DNA of 64,000 bases from Camellia lanceoleosa. Lineage: Eukaryota; Streptophyta; Magnoliopsida; Ericales; Theaceae. Below, one piece after another: positions 1-64,000 of this stretch. Position numbers and translations under genes: made by a program. The notes under the pieces are model-generated. The model searched no databases. It was not told the DNA's origin and saw only the letters and a program-made list of their open reading frames with translations. The stretch is from NCBI GenBank assembly GCA_025200525.1, contig CM045770.1:83323647-83387646 (forward strand), given 5' to 3'. Position 1 is the stretch's first letter; every line of letters begins with the position of its first letter.

Positions 1-327
1 CTACCTACTGTCACCACCCACCGCCATCCGCCATCTGCCATCCACCTGCCACCACTACCTACCACCACTCGCCACCACCATCCACTCGCTACCATTTTCC
101 ACCACTGTCTTCCGCTACCACCCCTCCCCATCATTTTCCCACACCACTTCTCTCCACCCACCACCCCCCACCACTTGTCATTTCTCACTTTTTATATTTT
201 TAAATTTTTTAAATATTTTGTCTAAACCAAGCGTTTGTAATTTATGTTTTTCTAAAAATAAACAAAAATCAGTTTATAAAATTTTTGTAAATATAAACTG
301 AAAACGTAAACGTTACCAAACAGGCCC
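1..327. repeat. right half of a CCACC-rich MITE
   Basis: Positions 1-190 are a degenerate CCACC/CCATC/CGCCA low-complexity tract. Positions 190-327 are an AT-rich terminal segment ending in CGTTACCAAACAGGCCC. The same order (tract, then terminal segment) recurs at 39115-39971, where a complete element can be seen, so this is the right part of a second copy cut by the window start. The end GGGCCTGTTTGG (reverse strand) followed by TAA resembles Harbinger/Tourist-type termini with a 3-bp target site, but the left end is not visible. Family assignment is an inference. Confidence 0.7.
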
Positions 328-330
328 TAA

Positions 331-3075
331 TTGTGCAATCCACTCGGTTGATTTTGTTTTTTCTTATTTTATTTTATTTGTTATATACTTTAAAAAAATA
401 TAATAAAAAAAAAACTGAGGGAAACATCTATCTGTAAATTTGTGTAAAAATTTTAGTAGAATAACAATTTATTTGGTAGTTCAAATTCTTAAAATTTTAA
501 ACTATATGAGAATAAAGAAATATTTTATTTTAAAAAGACAATAATAGCCTTACAACCATAAGGTTTCGTTTGGGAAGTGGGTTAATTTTTTAACTTTTTT
601 GATTATTTTAACCTGGGGCTAAAAAGTTTGGTTTAAGAAGGGCTTTTGACTTTTTAGCTTTTTTGTGAGAGAAAGAATATAATGATTATGCGTTGGATGT
701 AATGTTTTGTCTTATTGAGCTAATTTTTTTTTTTTTTATGACTATTTTAGCCAAAAAAATCCTCAAATCCAACTTTCCAAACATAGGCTAAACCTTTTTT
801 TCAAGGATTCTTTTTCTTCGTACAACATATTGTTATTTTATTCTGGCTTATTTTGAAAAGTGAGTTAAAAGTCACCTCCCAAAAAATAGCTTTTAACCAT
901 CTTCCTAAAATATCCCTCTCTCTCACTTTCTTCGACATGTTTCAGGATTGTTTTAGGTATAACTTATAAATTAGTTTTTTATTTATTACGAAAAAATGTG
1001 TATAAAAAAAAAAAGGTGATATGCCCTAAATAAGCAAATAAATTAATTTTTTTAGATGTTGTCAAAAGAGACCTCAGATTCGCTATTGCCACCGCCATTA
1101 CCATTCAATTCTAGTTTCTCTAGTTTTTCAATTTAGGATTTCCATCTTCACATCCATGAAGTTCGAAAAATTAAAGCAAAAAAAAGGACCAATTTGCTCC
1201 CATTAGCTAAGTTTTTTCAACAATGATTCATCCCCCTTTTCCCCCCCACCCCCTTTGACCCCCTCTCTCTCATTGGTTACTTTTTCTTTTTTTTTCTGCT
1301 CCTCCAATCACCCCCATACGTAGCAAAGGGAGGTGAGGGGATGACCCCCAAAAGAGGGTCCCAAGCATTATTCAAGTTTTTTTATGTCTCTTTTTTATAG
1401 GTACTATTTGGCATCTCTTATAAAAGTACACTTTTTTTTTATCTTTTCGTCACTTTTCTACTTTTTTGAATATCTTTTTGTAAAAAAATTAAAAAAATAT
1501 ACTTATTTAAATCATTCAAAACATCATATTATTGTCCTGTTAGTAGTTTTTCTCCTTCAATCTCTTTGCTCTTAGTTTGGCATCTTGCCTTCTATTATGT
1601 TTTTCTCATGTTAGGTTAGCATATGATTTTGCTTGTATTTGAATACCAACCTAGTTGGGATTCTTTTATTCAAGCTATAATGCTTTTTCCTCCCCATTTA
1701 TCTTTGAACACTGTACTACAATTTGATACGTCAATATATTTCTTTTTGCCAATTCAAGCTAGTATCATCGGTTATTGCTATTATCACTGTTTACCAAAAC
1801 CATCACTGTCACCGCCACTGTTTGCCATCGCCATCCCTCAACTATTGTTCTATTCATATATTCATCAAGTTTATTTATGACAACGAAATTCCTTGCACAA
1901 TCTTTTTTGATTTGTGTATATTTATTTTTTCTTTTTCTTTTTTTCCTCGTTCTTCTCTTTCTCTCTTTGTTATCTCTCTTCTTATTTTCTCTATATCGCA
2001 CAACAAAAGTCTCTGTTTCAGTGAAATTTAAGTCAAAGAAATTTCACTGTGAGAGTACATGAAACTTTACTTAAAATTAATCATTTTAGAACACTCACTT
2101 TGAATTTTTTATATATAAATTTGAAATTGGAGACTTAATTTTTGTAATTGATTTCAAATTTAGAATTTAGAATTTTTTAACAGAAATCTTTTTGAATTTG
2201 GTCAGTGAAATTTTCACTGTACAAAAGTCAGTAAAATTTTACCATGTTTTCACTTATTTTCCCAACGAAATTTCATAAATTTTTTTAAATGTGTTACATT
2301 GTTCTCTTGTTTAGTAGATCTTGATTAGATAATTATAAAAATATAAATTTGGCAAAAAATAGAAACATAAATAAAATTTTATTAAATTTTCAAATTTTCA
2401 AATTACTTAAAATGTGAAAAACGTTATTGTTGGGGGTATTTTTGTCCATAACATTTTTGGAGTATTGAAAAGTTAGTTGTTCTTATTCTTCTACAAACTT
2501 AGAGGGAGCTGAAAAAAATCCTCCTAAAAAATAAAATATTTGCATAATAATTTAAATGTCATAAAAAAATTCTACAAAAATAAATCTTACAATTATTTAT
2601 CATTTTAAAAACAAATAAAACGATTACAGTTGTCCAAATTATTTAATTTTTACATAAATAAATTGTTTGAAGGACCTTAAAAAATAGCAAGCTGTGAGTG
2701 GTTTTGGCACTCACAACAAGAGTGTTTATGATGGAAAAACAAAAAACCGTTATGCACTAATGTAATTTAATTAATAAAATTATTATGAGTTTTATAATAA
2801 ATAAAACATAGAAGCAAGTAAATTGTGAGAAAAAATTGACTTGTAAGATTGAGATGTGTATGATCATTGTTGTGAGGCTATTATTCCTCCTGACGTGAAG
2901 GTATAATCATGTCTACCAAAAAGATATGAGCAAGTTACGAATTAAAATTGTTAAAATTTTAAATTTTTTTAAAAAAAGGTATCAATAAAGTATTATTTTG
3001 GAAAAATGGTTAAAAGTTGATCTGTTGATCTTTTTTTTTTTATTATTTTTTTTTAATATGTAAAAAATGTGAGAG
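331..3075. other. AT-rich intergenic DNA, no gene seen
   Basis: This stretch is poly-A/poly-T-rich and has only short accidental reading frames with Phe/Ser/Ile-rich, low-complexity translations. No splice-consistent coding, RNA gene or promoter stands out. One MITE-like unit lies at about 563-795 and is listed separately. At about 840-900 there is a further fragment of the same style (AAAAGTGAGTTAAAAG then CTTTTAACCATCTTCC). The remainder is unassigned. Confidence 0.6.
563..795. repeat. MITE family A copy (GTTTGGGAAGT ends)
   Basis: The left end reads GTTTCGTTTGGGAAGTGGG. The right end, reverse-complemented, reads GCCTATGTTTGGAAAGTTGG, so the termini are inverted. The interior has the recurrent words 'acctggggctaaaaag' and 'gagagaaagaatataatgatta'. 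Related units occur near 19790-19990, 20020-20250, 21655-21912, 22010-22235, 27430-27640, 50445-50680, 50780-51045 and 52245-52450. There is no coding capacity. Exact ends and target sites are not certain. Confidence 0.6.
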
Positions 3076-3080
3076 ATGGT

Positions 3081-3823
3081 TGTTGGCTATATAATTTGTA
3101 TTAGTCAATCACAATTCAACACGTAGTATGAAAAAAATAATTTGGGAAGTTAATATAAATTGTTAATCATAGTCAGACACGTGTTAGCCCATATTGATAA
3201 TAATGGGTCTGCGTAGCACTGAAATGATTGAGGGATATAAGGTGATGTGGCCTAACAGTTACTCACAAGGTTCAAATTCAAAATTAAGAGGGAAACTTAA
3301 CTGCAAATATGATGTACTGACTATGAGAGCATGTTTAGCAATCACGAGGGACATTTGACGATTAAAAATTCAATTCGACGGTTATCATTGAGAAGTATAA
3401 ATAATAGAGAATGCCCCAAAAAAAAGATCCAGACGCAATTTAAAAAAATCAGTTTTATTTACTTTATTTTCCCTTCCAATTTTTACAGTTCTTTATATTT
3501 TGTACTTCAAATTCTCGTACTGCACTCCATTCATAGGAGTAGTTTCAAATAGCTTGTTCTTTGTAAACCTCTCGATTTGGGTCAGATCATTGTAAGTTTT
3601 TCATTTTACTTAATAAAATTCTGAAATTATTCTTCACTTGGTTGTTATTTACTAAATTCTTCTAAAAAACCCACCCGCAAAAGTCTTTTTTATTGAGGCT
3701 GAAAGAATTAAAACACAATCGTCTGATAATTGGTTGGCAATTAATCTTTTGTAAGGACTGATTGATCCTTACTGGTACGCTTAAAATTACAATACTAACC
3801 TTCGAAAGTCAAAAAAGTCAATA
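3081..3823 (+). repeat. 5' LTR of Tat element
   Basis: It starts TGTTGGCTATATAATTTG and ends with a decayed CAATA in place of CAACA. It aligns throughout with 18011-18755. Shared landmarks include AGTCAGACAC, GGTGATGTGGCC, CATTCATAGGAGTAGTTTC and CTGATAATTGGTTGGCAATT. 743 bp. Most differences from the 3' LTR are C/T or G/A. It is preceded by ATGGT, the target-site copy. Confidence 0.9.
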
Positions 3824-3850
3824 TATATTTTTGGCACACCCGGTGGGACT
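3824..3850 (+). other. candidate primer binding site region
   Basis: The first bases after the LTR contain TTTTTGGCACACCCGGTGGG just ahead of the gag start at 3858. A primer site is expected here by position. I could not match it confidently to a particular tRNA 3' end, so this is a positional call only. Confidence 0.45.
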
Positions 3851-3857
3851 AATTAAA

Positions 3858-6800
3858 ATGGCTAGACATAGAAAACAATGAGAAAATGAACGCCTAGAAG
3901 AAGGTGTGGAATGAGAGGTATAGGTACCTGATCTAGAGGATAATGTGATAACACATCTTATGGAAGCACCTATCTCAACAGAACTTATGATCGAACAGAC
4001 CAGTAATGCAAAACATGCACCACATGTCCAAAATATTGGACGGGACCATGGAATTGGATCATTCACTGTTCCATCTGCTCATCCAATGAATCCATGGGAA
4101 GGCCTAGTAGATGCCATGGGATAGCAGTTAATGAACATAATGGAAAGATGGGATTTATCGATCGGATGAATGCCCATCAACTAACTATCACAAGGCATAT
4201 GGAGAAAAATTCAAACGTTCCTCAGCAAAGATTGACTAAAGATAAACAGCATATGCAAAGTAATAGACATACTAATGGTCAGACTGGTAATCAAAATTAT
4301 GAAAGACCATCACCTATACCTCAGTCTTGGTATGAGCCTCTTTCGAGGCCTATGATAAATCAAAATGCCTCATTACCTAACAGCGAAGCCATACAAATTG
4401 GTGGATCTGGGTCAACACAAGAAAATGGCATGAGAATACTTCCAAATCCCATGTTCGAAGCCATACTTGGCACAATGGGGTTCACTAATCCCTTGTTCGA
4501 ATTCGCACCCAGGAAGTTATAAGGGTTTCCTGCGACTGGAAGAGAAACAACACATTCCTCCTATTACAGCACCTTTTGCAGGACAAACTCAGAGAGGTCA
4601 ACCATACCCTCAACAACAGCCAGTACCATAGGGACAGCCAGTCCCAAATATACCTCCCTATGGACCAAGAGGACCTCAGGCACAAGGTTTTCCACCAAAT
4701 CCTTTGTTTATTCCTCCAGTTGTAGTCTAACAAGTACAAAATATGGTTCCTAGGGACTACATTGCTGATATTGTCAAAGAAATATGTGGACCTATGGCTC
4801 TGGGGGTTTAAACTCCTGTGTATAACAAGCCATACCCAGAATGGGTGGATAAGGTACATGAATACTTAAGAAGGTTTAGAATACCAGCCTTTGCTCTTTT
4901 TTATGGGAATGAAAACCAGTCAACAGTAGAACACATTGCTAGGTTAAGCTGCAATATGGTGAATTTACCAATAATAATTACATGAAGTTAAGACTTTTTC
5001 AAATTCTCTAAGCTGGGCTGACTTTTTGTATGGTATTTTAACTTTACACCTGGCTCTATCCAAACTTGCCAGCAAATAGAGGACGCATTTCATGCCCAAT
5101 TCTTCCAAATGGCGCCAGAAGTTTCCATGGTAGACTTGGCAAAGTTAAGTCAAAGGCCTGATGAGAAGGCTGTTCAATTTATTACCAGATTCAAAGAGAT
5201 CGAAACAAGTGTATGGTCATTCTACCAGAGCCTGAATTTGTGACATTGGCTCAAAATGGTTTAGAGTTTAGGCTTTGAAAGAAGTTTGACTCAATTGAGT
5301 TTCGAGACTTAATGGAATTAACCTATAAGGTGTCTAAATATGAATCATTACTTGAGGAAGAACAAGACCGAAGTAATGCATCATACAAGACTTATTATAG
5401 ATATCCTAATTATAAGATTGATGTAGCAGAGATCGTAGGAAAAAAGCCTGTGATCTGCGATGCGTTAATTCATAAAGACACTATAATAGACTAGTAGTTT
5501 AAAAAGAAAGACCTTCATAGCAAATACTCTTTCGATTTAATGAAGGCAGATGACATTTTTGATCATTTGCTTATGCAATTTCCTAAAGTAACCAAAATGA
5601 GTTAAAATTCCTCCTCCAAAAGAACTTAAAAGGAAATTATATTGTAAATCGCATAATTCTTGGTATCACTCAACTAAAAACTGTATTGTTTTTTGGGACA
5701 AGATCCAACAGCATATTCGAAAGGGAAGTTTAAAATTCGGCTAAAGCAAAAAAGCTATGAGGGTGACACTAATCCATTCCCAGCGATTAGAGAAGTTACA
5801 ACCAATGTTATTGTGCCAGACTTCCAGAACTTATCCTTGAAGGAATTGGAAAAGGTTAATGTGCAGATGCATGTTGCCAGCCAGACTACTGTCAAGAAAG
5901 ATACCAGAAGTTCACGGCGATGAATGGGCAGGGGCTTTGCAGACTAAAGGAGGACTCTAATGAGAAGGCCTTTGGATGATGACTCTTTAGAGGTAGGTTA
6001 TGCAAAGCATGTGTCCCATATGCAGGTTAAGTTATAAATGGTTGAAAATGCTCCAAATTGATGGGAAACAGTATTACAAGGATATGTAGAAATGCCCTAA
6101 ACCAACCAGTACCTACAACAAAAGGCCATACCCAACTGGTCCCAGACAGCAGCCATTCTTAGCTGGACCAACAGCTACTAGGGTGTATTCCGAAGGCAAA
6201 AGACCTCTACATGAGTTCAGACCATCTAACTACTATAGGATAGAGGGCAATCATCCTGAGAGGAGGCTTGAAGTAGGCTCAAGTTATGGGATCAGAGCCA
6301 GAGATTGGTCTCCTAGACTAGCCTCAAACAAGATAGAAGGTAGCCACCCTGATGGAAGACTTGAATTAGGCTCAAGACAAGGGATTAGGGCCAAACAGTG
6401 GCCTCCACAGACAGCTTTAAAGCTAGCTTCAAAGGCAGAAATAGCTAGTTCAGCAATTTAGCTAGTGAGTTCATGGGTACCTGGGGTTTCAGATTGGTTT
6501 GTCATACAGAACAAGCCTAAAGAAATGCCTACCTAGAGAAGTATTGTTGGAGACGAGGTAGGATGGTTAAACCTCCCTTGGTGGCTTCAAATAATTGGGT
6601 GTTACTGAAGCATCCAAAAACAAAGGAACCAAATATTGTTCCAGTAATTTCTAGGTCCCAAATGAGGAAGATCCAACAAAGGTACACTCAGTACCAAAAG
6701 GATCTGAAGGAAAGTGGGGAGAGTTCTTTATTGGCCCAGCTAAAAAGCCAGACAGAGGAAAGAGAAAGCCCAAAATTGGACCATAGTCCAAAATTGACTC

Positions 6801-7260
6801 CTCAGAATAGAAGAAGTTTCAGCAAGGAGCAGTTGGCTAAAATTCACTCTGAACTGAAAGTCAAGAAAAGATCCAGCTTAGTTGGTCTTAAAAAGGCTTT
6901 GATGGAAAGCGACAGTGAGATAGAATGAGAAGTTGACCTAGGCCAAAGGGAAGAGATAGTTGAGAAGGAGATGTTTGAAGCCTTCATGGCTGAACAGACA
7001 TTTTTGGTCGAAAAATCATCAGGAATAAACCATTCGAAGGAAGTCACTAGTACTGAAGTGCTAAAATGTAGAATGTTTCTAAAATGGCGAACAAGTTAGT
7101 ATGGAAAAAAAAACAAGTTCAGCCAGAAGTTCAGTTTGGCTCATTTCCTCCAGTGTCAGTAAATATGGTGCATATACTACCACAGGAGTTCCAAGCTGAA
7201 GATGGAAACCAAGAAGGTCAGGAGATTAACCATATTCCAGTTTCTAGTGAAGATTCATAG
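3858..7260 (+). pseudogene. Tat gag (broken)
   Basis: Gag forms the capsid and nucleocapsid of the element. The likely start is the ATG at 3858 (MARHRKQ, then a stop). A conserved capsid segment is readable at about 4835-5210: PYPEWVDKVHEYLRRFRIP, then FTPGSIQTCQQIEDAFHAQF and VDLAKLSQRPDEKAVQFIT, typical of plant retrotransposon gag. A zinc-knuckle-like stretch (YCKSHNSWYHSTKNC) sits at about 5638-5685. The downstream spacer at 6225-6440 holds two tandem 31-residue repeats (RIEGNHP.. and KIEGSHP..). Open segments at 4094-4522, 5693-5923, 6183-6461 and 6563-6928 are separated by stops and frameshifts, so no full gag is made. Many stops are TAG or TAA where CAG, TGG or CAA would be expected. 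Confidence 0.85.
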
Positions 7261-7329
7261 ATTAGAATGATTCAAGATGAATCCAAAGTGGCTACATCGA
7301 TGGAAGCGAGGCGAGTGAGAAAGAAGTGA

Positions 7330-8095
7330 GTATTAATCTCTCATATCCATTTGAGTATCCTACAACATTCATGACACAACATGTCAAGCTCTTGTATATC
7401 AAGGCTTTTTTCGATGGGATACAGATGAATAGGGTATTGGTGAATAATGGAGTAGATGAACTGCTTTGAAATTCTCTTTGAAGAAACTAGGAAAAGAAAC
7501 CCTAGATTAATCCCAACCAAAGACAACCATTCTTTGGTTTTGCTAAAGATAAACAGATGGCTCAGGGCATTTTGCCCATTAACCTGAGTGTGAGAACTAG
7601 AGATTGCATGACAACATTCTTTGTTATTGATAGTAATGCTAAGTATAATGCTTTACTTGGCAGGGATTGGATTCACACCAACAAATGTGTGCATTCCTCT
7701 CTACATCAGAAGATAATGATGGCCTTGTGCAATGGAGAGATAGAGGAGATCAATACAGACCCTCAACCCTTTGTTGCTTGTGCTGACTTTGCAGAGGCCA
7801 AGTTGTATACTAAAGGAGTAACACCACTCAATATATTGAAAAAAACTGATGATTCAGCCGAAGTGATGGCTAATGAGGAAGTAGCACACCTGAAGCACTT
7901 GGTACAGAAGAGTGCTGATGAAGAATTCGTTATCAAAGATGATAATAATGCCTGGTTGTGGGCAAGAAGATAAAACCCAAGAAGCCAAACCCTTGGCTTT
8001 AGTCAAGTTTTCAGCATTGGACTTGAAAGCAATAATCCAAAAAGTTCAGGAACAAAAGAAGGAAGCCATAGTAGTTGGCTATAAGCAGAAATAAC
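7330..8095 (+). pseudogene. Tat aspartic protease region (broken)
   Basis: This is the retropepsin part of pol. At about 7385-7465 the frame reads YIKAFFDGIQMNRVLVNNGV, matching the segment that carries the catalytic Asp-x-Gly of plant gypsy proteases. The expected Asp is Asn here. After a frameshift, 7557-7970 reads QGILPINLSVRTRDCMTTF and YNALLGRDWIH, the conserved second half of the protease fold. An open tail rich in Glu and Lys (GDEE-type linker) follows to about 8094. The catalytic change and the frameshift mean this protease should be inactive. Confidence 0.8.
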
Positions 8096-8349
8096 AACAG
8101 TCTAAACCTTTGACCTTTGATAAATACTGTGCATTGGACATCGAAACAAAAGTCCAGGAAATATAGAAAGAAGAAGCCTTATGGACAAACTTTGTCTATG
8201 AGGAAGAAGGCAAAGATATTGAATTAGAGAAAATGGGAGCAGAACAAAGCAAAGAAATTGCTTCGAAGATAAAAGAAATAAAAAAAGAAGCATTAGTGAG
8301 TTCTTAAATATAAGACCCCTTGGAAGAAGTTAATTTAGGAAAAGGTTCT

Positions 8350-9780
8350 ATACAGCAACCCACTTACATCAGTGCTTAGTTAAGTGCTCTTGATAGGGAC
8401 CAGTTATTGATGGTCTTAAAGAGATATAAAGATGGTTTTGCATGGTCTTATAATAAACTGCCAAGATTGGATAGGTCATTAGTGGAACATAGGCTCCCTA
8501 CAAAACCTAATTTCAAGCCATACAAGTATAAGCCAAGAAGGATGAGTCCTGAAGTGATTTAAAAAGTCAAGTAGGAAATTCTTAGGCTTCTTAAGGTAGG
8601 CCTTATTAGAACAGCTAGATATGTTGAATGGCTATCCAATATTGTGCCTATGGTTAAAAAGAATGGTAAAATGAGGATATGCACCGATTTTAGAAACCTG
8701 AATTTAGCAACTCCAAAAGATGAGTACTCCATGCCCATAGTAGATTTATTGGTGGATAGTTCAACAGGACACAGGATTTTATGTATGATGGATGGGCATT
8801 CTGGTTATAACCAAATCTGCATTGCAGAGGAGGATGTCTATAAGACAACATTCAGATGTCTTGGGAACATTGGCACATTCGAATGGGTTAAAATGCCATT
8901 TGGCCTAAAGAATGCTGGGGCTACATATCAAAGGGCAATGAATACTATCTTTCATGATCTCATTGGAGAGTATTTAGAGTGTTACATTGATGACATTTTA
9001 GTAAAACTCAGTCCATGGAGGAACATTTGTTTCACTTGGAAGCAGCTTTCGAAAGAATGAGAAAGTTCAAGTTAAAGCTTAATCCTCTCAAATATGCTTT
9101 TGGTGTATCAGCTGGAAACTTCTTGGGCTATGTAGTACACAAGAAGGGAATACAAATTGATCAGAATAAAGCCAAAGCCATCATTGAAGCTAAGCCTCCA
9201 TCAAGTAAGAAAGAAGTACAAAAATTCCTTGGACAGGTTAATTTTCTTCGAAGATTTATTTCTACACTGCAGAGAAAACTAAAGCATTTTCTTCCTTATT
9301 AAGGTTGAAAGATGAAGAGGAGTTTGTATGGACAACAGAGTATCAAACTACTTTCGAAGGAATTAAAGCCTACTGGGCCAAGCCTCTCGTGCTGATGCCA
9401 CCAAAGAGTGATAAGCCCTTGAAGTTGTACATTCTTTGCGATGAGAAGATTCATTAGGAGTTTTCTTAGCCCATGACAATGAAGAAGGCAAAGAGCAAGC
9501 AGTTTATTACCTTAATAGGTTTTTAAATTCTTGTAAATGTAAATATTCAGTTGTAGAAAAGCTGTCCTTGTATTGTATTTTGCTGCAATGAAACTAAGAT
9601 ACTATCTTTTACCTACAATTGTCTCGGTAATTACAACTACAGATTTGGTTAAGTATATGTTATCTAGACATATGTTAAGAGGAAGAATTGGCAAATGGAT
9701 ACTAGCTTTATTAGAATTTCATCTAGAACATGTCCCCCAAAAAGCAGTAAAAGGACAAGTTTTAGCTAATTTCTTGGCAG
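8350..9780 (+). pseudogene. Tat reverse transcriptase and gypsy-type RNase H (broken)
   Basis: The RT motifs are in order: a proline-rich entry (EHRLPTKPNFKPYKYKPRR, about 8490), KKNGKMRICTDFRNLN (8655), MMDGHSGYNQI (8785), FRCLGNIGTFEWVKMPFGLKNAGATYQ (split region at 8852-8930) and the catalytic YIDDILV (8984). A frameshift follows, after which 9015-9299 carries the connection domain (LNPLKYAFGVSAGNFLGYVV and KKEVQKFLGQVNFLRRFI). The RNase H part (9300-9780) is only a remnant: VWTTEYQTTFEGIKAYWAKP, PLKLYILCDEKIH, then stops. The catalytic YxDD is intact, but there are at least two frameshifts and two stops, so this copy cannot make active enzyme. Confidence 0.9.
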
Positions 9781-9787
9781 ATCATCC

Positions 9788-10294
9788 ATGTCGCATGAAA
9801 ACCAAGAGATAATGGATCTTGGTATGGTTAATATTGAGCCATGGCAAATGTGGTTTGATGGATCAAAAACCTATGGTCTAACTGGAATTAGTGTGGTGAT
9901 TAAGTCACCACAAGGAGTAGAAACTACACATGATTTCAGAGTTGATGAAATTACTTGTTCTAATAATCAAGCTGAATATGAAACTTTAATAATGGGACTG
10001 AAAATGCTTATTAGATTACAAGCTCATACAATTGCTATATTTAGGGATTCTTAATTGGTGGTCAACCAAGTGAAAGGAATTTTCAAATGTCAAAGTGCAA
10101 GTATGTTGGTATACTATGTTGTTGCCTTACATTTGCTTTCTCAATTTCAAATAGCAAATGTGACTTATATCCCAAGATTCATGAATAACAAAGCCAATGA
10201 TGTGGCTCAGAAAGTTTCAAATTTTAGGAGAAGGAATGACACTCAAATGAACATAAGTAAAGCAACATCAAAAATTAATACCACCTTTAACTGA
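9788..10294 (+). pseudogene. archaeal-type (second) RNase H domain of Tat pol
   Basis: This is a second RNase H between the gypsy RNase H and integrase, the feature that separates Tat from other Ty3/gypsy lineages. The frame reads WQMWFDGSKTYGLTGISVVI (first Asp), then TCSNNQAEYETLIMGLKML (conserved NNxAEYE), then IFRDS followed by a stop. After the stop comes LVVNQVKGIFKCQSASMLVY, where DSQLVVNQV would be expected. The stop at 10052-10054 thus replaces a Gln codon (TAA for CAA). The tail ANVTYIPRFMNNKANDVAQ is also typical. Apart from that one stop the domain is well preserved. Confidence 0.85.
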
Positions 10295-10301
10295 AAGGAA
10301 T

Positions 10302-12062
10302 GTGGTGTTAGAAGTCAATCATAATGACTTACAAGACCAAGATTGGAGGCATCCAATAATGCAGTACCTAACTAGCCTATCTTCGAAAGCCAGCAGAAAG
10401 ATCAAATTACAATCTATGCAATACATAGTGTATGGTAATGCTATTTACAAAAGTGGAGCAGATTGGTTGTTATTGGAATGTCTAGGGCCAAAGGAGGCAT
10501 TGACGGCCGTGGCTGAAGTTCATGAAGGTATCTGTGGTGCTCATCAGCCTGGTGTGAAGATGAGATGCCTACTTCAAAGACATTCCTACTATTAGCTAAC
10601 TATCCTTAAAGATTATATAGAGTATGCTAGAGGTTTCCAGGCATGCCAAAAGCATGGCACGATAAGACATGTACCAATAACTGATTTACATGCAGTTGTG
10701 AAGCTTTGGCCATTTAGAGGATAGGCTATGGATATGATAGGGAAAATACATCCACCCTCTTCGAAGTATCATTGTTTCATCTTATTGGCCACAGACTACT
10801 TTACTAAGTGGATCGAAGCTAAACCATATAAGGCTATAGACCAAACTAAAGTTATTGGATTTATTGGGGGTGTTTGGTGGGGCTTTTTTTAGCTAACTTA
10901 TGGCTTCTAGCTTTTAAAAAGTTATTTTGGACTGTTTGGTTAAACTTATTTCAAACAGCTTATGATTCTAACAACTTATTTTAAGTTAAAAAAGCTGATT
11001 CTGAGAAGCTGTTCACCTCTTACTTTTGATTATCAGCTTCTGCTGTGGACATGTTGATTCACGGTTATACTCTTAGATTTTTTTATTTTTTATTTTTTTA
11101 AAAATAGAAAAAGACCCAAATGGATTATAGAATATTATTATTATTTTTTATGAGAAATGTAGACAAATAGTGAATAATAAAAAATAAAAGTTAATTGAAA
11201 AAAGCTACTTCACAGCTTATTTAACAAACACTACTCAACAACTTAAATCTATAATCCAACAGTTACACCAAACAGATTAACAGTTTATGATTAAAGTCAT
11301 AATCTATAATCTGTTAAGCTATAATCTATAATCTGTTCTAACAGCTACACTAAACAGGACCATTAAAGATCTAATTCACAGGTTTGGCATCCCATAGACC
11401 ATAACTGTGGATAATAGGACTGTATTTGATGGGAATATGGTAAAGTCTTTTGTGGCAGAGTTTGGAATTAACCTTGTTAATTCTACTCCTATTATGCACA
11501 AGCAAATGGTCAGGCAGAATTATCAAATAAGTCTTTGAAAAAAAGAATACAGGGAGTTGTGGAAGACAATCATAGGGATTGACATAACTTACTGTTGAAT
11601 GTATTATGGGCTTATAGGACTTCTCCAAAATCAAGTATAAGAAGTGTTACCTGTAGAAATTAACATCATGTCCTTGAGGGTGAAATGCCAAAATCAATTA
11701 GTTTCTGAGTAGTACCATCAGAGCATGTTCTTGGAATTAGAAAATGTGGATGAAGCTAGAATTTTGGCATTAAATAGCATTCTTTTTCAAAAAAAAGAAA
11801 GCAGCCAAAAACTATAATAAGAAAGTCAAGCACATTAGCTTTGATGAAGGTGATTTGGTATGAAAGACAATATTTTCAATAGGAATTAAAAGCTATAAGT
11901 TTGGCAAATGATCACCCAATTGGAAAAGACCATATCAAGTTCATAGAGTCTTGCCTTAGGAAGCATACCATATGAGAAATTTGAATATGTATGTACACCC
12001 TAAGAAAATTAATGGCAGGTACTTGAAGCCTTATTATCCAACTGTATAGGAAACACAAGAAG
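10302..12062 (+). pseudogene. Tat integrase (broken, interrupted by a MITE)
   Basis: The zinc-binding N-terminal part is at 10380-10660 (VHEGICGAHQPGVKMRCLLQ, then ARGFQACQKHG). The catalytic core begins ATDYFTKWIEAKPYKAIDQT at about 10788. It is cut at 10865 by a 496-bp MITE and resumes at 11365 with IKDLIHRFGIP, then TVDNRTVFDGN. After that, the region of the catalytic Glu is frameshifted. C-terminal segments (SLRVKCQNQLV, MFLELENVDEARILALNSIL) are readable to about 11790. The better-preserved counterpart is on the minus strand at 62509-63574. Convergent with the antisense gene, whose end lies only about 130 bp away. Confidence 0.88.
10866..11361. mobile_element. MITE inserted in integrase, 3-bp target duplication ATT
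   Basis: The left end is GGGGGTGTTTGGTGGGGC. The right end, reverse-complemented, is GGTCCTGTTTAGTGTAGC. The element is flanked by ATT at 10863-10865 and 11362-11364. The right-arm copy (near 63233-63245, reverse strand) has the uninterrupted site (GGATTTATTAAAGATC), which proves the boundaries. 496 bp, non-coding, AT-rich. The termini and 3-bp target site suggest a Harbinger-like non-autonomous element. The superfamily is inferred. Confidence 0.88.
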
Positions 12063-12189
12063 TATAGTAAATGCTAAACAAAAGAAGTATGAAAACACTC
12101 AAATAATAAATAAAGAATTCATTTCATAAGGAGTTAAGTATATGCAGCCATAGATTGGCCCAAAAGTCAGTACAATGTTTCAGTTATTC

Positions 12190-15100
12190 TCTTACAATTG
12201 ATTCTCTACTCTTAAGGGATGGGAACAACTGGATGGCTGTAGTCATCTGCTGCCTTCGATCAACCAGTCCTTGGTTGGTGATTTGTAGCTTGGTGGCAGT
12301 TCAATCCAAAACTAGGTTAATTGTTGATAACTCTTCCTCTAGTTGAGCTTTCTTCTCCAAAAGTTGGGCTCGAAATTGGGAGACAGAGGAATGTTGTTCT
12401 TTCAATTCAGATACTTCAGCATGTATATGGGAAACAAATTCCTGGTCTCTCAACAATTTCTTCTATGCAGCTTTGGCAACATGGCAGAGGTTGACATAAA
12501 AGTCAATAGTAGCCGCTGCCTGAGACAAATGACTTGAAATGGCCACGTTGGATTGCTCAATGGCCTTACAGCACTGGAAGAAACCATTCTTGATAATAGG
12601 TCTTTGCAAGGCTTTAAATGGGATTCTCGAGAACAATGTCAGCAACTCCAAACAGATGCCCAAATCCAGTGAAGGTGAGAAAGTCCTACTAATGGTTGAA
12701 GAGCTCTCAAAAATTTCCAAGAAAGAATCAGCCAGAACCAATGGCTCAGTTTCATTACTGATTGTTGGAATGATAGAAAGCATGTCAAAAAGGCTAGCTA
12801 GTCTAGCTTCGAAAATGTTCATCTCTTTTATTGACATTGGTGGTGCAAAAAGGGCTCCAGTGGTCAGAAGAGATGACTGCATAGGGATAGGAGAGGAAGA
12901 TGAAGTGTCCCTAGCAGTTTCCATAGTCCTGGCCACCAGTAGGTCAAGAGAAGAAGGGTTGGAGCTAGATAATGATGGTGGACAAAGAATTGGTGAGCTA
13001 TCAGTATCTTTTCTGAGGGAATCAGCTATTACTGGAGATGAAGTAATAACTGGGATCTCCTCAGGAGGGGAAAGAGCAGCAAAGATTGCAGGGAGAATAA
13101 ATTGGGCTAAGTTAAAGGTTAGAAGAGGAAGGTATAGAGTTAAGCCAAAGGATAAAGAGATAGGAATGCTTTGCCTCAAAAGATGTATGAAAAATGTAGA
13201 ACCAGGATGTAGGAGTATTGCCTGAATGGGCTTTACACTTAGAGGCACTTTAGTGTCACTCTTCTTTTTCTTTTTTGAGGATGCTTCTAATTGTCTTTCA
13301 ACTTCAGTTGAAACTAAAGAAGTCCTTATTGAAGGAGAAGGTAAAGCAGTTGTTGCTGCAAAAGAAGAAATATGAAGCAATGTTAAGTTTCAGTGTTGAA
13401 AACTTGAGAAAGGAAACTAGAGACACAAAAGGGAATTACTAGTTTCAGAAGTGGTAGCAATGGTTTGGGAACTGCGAAGGGTATAATGTTCAACAGTTTG
13501 TTGCCTCCTTACAGTTTCTCTTTGGAGTGCATTAGCAGCAGTAGCTTTATCCCTAAGTATTTGTTGTTGTCTCCTCTTCTCATCCCTCTGGAACACAATA
13601 ATCTCTTTGAAGTGTTCCACTTCCACTGCTTTAGCAGATGCTTCATGAACGGGATCCCCAGTGAAATCAGAGAGAGAGACCGTTATTTTCTTATTTTTTT
13701 TTAATGGTGTCTCATGCTCTTTCTTTGTTTCCTCTTCTCCCATGTGAGCCTCAGGTACCTCCTATTCAGGATCAAACAAGAGCGTTCTTTTTTTTTTTTT
13801 TTTTGCTACTTGCTCTTGAGGAGATTTAAAGCTTGAACTTTTTTAGAAGAGTCTCCCTGTGAGGTATCTATACCACCTACGCCAAAGAATGAACTATAAG
13901 TAAACAAAAATTTTTTTAAAAAAGCATTATAAAGAAAGAGAAAAGAAAAGAAGCAACAGTGCATACCTTTCTTCGAAACAGCTTGAGTGACTCTAGGAAG
14001 AGGTGAGGCAGCAGAAGCAGCCTTTGTGGTAGCAGGGGTAAAAGCTGGGGCAGCATGAGCAGTAGAGGAAGTAACAACGCCAGGCCCTTTAGACTTGGCT
14101 TGAGGCACATCTAGTATCACTAATAGATCTTGAGGAGAAATGGCCAAATACACCTCCATATTGGCCATCTATCAATTCTGGTTCCTTTTCAGTGTATTGT
14201 TTTGGGAAATGAAGAGTAGGTATTCAAAATCAATCAAGTTTTGGATAAACTTGGAGGTTAGCTCTTCTAATCTAGATCGGGGAACTTTCAGTTCTTTATT
14301 CATAAGGTTTGAGTTGGATTCACTGCAGAGAGGGATAGGGATCCCTTGAAAGAGTCCAAATTGCTTAGCAAATTGGGCAGGACAATAGAGCTCAGAGATA
14401 CACTTATAAGATCTGGAGTTCATGGTGCCAATGAATAGCTCATTTGGGATCAAAATAGAAGCCCAGATACTTTTGTGCTGAGGCCTGGAACAGGACTTAT
14501 CGTTCAAAAAGGTCCTCAACTAAGCTGGGCCAATATTGGCTTCGAAGGGGCAAAAGAATGTGTGAAAAGAAGGAGAAGTTGAAAGTTGGTGAAAGAAAGA
14601 AAAATAGAAGGCAAAGTTGGAAGGATAAAGAGAGACATTGGATGACTTCATGCCATAAGTGGTAAGGTTTGGTATTAAAAACTTTAGACACTTAGAACGC
14701 AAATCAGTGAAGTATGCAAAAAGCCAAAGTTGGAGTATCCAAAATGGACCTCCTTAATTGGCATCCATGGGTTTTTTACAAAAGAGTGAACAAGCTCTGT
14801 AGACATAGCCCAAAATATATGGAGTTAAGGCCACTTGTTTATACAAAACAAAGGCTTTGGCGAGAGGGGCAAACTCAGGCATAATCCTCTGAGAAGAAGT
14901 ACAGAAGAGGAATTTGCAAAGCCAATACAATAAAAAGGAAAAGAATTCCCTATCAGTCATAGGGCCTTTTTTTTTGTTCTCAGTTTTGACAAAGTCACTA
15001 TAGGATGAGTTCAGAGGGGGAAGAGATAAAGGGATGCTAAGGTCAGGATAGTCTAGACCAAAGAGAGTGCCAATAGGAGATAACCCTAACAGATGGCAGA

Positions 15101-15613
15101 TGTCAAGGATAGTAGGAGCCATCATACCACATCTAAATTGGAAGAAATTGAAAGCAGAATTCCAAAACAAAGAGCAGCAGGTATTAAAAATGAGTCTTTC
15201 GAAATGGTGAACCTGGATAGTTGAAGGGCATCAAAGAGGCAAAGTTCTTGGAGATCCAGTGTTCTAGCAGGGATGACCCGATCATACCATTCCTCCTATT
15301 TTGGTCTTACTGTGGGCCAGCAGCGATGGGCTCGGTTCACTCTCCAGCTTCCCCAATCAAGACCGCCTTCATAAAGGAGACAATGGTCCTCCAAACGTGG
15401 GTATAGAACTGGAAGCTGAGTAAGGACCTCTTTGAAAATAGGCCCAAGCACATATTCCTGTTGTTCATGGCGACGGCAAATGAAAATACACCTATCAATA
15501 GCACTTTTCTCACCAGCTTTATATTTCTCACACTCTTTAACAATGTTCCTTTTTAAGGCTGCGGATGGACTCACACACTTCACGACTGGTATCTTCGAAG
15601 AGGAAGAAGCCAT
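12190..15613 (-). pseudogene. antisense gene 2 of Tat element: plant-mobile-domain-like protein with coiled-coil tail
   Basis: Transcribed opposite to pol, starting MASSSSKIPVVK at 15613. The N-terminal part contains FQFRCGMMAPTILDICHLLG, SFLLYWLCKFLFCTSSQ, VALTPYILGYVYRACSLF and NMEVYLAISPQDLLV, in the style of the plant mobile domain found in MULE and gypsy elements. Then comes a Lys/Glu-rich region (FTGDPVHEASAKAVEVEH, ETVRRQQTVEHYT), and then a long open stretch at 12463-13380 ending in an Ala/Gln/Glu-rich coiled coil (ELKEQHSSVSQFRAQLLEKK). An 84-bp intron at 13356-13439 (GTAATT...TTTTGCAG on the minus strand) joins TSET to TTTTALPSPS in frame. Stops and frameshifts elsewhere make this copy non-functional. 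Antisense genes at this place are known in Tat elements; the exact role is unknown. Confidence 0.75.
13356..13439 (-). other. intron in antisense gene 2 (left copy)
   Basis: 84 bp with a GTAATT donor and a pyrimidine-rich TTTTGCAG acceptor on the minus strand. Read unspliced, the frame stops after NSLLCL; spliced, it continues in frame. The right copy (58770-58853) has the same length, the same sites and the same in-frame result. Confidence 0.7.
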
Positions 15614-16524
15614 TGACAGAAGTTTTCAAAAGACGAAGTTGAGAAAGAGGGTAAAGGAGAGGAGAAGTCAATAGATATAAAGGGTTTCTGTGTTGGGCGA
15701 GCAAGTAAATTAAAAGTACGAAAGGAAAGGGTTTTTAAATCTTTTTGGTTGAAAATTGCCCAATCATTTTAAATGGGTAGAATTCATAAAGAAGTACTGA
15801 AGGTACGGATGCAAAGAGTTTCTCTCAATAGTGATAATTTGGGAGGGAAACGTATCTTAAACACTTATATTGGCTTCGAAATCAAATATTTGGCTTCGAA
15901 GCCCAGCTTTGGCTCCAAAGTCAGGTGACAAACATCCAGCTAGGACTTCGAAAGCAAGAAGTTGACTTCGAAACACATTTCATGCCTAAGAGTACAAGAA
16001 TCCTTAGGTGTTTGTTTACTTCAAGGGGATTGAAGACTTGCTTTTAGGTTTCTTATTGAAAGTAAAATCCTTCGAAGTAAAATTTGAAATACTCTGCAGC
16101 TATAATTTGTTTATTCTAGACTTCGAAGTGGCAAAAAACCAATATTTGGTTAAGCAGTAAAAAACACAAAGGGACTCATTCTTTTAGAATAAAATAGTGC
16201 AATTCCTAAGAGAAGTTTCCATACTTCGAAAAACGTAGACTGTTTTTTCGAAACAAAAATAGTTAATTCGAAACTGTTGATTGTGTTAGCCATATGATTG
16301 GAATGAGAAGACCTAAGGCAAAGATTGTCAATTACATGCCATATGTTGGGGAAATTCAAATTAGGTTTCCAGTATTCCATTGGAAATGTTCAAATTAGAT
16401 TTCAAATGACAAAATTGGTAAATTCGAAGCTCTGATTTTGTTTGCTTTGGGCGAATAGAATAAAATCAGACCATGCTGAATAAAGAAAGGAAAACTTAGC
16501 TTTATTAATATGAAAGGAATTACA
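15614..16524. other. spacer between the antisense genes, TTCGAA cluster
   Basis: The region between the two antisense genes is non-coding. It holds about ten copies of the palindrome TTCGAA between 15876 and 16425, for example GCTTCGAAATC, GCTTCGAAGCC and ACTTCGAAAGC. It is the natural place for the promoter of antisense gene 2 (reading left) and the 3' end of antisense gene 1. No TATA box is obvious. A binding-site role for TTCGAA is a guess. Confidence 0.5.
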
Positions 16525-17827
16525 TTAGAAAGCCTTCTTGGCTACAAATTCAGTTTCATAAAAATAAGGAATAGAAAAAATAACAAGGTCATGGAATTTG
16601 TTCCAATAGTGGTCAATTAATTAATGTTCCTTTTCATTCTGTCCTCTATCCTCTCCAAGCTAAGTTGCAGTAGCTGATATGCTCTTATTTGATGAAAAAG
16701 TTGTTCAGCTTTTATTTCGAACTCTGTTTCCTTCAATCCTTGTTCCATCTCATCAATATCTAAATCATCCCAGTATGTAGAATATTTATTCTTGAAGTCA
16801 TTATATTCGTCAATAAGGTTCTCTGCTTCATACTGAGTGTGAATTCAATGGGCTGAGACTTTGTCCAAAGATTGAGTGGAAGCCAAAGAAGTTTGGTACC
16901 AATGAAGAAGCAATGGGAGTTGATCCAAAAACATCTGAAGTTCTGCTTGAGCAATTGGGTTGAAGATATGACCTCGAGTCATAATGTCACAAGCCCATCG
17001 AAAGTTTTTAAGAGGAATATCACCTCCAAGAACATTGAAGGCTAAATGAGAAAAAGCTGCAAGCAAAAGTTGAGCTTGATATCGCTTAAATATAGTGGGG
17101 GGAGCTAGAGGTTGGCAGGAAGGAAGAAACTTATTCTCAAAGAGAGTAAGTCTCAGTTCTTCCATGCAATGAGGGTTTTGAGGAAGTGGAGGCACAAGAG
17201 GATCCATTCCAAAGGAAAAAGGGAACTGGGGGTTATTTACATATTCAAGCTAGTCAGTAGAGCAAAATTTTGCCTTCTGGGCTAAGAATGACGAGTTGTA
17301 TCCTCGTGCTTCCTCTGGACGAGGAGTGGCTCGCACTATCTTCGTAAGTGTGGAAGATGTGTACCATGCTATAAGTAAGTTGTCTTCCAAACTGCGCCGA
17401 AAATCGATGGATACATAAGGGTAGACCACCGAGCTCTGGGCAAAAGGAAGGAAAGACAGAGGATCAGCGAATTCGACAAATCGATGGTTAATTCACTCTC
17501 TTAGCTTGGATTCCTCAGGTTCCGGCCAGTTTCGCAGCCAGAAGCTTTAGAAGAAAAAGAGGAAGCCACAGCCTCATCCCACGTAAAAGGTTTTGTGGTA
17601 GAAGAAGAGCTTCCAATATCCATTTTTGCAAAGTTTTAAACTAAAAAATTGTGAACAATAGGTTCATGATCCAAAGGTCAATGATTTACAAAAGCTTCTA
17701 TGACTTGAATAAATAGAGATGGATAGGTGTGGCTAATAAATGCATGAAAATTCTTTCGAGGGCGAACATCATTATCTAACAACTCTTTGTATGCTTGATC
17801 TGTGTCAGGAAAGGTTTGTTTGGCCAT
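16525..17827 (-). pseudogene. antisense gene 1 of Tat element (unknown function)
   Basis: It starts MAKQTF at 17827 on the minus strand and ends with a stop at 16525-16527 after FVAKKAF. Conserved pieces shared with the right copy are DQAYKELLDNDV, ISHTYPSLF, MDPLVPPLPQNPHCMEELRL, AFNVLGGDIPLKNFRWACDI and QLPLLLHWYQTSL. The C-terminal part is acidic and helical (LEQGLKEFE-type). I do not recognise a named domain. Several internal stops (for example after VNH and after SAH) disable this copy. It reads away from the 3' LTR, so it may use LTR-internal or nearby antisense promoters (inference). Confidence 0.65.
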
Positions 17828-17998
17828 GCGAATTGTATCAGTCTTTTTAAATGCTCAAATAGTGGGAAATGTTCAAGGTGTATAAAAGAATTTAATGTAG
17901 TCGGTTGCAATTCTAAGAAGATGCAAAGCCAATGCACGTCCTAGGACGTGGGTAAAGTGCTTTGATTCACTAATATCACCAAGTATTGGGTATATTAG

Positions 17999-18010
17999 TG
18001 CGGGGGGTAA
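17999..18010 (+). other. polypurine tract before 3' LTR
   Basis: GTGCGGGGGGTAA sits directly before TGTTGG. Its position and purine run fit the plus-strand primer. The right copy has GTGCGAGGGG followed directly by TTGG, having lost TAATG. Confidence 0.6.
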
Positions 18011-18755
18011 TGTTGGTTGTATGATTTGTATAAGCCAATCACAGTTCAATACGTGACATGAAAAGGGCAATTTGGAGAGTTAATATAAATTGCCAACCAT
18101 AGTCAGACACATGTCAACCCATACTGGTAATAATGGCTCTGCATAGCACTGGAATGATCGAGGTATATAAGGTGATGTGGCCTAATGGTTACTCACAAGA
18201 TTCAAATTCAAAATCAGGAAGGAAGCCTAACTGCAAATATGACGTAATGAGACTGACTATGAGAGAGCATGTTCAACAATTATGGAGGGACATTTCGACA
18301 GTTAAAAACCTATTTCGATAGTTATCATTGAGAAGTATAAATAGCAGAGAAGGCCCTAGAAAAAGGATCCAGACTCATATCAAAAAATCAGTTTTATTTA
18401 CTTTATTTTCCTTTCCAGTTCTTTACATTTCTGTACTTCAAATTCCCGTACTGCACTTCATTCATAGGAGTAGTTTCAAATAGTTTGTTGCTGTGAACCT
18501 CTACGAGGCTGGATCAGATCATTAAAAGTTTTCCATTTTACTTAATGAAATTCTGAAATTATTCTTCACTTGGTTGTTATTTACTGAATTCTCCTAAACA
18601 AGCCACCAATAAAAGTCCTCTTCATTGAGACTGAAAGAACTAAAAAACAATCGTCTGATAATTGGTTGGCAATTAATCTTCTGTAAGGACTGATTAATCC
18701 TTACTGGTACGCTTAAAATTACAATGCTAACCTTCGAAAGCCAAAAAAGCCAACA
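18011..18755 (+). repeat. 3' LTR of Tat element
   Basis: TGTTGGTTGTATG ... AAAGCCAACA, 745 bp, flanked on the right by ACGGT (target site). It matches the 5' LTR at 3081-3823 and, in reverse complement, 53508-54260. It contains TATATAAGG at about 18164-18172, a possible TATA box, and AATAAAA-like words in its 3' part. The inverted terminal TGTTGG/CCAACA is intact. Confidence 0.92.
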
Positions 18756-20956
18756 ACGGTATAGTCCAAAATAGGTTAAAAAGTGGGAAATAACTATTAA
18801 CCCACTTTCTAAAAGAGCCTAAGCCCTAAATGTCTCATACTCATGTGTGTACTTGTGTGTGTCTTATGCCTCAAATAGAGGCGTTCACAATTCAGTTATG
18901 GTCAAAGAGCTTTTAATCTACTATTCGTCCGCTGGATTGGCGGATTGAAAAAAGTCAATCTTCATCTGTCTACTGGATTAAGCAGATTGGCAGATGGATG
19001 CAAATCGACTTAGCGGTTTAAACTTTGATAAATTTTAAACATAATACAATAACTTGTCAATATTTTTTTATTTTTTTTTGATAACAATCAAACTCTTTGA
19101 ACAAAACCAAAAAATTATCAAGTAAATTGTCAAATATCAATAATAAATACATATAAGAAAATTATGCATTATCAAAACTATTTCATTACTTTTTTTTTAT
19201 CCAAAAACTATTTAATTTGATTTTTAAAAAAATGACAAAATTAAATCTTATATTTTTCACACAAAAAATCAAATATCAACACTTGCCATTTGATAAAAAG
19301 GATTTCTAAATTGAAAACACAACAGAATATCTAAACTCTTTTTCAATTGAAAACACAAACAAAATATCTAAATACATTAAAAACACAAAATTTTACAAAT
19401 TTCTAGGGATGCTCGCGATTTGGCAGTTTGGTTGCGGCTAAAGTAACCTCAAATTCGCCATCCGTCCAAAACTAGACGGATTTGAAAAAATCAATCCGCA
19501 ATCGCCCACTCATCATCACGCATCTATCCAAAATGTGGCAGATTGGTTTGGTCAATTTGGGGGATCAGAATATCCGTTACTCACCCATAATCTCAAATGT
19601 TTAGGAGCACAAGTTTTTTATAGGTAAAAACCATGAGATATTTAATCATTACATAGGTCTATTTTGGCGATTGGATTAAAGGTTAATTTTTAAATTTTTT
19701 GATTTTTCTGCACATCTTTTTTTAAAAAAAAATAAAAACAAAAATAAAAAAATAATTACAATAAGAAAATCTTTGCACTCATTTGGCATAATGCTACAGA
19801 GCTAAAATAGTCACAAATAAATAATATAGATTAAAAAGTCAATAAGATAATGTCACATCTAAATTATAATTATTTCATTTTTTTTCTCACAAAAGTAAAA
19901 AAAAAACTCATACCAAACGAGACTTTTTAGTCCTAGACTAAAAAAATTAAAAAGTTAAAAAATTAACCCACATCCCAAACGAACCCCTTGTAGGAGTTGT
20001 TTGGGATGTTCTAAATAAGGCCTCGTTTGGGAACCTTCCCTTTTAGTCAAAAAGTTAAAAAGTTATTAAATTAGCCAAAAAGTCAACAACTCATACCAAA
20101 AAGTCAAAGATTCTCTTCTCTCTACTTTTTGCACATCTTTTTGTAAAAAGTCAAAAAATCATCCCAAACATATTAGTCTTTTTTAGCTCATATTTTAGCC
20201 AAATAGTCAAAAAATTACTAAATTAGCATGTTTCCAAACGAAGCCTAAGTGTATTTTTTGACTTTTTATGAACTATGGATTGGGTTTGAAGTGATGTGGT
20301 AGAGAGGTGATGTGACTTAATTAAGATGATGTAATTTAAATAGAATAGTGACTTTTTGACTTTTTTAGAAGATGCCAAACCTAGCTGAAATGTTTAAAAA
20401 CTAAGAAAATTTTATTATACACACCTGTTGAAAGGGGTATATCGTATATACCATTAATTATGTCAATTTTTTTTAATTATTATGTTATTTTTTTTTAAAT
20501 TTATACTTATGATGATATTTTAATTATGAGTTATGAAAATTTTGACAGATATTTGATTATAATATTTTTTTAATTATCAATAAGAAATTATAAAATTGTA
20601 TTAATTTTTTTAATTATAGAGTGTAATTCTGTCTCAAAGCATGTGTACTATAAGCCTCGTTTAGGAAGCCGGTTAAAAGTTAAAAATCACTTTTTAACTT
20701 ATTTTGAATTATATCTCTTATATTTTTTATATATTTTTTTTAAAAAAATCAAAAAAATAATTTTTAATTATTTTTTCAAAATAGGCCATAATCTTTTGTT
20801 TTAAAAAAATAATTAATAAAAAAGTAATTAACCATTTTTTCAAATTCTTTGAAAAATATTTTTAAAAAATTAGAAACAAATATGGTGAATAATGTTAATA
20901 ACCGGTCAAATAAATTAATAAAATTAAAAATTCCGACAAACAGTACATTCATCAAT

Positions 20957-21102
20957 TCAGCTGAGAGTTCTCTCTGTCTTTTGAGAGAGAAAATACCAGT
21001 TTTTGAGGACACCGCCTTCTCTTTATAGAAATGGAGATATACTTCATACACCTTGAAGGGAAGCACGGCACCGTGCTTTCCAAGCAAAAGATTTGGCGGT
21101 GT
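20957..21102. other. nested inverted repeats (hairpin-forming)
   Basis: The stem GGGAAGCACGG / CCGTGCTTTCC lies at 21058-21082, inside a wider pair ACACCGCC (about 21009) / GGCGGTGT (about 21093). Just upstream is a second stem, GAGAGTTCTCTCTGTC against TTTGAGAGAGAAAA with CAG/CTG ends. The right arm (51430-51585) keeps both structures, with a perfect 9-bp stem GGGAAGCAC/GTGCTTCCC at 51461-51484. The function is unknown. Confidence 0.5.
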
Positions 21103-21654
21103 GCTTTTCGTATAAACAATGATATCTACACGTGCTTCTACTGAATTAGTTTGACATGTATTAAATAAGTTAAAAAAATTAAAAAATTATTATCTTATTT
21201 AATTCACATCATCTTATTTAAATCACATCACCTCTATAACAAATCACATCAAATTCAACCCAAACCTAATCCAAACCCACCAATAAGTCAAAAAGTACAC
21301 TTTTTTAGGACATCCCAAACCAACCCTAAAATTCTGAAAAAAATTGTAAATTAGTGATCTCTTTTCAAAATATTTGTAAATTCAAGAAAATATTCATAAT
21401 TTTAATTATTAAAATTATTACTAATTCATGAAAAATTATATAACATTATAATTATTAATATATATGAACTGTACCACTTATTTGTATTTTTCTTTAAATA
21501 TGTACTGAATTAAATTTTTTCCAAAGTTTTACATGTAGTTGTAGAATTATTAACAGTCACTCATTTTAATAATTTATTTTATGTTATAATATTTTTATTT
21601 TATTATGTTTGTCTATAAAAAAAAATAACAAATATATTTTTAAAATATCGCATT

Positions 21655-21912
21655 CGTTTGGCAACTTGGGTTGGGTTGGGTTGGGTTGGGTTGGGTTTGG
21701 GTTATTTTAGTCACAAAAGACAAAATAAGTTTTTTCGCCTAATAAAAAAAATTTCACATTCAATCCATAATCATTATTTCTTTCTCTCATAAAAAGTCAA
21801 AAAAATAAAAAAAAATTTATCCCACACGTGGCTTTTTAGCCCGAGGCTTATTAACCTAGGCTAAAATAACTAAAAATTCAAAAAGCCAACTTACTTCCCA
21901 AACAAGCTCATA
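21655..21912. repeat. family A MITE with (TTGGG)n run
   Basis: Begins CGTTTGGCAACTTGGG and contains TTGGG repeated about six times, then GTTTGGGTTATTTTAGTC. It ends AACTTACTTCCCAAACAAGC. The counterpart in the right arm is 50780-51045 with CCCAA repeats. The repeat is a pentamer and not the usual plant telomere heptamer. Confidence 0.6.
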
Positions 21913-22572
21913 CTATTCATTTTTTTAAAGATAAATATTATTACATAAAAAATTATGATTATTGAATCAATTTTTTTTTTTCTTTTTCTCTACCATGTAA
22001 TGATCATATAGAGAGTTCGTTTGGGGATTTAGGTTTGGAGTTTTTTTGGTTAAAATAACTAAAAAAACAAAATAAGTTTTTTAGTTTAATAAAACAAAAT
22101 ATTACATCTAACCTATAATCATTACATTTTTTATCTTACAAAAGTAAAAAAAAATTCATCCCAAACAAAACTTTTTAGCCTTAGATTAAAAAAATCAAAA
22201 AACCAACTCACTTCCCAAACAAACCCAAAAGAAACTATTCAAATGAGGCCTCTTTTGAAAATATTTTTTAAAAATTAATTTCTATTTTCAAAAATTAAAG
22301 ATTAAAATAATATAAATTTCTTATTTTGTCATTTTTTTAAATTTATTAATAACACAAAATTTATAATCATGACAATTGATATTCTTTAAAAAAATATTGT
22401 CAAAGGATAATTTTAAAAAATTAATATTTTTTAAATGTAATAATTATATTACTAAAAGAAATTAAATTTCCAATAGGAATTATTATTTTAAGTTGAAGAA
22501 ATATTTTTTTATAAAAATAAAAAAATATATTTATTTAAATCATTTTAAATAATCCTTATTCATTCAAATTAT

Positions 22573-23878
22573 GTCAACTTTCACGTAGAAATGAAAGCAG
22601 CAAAGGGTCTTTTCCGATGTACCAAAAAAAAGAAAGCAGCAAAGGGTAGGGTGCAGACATGTCTTGATATTAGAACCCTCCCTCAGGTGACGCAATCAGC
22701 AGTTGGTATTATTGTGTAGCCTTAAAACTGTCAGTCAGTCCAGTGACACACCCCCCTATATACTCGCTCTATTCAGAAGGAGTTTATTTATTTTTTCATA
22801 ATATATAAAAGAATTATTTATTTACACGCCAATAATTTTTTCAGTATATATTAGATGCATCGTTGGATCGTTTGGTATCAGATCGAGAAAAAAAATATAT
22901 TTTTTTAATTCAGACTTGATAAAAATTTTGATTTAAGGTTGGAGATGCTCTTAGTTTTTATTTGGAGACTTAAGTTTATTTTGGGAAGTAGATTAAAAGT
23001 TATTTTTCAGATTTTAATTTTTTTTTTACAAAAAAATCAAAAAAGTTAAAAATAACTTTTAACTATCTTCTGAAAACATCTCTTCGTTTGACATGTGTTA
23101 AAATAACACATATTATTTTAGCATATTATTCTACTTGGGTCACATCATCTCTTAGCCACATCACTTCAAACGTCACTCATATTTTATGCTTTTTTGTAAA
23201 AAGTCAAAAAATATAGCAATCTAACACTTCTCAAACAATCCCTAATTATTTTAGTTAAAAAGTTACTTTAAGTTATCACATTATTTTTTATATTTTTTTA
23301 AACATTTTTTTGTAAAAAATTAAAAAATTATTAAAATAACTTAAATGTTGTTTTGAATAATTTAAGTAAGTGCACTTTTTGACTTTTTATGAAATATGAG
23401 TTAGGTTAGAAGTGATGTGTTAGAGAAGTGATGTGACTTAAATAAGATGCTGTAACTTAAATAGAATAGTGACTTTTTAATTTTTTTTAAACATGCCAAA
23501 CCAAACCTCATTCTCAAACGAGACCTTAGTATACATAGATAATAATTTTTAAGATTTAAAAATATCTTAATTCACACCTTAATTTTTCATTATTAACTCT
23601 AAAGTAACACATCACCTATCCATTTAAATACACATTACAGCGTACACTCAAATATTTCTATATACAGAACACCAAAGACCTCTATCTTTAAAACACCATA
23701 GATTTCCATCACCGAAATGTTTTGTTTGATCAGTGCGTTGCCACTATCATTTCGCCGTTGCCTTGCCGATGCATTATCATCGTTTCAAATGTTCATTTTC
23801 GCTTCGACTCGCCGTTGTTTCACCGACGCATTGTTGGTGTTGAAGACTTTTTATTCTCACCATTGATTCACAATTTCT
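22573..23878. other. intergenic, MITE fragments, no gene seen
   Basis: Starts just inside the left arm end. The 16-mer GAAAGCAGCAAAGGGT occurs twice, at about 22589 and 22633. A family B MITE lies at about 23355-23500 (TTTTTGACTTTTTATGAAAT, then AGTGATGTGTTAGAGAAG). A short frame at 23722-23922 has no recognisable domain and I do not call it a gene. Confidence 0.6.
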
Positions 23879-24967
23879 GGCTCCGTTTAGCAAGACTTTC
23901 TAGCTATAATTTGAGAATATAAGTTGTATTTTGAGTTTGTGTGTTTTAAAATTATAATTTTAGTGTAGAAAATTTGTTTGGTTATGATTTTTGAATAGAG
24001 TGTTGAATTGAGTTTTGAATTGAGAGTGTGAAATTGAGTTTTGAAAATTTGATTTGACATGTGAAGTAAGAAAATTTGTTTGGTTATGAGTTTTGAAAAG
24101 AGTTTTCAAAACTTAATTCAAATTGTTATAACTCATAACAAAAACACACTACTTTCATACTATTAAAAATTCTAATTAACACCCATAACCAAACTCTTTT
24201 TAAAATTCAATTAAAAAAAATTATTATTAACAGAAAATAACATTAATCAATTTTTTAATTGAAAATACTACAAAGGAAATAATTTTTTCCAAAATAAATA
24301 TTCAAAAAATTTAAATAATCTAAAAAATTTAATAAGTAAAAAATTAAAATAAATATTCAAAAAATTTAAATCGTAAAAATTTAAATAATTTAAATATTCA
24401 AAAAATTTAAATAATTTAAAATTTTAATATTTTAAATTTGAAAACAACTCTATACTCAAATCGTAACCAAATACATAAACAAAACTCAATTAAGAAATTA
24501 TTTTTAAAACTCATAACCAAACACATAACTCGAAATTTCATACTACTTTCATGACTCTACACTCAAATCGTAACCAAATAGATAACAAAAAAATTAAAAT
24601 ATTTAAAAAATTTTTTATAAAAATAAATAGAGTTTGAATTTATTTTTATAAAATATTTTTAAATTTTAAAAATTAAAATCGTAATATTTAAAAATATTCA
24701 AAAAATTAAAAAATTTAAAAAATTGTAACATATTTAAATAAATATTTAAAATCTTAACAAAATTAAAATATTAAAATATTGATTTGAATTGAGTTTTGAA
24801 AAGAGTTTTGAATTATGTGTTTAGTTATGAGTTTTGAAAAGTAATGATTATGTTTTGAATTTCGTTTTGAGAAATGAGTGTAGAACTATGATTTGAAAGT
24901 TCAAAACAAACACCACACTCAAATTAATAGGTGAAACTATAATTTGAGAGGCTTACCAAACGGAGCC
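23879..24967. mobile_element. non-autonomous TIR element, family C (1.09 kb)
   Basis: The left end GGCTCCGTTTAGCAAG and the right end (reverse complement) GGCTCCGTTTGGTAAG are inverted repeats. Subterminal CTATAATTTGAGA is also mirrored at both sides. The interior is extremely AT-rich, with repeated TTGAGTTTTGAA words in opposite orientations on the two sides. No coding frame. A clear target-site duplication is not visible. A related shorter element is at 26474-26971. Confidence 0.7.
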
Positions 24968-25219
24968 TTTATTTTCACCTTGATATGTTTTTCATACTTT
25001 CTTTTAATTTGGTTATTGATTCAACTTTCATAGTAATTTCTATTTCAAGTTTGGTTCAACTCTGATTGTTTAAATATAATATCATCATACCAAAAAATAA
25101 AAATTGAACAAATTGAATATGTTCAAAATATATATGTTGAACAAAATAAAAACGTTCATACTTTATATACTGAACAACTTCAATTCATTCAAACTTATTA
25201 TGTTGAACATATATTAAAT

Positions 25220-25590
25220 TTTAGGGCTCAGCTTCTCTCCAGTCCAAATACGGATCGATGGTTTCGATAATCTAAACCGTTAAATGTGTAGAACTCGTCG
25301 AGTACTATATATTTGTAAAAAATCATGTTGATCGGATATCAATAGATATATGATTCAATCAATTTTTTGTAAGCCGTTTATTTTTCGCCGTCCATTTTTT
25401 TCATAAAAAACTTATTTGATCATATAGCTATCGATATCCGATCAACGTGATTTTTTATAAACATATAGTACTCGACGAGTTCTACACATTGAACGGTTTA
25501 AATTATCGAAACATGACCCGTAGTGGGCCCCAAAGGGCCGGACAGCACCGTCCAGTCCAGATTTGGACTGGAGAGAAGCTGTGGCCTAAA
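25220..25590. mobile_element. fold-back MITE, family D
   Basis: Arms of about 150 bp form a long hairpin. The left arm begins TTTAGGGCTCAGCTTCTCTC and the right arm, reversed, TTTAGGCCACAGCTTCTCTC. Internal mirrored words are GTGTAGAACTCGTCGAGTAC and GTTGATCGGATATC. The loop is about 100 bp. A diverged relative lies at about 28735-29090 (TTGTAAAAAATCAATT ... AATTGACATAATTTTTTGC). No coding capacity; the short frame across the right arm is accidental. Confidence 0.75.
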
Positions 25591-26473
25591 TTTTATATGT
25601 TTTTTTTACTTTTTGTAAATGTTGAATATATCTACTTTTTTTTTAAAAAGAAAAGAAAAGCAAATATACCAAAAATAATTTAAATTATTGAATTGAATTA
25701 AATTTTAGAAATGAAAATTTTAAGGAATTAAGGTGTTTAATTTTTTATATATGAACATTTATAATTTGGTCAAACTTAATAATTTGAACAAAATTTCTTT
25801 ACTCGAATAAAAATAATCGAACATTGCGTAAAAGTTCAATTCTAATTATTCGAACACGCGACGAACAAAGTCATTTTTCCAAGAATTATACGAACGAGAT
25901 AAAAAAAAAAATTTCAAAAAGCTAAATATTAAATTGACCCTTTCATTAATACATTGTTCAAAATTAACAATCTCATTCATAGTGTGAAGATCTTCAAAAC
26001 CAATTGATTATAATGTTCTTAAATTCTAAATTTCGAAATCAATTTATTTTGGATATTTATATATGATGATAATGTGTAAAAAGTATTTTGTATTTTTATA
26101 TATGAAATCTTTGAAAGGGTGCCAAGTTTGGCAATCCCAATATAATCTATTTTTTTATCTTTTTTTTATTACATTACCTTTTTATTTTTTTTATATATCT
26201 TTTCGTAAAAAGATAAAAAATATATTTATTTAGGTCATTCTAAACAAACCCTTAATAATTTTTTCATTTAAAGATGTTACTAGAATATAAATATAATCAA
26301 TTAATAATGTATACTGATAAAATCAGTAAAAAAAAAAAAAACCTAAATAAAAAAAGATCATACCTAAACCACCCTTTTAACGAGGTTGGTTTTCCATGGC
26401 AGGTACGTTGAGGGTCTAGCTTCCCTGCTGTTGAGATTTTCGAGAAATTAAGGCTTTGTTTGGGAATCTTAAG

Positions 26474-26971
26474 TAGCGTTTGGTAGAGTTTTGTAAATGT
26501 GATTTGAGAGTATGAGTTGTATTTTGAGTTTGTGTGTTGTGGAATTATGATTTGAGTGTAGAAAATTTATTTGGTAAAGAGTTTTGAAAATTGTTTTGAA
26601 AAGAGTTTTGATTTGAGTAGGGAATTATTGATGTGACATTTGATATGTGATAAAAAAATTTACAACTCATACAACTTAAAATTATTTTAAAGCACATAAG
26701 AAATTTTAAAAATTTCAAAAAATATTTTTTTTGAATTATATATCAATTGCAAAAATTTGTAAAAAAAAAAAAAATCGCTCATCCGGTCAACCGGCCGGAC
26801 GTCCCTTTTGAAAAAAAAAAATTGAAACAGTTCTGGTTTTTGATGTAACGCATTTACGTAATATACAGATCGTTTTGCAGAGCTGTGAAAAATTAATTCC
26901 ACAGCTCCATCCAAACACCATGCTCAAACTCACATGTTGAAAACGATTTACAGAATCGTTCCAAACAGAGC
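26474..26971. mobile_element. non-autonomous TIR element, family C (0.5 kb)
   Basis: The left end is GCGTTTGGTAGAGTTTTGTA. The right end (reverse complement) is GGCTCTGTTTGGAACGATTC. Subterminal words TATGAGTTGTATTTTGAGTT match the element at 23879-24967. Non-coding. Confidence 0.55.
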
Positions 26972-29379
26972 CTTAAGTTTTAGTTAAAAAATTAAAAAAT
27001 TATTATAGATTGTTACATCACTCTCTCTATTTTTATGAACATTTTTTCACAAAAAATTAAAAAGTTACTAATATAGTATGTTTTCAAATGAGATCTCATG
27101 GAGCTAAAAATTATTTAGAACATCGGTAGTTTAATTTTCAATTTTTTTTTAAAGTTAAAAATTATTTAATAAAAGAAATAATATTAAAAAAATATATCAT
27201 TGACATATAATTTTATTTTTTAGGAGGTTAAAAATATATTTTTAATTAAAAATATCTTTTGTTATTTATAATTATCAAATTAATTTTATTTTTAAAAAAA
27301 CAAACCAAACATAACTTTAGTGTTTTGAGAAAAACCATGCCGCTATATGTTCAATCAAATTGTCATTTTTTAGTGTTATTTTTTTTTTGCACTACGTGGG
27401 TGTTTATGAAGTCATATTTTAGTAGAGTATTTTAGGATTAGTTTGGGAAGTGGGTTGATTTTTTAATTTTTTGATTTTTTTGAATATTTTAATCTGGGTT
27501 AAAAAGCTTGGTTTGGAAAGCATTTTTTGATTTTTTGACTTTTTTTGTGAGAGAAGAGTGTAATGATTATGGATTGGATGTGATATTTTGTTTTTTGTGG
27601 CTAAAATAGTAAAAAAAACCAACTTTAGCTCTTCCAGTAGGTTAAAATTTTTATATTTGGGAAGATGATTAGATTTTTTTATAGTTAGATATGATGTTTA
27701 TAAGAGAAAAAAATAAAATAATTATGAATTTGATGTGACATTTTATCTTATTGACTATTTTAACTTATTTTGTCTTTTAATGTTATTTTAACCAAAAAAA
27801 ACTAAAAAGTCTTTTTCCCCAAAAACTCTTTATTATTGAATGGATATATTCATCTTAAAATTCTTCAAAAACCAAGTAATTACTCGGCGGAGAACATTCG
27901 TGGTTTACTCTTTAGAGTTATTTTTGGTGTATATTCATATAAAAATTTGATTGATTTGATAATTATAATTTATTTAATTTATCACAATTTATTTTTAAAA
28001 AAATCTATCTGTTTGTTTTAAAATAGACTATTTATTTTTTTAGTGATCAATATGATCAATTGAACAAGTATATATGATTCTTGAATCGGCTTTATATATA
28101 TATATATATATATATTTATTTTTATGAATGATACGTACAAAGTTTTCATAATGAGTGATTAAAATTTGTGAAATAGGATCTATCGTGAGCTTTACGATAT
28201 GTGATGAGATGGTGGTGGAGATGATATTAACGGATAATATTGTGGTGTTATTAGTAATATTTTGATTTTCAAAATAATTTTTTAACTTGCAAGAGTGAGA
28301 CATTTTTCATTAACTTTAATTTTTTTTCCCTTAGCAAACATCAAAATTATTTAAATAATGATAATAATTTTCACCTTCTTACTACAAACTCGATTTCAGC
28401 TTAAATTGATTAAGAAATGTATAATTATATAATAAACTGAGGGAGATTTAGGATGATCTAAATAAATATACTTTTTGACTTTTTACAAAAAAAAATGTGA
28501 AATATGGATTGGGTTTGAAGTGATGTAATATAAAGGTGATGTGACTTAAATAGAATGATGTGATTTAAATAGGATAGTGACTTTTTAATTTTTTTTAAAT
28601 TATGCCAAACTAGCCCTAAATTACTTGAACTTGATTAAATCCATGTTAGTTTGGTTTCAAATTAACAACTAAATTGAATATAATTTTAAAATATTTTTAA
28701 ATTGGGACTGTATTGTCTTCTGTCTATTATCAAACTGGACCATGCAGCCCGCCCCAGTAAGCTTACTATTGGATCCCAGGTCGATGATTTGAATCTTTTA
28801 CATTTTAAGGTTCGTTAAGTATATTATATTTGTAAAAAATCAATTAAATCGGATAACGAAAATCACATGTTCAGATTAGTTTTGAATAAACAATTTATTT
28901 TCTCACCATTTATTTATTTTTTGTTCGTTCAAAACTGATTGAAATATGTGATTTCCATTATCAATTGACATAATTTTTTGCAAGAATGATGTATTCGACG
29001 AATCATAATATATAAACATTTATCAAGACGAAACCTAAAAGTAAGCCCAATAAGTCTAACAATACCTCTTCAGCCTGATTTGGGATTGGAAATAAACCAA
29101 AAACCTTTTTATTTTTAAATCATATTTAGTAGTTGTTTGTGATGTGCTATATAAGTATACTTTTTAACTTTTTAGTTGAAAAAATAGAGAAAAAATATGT
29201 ATATTTGGGATAATTTTTTGACTTTTTACGAAAAGATGTGTAATAAAATATTGTAATAAAATCAAAATGACAATTTTACCCTTTTGACTTTTAGTTTTTT
29301 GAGTTTTTGAGTAGTTGAATTCAAAGAGTAAAATAATAATTTTATCATAGTGGTTTCTCTCACAAGCTACTCTTAGGCT

Positions 29380-29545
29380 TGGTTTGGGATGTCCTAAAAA
29401 AGTGCACTTTTTGACTTATTGGTGGGTTTGGGTTGGGTTTGATGTGATGTGTTAGAGAGGTGATATGATTTAAATAAGATGATGTGACTTAAATAAGATA
29501 GTGACTTTTTGACTTTTTAGGTTATGCCAAACTAGCCCTTAAATA
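29380..29545. repeat. MITE family B, best-preserved copy
   Basis: The ends are CTTGGTTTGGGATGTCC and, reversed, AGGGCTAGTTTGGCATAACC. The interior has AAAGTGCACTTTTTGAC, TGATGTGATGTGTTAGAGAG and repeated GACTTAAATAAGAT. About 165 bp. Other copies: about 20255, 21150, 23355, 28445 and 52080. Confidence 0.6.
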
Positions 29546-30229
29546 GTATAGATTTTTTAATTTTTTTAGTAAACTTTTTGACTTTTTAGCTTTTTGAGGG
29601 TTGATTTGGCATATACTATATAATCCATCTTTTTATCTTTTTATCTTTTTTTCATCACATCACCTCTCTACTTTTATGCATATCTTTTTGTAAAAAGACA
29701 AAAAGTACAATTTTTTTAGGACACCCCAAGACTTATGTTTGGAAAGTAAGTTTAGACAAAATAGTCATATAAGATAAAATTAGTTATTTTAACAAAATAC
29801 GACAAAATGTCACATCTAACTTATAATTATTTTATTTTTTCTCTTATAAAAATTTAAAAAATCTATTTTAAAAGAGACTTTTTAACCATATATAAAATAA
29901 CTAAAAAATTAAAAAGCCAACTCAAATTTCAAACAAAGTATTAACAGTGTGTTTAGTTAAAAATTTAGAAAGAGATTTTAAAAAAAAAATATAAACAATA
30001 CAAAAAATATATTTATATTTTATATAACTTCACATATATATATTTTTTTCTTTTTAAATTCTTTCTCAAATTTTTGAACCAAACATAGATGTGATTTTTC
30101 CCAATCAAAGAAGTGGTACTTTCGTAATTAAAACCTAATTAAGGCGTCATTTTAGGACTCAAGCATCTAGCCTTTATGAGCGGAGGGTCTCAAATCAAAT
30201 TCCTGAAGATTCACTGGCCAGGTGACATA

Positions 30230-31408
30230 TTCGCCGTCAAATTTAACGGCGCAGCGACGTGAAAACCACAGAGAGTCACTCAACACTTGTTTGGCGTCGA
30301 ACCTAACGGCAATTATTATTCGCATTTTTGTCTTGCTAATTTAATAATTGTCCTGGTAGCTCTCTCTCTCTCTCTCCCCGTCTCTCTCCAATCACCTTTT
30401 TCATTACCTCGCCGGAATCTCTCGCCGGAGTAGGCTCAGAACTCGAAGTTTTGGTGGTGGGTTGTTGCGAAAATCAAGATCTGATATTCGCAGTGTTATT
30501 GCTTGCGAGAGGTAATAATAAAGTAGTGGTAGTAGTAGTCCAGCTTTTATCTCCTATATTGTGGTGCTGCTACAAAACTGTTCTTGATCTTTGTCTTGAG
30601 GATTTTTGAAGATCTGGTTCGTGGGTTGTTGTTTTTATTGATGATTACACATTTTTTATGTGGGTTTCAAGTTTGCACTGTTACAACTTGAGAATTCGAC
30701 TCTTTTATTTATTCTCACGGTATGTTATAGGTATATGTATGTGTACGAATGGATATGGAAACATTTTTTCTACTTACTTGCACAAATCTTCTCACACAAA
30801 GGTAGAACTCGTATGAGTATTATGTCTGATGATTCTGTAATCGGTTTCTGTGTTTAGTGTTTCGGCTAAATCGTAGCTCGAAGGACGGGTCCACGGAGGT
30901 GGGTTATGAATGTTCTTGAGCTTCATCAGGTGGATCTATTAGTGGGTGTTTGAGATTTGATATGATGTTTTTGTTGAGTTGAGTTGGCGGGGATTTAACG
31001 GCGTTAACTTTGGAATTAGGGTTTCTGTGGGTGTGTGTAGAGTGATGAGTTTGGTTTGTTTCTTTACGTTTGGTTTTCGTCTGAATTTTTTATTTTATTT
31101 GTTTCTTGTTTCGCTTTTTGGTGAAAGATTTTGTTTGTTTTCACTGTTGTGGAAAGTGTATTTTGGTGAAAGATTAGTGTGTATGTCCATATTGCTTGAC
31201 TGAGAAGACTCTATATAGAGAGGTTTAAGACAAAAGAAAGGAAAAGAAAATGGTTACTTGTTGAAGCAAATTCAGAGAAGACATGGCTTCTTCTTCTCTC
31301 TCTCTCGGGAGGCCCATCTGTTTTTGTCAATGAACTGTTGAGTTGACACAGTTGAATTCTTGTTTACTTCACTGATTTATCTTGGTTTTACTGTTATCCT
31401 ATGTGTGT

Positions 31409-31444
<36 letters not shown>

Positions 31445-31790
31445 ATTTGTGTAAATGTCTGTGAAAGATTATCTTGCTTTGCAATTTTTGTATTTTTGAC
31501 TAGTAACACAACTGAAGTAGAATGGACATACCACAGCTATATATTAACCATTTTATGTATTTACAAAATTGATATGTTGACATTATAACTTTGATGGGAT
31601 TGCAGGAATGCCCTTTTAAGAGCTTGATTAACTTCATGGACTACTCATATGGGTTTTTTGATCTAGTCCTTCCTCTTAGAAGATGATTCTTGATTTGGTT
31701 AATGATTCATAAATTTCCAGAGTTCATTTTGTGAAAAACATACATGAGAAAATATATTGATCATAGTTTATTGGAGAAGAGAATTTTTTG
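30230..31790 (+). promoter_or_regulatory. 5' leader of the BEL1-like gene with a leader intron
   Basis: The sequence becomes gene-like at about 30230 (less AT-rich, then a CT run at about 30360-30392, common in plant leaders). A donor AGAG|GTAATA at 30512 and an acceptor TTGCAG at 31605 suggest a leader intron of about 1.09 kb that contains a (CT)15-type microsatellite at 31411-31442. The final leader exon would be 31606-31790. No convincing TATA box was found, so the transcription start is not fixed. Confidence 0.5.
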
Positions 31791-31791
31791 A
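31608..31791 (+). promoter_or_regulatory. cluster of upstream reading frames in the BEL1-like leader
   Basis: Six short frames precede the main ATG: 31608-31619 (MPF), 31636-31686 (MDYSYGFFDLVLPLRR), 31649-31666, 31683-31712, about 31703-31735, and 31744-31791 (MRKYIDHSLLEKRIF). The last one stops with TGA whose A is the first base of the main ATG (TGATG). Such leaders usually lower translation of the main frame or make it depend on reinitiation. Confidence 0.6.
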
Positions 31792-34700
31792 TGGAGTTGG
31801 GCAACTTTCGGCCTGAATCGCATGTGGCACAGCAAAGCAGGCGCGATAAGTTGAGAGTTCAGCAAAGTTCACAGGCTCAGCATCTAGAGGACTATCCTAA
31901 CAATTTGGAACAATTATCTGTTCATCATGGACTAAACCCAGATCTAATTCAAGTTTCCAATCTTAGGTACGGTAACATATCTTATAACCCGGTTATGTTT
32001 TCCCCAGAAATGCTCAATTTTGCTGTGAATTCCCAAGAACAACCTGCAAATAGGCCCGTGAAAGTGAGTGATGAACCACAGAATTGTGGCACTTGGAAAA
32101 GTATCAGTTCACAACAACAAAGTTGTGATTGGATTGCTAATTATTCAAGCGGATTAACAGGCAGCGAAAGCAATCAGAACAACATTTCTTCTTCTCCCTA
32201 TTTGAAGCCTAGTTTCAATGGGTATCAAGGCGTGCAGCCATCTTTAACCAATCCAACTGGTGAAGTTTGCAGTCAATATAGCCAAAAGCCCTAGGACAAA
32301 ATGCATTTTAATTCTCCCCCAATTTATCAAAGTGCTCCGCTCACGGTGGACAATGGTACCCGAGGTTCCTGGACTGATGGTGGGAATGAACTCGTTCTTC
32401 TCCCAACTTATGGCAACGAATCCAATCCAGTACGACTTAATGATGCTTCTGCCTGGATTGGTAGGCTGGATGAGGAGGGTTGTCATCAGTGGAGCGGTGA
32501 ATTGAGTTTTCTAGCAAATAATAGTAGTAGAGACTTGAGGACTGTTGCAACAAGTGATTCCAATACACAGGGCCTATCTCTATCTCTTTCAACCAAAACA
32601 CTACCCAATCAGTTTGGGGAAGAATTGCACTCTGGAACTGGTGTTTTCAACGATCATCACGATTCAAAAACCTTGGAGTCTGACTATTTATGTCCTAATT
32701 CAAAACCATCTATTGGTAGTAAAGTTTTGGGAAATGATTGTCAAGGGATGGTAGGATCATCATCTACCTTCACTCACCGAAATACCGGTCCTCTGGGTCC
32801 TTTCACTGGTTATGCAACTATTCTGAAGGGTTCAAAATTTTTGAAGCCTGCCCAGCTGCTTCTGGATGAAATTTGTAGTACTGTAATGGCTTCAAAATCT
32901 ATCGAAATGTGTGAGGTGTCCGATGATAAGGTTTCTGATGGAGTTAAGGGTTCCAGTGACACTGTCAATGTGTCTGAATCTATGGTTGGAGCTAAGGGTG
33001 GTGGTGACTCGGGTGTCTCATCCACAACATTTTACTATTCAAATGAAAATAGTGGGGACACTGGTGTTCGGAGTATCTCCGGTGAATATCGGCCTGAATA
33101 TCAACAGAAGAAGGCAAAGCTATTATTTATGCAGGAGGAGGTTGGTCACACTATCTTCTCTTAGTAGTTATTGTTTTGACTAAGTTATTCACCAAATCAG
33201 AATTATTTTAAACATTAACTCCCAAATGCTGGCTTGTTTTGACTTATTTCTTAAATTAGGTTGTTTACTGAAGCTTTTAATTTTTTTTTTTTTTTTCCTT
33301 ACATAAAAGTTATTTGAAGTTTTGTTTTAGAAATATGACTTCAGTAAAAAAAATAAGGGTTTATGAAATATGTTTTAATATCAAGTGAGTTGGGTAAAAC
33401 AAAAAACTCCTATATATTATTACTTGTGCTTGAATGATCTCGAAGTGATTGACATATTTGTAAAATTATGATTGTGGCATCGCAGTTTTTGGGTGCATTA
33501 TAATCCTATAGCAAATATTGGAAAAAATTGAAGTACATTTGGAAATAGTAAATTCTTTTTTTTTTTTTTTTCCACATTACATCTAAATAGCAAACTGCGT
33601 TTGACCTTGATGCCTATTTTTTCTCTCAAAACATAGAATGCGCCCTTTGGATCAAACTATACTCAATCTAATTCTTGCCAGAATTTTGGGCTGTAGGGAA
33701 CCCTACTTTTGTTTTTAAAAAATCACTTTTATTGTGGCTAATCCTAGTGTTCCAAATACTATTCCATTGCTCATAGAGTGAGCCACCTCCATTCCTTCCT
33801 TTTAACCAAGTGTTTCATTGTCTAAGTACAACAATAGGGTTACTTTCATTAGTAAATTAGCACAAAAGAAATGACTGGGTATTAGATGGAATGGGTAAAA
33901 AGAAAAAGCATTACCATACAAGCAAACTTGAAAACCTTATGTTTACAATGCATAGCCATCGTTTTGCCTTTATCTTCAAGGAAAATGACCACCATTTCTG
34001 TATAATCTCACAAGTGCTCTCTCCGCCTTAATGATTATACATTTCTGGTACAATATCTTTAAGCGAAGCATTTTCAAATAGACCCATCAAAGTGACCGTG
34101 AGTGATAAGATGAGGTTGAATGCAGCCAAATGAATTAGGACTTGTCAGATGTTTGTTACTTGTCATGAAGATATGCAAGGAATGCAAAAATTATGATTAA
34201 AGTTCTATAATGACACACTCCACTAAATTTCTCATGAGTCTAATTTTTTTATTTTATTTTTTATTTTTATGCTTTTAATGGCTAATTGGGATATTGTGGC
34301 ACAAGTTGTGATGATCAATGCTAATATCTAGAGTACATTGGGCATTACGCATAATTGAAGTCCATTTGGGGGGTAATGTAGATTTTTTTGATAGCTGAGT
34401 GCTGTTAAAAAAGATAAATGAGTTGGAAGACAAGAATTGATTTAATTAAAAATTAATTAGACTCTGTGAGAAGCTGGAGCTAGCATCATTTGGGAGAATG
34501 AGGGAGTGAATTGGTTAATATTGTTAGCACTAGGTCAGTGTATGTTCCTGTAAATTTTGCCATTGAGTGACAATGTCCATATTGAAGGCGCTGCAAGAAA
34601 GATGATGACCAAAGCAAATATGAAAGTAACATTCAGTGAAGAGGAATGTAGTCGAATAAATCACACGTATTTCCCAGATTGAGTGGAATCATGTTACAGG

Positions 34701-37700
34701 ATTCTAGCTGGGTGTGTTGAGTCCTTCATAGGGGTTAAATTCACCCAACCTCCATATTTTACAATCCTAAAATTTACGGGAAGGATCCTTTTTGTGGGTT
34801 TTTATGAAGGGAGCAATATAATGTACATACCCATGTTATAGGGTATCTGAATTTGAAACATTTCTGACATAGGATAAAAATTTTAAGGAAAAATAAGAGT
34901 TTGTGGATAGGAAAATTGCAATGAACTGACAAGCTAACTACTTTTTTATTTTATTGTATTATATTGCAAAATTTATGCAAAATTTTTAGTTCTGCTTCCC
35001 CAAATTTCATTGAAAAGAAAGAGATTTATTCATTGGGTAATACTTGGTCATGAGTCCTGTTGGATTAATGGTCATTGGCTATAAAAGTTACACTGTCTAT
35101 CTGCAATGCACCTCACTGACTTTTCTTGGTTTTCTACTGGCTAAGCAAAATGATTAGATAAACAGTCTAGTAGTTTCTATTCTATTATGATCAATTTTAC
35201 ATTAGAATTCTAGAAAATGGATGTGGGAAATGATTCATAGTTCATAATTGTTATTCTCAAAACCAAGATTTTATTGAAATTTCCTGGTTAGGCCAAGCAA
35301 AATGATTAGATAAACAGTCTATTAATTTCTATTATGATCAATTTTAAATTAGAATTCTAGAAAATGGATGTGGGAAATGATTCAGAGTTCATAATTGTTC
35401 TTCTCAAAACCAAGATTTTATTGAAATTTCCTGGTTAGGTTTGCTAACTACTGTTATCATCTCCTTGAAAAACTTGGGGAGTGTAGGGAAGTTTACTGGT
35501 TCATTTTAGTGGGCAAGGCTCCCATACAACCTATGGTATAATTCTGAATGCTTCTCTTTATTCGAAATATTGTAGCGTATGCAAAACTTGTTTTTTTGAG
35601 TCAAAGTTCATGATCGGTGCCTTGATATCTCTTTATTTGAAATATTGTAGCATACGCAAAACATGTTTTTTTGAGTCAAAGTTCATGATCGGTGCCTTGA
35701 TAGACAGTCCCTGTCATACAAGTTTGCCTACCATTGACTATTGCATGGCAACTTCATACTTTCATACATTTGCATCTTTTGCTTGCTTGTATAATTGCAA
35801 AAAAAATATAAAAATAAAAATAAAAAAATAAAAAAAATCTAAAAAAGGAAAGTGTAAATAAAGTGATGGTACCTGTTCTTTTTCATTCCTTTAGTGGATC
35901 CTAAGTTTCATGCTTGACAATGTTTCCAATTGCTTTTGTAATTTAATCAATTTCTGTAGCTTTTTGAAATTCTCTAGTAGTTCTGGGCCATATTAGAGAT
36001 TTCAACATGGTTTCGTAATTGTCACCATGATGGAGAATCAAATGACAGCTTGAATTTTTTTTCCTTCCTAAATTTGACAAAACATTTATTTTCACATCTC
36101 CATTATCATTTCTGAAGGTGCTTTTACATTTTTTTATTATTTTATTTTAATTTTCTTGTGTATTTGTTTCATCACAAAGTTCTTCTAGGTTCCAAATTTT
36201 CTTGGGTTTTATCCAATGAAGGTCCTTCCATGAAACTCTTACACCATCTAAGTAATTTTAAGTGCTGAAAATAATATGGCATCTATTGCTATTCGATTGA
36301 GATTTTGATGATGTGAAAAATATTGCACGTTCTCTTCTTCAAACCTTAACAGAGGCTAGCTAGCAACTGTAATTTCCAGAGAATTTTGAAGAAATTCTAA
36401 TAATTCTTTTGCTTTTGTCATTGCTAATGATTTGCATGTTGATCTCAGTGGGGTCAAAAAGTATATTACTAGTGTTAAGTCCATAATGAGTTGGTTAGTT
36501 TTAGATTTGAAATAAAGTAATATGTATAGCTGTGAAGTTTGGAGTGTTTTTTCAAGAATTGACAAAAGTGGAACTGTAGACTACTCACTTTTTCGTCATT
36601 TAGGCACGTCAGTGTGATTGAATTTTTCACATGCTATACCCTCACCCTCATGCCTTACAATTATTAATGGATAAATAACAAGCTTATCTCATATCTAAGG
36701 AACACAATGACAATCTGATTTTCAATCGAATAGTGCACGCTACTTCTTTTCAATTGCTTTATTAAAGCAAAATCCAAATCCCAAGAAGTTGTCACTCTGC
36801 CATTGCTGAAGGCTCATTTTGTAGGGTGAGAAAGAATCGTCTATGTAATTCCAGGGCTGCCGACATTGCTTTTGAAATTCTTAACTTACCCTTTCTACTG
36901 TTGTTTTCACTAATTTAGTGTATGTTAAGTGCCTTTTGAGTGATTAAGGTACAGAGCAGTTCTGCTTTCAGTCATCACAATGGTGTGACCAAATTGTTTT
37001 GTACTTTGAAATTAAAATAGTTATTCTTTTCTTAAGAACATAATTATAGCCTCTTGACACAGCGGTAATATTGAAACAAGACTAGATATTATCCTAGTAG
37101 ACGAAAGTTCTTGAATCTACAGGAAAAGCGTTGAATGCACAAGGAGTAATACGAAAAATTGAGGATTGTTATCATAAATGTAATACTTCAATAAAGGTTT
37201 ACAGTCATACATAAGAGAATAATCTTAATTCATAATAAGATATGTAAGTCAAATTTGGATACTATGGAGTTATAAACATGCCAAAATAACAGTTTTAAAA
37301 GCAGAAACCTTAAATTAAGTTAATAGGTAAAAGAAAACTTTCTAAAAATGACAACAATACAAATTTAGAAGTTTTGGGAGAAGCAAAGCAATGAGTCTTT
37401 GCCATTGGGCCGTTTCAAATTGAGTATGAGTGGCTTGACCCAAATTTGACTACTTAAACCGGTGACCAGATCCTTCAGTGAGTAGTATGCCATAAAACAA
37501 ACATGGCAGAAAAATGCCCATAACAGTAAACTTGCACTGCTGCATAAAGAGTTGAAACAATTTATTTGGTTAGCTCACATTTTTTTTAATATTTCTTGAA
37601 TACTATGGGTTTGTTTGTATGTAACATTTGTGTTTCACTAATTAATTTGATACTCTTTTTTGTGACTTTTGTTGCACTGTGCTGTCAAAAGATTTGCAGA

Positions 37701-40597
37701 AGGTACAAACAGTATCACCAACAGATGGAAATGGTGGTTTCATCATTTGACACGGTGGCTGGTCTTAGTGCTGCTGCCCCATACATTTCTTTTGTTCTCA
37801 AGACAGTGTCAAGGCACTTCCGATGCCTTAAGAATGCCATCTCAGACCAACTCAAGCACATAAGGAAAGCTTTGGGGGAGGACTTTTCGTCTCCCATCAT
37901 CGGTACTGCAAGCAGTAGCAAAGGCGATACAAGTACATCGAGGTTAACAAATATGGACCATGGTTTTGCAAAGCCAAAAACTGGTGGGCCCAATCTGGGC
38001 TTCCTTGAAGCCCAACAGCACATCTGGAGGCCCCAAAGAGGCCTACCGGAACGAGCCGTGTCTGTTCTTAGGGCTTGGCTATTTGAACACTTTTTGCATC
38101 CGTGAGTCTCTCTCTCTCTCTTGTACGAGTGCATGCACATGCACAAGTTGGTGCAGCATTGGTAATTTGATTTGTAGTTGATTTCTTGTACATATAGGTA
38201 TCCAACGGACACGGACAAGCATATGTTGGCTAGTCAGACTGGCCTATCTCGAAACCAGGTAAGATCAGCACCTTGTTGAGTTTGGGGTTGTTCAATAGCT
38301 TGGTGTTTATGTAAACTTGACCTATAAAAACTCTATTCAACCATTTTGCCTTTGTTTTTGGGCCCATTATTATCATGTTTTCTTGGAATTTCATGTTGAC
38401 TATCTGCCAAGCAATAGCATGGAGCTAAATGATTAGTTGGCTCTAAAAACAAGGAAATGTTGGACAAATTATTAAGTAGCATTGGACGGGCATAGATCAC
38501 GTCGTGTTGCAAACCCATATGATAATTTCAACCTCTCCTAGACTCACACTTTCACATCCGATGACACGAATATGCACATGCACAAATTATTAAGTAGCAT
38601 TGGACGGGCATGACACGAATATGATACAATATGAACACACCGATATGAAAATTTTCAAAAAATTTAGAACATGATATGGTAGAGATGCAACAATAAATAA
38701 TTTTATTTATTTATTTATAGATACAAATGAAAATAATACATTATAAATAAAATTTGTATTGTATTATGTAAAAATAGAAAGAAAATCATTTTCCACATTC
38801 TATGTATTGGAAAATAAGTCCGAACATAAAGTCTTTATTAATTAATTAATTTATTTTTAAAGTTATATTCACAAGTGAATTGGAGTTTTAGGCCTTAGAT
38901 TATTGGTGTCTGAAAGGTGCCGTTTGGTAACACTTACATTTTCGGTTCTTTTATATTTACAAAAATTTAAAAAATTCAAATAAAAACTTGTTTGGTAAAA
39001 TTTTTGATATATAAATCAGTGGTTTCAGTTTATAAATTTGGCCAAAAAATGAAAACACAAAAAATGTATTTTCATTTTGAGTTTTTAGTTTTTTTTTTTT
39101 TTTTTTAACCACCCAACACTAGCCACCACCCGCCACCATTTTCCACCACCGTCTTTCGCCACCGCCACCCACCACCGCCGCCTGCCATCACCACCACTCA
39201 CCACCCACCTGCCACCACCACTACCCACCACCTACCACTCACCACCACCACCTACTAGCCACCCACCTGCCATCCACTCGCCACCACCACCCACCCCTCG
39301 TCGTCGCCACCACCACCCACCTGCCATCCACCCGCCACCACTCGCCACTACCATCCACCACTCACCACCCACTTGCCACCACCAGCCACCTGCCACCCAC
39401 CCGCTACCACCACCACCCATCACCCGCCGCCACCACCACCACCATCATCACCCACCACCCACCTGCCACTCACCTGCCACCACCACCCACCACCACTACC
39501 ATTAGCACCCACTCGCTGCCACCTACCACTCACCACCGTCACCCACCCACCCATCACCACAACTACTCGCTGCCACCGCCACCACCACCACCACCCACTC
39601 GCTACCACCCGCCACCGTCACCCACCCACTACCACCCGCCATCTGTCACCCACTTGCCACCACCACCCGCCACCACCATCCACTCGCTACCACCCACCAC
39701 CCGCCACCGTCATCAACCCACCTATCACCACCGCCAACACCCACCCATCTGCCACCATCAGCTACCCATCACCAACCGTCACCACTTTCCACCACCGTCT
39801 TCCGCCGCCACTTGCCATTTTTTACTCTTTTTTATATTTTTAAAATTTTTTAAACATTTTGTCAATTACCAAACGCGTTTGTAGTTTATGTTTTTCTAAA
39901 AATAAACAAAAATCAGTTTATAATTTTTTTGTAAATATAAACTGAAAATGTAAACGTTACCAAACACACCCAAATTAATCTTTGTCGGGTCATTTATCTA
40001 ATGCACTATTACAAGTTGAATTTTGGGGGGAAAAAAAATAGAAGATACAAAACAGTGTGCCAATGTTACATTACTGCACTAGTGAAAATATTTGATCGAT
40101 TAATGCAGGTGTCAAATTGGTTCATTAATGCCCGAGTCCGGGTCTGGAAACCCATGGTTGAAGAAATACACATGCTTGAAACCAAAGGTTTGGCAGAACC
40201 AAACTCGAACTTAGGCAAAACCAATGGAAAACCCAACGCTGAAAACAATCATCAGCCCACAAACAAGGTCAGTGAAACCGCTATGTCGAGCACGCAAGTG
40301 GAGTGCTTGCAAATTGGCTCCTTGGCAGGCACAGGAGACGAACATGGACACAGACAGAACACAGAACAATGGAATCAGGAGAAGCGGTTCAGAGCGGAAC
40401 AGTGTCAAATCCCAGCTAGCATGGACGGTTCGTTCGTGGGTTTTGTGCCATACCAGCGTGGCGGGCTTGAAATAGGGGGACTTGGAGCGGTTTCACTCAC
40501 GTTGGGACTCAGGCAAAGTGCAGAGCAATTGGAACAAGAAGAGATTCAGATTAGGCAGCATTTTGGAGGTCAGATGATTCATGATTTTGTTGGTTAA
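31791..40597 (+). CDS. BEL1-like (TALE) homeodomain transcription factor, with an in-frame TAG in exon 1
   Basis: BEL1-like proteins are nuclear TALE factors that pair with KNOX proteins and act in meristem and organ patterning. Exons: 31791-33140, 37692-38101, 38198-38258, 40109-40597; all junctions are GT-AG and in phase (about 769 codons). Residues about 333-360 are the SKY box ([10 protein letters not shown], then [13 protein letters not shown]). About 437-520 are the BELL domain, split by intron 1 ([14 protein letters not shown] / [12 protein letters not shown]). About 563-625 are the homeodomain, with the TALE PYP loop and [17 protein letters not shown]-like motifs are GLSLSLS (about 261) and VSLTLGLR (about 735). 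The ATG at 31791 was chosen because it begins [18 protein letters not shown] and has no longer in-frame option. TAG at 32292-32294 interrupts the frame after SQKP; everything after it is open. It may be a nonsense allele, a sequence error, a spliced exitron or reinitiation at 32301. Confidence 0.9.
32064..32294 (+). other. possible exitron spanning the premature stop
   Basis: The donor AAA|GTGAGT at 32064 and the acceptor CCCTAG at 32294 bracket 231 nt (77 codons), in phase 0 on both sides. The premature TAG forms the acceptor. Removing it would join RPVK to DKMHF and restore one continuous frame. The acceptor lacks a strong pyrimidine tract, so splicing is only a possibility. Confidence 0.35.
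35143..35440. repeat. tandem duplication, about 150-bp unit, in intron 1
   Basis: Unit 1 (35143-35294) and unit 2 (35295-35440) both run AAGCAAAATGATTAGATAAA ... GAAATTTCCTGGTTAGG. Differences are few: a small deletion (TTCTA) and scattered substitutions. Confidence 0.85.
35554..35703. repeat. tandem duplication, 75-bp unit, in intron 1
   Basis: CTCTTTATTCGAAATATTG ... GATCGGTGCCTTGATAT occurs at 35554-35628 and again at 35629-35703 with about five substitutions. Confidence 0.85.
38259..40108 (+). other. intron 3 of the BEL1-like gene, enlarged by a MITE
   Basis: GTAAGA donor and a TTAATGCAG acceptor, phase 0, within the homeodomain (between LSRNQ and VSNWF). More than half of the intron is the CCACC MITE at 38916-39971. 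A 30-bp segment (ACAAATTATTAAGTAGCATT...) is repeated at about 38464 and 38583. Confidence 0.85.
38916..39971. mobile_element. MITE with a 0.7-kb CCACC minisatellite core
   Basis: The left end GGTGCCGTTTGGTAACAC and the right end (reverse complement) GGGTGTGTTTGGTAACGT are inverted, with longer mirrored subterminal AT-rich sequence (TTACATTTTC). AAA flanks both sides (38913-38915, 39972-39974), a possible 3-bp target duplication. The core (39115-39820) is CCACC/CCGCCA/CCATCC repeats. Long proline/histidine-rich frames across it are compositional. A half copy is at 1-327. It sits in intron 3 of the BEL1-like gene. Confidence 0.8.
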
Positions 40598-41685
40598 TAT
40601 CAAACAGTTCTTCTAGTTGCACAGAAATTAATCACATAATTGATCACAACTCTCATAAAGGTGGGACTCGCCTCATGTGGGAGGATTGTGTTTGTTCTGT
40701 GATTGGTTTGTGTGTTCGTAGAGTTTTTCAATATGGAACTATCTCTTGCATAATCAAACAAGAGAATAAAAAGTGAAAAATGATATACCTCATTAAGCTA
40801 AAGAGGTTTATTGAACGAATATGAAATCATTGGATTAGATTGGAGATGGATTATGATAATGTATTATAGTGGTTTATAGATTAAGAGCTGAAATCCATGA
40901 AGATGCTCTTTGCAAGAATTTTTATAAGTTGATAAAAATGAAATTCAAGTGAAAAGATGAATCATTTGCATTCATCCATGGATATACCATTGTTTATTAA
41001 TATTTCTGTAATTGGGAAAAATAGTGAGCCTCCGAGAAATTAAATCAACAATTGTATGGATGTTAAAGAGTTGTCTAAAAGTAATTGTTTGCATCTTTTA
41101 CAGGACTCATATATCATCAAATGAATTTTATGGTTTTATTTTATTGAAACTTGGATGGTGTTATCATATTTATTATTTACTATGAGGATTCACACAACGA
41201 ACACTTTTTAGTATAACCAGTGATGTTTCTCTTGTCACCTCTTGATCTTGTAAAAAGTTTTATCTATACTAATAGTATATTAAGTGAAGGCTGGATTTTC
41301 AATTGTGAGCGTAATTGTTATATAGAGAATAGAGAAGTGTACAAGACTTGAAACTTGGACCTTGGGTTTAGGGGAAAATTCTACACACAGGCTATGATAT
41401 TAATTTTAATTTTATTTTTACTTATTTCAATCGTGTGCCAACTGTTAGTATGGTTTAATGTATAGATTTTAGAAGTAATAGTGAGAACCCTCCTGTATTA
41501 TAAGTATTGGCATTTTACTAGTTACCATTGTGTATATATATGTATATATATTTTAAAAATAAAATAAAAGTTGGTAGTATTTTAAATTTACACGTGACAC
41601 AGAATTTGTGACTCCTTACCTCCATGATCAGTACCCAATTTGGGTGATAAGAATTTTTTTGATTCAAAGGACATATTAAAGCAAC
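40598..41685. other. 3' flank of the BEL1-like gene and intergenic DNA
   Basis: The 3' untranslated region follows the stop at 40595-40597. A possible polyadenylation signal (GAGAATAAAAAG) is at about 40762. Beyond about 40800 the sequence is AT-rich with no gene seen, except a short (TATA) run near 41530. Confidence 0.55.
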
Positions 41686-41689
41686 AGAA

Positions 41690-42660
41690 AAGAAACATAA
41701 GAGTTCAAGGCATATAGCCTTGACAAACAAAAAGATGACCCAATCATATATGCACCAAGCAGGCTTGCAATCTCACTAGGAGGGTCATCAAGGGTTACTA
41801 AAGTCCCATTATGATCTACACCCATGTTAGCCAAACCATCTGCAGATTTGTTGCCATCTCTGAGAATGTGGCTTATGGTACAGTTGCACCTTTTCATAAG
41901 AAATCTTGCATTTTCAAGTAGAGCTAGGGAAGTGGGGAAGAGTTTCGCCTTGCATAAGTTTTACTACTTGCTCCGAATCAGATTTGATGATGATGTCCTT
42001 CATTCCTTCTCTAGCATTAAGGTGAGACCTTCGCATAGCCCTCAAAGCTCAGCTTCCACACTTGTTGCGTTCTCTAGTTTTCCATGATAGCATTGCACCC
42101 AGGAACTTCTCTCGCCTCTGAACCAGGGTTTCCTTTAGCGCATCCATCTGTATTGAGTTTAATTTTCCCTACAAAAGGACAATTCCATTTAGTAGCACAA
42201 ATTAGAGTTTGACCTGTTAAAAAATCAGATTGAAAGGGGTCAAAAGTTTCTGAAGCTTGATGGTAGATGCTTCTTATGGCTTCCTGTGCATTCCCTTCTT
42301 GGTGAAAGATGGTGTTGTTCCCGTCTTTCTAGATTCTCCGAAGAGTGAATACAAAGATAGTTTCCCAAGGGATGTTTAGAATTTCTTTCTTTTTGCTCTT
42401 CAGGTTGACTAGGATCTATTGGTCAATCCGCGTGTTGATATTAGAATCCAACCACCTGTTATCTATGATGTTCACCCAGATTTCCTTGGCTTTAGGACAG
42501 TCCCTAAGGAGATGGCTTAGATCTTCTTTGGCTAGGTTGCACCTGGAGCAGGTATCAATCGTAGTTAGACCTCTAATTCTTCTTTGGTGGATTGTTGTAG
42601 TCTTCCATGAAGCAATAACCAGCAGAATCCCTTCAGCTGTTGAGGCATTTTGAGGTGTTT
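41690..42660 (-). pseudogene. LINE-type zinc-binding RT tail and RNase H relic
   Basis: Read on the minus strand from about 42660 down, it shows the RT zinc-binding pattern found in plant LINEs and their host derivatives (TCSRCNLAKEDLSHLLRDCP at about 42510-42570). RNase H pieces follow: KIKLNTDGCAKGNPGSEARG at about 42100-42165, then ISHILRDGNKSADGLANMGV at about 41810-41880, and the tail SEIASLLGAYMIG. Stops and frameshifts break it. No upstream RT or endonuclease remains. It is either a 5'-truncated LINE or a dead copy of the plant RNase H family derived from LINEs. Confidence 0.75.
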
Positions 42661-43772
42661 GGGTGCTAAGATTACATCAATTAGAAACAAGCTTATTGTA
42701 ATCCAATTCAAAGCCCAATTAAAACTCATATTGTAGCCAGGCCCAAAATTATGAAGAAAGATGAGTCACTGTAAACCCAAATTTGCTAATGAATGGCTCA
42801 TATCATATTCCATATTTATTCTACCAACCAGCAATTAATCAGTTTTTTCTGTTTTTGTTATTTGACTTAGAGTCATTAGAACCGATAACACAATTTGCAA
42901 TTTAACTATAACAATGATATTCCCATTTCAATTTAAACTTCTCATAGAAAGAGTGAGAATCTAAAGTAAAAAATAAAAATAATCATTTGAATGATGAAAG
43001 AGATGTAAATATCTCATAAAAAAATTAAAAAAAAAAATTCAAATATACGGCTGTTATTGCTAATTGATATGCATTAATTGGAAACAAAAATGAGTATGAA
43101 TAATGATTTTTACTGATTTAGTTTTTGGCGTCATTCTTCACAATTGAAGTGAGTCCTTTCATGTGTGCTTCCATGCATGCATGAATAAAATCGATAATTG
43201 TTCAGTAGTCTTTGGCATAATGTGTCATTTGCTTGTGGCCAAAAAAAATTTACATGTGAAACAAGCCAACTCACTTTTTTTAAGTAATTGAGAGATAACG
43301 AATAATCCACCTAGTTTTAATTACAATTTTTCATTTGTTCGCAGAACTATGTAAATAATGTCACATGATATTCTGCGAGTATAATAATTTTCTGAATAGA
43401 TTAGCTTAGGTTCATATGTATGTATATATTAACAGTTGTAGGAAGAGAATAAGGAAAGGAAAACCTATATCACACAGTAGATAAACATAAATATCATACC
43501 TGGTAAATGAGTACCGCATCCACTGGGTCAACTCTTACTCAGGCTCATATATATGTTTTTGGAACAAATTCTTAGGCTCATATATTGAAACCAAGAATTT
43601 ATTTAAATACATATGATTGGCACTACAATGCCAAGAACATACCACACCTAAAAACCTAAGTAGATTACATCATATCCAAAACCCACAGAAAACATAGTAG
43701 TATTTAAGATATAAACACACTCACAAAACACAAAGCCACGAAACTTATTAGTTAGTTGTGACTAGTTAGCCT
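42661..43772. other. intergenic, no gene seen
   Basis: AT-rich sequence between the LINE relic and the peptide gene. The last 100-150 bases presumably hold the 3' untranslated region of the minus-strand peptide gene. Nothing else was recognised. Confidence 0.55.
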
Positions 43773-44027
43773 TTAGACCTTGCCACCACCCTGGGGAGTT
43801 CCAGTGCCACTGCCACTGCCACCTCCCCCATTGTAGTTATTGAAGTCCTCCCTAGGGATGTAATGGTGGTTGTCCACACTGCTTCCTGGGTATTCAAATT
43901 TGCTCTCAAATTCGGCTAGCTCTCGATGATCTTGCTTGTGCATTTCGATCATCGTCAAAGCTTTCCTGTTAGCAGCCAAGCTGGAACTCACCATCATCAG
44001 GAGTAGAGCAAGCACAACAAACCTCAT
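43773..44027 (-). CDS. small secreted peptide precursor (84 aa), PSY-like candidate
   Basis: Residues 1-18 (MRFVVLALLLMMVSSSLA) form a clear signal peptide, so the product should enter the secretory pathway. A Lys/Glu-rich middle follows (MIEMHKQDHRELAEFES). A conserved-looking motif EYPGSSVDNHHYIPREDF is at about residues 46-63, and then a Gly-rich tail (GGGGSGSGTGTPQGGGKV). An acidic residue before Tyr, then Asn and His and Pro downstream, recalls tyrosine-sulfated PSY-type peptides, but the spacing differs. I do not claim the family. The frame is intact with a single exon. The ATG at 44027 is the only start that gives the signal peptide. A TATA box lies about 240 bp upstream. Confidence 0.7.
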   Translation of the reverse strand: MRFVVLALLLMMVSSSLAANRKALTMIEMHKQDHRELAEFESKFEYPGSSVDNHHYIPREDFNNYNGGGGSGSGTGTPQGGGKV

Positions 44028-44266
44028 TCTTGATCTTTTTGCTTTCTACTGTGATTCAAAGATGAAAAAAAAAAAGAAGGATTTTTGTGAGCTGACTAGG
44101 GTGAAAATCGAAAACTGTTTAGTTTAGAGGAGCTCGTGAATCAACAATATTGTTTTTGGTATTAGAAATTCAGAATTGCAATTTATTGACTTACCCAACG
44201 GAGAGTCAATGGCTAGATGGTTGAACAATTTGAGTTTGTGGGGGAGAGGAACAAAGATTTTAAGGT

Positions 44267-44277
44267 GTTTATATAGA
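44267..44277 (-). promoter_or_regulatory. TATA box of the peptide gene
   Basis: On the minus strand the sequence reads CTATATAAACACC about 240-250 bp before the ATG at 44027. This leaves a leader of roughly 210 bases if transcription starts about 30 bases downstream. Position and sequence fit a plant TATA box. Confidence 0.6.
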
Positions 44278-44279
44278 CT

Positions 44280-46355
44280 ACCAGCTAGGGCTTGTGGAAA
44301 ATGATGGTTTTTTAAATAAAGGGATCAATTGGATAGGTTTAATCAGGAGTAATTATTAGGTAGTCTTGGAACACATTGTTCATATGGTGCTCCCATCGAA
44401 TGACATATAGAAAACTTTATGGATAGGACAATGCTGACTCACCTTTATAGCGAAAAACTTTATGGTTAGGAGGAAAGGATAACCCATCTAATATGTTTTG
44501 GTTTTTTATTTGTTGGGAGTACCACGTAGACAATGTTATATAATACTATGAGATTATGTAATAATTTTTTTCAGTACAATTTGTGAGGTCCACTATGGGT
44601 TTCACCCCAATGGTCAAAATTGTTCATCTTATAAGTCTCAGCCGGTCATTAAAAAAATAAATTTATTTATCTTCAAAATAAACCTATGATATTTATGATT
44701 TTGAAAACAAACCTTTTTTTTTATTTTTTAATGACAAATATGAAGAAATTGATTTTTTCCGCTAGTTGTACCATACTATTGATGTAATTCTTCTCATTTT
44801 GTAATTAATCTTCTATCAATAAGCTTAAAAATATATATTTTTAAAAATGGGTGATGGAATTTCCACCAAAAGAGGCAACACAAAGTGGGATGCCCATATT
44901 AGAGCAATAAAATGGTTTTTAAAAACAAATAAAATGATGAAGCAGAAGGAAATTGCTTTTTGTCCACAGATGCACACTATAAATAGGGAATCCACCATGT
45001 GAATGGATTGGATTATTAGGCTAAACCTATAGTCAATCAAAAGGCAGTGGAGTGCCTGTTAGTATTGCCTGGTGATGTCAAAGTATAGTTGGAGGGAGGA
45101 GGTGAATTCTCTCTAATGTTTCTTCACAAATCATTAGTCTGTCAAGTGGTGGAATTTTAGTCCAGACATTTGCAAATTTATTATAGGAAAAATTATAGGG
45201 TTTTAATGATTACTTGGTGAATCATATGCAATTTAGCATCATCAGCTTGAAACTATTCCACATTTGGAAATTTAAGTTGTCTTTTGCCTATGTTACATCA
45301 AACTTGAGTACAAGTGTGAGATGCAGATTTATATCTAAAAATTAGACTCATTAAATTTTAAAATTTAAAGATATGTGAGTTTAGTAAACATTGGCCATAT
45401 TTTTATATTTTAATTTTTGAGTTATTTGGACAAATAATTCCAAAGTACACGTTTTGTTATATTTTAGTTTCTAATATTTTAATTATTTCACTTTCGTTTT
45501 AAAGTATGTGTCTTGTATACTTTAGTTCTTAGCATCAACACCGTCAAAATTAGTGTCAAAACTAGAGGGGGAGCATTTGTAGAATTTTATAAATTAAAAA
45601 AAAAATTGAAATATTGGAGATGAAAATGCATACATTGGAGATTAAAATGAAATGAAATGCATAATTTCGGAACTAAAGTTTTGGGATTTTGTAAGATTTT
45701 GGTTGGTCAGTAGCGCAATTTGAACCCAAAGATGAAAAGGCTACCCAATGGTGGGCTCTTAAGATTGGTCGAATCCAACTTGCTAGCCCAATTCTGAGCA
45801 CAAGTGTAGCTTAAAAATCAAATCCAATACAAAAAATCTATCTTAGTTTCATTTAATTGTCCTAAAATTCAATACAAAAACAAAAATTATCTTGGGTTAG
45901 TATTTAAGCATCCTAAATCAATAGATTGCACTTTTTTTTTAAAAAAAAAATAATAACAGACATATCTTATAAAATTACAACCATAAATCATAATAAGAGA
46001 AAATTAATCTGAATTATGCGTATTAAATGGTAAAATTTATTACAAGCTAATCGATCAGTGGAAAAATAATTAGAGTTTTAAATGTATATTTCATTTGATA
46101 TATATAATTTTATATATTAATAATAAAATTCAGTTGACTCATATTCTAGAACTTTTACCGAATTTAATTTAAGTGGATAAATGTTAAACCAGACCAAAGT
46201 TTTCCAAACTTACATTGACACTATACCAATTGAGGTTGATAAAATTGGTTAGTGGGTTTGCAATTTCCATTTCCTAGGATACAATGATGAAATGTGCCAA
46301 GAATTTGTCATAACAAAGGGTCAAATATTCCCTTTATTGGTGAAAATTGAAATTG
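44280..46355. other. intergenic, no gene seen
   Basis: AT-rich sequence with a short minus-strand frame at 44825-45040 that lacks any domain. No repeat family could be assigned with confidence. Confidence 0.55.
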
Positions 46356-46359
46356 ATTT

Positions 46360-48293
46360 TCAATTGTTTGATTCTGCCTTTTGGGACACGTGTGTTCTAG
46401 ATTTACGCTTTTGCGTACAAAGGTCTTTCAGAAATTTGGTATAGGAGGGTACTTGCTTAATCGTCTCCAACATGGGGAGGTTGATTTTTACCTGTTTAAA
46501 GACCTCCATCATTGCTTCCATAGATGCCGCCTTTTTATTAAAAGGGGACAGTGTATCAAGGCATTGGGGAAAGGGTGCCTTAGGCACATACGGTGCCTTG
46601 GGCTCAAGTGAAGTGCTAGGGACTAAGTCATTCATCTTAAATGTTTCCCCCTCACCCTTGCTCTCACTGGGTGTACCACCGTGGTCACCCTTCTTAACTC
46701 TAGTTGCATCAGACGCAACTGATTGAGGCTCTAACTCCCTCACACTTCTCAAAGTAATCACCGCTTGCACCTGCTCATGGTGCTTTCCATTTCTATCCAA
46801 ACTCTCTGCCCCGTATTGTCCCTTAGGGTTGGCCATAGTTTGACTTGGTAATTTTCCCCCCTCCCTTCGATTCATGTTGTTAGCCATTTGACCTAATTGG
46901 GCCTTTAGCTTGACAATAGAGTGAGTGTGGGAGTGAACTATCGGTGCTAACCCCTTAAGTTCTGAGAGAACTTCCAACACCTGAGTCTCAAAGGCAGAGT
47001 TGCCCTGAGGAACAGGCGGGGGTTGTGATTGCCGGTACGGTTGTGGGGGTCGATAAGGTTGCGGTGGTCGGTAGGATGATTGGTTGGCAAAATTATTAAA
47101 ATTCTGCCTTGGTGGTGGAGGATTGTAAGAAGTGCCTTGTGAAGGGGGTCTCCATGAAAAATTAGGGTGATTTCTCCATCCCGGATTGTATGTGTTGGAG
47201 TATGGATCATTACCTGGGTTGGAGAATCCTTGTGCCGCATTCACATGCTCTTGGACTAACTCCGGAAATTTTGATGCTGAAGGGCACTCACTCAAGTCAT
47301 GAACAGGGCTCGCACATATAACACATGCCTCGTGAAATGGAGGCTGATCTTGCTGGGTAGGGGCACGTCTCGCAGCTAATAATTGGTTCATTTTGTGGGA
47401 TAGTGCCTCTACTTGTTGGGCTAACTCTAGGTTTTGCCCGACCTCATAAGTGCCCCCTCTTTCGGGGCTCCAACTACTGGTTGCCAGACTTGCCGGGCTG
47501 CGGAGGCATAGTGAAGGGAATTATTACTTAGGTTTTCAAACAATTGTCATGTCTTGGCATCATTTTTGGATATGAATGTCCCATCACAAGATGAGTCCAC
47601 CATTTGGCGGTGTGGCTCAGTTAAGTCATAATAAAATGTTTGAACAAGTTGCCAATCAGGCACTTGGTGGTGGGGACACTGTTGGAGAAGGTCTTCAAGT
47701 CTTTCCCACGTTTCATGGAATTGCTTGCCATCCATTTGAGCAAAGTTTGTGATGGCTTGCCTAAGTTGGTTGGTTTTACCTATGGAAAAGTACTTCTCCA
47801 AGAACCGTTGTTGTAATTGGTCCCAAGTTGTGATTGAATTAGCAAGTAAGAAATTTAGCCAGTGTTTGGCTTTATCCTTTAATGAGAATGGAAACAATCG
47901 CAAAATTAAGGCCTTATTTGTGAAATTCTGGATCCTCACTGTCGAGAAAATTTCCAGAAATTCATTCAAATATTTGTAAGGATCATCATGAGTTAGTCCA
48001 TGGAATGATGAGAGTATTTGTATGGTGCTGGACTTAATCTCATAATGAGCAGTAGTGATATTGGATAATTGGATGCATGATGGTGATGTATATGCAGTGG
48101 GTGTGAAATAATCCTTAAGGGTCCGGTTAGGCACATTCGGGACGTCAGGATCTGCCATCTCTAACGGCTTAATGTATGAATATGAATACTCAAGCCTAGG
48201 AACATGGGCAGAGGTCCTAAGTCTCCTAAGAGTCCTTTCTAGTTTAAGGTCCAAACTCCACAATTCAGGGCGACAAGAACGGCGCTCGTGCAT
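46360..48293 (-). pseudogene. Athila-type gag (nearly full, one break)
   Basis: The frame starts MHERRSC at 48293 and reads KLERTLRRLRTSAH, then RTLKDYFTPTAYTSPSCIQL, FHGLTHDDPYKYLNEFLEIF, LRLFPFSLKDKAKHWLNFL, FLEKYFSIGKTNQLRQAI and CDGTFISKNDA. This is the capsid part and is open to about 47547. A stop interrupts it, and the frame resumes at 47391. A CCHC-like knuckle (CVICASPVHDLSECP) follows, then GWRNHPNFSW, a proline/glutamine-rich region and the C-terminal LPMLETIKQVPSYTKFLKDL and CTQKRK. Such capsid order and the GWRNHPNFSW word are typical of Athila. The end beyond KAESNN does not continue into protease, so the element was cut there. Confidence 0.88.
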
Positions 48294-48684
48294 ACATTAC
48301 CCACACACACACAAAAAGTTCCGATTCTGTGAACTAAGTTATGAAAGCAAAATACCAAAGGGAGAAATACTCACAGCGGTTTAACAAAAACGCTTTACTC
48401 GTCTTGCGGGTGCTTGACGTGTAAACATTGTCTCCAACCTCTAATTGAGCTTTGTCTTTCTTTTTAGCACTTTGGTGCTTTATTTGCGAGTGTTTACTTC
48501 TGTTTACACACTTTAGTGCTGCGGTTTTTTTATTTCTATTTTAAAGCTCGGTTGCGCTCTGCTTATACTTCGGTGATAGCTCCAATTTTAAACGCTCTGC
48601 ACACTTAGCAACACGAAAGCATAAAATCCTAAACTAAAAATTAAAATAAGAATGTAACTTTAAATTAATTAATTCCACCAGAAG

Positions 48685-48705
48685 TCCCCGGCAACGGCGC
48701 CAAAA
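48685..48705 (-). other. primer binding site of the Athila-type element
   Basis: On the minus strand, TTTTGGCGCCGTTGCCGGGG. The core TGGCGCCGTTGCCGGGG is the usual Athila primer site, attributed to tRNA-Asp. It follows the LTR end CCATCA by a few bases. Confidence 0.85.
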
Positions 48706-48707
48706 TT

Positions 48708-49740
48708 TGATGGGTCGTTGAACACACCAAAATTAAACACTAAACTACACCAAATTCTTTTAGAATAATGGCAAGTCCAGGTATTGATCCATAAGGACAA
48801 TTGTAAAATAAACTAATTTAATTGATAAGTTCCTAAATTAATTTTGATGAAAAAAATGATTGATCATAACCTAATTTAATAACGAATAAATTAAACTAAA
48901 TAATTAAATTATCAATTATAACTGAAAATGGATTTACTGAATTGGGGAAAAACCTAGGGCAAAGAGTCCACCACTAGTTACGTAAATAAAGTTTTCAAAT
49001 TGAAAACAATTATGTTGTGGTTCGAACGAAATAATGCTTTGTAACTACAAGTTCCAAGCTTTTAACAAGAAAATCATCACGTTCAATGTACAAGCACGAA
49101 CCATATCAAGTAGCACGAATCGTTCACTCTAAACTAAGGTAATGATACGACTCGTCTCTCGTAGTATGATTCGTCTCATACCTTGAATGTGAAAGAATAG
49201 AAAACTCTTGTATGGAAAACATTCAACAATCACAGAAAGTCGAAATATTTGAAGAAATAATGAAAAATATATATATGAAATTTCTAAAATACCATACAAG
49301 TGTTTAAACCTTTACATAATTGAAAATTCAAAAAGAAAAACCTATTACATGGTTAGGGTTTCATCAAAACCCTAGAAAAGGAGACTAGCCACTCATGGAG
49401 GAGTGGAAGGAGGTAGATGAAGAAGAAGCCACCATGAGAGACATGCTTGAAGCTTCAAGTTTCTTTCTTTCCCAAACCCTACCCTCTTTCTTTTGCAAAA
49501 ACCAGTTCAGAACCCTAATCCAGCCTTTTTCTTGCCTATTTATACTTCTAGTGTCTTTCCAAACAGGTTTAAAACATCTGGCACGTTTTCCCCTAAAAAA
49601 TCAACGCACGTGCGGGAAAGTCAACTTTCTCGAAATTCTGTCTTTTTGCTCATTTTATACTCCGACTATGTATAACCTGATTGACATTCAACACACATAA
49701 AGTATACAGTTTGACAGTTAAGTGAAGTTAAGAGATCCCA
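48708..49740 (-). repeat. 5' LTR of the Athila-type element (boundary approximate)
   Basis: On the minus strand it would run TGGGATCTC ... CCATCA. The inner end is fixed by the primer site; the outer end was chosen only because TG occurs there. No second LTR is present for comparison. A short plus-strand frame inside it is accidental. Confidence 0.55.
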
Positions 49741-50094
49741 ATTAACGGCCTCAATGATGTACAATTCGGCTTTAATTAGTAATTTTTTGACTTTTAATCA
49801 ATTTTTTAGTTTTTTTAGACAAATGATTTAGGAAGTTAGTAAAAAATTGTTTTTAACTTTTTTGATTAATATTTATTTATGATGTCAAATCACAATAAAA
49901 TGACCAAACTACCCCAATTAATTTAAAATATTTACAACTTCACTCATGTAACACATTTTGACTCGTAGAATTGTAATTTCACCAATAGGTAAAAACCAAC
50001 TTCCCAAATGAAAAAAAAAATGCAAAAAAGCCAACTTTTGACTTTTGCTACAAACCAAAAAAAGTGGCTAAAAGCCAACTTCCCAAAATAGCTT
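49741..50094. repeat. MITE-like unit at the inner end of the right arm
   Basis: Ends rich in GGAAGTTAG and CCAACTTCCCAAAATAGC, with mirrored AAAAGTCAAAAG words. It resembles family A in style. It sits exactly where similarity to the left arm ends, so it may hide the true breakpoint. Confidence 0.45.
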
Positions 50095-53000
50095 ATAATT
50101 TGAATGAATAAGGATTATTTAAAATGATTTAAATAAATATATATTTATTTATTTTTTATAAAAAAATATTTCTTCCGCCTTAAAATAATAATTCTTATTG
50201 GAAATTTAATTTCTTTTAGTAATATAATTATTACATTTTAAAAATATTAACTTTTCAAAATTATCCTTTGACAATATATTTTTTAAAAAATAGCAATTGT
50301 CATGATTGTAATTTTTGTGTTGTTAACAAATTTAAAAAAATGACAAAATAAGAAATTTATATTATTTTAATCCTTAATTTTTGAAAATAGAAATTAATTT
50401 TTAAAAAATATTTTCAAAAGAGGCCTCATCTGAATAGTTTCTTTTGGGTTCGTTTGGGAAGTTAGTTAACTTTTTGGTTTTTTGACTTTTTTAATCTGGG
50501 GCCAAAAAATCTTGTTTGGGATGAGTTTTTTCCGACTTTTTTGACTTTTGTAAGAGAAAGAATGTAATGATTATGAGTTAGATATAATGTTTTGTCTTAT
50601 TAAACTAATTTTTTTTTTTTTTTTTATAATTATTTTAGCCAAAAAAACTCCAAACCTAAATTTCCAAACGAACTCTTTATATGATCATTACATGGTAGAG
50701 AAAAAGGAAAAAAAATTGATTCGATAATCATAATTTTTTATGTAATAATATTTATCTTTAAAAAAATGAACAGTATGAGCTTGTTTGGGAAGTAGGTTGG
50801 CTTTTTGAATTTTTAACTATTTTAGCCTGGGTTAATAAGCCTCGGGCTAAAAAGTCACGTGTGGGATAGATTTTTTTGACTTTTTTGACTTTTTGTGAGA
50901 GAAAGAATGTAATGATTATGAATTTGATGTGAAATTTTTTTTTATTAGGCAAAGAAACCTATTTTATCTTTTGTGACTAAAATAACCCCAAACCCAACCC
51001 AACCCAACCCAACCCAACCCAAGTTGCCAAACGAAAACTCTATTTAAAAAATATATTCGTTATTTTTTTTATAGACAAACATAATAAAATAAAAATATTA
51101 TAATTATTGAATTAACTTATTTACAAATAATAAACATAAAATAAATTATTTAAATTATTAAAATGAGTGACTGTTAATAATTCTACAACTACATGTAAAA
51201 ATTTGGAAAAAAATTTAATTCAGTGTATATTTAAAGAAAAATACAAATAAGTGGTACGGTTCATATATATTAATAATTAATGTTACATAATTTGTCATGA
51301 ATTAGTAATAATTTTAATAATTAAAATTATAAATATTTTCTTGAATTTACAAATATTTTGAAAAGAGATCACTAATTTACAATTTAGTTTCAGAATTTTA
51401 GTAGAAGTACGTGTAGATATCATTGTTTATACGAAAAGCACACCGCCAAATCTTTTGCTTGGGAAGCACGGTGCTGTGCTTCCCTTCAAGGTGTATATCT
51501 CCATTTCAGATAAAGAGAAGGCGGTGTCCTCAAAAACTGGTATTTTCTCTCTCAAAGGCAGAGAGAACTCCCAGTTGAATTGATGAATGTACTGTTTGTC
51601 GGAATTTTTAATTTTATTAATTTATTTGACCGGTTATTAACATTATTCACCATATTTGTTTCTAATTTTTTTAAAATATTTTTCAAAGAATTTGAAAAAA
51701 TGGTTAATTACTTTTTTAAAACAAAAGACTATGGCCTATTTTGAAAAAAATGATTAAAAATTATTTTTTTGATTTTTTTAAAATAATGTATAAAAAATAT
51801 AAGAGATAATCTAACTCAAAATAGATTAAAAATCGACTTTTGACTTTTAACTAAATTCCTAAAAGAGGCCTATAGTACACATGCTTTGAGACATAATTAC
51901 ACTTTATAATTAAAAAAATTAATATAATTTTATAATTTCATAACTCATAATTAAAATATCATTATAACTATATAAAAAATAATAATAACCAAAAAAAGAG
52001 ACATAATTAGAGGTATATATGATATACCCCTTTCAACGGGTGTGTATAGTAAGATTTCCTTAGTTTTTAAACATTTCGGCTAGGTTTGACATCCTCTAAA
52101 AAAATTAAAAAGTCATTATCCTATTAAAGTTACATTATCTTATTTAAGTCACATCACCTCTGTATCACATTACTTCAAATCCAACCCATAGTTTATAAAA
52201 AGTCAAAAAATGTACTTATTTAGAACATCCCAAACAATTCCTACAAGGGGTTCGTTTGGGATGTGGGTTGACTTTTTGACATTTTGATTTTTTTAGTCTA
52301 GGGCTAAAAAGTCTCGTTTGGGATGAGTTTTTTTTTTTTTACTTTTGTGAGAGAAAAAATGAAATAATTATAATTTAGATGTGAAATTATCTTATTGACT
52401 TTTTAATCTATATTATTTTTTTGTGACTATTTTAGCTCTGTAGCATTATGCCAAATGAGTGCAAAGATTTTATTATTGTAATTATTTTTTTGTTTTTGTT
52501 TTTTAAAAAAAGATGTGTAAAAAAATAAAAATGTGATGTGATCTAAAAAAATCAACAAGTTAAAAAATTGACCTTTAATCCAATCGCCAAAATAGACCTA
52601 TGTAATGATTAAATATCTTATGGTTTTTATCTATAAAAAACCTGTCCTCCTAAACATTTGAGACTATGGCTGAGCAACGGATATTCTGATCTGTCCAAAT
52701 TGACCGAACCAATCTGCCACATTTTGGACAGATTTATGATGACGAGCGGACGATTGCGAATTGATTTTTTTCAATCCGTCTAGTTTTGGACGGATGACAG
52801 ATTTGAGGTTATTTTGGCCGCAACCAAACCGCCACATTGCGAGCATCTCTAGAAATTTGTAAAACTTTCTGTTTTCAATTTATTTAGATATTTTGTTTGT
52901 ATTTTCAATTGAAAAAGAGTTTAGATATTCTGTTGTGTTTTCAATTTAGAAATCTTTTTATCAAATAGCAAGTATTGATATTTGATATTTTTGTGTGAAA

Positions 53001-53502
53001 AAAATAAGATTTAATTTTGTCATTTTTTAAAAAATCAAACTAAATAGTTTTTGGATTAAAAAAAAAAAGAGTAATGAAATAGTTTTGATAATGCATAGTT
53101 TTCTTATATGTATTTATTATTGGTATTTGACAATTTACTTGATAATTTTTTTGATTATGTTTAGAGAGTTTGATTGTTATCAAAAAAAAAAAAAAAAAAA
53201 AATGTTGACAAATTATTGTATTATGTTTAAAATTTATCAAAGTTTAACCCGCTAAATCGATTTGCATCCATCATGTCTGCTCAATCCAAAGAGAGCGGAT
53301 GAGGATTGATTTTTTCCAATCCGCCAATCCATGCATTTAATAGCGATTAAAAGTTCTCCGACCATAACTAAACTGTGAACACCCCTATTTGAGGCATAAG
53401 ACACACACAAGTATATACATGAGTGTGAGATATTTAGGGCTCGGGCTCTTTTAGAAAGTGGGTTAATAGTTATTTCCCACTTTTTAACCCATTTTGGATT
53501 AT
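50095..53502. other. MITE-rich flank of the right arm
   Basis: Counterpart of 18756-22572. It holds family A units at about 50445-50680, 50780-51045 (with CCCAA repeats) and 52245-52450, the hairpin region at 51430-51585, and a family B unit at about 52080-52240. No gene is seen. It is about 400 bp shorter than the left flank, so it has lost some sequence or the left has gained some. Confidence 0.7.
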
Positions 53503-53507
53503 ACCAT

Positions 53508-54260
53508 TGTTGGTTTTTTTGGCTTTTGAATGTTAGTATTGTAATTTTAAGCGTGCCAGCAAAGATTAATCAGTCCTTACAGAAGATTAATTACCAACCA
53601 ATTATTAGACGATTGTATTTTAGTTCTTTCAACCTCAATGAAGAGAGCTTTTACTGGTGGTTTGTTTAGGAGAATTTAGTAAATAACAACCAAGTGAAGA
53701 ATAATTTCAAAATGTCATTAAGTAAAATGAAAAACTTACAATGATCTGACCCAGCCTCGTAGAGGTTTACAGTAACAAGCTATTTGAAGCTACTCCTATG
53801 AATGAAGTGCAGTATGGGAATTTGAAGTACAGAAATGTAAAGAACTGTAAAAACTGGGAGGGAAAATAAAGTAAATAAAACTGATTTTTTGATTTGAGTC
53901 AGGATCCTTTTTCTGGGCCATTCTCTGCTATTTATACTTCTCAATAATAACCGTCAAAGTGGGCTTTTAACTATCAAAATGTCCCTCCATGAATGCTGAA
54001 CATGCTCTCTCATAGCCAGTCCCACTACGTCATATTTGCAGTTAGGCTTCCCTCCTGATTTTGAATTTGAACCTTGTGAGTAACCGTTAGGCCACGTCAC
54101 CTTATATCCCTCGATCATTCCAGTGCTATGCAGACTCATTATTACCAATATGGGCTGACACGTGTTTTACTATGGTTGGCAATTTGTATTAACTCCCCAA
54201 ATTGCCCTTTTCATGCTACGTGTTGAATTGTGATTGGCTTATACAAATTATACAGCCAAC
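53508..54260 (-). repeat. 3' LTR of the right Tat copy
   Basis: In the plus direction it starts TGTTGGTTTTTTTGGC and ends ACAGCCAA. On the minus strand the polypurine run GCGAGGGG joins TTGG directly: compared with the left copy, the five bases TAATG, including the LTR's first two bases, are missing. It matches both left LTRs and often agrees with the 5' one where the two left LTRs differ. Confidence 0.88.
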
Positions 54261-54439
54261 CCCTCGCACTAATATACACAATACTTGGTGATATTAGTGG
54301 ATCAAAACACTTTATCCACGTCCTAGGACGTGCATGGGCTTTGCATCTTCTTAGAACTGCAACCGACTGCATTAAATTCTTTTATACACCTTGAACATTT
54401 CCCATTATCTGAGCATTCGAAAAGATAGATATAGTTCGC

Positions 54440-55737
54440 ATGGCCAAACAAACCTTCCTTGACATAGATCAAGCATACAAAGAGTTATTAGATAATGATG
54501 TTCGCTCTCAAAAGAATTTTCATGCATTTATTAGCCACACCTATCTATCTCTATTTACTCAAGTCATGGAAGCTTTTGCAAATCATCAACCTTTGGATCA
54601 TGAACCAATTTTCCACAATTCTTTAGTCCAAGACTTTGCAAAAATGGATATTGGAAGCTCTTCTTCTGCCACAAAATCTTTTGCGTAGGATGAGGCTGCG
54701 GCTTCCTCTTCTTCTTCCAAAGCTTCTGGCTGGGGAAGCTGGCTAGAACCTAAGGAATCCAAGCTAAGAGAGTGAATTAACCATCGATTCGTCGAATTAG
54801 CTGATCCTCTGTCTTTCCCTCATTTTACTTGGAGCTCTGTGGTTTACCCCTATGTATCCATCGATTGCCGACGCAGTTTGGAAGACAACTTACTTATAGC
54901 ATGGTACACATCTTCCACGCCTACGAAGATAGTGCGAGCCACTCCTCGTTTAGAGGAAGCACAAGGATAAAACTTGTCATTCTTAGCCCAGAGTGCAAAA
55001 TTTTGCTCTTCTGACTGGCTTGAATGTGTAAATAAGCCATAGTTCCCTTCTTCCTTTGGAATGGATCCTTCTGCCCCTCCACTTCCTCAAAACCCTCACT
55101 GGATGGAAGAATTGAGACTTACTCTCTTTGAGAATCAATTTCTTCCTTCCTACCAACCTCCAGCTCATTCCACTATAGTTGAGCGATATCAAGCTCAACT
55201 TTTGCTTGCAGTTTTTTCTCACTTACCCTTCAATGTTCTTGGAGGTGATGTTCCTCTTAAGAACTTTCGATGGGCTTGTGACATTATGACTCGAGGTCAT
55301 GTCCTCAACCCCATTAATCAAGCAGAATTTCAGATGTTTTTGGATCAACTCCCACTGCTTCTTCATTGGTACCAAACTTCTTTGGCTACCACTCAATCTG
55401 TGGACAAAATCTCAGCCCATTGAATTTACACTCAGTATGAAGCAGAGAACCTTATCAACGAATATAATGACTTCAAGAATAAAGATTCCATATACTGGGA
55501 TGATTTAGATATGGATGAAATGGAACAAGGATTGAAAGAGTTCGAAATAAAAGTTGAATAACTTTTTCATCAAATGAGAGCATATCAGCTACAACAACTT
55601 AGCTTGGAGAGGATAGAGGACAAACTAAAAAAGGAACATAAATTCATTGACCACTGTTGGAACAAATTCCATGATCTTGTTATTTTTTTTATTCCTTATT
55701 TTTATGAAATTGAATTTGTAGCCAAGAAGGCTTTCTA
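54440..55737 (+). pseudogene. antisense gene 1, right copy (unknown function)
   Basis: It starts MAKQTFLDIDQAYKELL and ends EFVAKKAF plus stop at about 55737, with AATAAA at about 55757. Between them: HFTWSSVVYPYVSIDC, then MDPSAPPLPQNPHWMEELRL at 55061, NVLGGDVPLKNFRWACDIM, FLDQLPLLLHWYQTSL and a helical acidic end (DDLDMDEMEQGLKEFEIK). About 430 codons in total, broken by a few stops (for example after KSFA, SAH and KVE). No domain is recognised. It is better preserved than the left copy. The nearby polyadenylation-like signal in this orientation supports its being a real transcription unit rather than an accidental frame. Confidence 0.68.
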
Positions 55738-56638
55738 ATGTAATTACTTTCATATTAATAAAGCTAAGTTTTCCTTCCTTTATTCGGCATGGTCTGATTT
55801 TATTCTATTCGCCTAAAGCAAACAAAATCAGAGCTTCGAATTTACCAATTTTGTCATTCGAAACCTAATTTGAACATTTCCAATGGAATACTAGAAACCT
55901 AATTTGAATTTCCCCAACATATGGCGTGTAATTGACAATCTTTGCCTTAGGCCTTCTCATTCCAATCATATGGTTAACACAATCAACAATTTTGAATTAA
56001 CTATTTTGTTTTAAAAAATAACGTCAAGTATGGAAACTTCATTTAGGGATTGCACTGTTTTATTCTAAAAGAATGAGTCCTTTTGTGTTCTTTACTGCTT
56101 AACCAAATATTGGTTTTTTGCCACTTCGAAGTCTAGAACAAACAAATTATAGCTGCAGAGTATTTCAAATTTTACTTCGAAGGATTTTATTTTCAACAAG
56201 AAACCTAAAAGCAAGTCTTCAATCCCCTTGAAGTAAACAAACACCTGAGAATTCTTGTACTCTTAGGTATGAAATATGCTTCAAAGTCAACTTCTTGTTT
56301 TTGAAGTCCTAGTTGGATGTTTGTCACTTGGCTTTGGAGCCAAAGTTGGGCTTTGAAGCCAAATATTTGATTTTGAAGCCAATATAAGTGTTTGAGATAC
56401 GTTTCCCTCCCAAATTATCACTATTGAGAGAAACTCTTCGCATCCGTACCTTCAGTACTTCTTTATGAATTCTATCTATTTAAAATGATTGGGCATTTTT
56501 CAGACAGAAAGGTTTAAAAACCCTTTCCTTTCGTGCTTTTAATTTACTTGCCCATCCAACACACAAGCCCTTCATCTCTATTGACTTCTCCTCTCCTTTA
56601 CCTTCTTTCTCAACTTCGTCTTCTGAAAACTTCTGTCA
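55738..56638. other. spacer between the antisense genes, right copy
   Basis: Counterpart of 15614-16524. TTCGAA sites are fewer (about 55832, 55857, 56125, 56176); several others have become TTTGAA or TTCAAA, the expected product of CpG decay. No gene is seen. Confidence 0.5.
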
Positions 56639-58769
56639 ATGGCTTCTTCCTCCTCGAAGATACCAGTCGTGGAGCGTGTGAATCCATCCGTAGCCTTAAA
56701 AATGATCAATGTTGAAGAGTGTGAGAAATACAAAGCTGGTGAGAAAAGTGCTATTGATGGGTGTATTTTCATTCCCTGTCGCCATGAGCAACAAGAATAT
56801 GTTCTTGGCCCTATTTTCAAAGAGGTCCCTACTCAGCTTCCAGCTCTATACCCGCGTTTGGAGGACCGTTGTCTCCTTTATGAAGGCGGTCTTGATTGGG
56901 GAAGCTAGAGAGTAAACTGACCCCATCGCTGCTGGCCCACAGTAAGACCAAAATGGGAGGAATGGTATGATCGGGTCATCCCTGCTAGAACACTGGATCT
57001 CTAGGAACTTTGCCTCTTCGACGCCATTCAACTATCCAAGTTTACCATTTCGGAGGACCCATTTTTAATACCTGCTGCTCTTCATTTTTGGAATTCTGCT
57101 TTTAATTTCTTCCAATTTAGATGTGGTACGATGGCTCCTACTGTCCTTGACATCTGCTATCTGTTAGGGTTATCTCCTATTGGCACTCCCTTTGGTCCAG
57201 ACTACCCTGACCTTAGCATCCCTTTTTTTCTTCCCCCTCTGAACTCATCTTATAGCGACTTTGTCAAAGCTGAGAACAAAAAGGAAGGCCCTGTGACTGA
57301 TAGGGAATTCTTTTCCTTTTTATTGTATTGGCTTTACAAATTCTTCTTCTGCACTTCTTCTCAGAGGATTATGCCTGAGTTTGCCCCTCTTGCTAAAGCC
57401 TTTGTTTTGCATAAACAGGTGACCTTAGCTCCATATGTTTTGGGCTATGTCTACAGAGCTTGTTCCATATTTTGTGAAAAACCTATGGATGCCAATCAAG
57501 GAGGCCCATTTTGGATACTCCAACTTTGACTTTTTGCATACTTCACTGATTTGCATTCTAACTATCTAAAATTTTTAATACCAAACCCTACCACTTATGG
57601 CATGAAGTTAGCCAATGTCTCTCTTTATCCTTCCAACTTTGCCTTCTACTTTTCTTTCTTTCACCAACTCTCAGCTTTCCCTTCTTCTCACACTTTCTTT
57701 TGCCCTATCGAAGCCAATATTGGCCCAGCCTGGTTGAGGACCTTTTTGAACGATAGGTCCTGCTCCAGGCCTTAGCACAAAAGTATGTGGGCTTCTATTT
57801 TGATCCCGAGGGAGCTATTCATTGGCACCATGAACTCCAGAGCTCATAAGTGTATCTTTGAGCCCTATTGCCCTGCCCAATTTGCTAGGCAATTTGGACT
57901 CTCTTAAGGGATCCCTATCCCTCTCTGCAGTCAGTCCAACTCAAATCTTGCGAATAGAGAACTGAAAGTTCCCAGATCCAGATTAGAAGAGGCCACCTCC
58001 AAGTTCAACCAAGACTTGATTGATTTTGAATACTTACCATTCATTCCCCAAAACAACACACTGAAAAGGTACCAGAATTGGTGGATGGCCAATATGGAGG
58101 TGTACTTGGCCATTTCCCCTCAAGATCTACTAGTGGTACTAGATGTGCCTCAAGCCAAGTCTAAAGGGACTGGAGTTGTTACTTCTTCCACTGCTCATGC
58201 TACCCCAACTCTTACCCCTGCTACCAGAAAGTCTGCTCCTACTGCCTTACCTCTTCCTAGAGTCACTCGAGCTCCTTCGAAGAAAGGTATGCACTACTGT
58301 TTCTTTTTTTTTCTCTTTCTTTATGATGCTTTTTTTTTTTTAACTTATAGTTCGGGAGACTCTCCTCAAAGAGTTCAAGCTTTAAATCTCCTTAAGAGCA
58401 AGCAACAATAACAAAGGAAAAGAAAGCTCTTGTTTGATCGTGAAGAGGAGGTACTTGAGGCTCACGTGGGAGAAGAGGAAATAGAGAAAGAGCAGGAGAC
58501 ACCATTAAAAAGAAAGAAGAAAATAACAGTCTCTCTCTCTGATTTCATTGGGGATCTCGTTCATGAAGCATTTGCCAAAGCAATGCAAGTGGAACACTCT
58601 AAAGAGATTATTGTGTTCCAGAGGGCTGAGAAGAGGAGACAATAACAAATGCTTAGGGATGAAGCTACTGCTGCTAATGCACTCCAAAGAGAAACTGTAA
58701 GGAGGCAACAAACTGCTGAACATTATACCCTTCGCAGTTCCCCAACCATTACTACCACTTCTGAAACTA

Positions 58770-58853
58770 GTAATTCCCTTTTGTGTCTCTAGTTTCCTTT
58801 CCCAAGTTTTCGACACTGAAACTTAACATTGTTTCATATTTCTTCTTTTGCAG
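58770..58853 (+). other. intron in antisense gene 2 (right copy)
   Basis: 84 bp, GTAATT donor and CTTCTTTTGCAG acceptor. The unspliced frame ends after SLLCL; the spliced frame runs on as TSETTTTTLSSPSIRTSS. Length and borders equal those of the left copy (13356-13439). Confidence 0.7.
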
Positions 58854-59241
58854 CAACAACTACTCTATCTTCTCCTTCGATAAGGACTTCTTCAGTTTCA
58901 ACTGAAGTTGAAAGACTATTAGAAGCATCCTTAAAAAAGGAAAAAGAAGACTGACACTAAAGTGCCTCTAAGTGTAAAGCCCATTCAGGCAATACTCCCA
59001 TTTCTTGGTTCTACACTTTTCATACCCCTTTTGAGGCAAAACATTTGTATCTCTTTATCATTTGGCTTAACTCCATACCTTTCTCTTTTAACCTTTAACT
59101 CAGCCCAATTTATTCTCTCTGCAATCTTTGCTGCTCCTTCCTATCCTAAGGAGATCCTAGTTATTACTTTATCTCCAGTAATAGCTGATTCCCTCAGAGA
59201 AGATATTGATAGCTCACCAATTCTTTGTCCACCATCACTAT

Positions 59242-61596
59242 TGTCACGACCCAAACCCGGCCCTATAGGTTTAGCATCAGAATCGCCAAGAATCCGAGAT
59301 TACGAAGGCTCAATAACAAGAATACAGCTTAAATGTAGTACGTGGCGGAAGCCAATACAAGAAATAACTAGTGTCCATTGAGTCATGAAAATCAGATGCC
59401 AAAAAACATTTTTCATGCATTCATACAGTACAGTCTATACAATCATATACAATTATTCAGTACGGAGACCTAATCCCTCGATAACAGTACGGTAAAACAG
59501 TAGACAGTCTATACAATAGTACAAAACAGTAAGGAGACCGATAGGGGACACAAAAACACCCCAAGCCATAGCATGGCAACTCGGAACCTCGCAGTGAGGC
59601 ACATAGGTCGCTTGACAAAGCGGGGACCAACCCACGCTCCTAGCTTCGTGCTGGTCCGAGAACCTACATATATATATAACAAGTGAGCTAAAGCCTAGTG
59701 AATAACATAAAAGCGTAAGAGGTTATGAATGAATGTCCTTACAAAGAATGAAATCAGTTCATTAAACAAGATATTCATCTTCGGTATTTCTCAATCACCA
59801 TATGTGGTACACCCATTAGCCTATAAACAAGAGGGTCCAAAGGACCGGTCTTAATGCATCCAACAAGAATGATGGCCATCAACAAGAACAAGATGGTCCC
59901 ACGAGGGAACCGACAGAGCTTTGTAACAAGAATATTGCTAAGGATGTCACAATCTGATTGTAATCTGTGACATACATTCATTCAAGAAACAATATCGATT
60001 GAAACAATTGATTCAAGATTCAAAATATAACCATTTTGAACATATCTTTACACAATCTGTTACTCACAGAGATTGGGCTATAGCAGATAGAGCGCGTCCC
60101 CGAGAGCCAACCCTAAACAGTTAACAAATAGAACACACACTAAGTTCACAATCGGAAAGGATGATAATTAAATCCCTAAATTCCCTGGTGTGGTTCTATG
60201 TCTAAATCCTCATTAAGATGCCTTAAACTAGGCCTAAGAATGCCTAGGATGGAATGAGGATGCAAAGATGCGCACAATCGTTTAGAATTTTCGGTGAAAC
60301 AGGCCTCCGCCGAGCGCGAGTTTTCCCTTTCGGCGGACAAGCAAACAAAGGTCCCCGCTCGAGCGGACATTCTATCGCTCGGGCGGACTGATGGATGGGG
60401 CAAGATGCTGGATGCGCGATTTCTTCACTCCGGCGTGAAACACTCCGCCGGCGGATCAGAAACAAGTCGAAGAAAATGCTGGGAGCATGAATTCCCCGCT
60501 CGAGCGGCACTTCTCCCGCTCGAGCGGACATCAAAAATTTGGAAAACCCAAGTTTGTGTTCCAAGTTCAAAACTCAAGTTTGATGCTCCCAACTTGATCC
60601 TCTTGGGCCCATTTTCTGGAAAACTCTTTCAAACACATAGAATAACATGTTTTAAAGCTCAATTTAAGAAATCAAGGCCCAAGGGTGTTTCAATTAAACT
60701 CAATTTCAAATAGTTTTCAAGAACAACATGCAAACATGACATGCATGAGTTTTTAACCAAATTCAAGGTCCAAGTCTTGCTCTATGAGCTCCAATCTTTG
60801 AAAACAATGTGGAAACATGGACTATGATAAAAACATGGACATGCATGCATAATTCTCCAAGAATTTAACTTCAAATGCACCAAAATGGCCATGCATGCAA
60901 CAATGGAGTTCCAATTCAACATATGAGACCTTAAAACATGACTTAACTCTATAATGAAAACATGGGTCATGCAAGAATTAGCTTAAACACAACATTAAGA
61001 AGGCAAGATCCTTACCTAAGTCTCAATTACAAGGTTTATGAGCTCAATTAGCAACTACCCTTCAATTTCTTCAAGCAATTCTTATGAACACAAGATGAAA
61101 ACAGTCACTCCCTAATCTCTCTCTCTCTATATTCGGTGGTGGACTCAAATGTGCTAAAGAAGTGTTGTATAATGCAAGACCAAGTCTTGTGCAAGGTGTG
61201 GTGTAGTGGCCCACTAGGTGGCAACATGGTAATTTAGCCAAAGTTTGCAATATGACAATATTTAATCTAGTTTAATCATACAGAATCGGTTTTCAGATAA
61301 TTACACTATAAAATCACATTAATTATGATGATTATAAAACATCAGTCAATTTTGGATTTGGCCACCGATAAGGCCTTCAATTTGCAATTTAAACACATGA
61401 ATTCAAACAGATAATCAATCGATCAAACAGATGCAATATACAATTCAATAGATAAACTTATTCAATTTTAGTTTCGATTTCAATCAGTCCATTCAGTACT
61501 TCAGTTAATTCAATTATCAGTCATTATCGGTTCAGTTTAACAGTAACCAGTAGCTAATTCAGTAGTTTATCGGTAATCTGTACGAGGGTTGTTACA
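59242..61596. mobile_element. solo LTR-like insertion, 2355 bp, target site ACTAT
   Basis: It begins TGTCACGACCCAAACCCGG and ends GAGGGTTGTTACA. It is flanked by ACTAT at 59237-59241 and 61597-61601. The left arm has the empty site, which fixes both ends. TG...CA termini and a 5-bp target site fit an LTR, and the start TGTCACGACCC is common in plant gypsy LTRs. No second LTR, primer site or coding domain was found inside, so a large solo LTR is the simplest reading. The interior has a GC-rich patch with three CCGCTCGAGCGG palindromes (60355, 60496, 60516). Short frames inside it are not genes. Confidence 0.82.
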
Positions 61597-62508
61597 ACTA
61601 TCCAGCTCTAGCCCTTCTTCTCTTGACCTACTGGTGGCTAGGACTATGGAAACTGCTAGGGACACTTTATCTTCCTCTCCTATCCCTATGCAGCCATCTC
61701 TTCCTACCACTGGAGCGCTTTCTACACCACCAATGTCAATGAAAGAGATGGACATTTTCAAAGCTAGACTGGCTAGCCTTTTTGACATGTCTTCTATTAT
61801 TCCAACAACCAGTAATGAAACTGAGCCATTGGTTCTGGTTGATTCTCTCTTGGAAATTTTTTAGAGCTCTTCAACCATTAGTAGGGCTTTCTCACCTTCA
61901 CTGGATTTGGGCATCTGTTTGGAGTTATTGACATTGTTCTCGAGGATCCCATTTGAAGCCTTGCAAAGACCTATTATCAAGAATGGTTTCCTCCAGTGCT
62001 GCAAGGCCATTGAGCAATCTAACATGGCTATTTCAAGTCATTTGTCTAAGGCAGTGGCTACTATGGACTTTTATGTCAAAATCTGCCATGTTGCCGAAGC
62101 TGCAGAGGAGAAATTGTTGAGAGACCAGGAATTTGTTTCCCATATACATGCTGAAGTGTCTGAATTGAAAGAACAACATTCCTCTGTCTCCCAATTTCGA
62201 GCCCAACTTTTGGAGAAGAAAGCTCAACTAGAGGAAGAGTTATCAGCAGTTAACCTGGTTTTGGATCGAACTGCTACCAAGCTGCAAATCACCAACCAAG
62301 GACTGGCTGATCAAAGGCAGGAGATGACTATAGCCATCTAGTTGTTCCTATCTCTTAAGAGTAGAGAATCCATTATAAGAGAACAACTGAAATATTGTAC
62401 TTACTTTTGGGCCAATCTATGGCTGCATATACTTAACTCCTTATGAAATGAATTCTTTATTTATTATTTGAGTGTTTTCATGCTTCTCTTGTTTAGCATT
62501 TATTATAC

Positions 62509-63574
62509 TCATTGTGTTTCCCATACAGTTAGATAATAAGGCTTTAAGTACCTACCATTAATTTTCTTAGGGTGTACATACCCATTCAAATTTCTCAAAT
62601 GGTATGCTCCCCAAGGCATGACTCTATGAACTTGATATGGTCCTTCCCAATTAGGTGACCATTTGCCAAACTTATGGCTTTTAATTCCTATTGGAAGTAT
62701 TGTCTTCCATACCAAATCACCTTCATCAAAGCTAATGTGCTTGGCTTTCTTATTGTAGTTTTTGGCTGCTTTATTCTTTTGAAAAAGAATTCTATTTAAT
62801 GCCAAAATTCTAGCTTCATCCACATTTTTTAATTCCAAGAACATGCTCTGATGGTACTCCTCAGGAACTAACTGATTCTGGCATCTCACCCTCAAGGACT
62901 TGATGTTAATTTCTACAGGTAACGCTGCATCATGTCCATATACTAAGACATAAGGAGTAACTCCTGTATTTGATCTTGGAGAAGTCCTATAAGCCCATAA
63001 TACATCCAACAGTAAGTTATGCTAATCCCTAGGATTGTCTTCCACAACTCTTTGTATTCCATTTTTTAAAGACTTATTGGATGATTCTGCCTGACCATTT
63101 GCTTGTGCATAATAGGGGGTAGAATTAACAATGCTAATTCCAAACTCTGCCACAAAAGACTTTACTATCTTTCCATCAAATACAGTCTCATTATCCACAG
63201 TTATGGTCTGTGGAATGCCAAACATGTGAATTAGATCTTTAATAAATCCAATAACTTTAGTTTGGTCTATAGCCTTATATGGTTTAGTTTCGACCCATTT
63301 AGTCAAGTAGTCTGTGGCCACTAAGATGAAACAATGATGCTTCGAAGAGGGTGGATGTATTTTCCCTATTATATCCATAGCCCATCCTTTAAATGGCCAA
63401 GGCTTCACAACTGCATATAAATCAGTTATTGGTACATGTCTTATCATGCCATGCTTTTGGTATGCCTGGCAACCTCTAGCATACTCTATACAATCTTTAA
63501 GGATAGTTGGCCAATAGTAGGAATGTCTTTGAAGCAGCCATCTCATTATCATACCAGGTTGATGAGCAGCATAG
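62509..63574 (-). pseudogene. integrase of the right Tat copy (catalytic core intact)
   Basis: On the minus strand from 63574: HQPGMIMRWLLQRHSYYWPT, ARGCQAYQKHGMIRHVP, then the core VATDYLTKWVETKPYKAIDQ (first Asp), TITVDNETVFDGKIVKSF (second Asp) and YYAQANGQAESSNKSLKNGI (Glu). After a break at about 63015 come LDVLWAYRTSPRSNTGVTPY, AALPVEINIKSLRVRCQNQL, VWKTILPIGIKSHKFGKWSP, GPYQVHRVMPWGAYHLRNL and the end PYYLTVWETQ at 62509. All three catalytic residues and the chromatin-side C-terminus are present. The zinc-binding N-terminus is cut by the LTR at 63575. This copy never had the MITE that splits the left integrase. Confidence 0.88.
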
Positions 63575-64000
63575 TGTAGACACCCCATTTTTGACCGACC
63601 TTAAGACTCAGACGTCACCGATTGAGTGCTTGGTGATGTTGCATATTGTGCTCATTCTGAGGTTGCGGAGTCACGGCTGTGAGCCTTGCCTCCGGACCAG
63701 GCCCCTTTTTTGTGCCTTGTCTCAGTTTGCGAACCAGGCCCCTTTTTCTTTGTTTTCTCTTCCCAAAGGGAGGGAGAGGTCTCGTAGATCATCTCTCAGT
63801 GGCCATAGGCTACATTTCGTGGTCATAGGTCATTTTTCCCGTTTGGAGCCCGGTTTCCAATTTTCGGAGCCGTCGGCTGTGTGCCTCGGTTTGGGACCGC
63901 TTAACCACCTCCGTTTGCTTTGGTTTTTGGCATACACCTTGTTTCCTCCCTTTTGAGGGACACTGTGGCTCGAGAGACCAACTTCGTGGTCAAACGCCAC
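63575..64000. mobile_element. start of another LTR, running off the window
   Basis: At 63575 the integrase similarity stops and TGTAGACACCCCATTTTT begins, a common start of plant gypsy LTRs. Two short repeats follow: CCAGGCCCCTTTTT near 63700 and again near 63737, and a pair containing CATAGG at about 63806 and 63824. No second end, target site or coding domain is visible, so the lineage and orientation are not settled. Confidence 0.6.

What the first reader, a model, noticed from the sequence alone, without database searches (positions are those of the whole stretch)
10533..63574. Large inverted duplication enclosing a BEL1-like gene and a peptide gene
10533-22572 and 50095-63574 are the same DNA in opposite orientation, separated by about 27.5 kb (22573-50094). 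Seen directly: integrase, two antisense genes, LTR and 3.4-3.8 kb of ordinary MITE-rich flank all match in order. Arms this long and close can in principle recombine and flip the middle, or pair as hairpin RNA. A developmental regulator in the loop makes the structure worth checking as an inversion-prone locus. The flipping itself is inference.
Basis: partly seen in the sequence, partly recalled or inferred. Interest (0 to 1): 0.78.

Follow-up and report, generated by a model that had tools for sequence, protein, structure and literature searches.

The report
Old inverted duplication beside plant gene
In a Camellia (tea-relative) chromosome, about 12 kb made of part of a large dead retrotransposon plus its neighbouring DNA exists in two opposite-facing copies on either side of a regulatory gene; the copies have drifted about 8% apart, so this is a real but fairly ordinary relic and not a demonstrated genetic flip switch.

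Summary
The inverted duplication is real. 10532-22572 and 63574-50095 match in order over about 11 kb of aligned sequence (894 of 10,975 sites differ, K2P 0.087). The plant is a Camellia. The arms are the 3' half of a 15.7-kb Ty3 element (3081-18755, Tat-type, with antisense plant-mobile-domain ORFs), its 3' LTR, and 3.4-3.8 kb of flank. Target-site duplications and LTR distances show that the element inserted first (LTR-LTR 0.162) and was copied later (LTR3-LTR3 0.102). Each arm then gained its own insertions. The outer end 63574 is probably not a duplication end: another LTR-like sequence starts there, so the arm may run off the window. Flipping is unsupported, not excluded: the longest identical run is 96 bp (156 of 1000 shuffles reach that) and the best 500 columns still differ at 5.2%. 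Genome copy number and assembly correctness could not be tested. In passing: the BEL1-like gene in the loop has an in-frame TAG in exon 1 where tea has Tyr.

The parts
3076..3080 (.). 5' target-site duplication ATGGT of the Ty3 element
   Evidence: read directly; equals the 3' copy in B, one change from the 3' copy in A
3081..3823 (+). 5' LTR of element A (743 bp)
   Evidence: BLAST pairs with 18011-18753 and 53515-54260; TGTTGG start; end read as TCAATA where the 3' LTR has CCAACA
3824..10531 (+). 5' half of element A internal region (RT, RNase H, second RNase H), outside the visible arm
   Evidence: RVT_1 6.1e-17 at 8575-9060; RT_RNaseH hits below Pfam cut-off and RVT_3 hits, one of two above it; the ORF 7506-7973 had no Pfam hit
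10532..22572 (+). arm A of the inverted duplication (12,041 bp)
50095..63574 (-). arm B of the inverted duplication (13,480 bp)
10532..12463 (+). integrase region of element A, broken into frames and split by a later insertion (right limit approximate)
   Evidence: aligned to B 63022-63600, which carries rve 1.2e-08; no Pfam hit in the A pieces scanned
10866..11361 (.). 496-bp insertion in A only, ATT on both sides, empty site in B
12463..17249 (-). antisense ORFs of element A between integrase and 3' LTR; PMD at 14754-15230 (6e-14) and 14172-14519 (weak, below cut-off)
18011..18755 (+). 3' LTR of element A
18756..18760 (.). 3' target-site duplication ACGGT in A
18756..22572 (.). non-element flank in arm A
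20019..20245 (.). 227-bp MITE-like insertion in A only, TAA on both sides, 12-bp terminal inverted repeats matching at 11 of 12 (by eye), empty site in B
21146..21325 (.). 180-bp segment in A only; ends not clean, so insertion in A or loss in B
22573..50094 (.). loop between the arms
31791..40597 (+). BEL1-like homeodomain gene, model of four exons 31791-33140, 37692-38101, 38198-38258, 40109-40597; in-frame TAG at 32292-32294
   Evidence: exon model with GT..AG ends; the part after the stop has POX 2e-40 and Homeobox_KN 6.6e-20; exon-1 ORF 97% to tea P0001
43773..44027 (-). 84-aa small-protein gene ('peptide gene'), signal-peptide-like start by eye
   Evidence: 100% to C. lanceoleosa LOK49_LG12G01822, 95% over 74% to tea CsSME_00046543
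46360..48296 (-). gag-type ORFs of another Ty3 element remnant in the loop
   Evidence: Retrotrans_gag 8.3e-19 in 47547-48296; 46360-47520 assigned by position, no Pfam support
50095..53507 (.). non-element flank in arm B, beginning at the element with the target-site copy ATGGT (53503-53507)
53508..54260 (-). 3' LTR of the element in arm B
55043..62341 (+). antisense ORFs of the element in arm B; PMD at 57005-57529 (5.4e-20)
59242..61596 (+). 2355-bp solo-LTR-like insertion in B only (TGTCAC...GTTACA), ACTAT on both sides, empty site in A
   Evidence: LTR nature inferred from its ends and the 5-bp duplication
63575..64000 (.). start of another LTR-like sequence (TGTAGACACCCC...) that cuts arm B; runs off the window
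   Evidence: no match to A 1-10531 beyond chance (best E 0.67); LTR identity rests on its TG start at the boundary only

Best explanation
An old inverted segmental duplication. A 15.7-kb Tat-type Ty3 retrotransposon inserted once. Later at least the 3' half of that element, its 3' LTR, the target-site sequence and about 3.5 kb of downstream DNA were copied, in reverse orientation, so that the two copies now flank a segment holding the BEL1-like gene and its small-protein neighbour. Both copies then decayed independently and took new insertions. Shown: the inverted copies, that they share one insertion junction, the order of events, and independent decay. Inferred: that copying was at DNA level through repair of a chromosome break (template switching, or an inversion with staggered breaks), and that the arms are not now recombining.
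For: Collinear inverted match across element and flank at similar divergence, segment K2P 0.072-0.102. LTR5-LTR3 of A 0.162 against LTR3A-LTR3B 0.102; of 125 sites where exactly two of the three LTRs agree, 64 group A3 with B3, 33 A5 with B3, 28 A5 with A3 (P 3e-5 against equal thirds). The five bases after the B LTR, ATGGT, equal those before A's 5' LTR, so B carries the junction of the same insertion. Private insertions with an empty site in the partner: ATT, TAA and ACTAT duplications. Longest identical run 96 bp, reached by 156 of 1000 shuffles.
Against: One sequence only was seen, so a false join cannot be excluded. Mismatch among 21 windows of 500 columns is uneven (0.052-0.118, chi-square P 0.009), which leaves room for some old conversion between the arms. 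Whether the block exists elsewhere in the genome was not tested: the whole-genome tool did not answer in eight tries. The equal-thirds test takes sites as independent.
Confidence: 0.86

Rival explanations
1. A special case of the best explanation: footprint of a 27.5-kb inversion made by staggered breaks. The loop was turned round once and the sequence between the staggered breaks was left in inverted copies at both ends. (Its odds overlap with the best explanation.)
For: Inverted copies at both ends of a unique segment are what the model predicts; [quoted passage not shown] The two loop genes have consecutive locus numbers in tea (CsSME_00046543 and CsSME_00046544), so the loop genes probably travel together.
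Against: No outgroup orientation could be read; a stagger of 12 kb or more would be long (recalled, not looked up); a plain duplicative insertion explains the same arms.
Confidence: 0.25
2. Inversion-prone locus: the arms recombine and the loop segregates in both orientations.
For: Geometry: long inverted arms 27.5 kb apart. Stretches of 200 columns with 1.5% and 300 with 2.3% mismatch exist.
Against: About 8% divergence, no 500 columns under 5.2% mismatch, longest identical run 96 bp, private insertions in each arm.
Confidence: 0.07
3. Assembly artefact (chimeric join of two loci).
For: Single sequence, no reads available, repeat-rich genome.
Against: The arms differ at 8% of sites and by private insertions with target-site duplications, so they are not one sequence placed twice.
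Confidence: 0.06
4. RNA-level copy: a read-through transcript of the element and its downstream flank was reverse-transcribed and inserted (3' transduction).
For: What is seen of B begins inside the element and continues into the 3' flank.
Against: The 5' end of the B copy is not seen, because another sequence starts at 63575; no poly(A) or new target-site duplication was noticed at the inner end, though neither was searched for beyond reading the junction.
Confidence: 0.03
5. Two independent insertions of related elements, with flank similarity coming from shared MITEs.
For: The flank holds MITE-like repeats found several times in the window.
Against: Flank matches in order over 3318 sites at the divergence of the element; LTR3A is closer to LTR3B than to its own LTR5; same target-site sequence.
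Confidence: 0.02

Closest known systems
Inverted segmental duplications / inverted repeats around a unique segment (e.g. the human inverted repeats of PMC3961182)
   Same: two long opposite-facing copies of DNA around a unique segment with genes
   Different: no long near-identical stretch between the arms, and no other orientation is known here
Tat-clade Ty3 retrotransposons, Ogre and Retand lineages (PMC6317226, PMC11963269; antisense ORFs reviewed in PMC7264820)
   Same: second RNase H-like region between RNase H and integrase; long region between pol and 3' LTR with antisense ORFs; plant mobile domain, which PMC6317226 reports in 57% of Ogre elements
   Different: no Transposase_28 hit in the pieces scanned, which 61 of 63 Retand clusters of PMC11963269 carry; lineage not settled by a tree; orientation of the Ogre plant-mobile-domain ORF was not read in the paper
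Duplications left by staggered-break inversions (PMC6861252)
   Same: copies at both ends of a segment
   Different: ancestral orientation unknown here

Membership tests
Inverted segmental duplication | collinear inverted match extending beyond a single mobile element | tested here: met
   flank 3318 sites at K2P 0.084, element 7657 sites at 0.089
Inverted segmental duplication | copied after the element was in place, with the same insertion junction | tested here: met
   target-site sequence and LTR distances
Inverted segmental duplication | copied as DNA and not through RNA | tested here: inconclusive
   5' end of the B copy not seen in the window
Inverted segmental duplication | low copy number in the genome | not tested
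Inversion-prone repeat pair | long stretch of near-identity between arms | tested here: not met
   best 500 columns 5.2% mismatch; longest identical run 96 bp
Inversion-prone repeat pair | both orientations seen | not testable with these tools
   one sequence only
Ty3 Tat clade (Ogre/Retand) | additional RNase H between RNase H and integrase | tested here: met
   RVT_3 at 9770-10051 (E 0.0025, below cut-off) and 10055-10291 (E 0.00016, just above cut-off), after RT_RNaseH at 9445-9809 (below cut-off)
Ty3 Ogre lineage | plant mobile domain in an extra ORF (57% of Ogre elements, PMC6317226 passage) | tested here: met
   PMD 6e-14 (A) and 5.4e-20 (B)
Ty3 Ogre lineage | RT-RH-INT tree placement and primer-binding-site type | not tested
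   no reference set used
Ty3 Retand lineage | antisense Transposase_28 ORF (61 of 63 clusters, PMC11963269) | tested here: not met
   no PF04195 hit in the 11 antisense pieces scanned from both arms (2, 3, 6); pieces under 110 aa not scanned

The most novel reading that the evidence does not exclude
The arms mark the ends of a single ancestral inversion that turned a BEL1-like regulator and its neighbour round in one Camellia lineage, fixed or polymorphic, possibly connected with the premature stop in the BEL1-like gene.
Probability: 0.2. Interest if true: 0.5.

Novelty: new member of a known kind. Interest (0 to 1): 0.25.

Why it matters
It is a clean, datable example of an inverted segmental duplication in a repeat-rich tree genome: an element's own target-site duplication and LTR pair give the order of events. 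With the rate 6.5e-9 used for tea LTRs (PMC7477583, passage) the insertion comes to about 12.5 My and the duplication to about 6.7 My; with twice that rate, half. The rate is borrowed, so these are rough. If an outgroup shows the loop reversed, it would become a structural change at a developmental regulator.

Tried and rejected
Considered and set aside: independent insertions (shared target-site sequence and LTR distances); recent gene conversion over long tracts (run-length test; windows; mild unevenness remains); the outer coordinate as a duplication end. Continuation of the arms into the loop was sought and not found. No Rfam match at the gathering score and no tRNA by ARAGORN in the window. 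Inverted repeats near the inner junctions gave no clear transposon ends.

Literature: a search for Camellia with inverted duplication, segmental duplication, structural variation and inversion (at least 4 of 5 terms) counted 113 papers; the 8 listed hold the word Camellia 0 times each, the other 105 were not seen, so nothing is claimed about novelty in print. Work on sequence divergence and recombination was sought; only the listing was seen and no number is taken from it. Searches were seen as listings, from which the papers cited were chosen; of those, passages were read and one section part. PMC7156037 (passages) was read but no claim here rests on it. A search for 12 letters at 63575 returned 8 papers, 5 listed, all on animals by title and abstract start: no information.

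The whole-genome copy search of the flank did not complete, so copy number is open.

Full report
Origin. The 84-aa loop gene is 100% identical over 99% of its length to a Camellia lanceoleosa protein (LOK49_LG12G01822) and 95% identical over 74% to tea CsSME_00046543; the BEL1-like exon ORF is 97% identical to tea CsSME_00046544. The two tea genes carry consecutive numbers and lie on a contig of the same length (203,088,184), so the pair is probably adjacent in tea as here. The window is therefore Camellia, closest to C. lanceoleosa on this little evidence.

Observation. Self-comparison gives five collinear inverted blocks from 10532/63574 to 22572/50095. Summed over the seven segments, 894 of 10,975 sites differ (679 transitions, 215 transversions; K2P 0.087); a second alignment by block gives 893 of 10,957 with 53 gap events. 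Segment distances are 0.080, 0.080, 0.090, 0.102 (LTR), 0.097, 0.084 and 0.072. A reversed decoy of the window gives at most 197 bits against 9588.

What the arms are. Element A runs from 3081 to 18755 (15,675 bp, including a later 496-bp insert). It starts TGTTGG, its 3' LTR ends CCAACA, and it is flanked by ATGGT (3076-3080) and ACGGT (18756-18760). Domain order is RT (8575-9060), RNase H (9445-9809), an RVT_3-type second RNase H (9770-10291), integrase (identified in B), then antisense ORFs with a plant mobile domain. The RT_RNaseH hits and one of two RVT_3 hits are below the Pfam cut-off; the frames are broken. PMC6317226 (passages) places a second RNase H between RNase H and integrase in Ogre and Retand elements and reports the plant mobile domain in 57% of Ogre elements; PMC11963269 (passages; part 1 of section 11) reports Transposase_28 in all but two of 63 Retand clusters, and it was not found in the 11 pieces scanned here. 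[quoted passage not shown] An Ogre-type element is the likelier reading; no tree was made. The antisense protein query from arm B has 17 database relatives among 24 candidates, three of them named tea proteins on contigs of three different lengths, as expected of a dispersed family.

Order of events. LTR5 and LTR3 of element A differ by 0.162, LTR3 of A and LTR3 of B by 0.102, LTR5 of A and LTR3 of B by 0.152. Of 125 sites where exactly two of three agree, 64 join A3 and B3 (P 3e-5 against equal thirds). Changes private to A3 and B3 are about equal (33 and 28). The bases following the B LTR are ATGGT, the same as before the A 5' LTR. So the element inserted once and its 3' junction was copied. 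With 6.5e-9 per site per year (PMC7477583, passage) this is about 12.5 and 6.7 My; with twice the rate, half.

Independent life of the arms. A alone carries 10866-11361 (ATT duplication), 20019-20245 (TAA duplication, MITE-like) and 21146-21325 (ends unclear); B alone carries 59242-61596 (2355 bp, ACTAT duplication, LTR-like ends). At B 63575 a sequence beginning TGTAGACACCCC cuts the arm; its best match in A's upstream 10.5 kb has E 0.67. It is probably another LTR element, so the duplication may extend past the window. The inner ends show no collinear continuation.

Can it flip? The longest identical run is 96 bp; shuffles have a median of 79 and 156 of 1000 reach 96. The most similar windows within blocks differ by 1.0% (100 columns), 1.5% (200), 2.3% (300), 5.2% (500) and 6.2% (1000). 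Mismatch is mildly uneven along the arms (P 0.009), so some old conversion is possible. A human case with 94% average identity was assigned by its authors most likely to a 782-bp stretch of 99.9% identity (PMC3961182, passages); none was found here. Flipping is unsupported, not excluded.

Loop genes. The BEL1-like gene is modelled with four exons and GT..AG introns. An in-frame TAG at 32292-32294 stands where tea has Tyr. An ATG starts at 32301, two codons further on, and the 599 residues from there hold a full-length POX match (2e-40) and a full-length Homeobox_KN match (6.6e-20), so a shortened protein is conceivable; or the allele is broken, or the base is an error. The tea entry (456 aa) ends by reading into the first intron, so it covers exon 1 only.

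Verdict. A genuine, old inverted segmental duplication. Anatomy and order of events are well supported; DNA-level copying by break repair is inferred; the inversion-prone and hairpin readings are unsupported. Interest is modest unless comparison with relatives shows the loop reversed.

Noticed in passing
32292-32294: In-frame TAG in exon 1 of the BEL1-like gene where the tea protein has Tyr; possibly a broken or shortened allele, or a sequence error.
   Followed up: partly
39123-39800 and 7-332: A low-complexity CCACC-type array sits in the last intron of the BEL1-like gene; window 7-332 matches 39614-39976 at 76%.
   Followed up: no
46360-48710: Remnant of another Ty3 element in the loop: gag-type ORFs in minus orientation and, read by eye, a primer-site-like motif near 48690 (name of the motif recalled). 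Its LTR was not delimited.
   Followed up: no
41676-41897: Short minus-strand frame that by eye resembles an RNase H-type end of a retroelement, between the BEL1-like gene and the small-protein gene; not searched.
   Followed up: no
35139-35439 and 35553-35702: Two-copy tandem repeats (147 and 75 bp, 92 and 94% matches) in the first intron of the BEL1-like gene model.
   Followed up: no
43773-44027: 84-aa glycine-rich small protein with named relatives in Camellia, Rhododendron and Durio; weak GRP match below the Pfam cut-off.
   Followed up: partly
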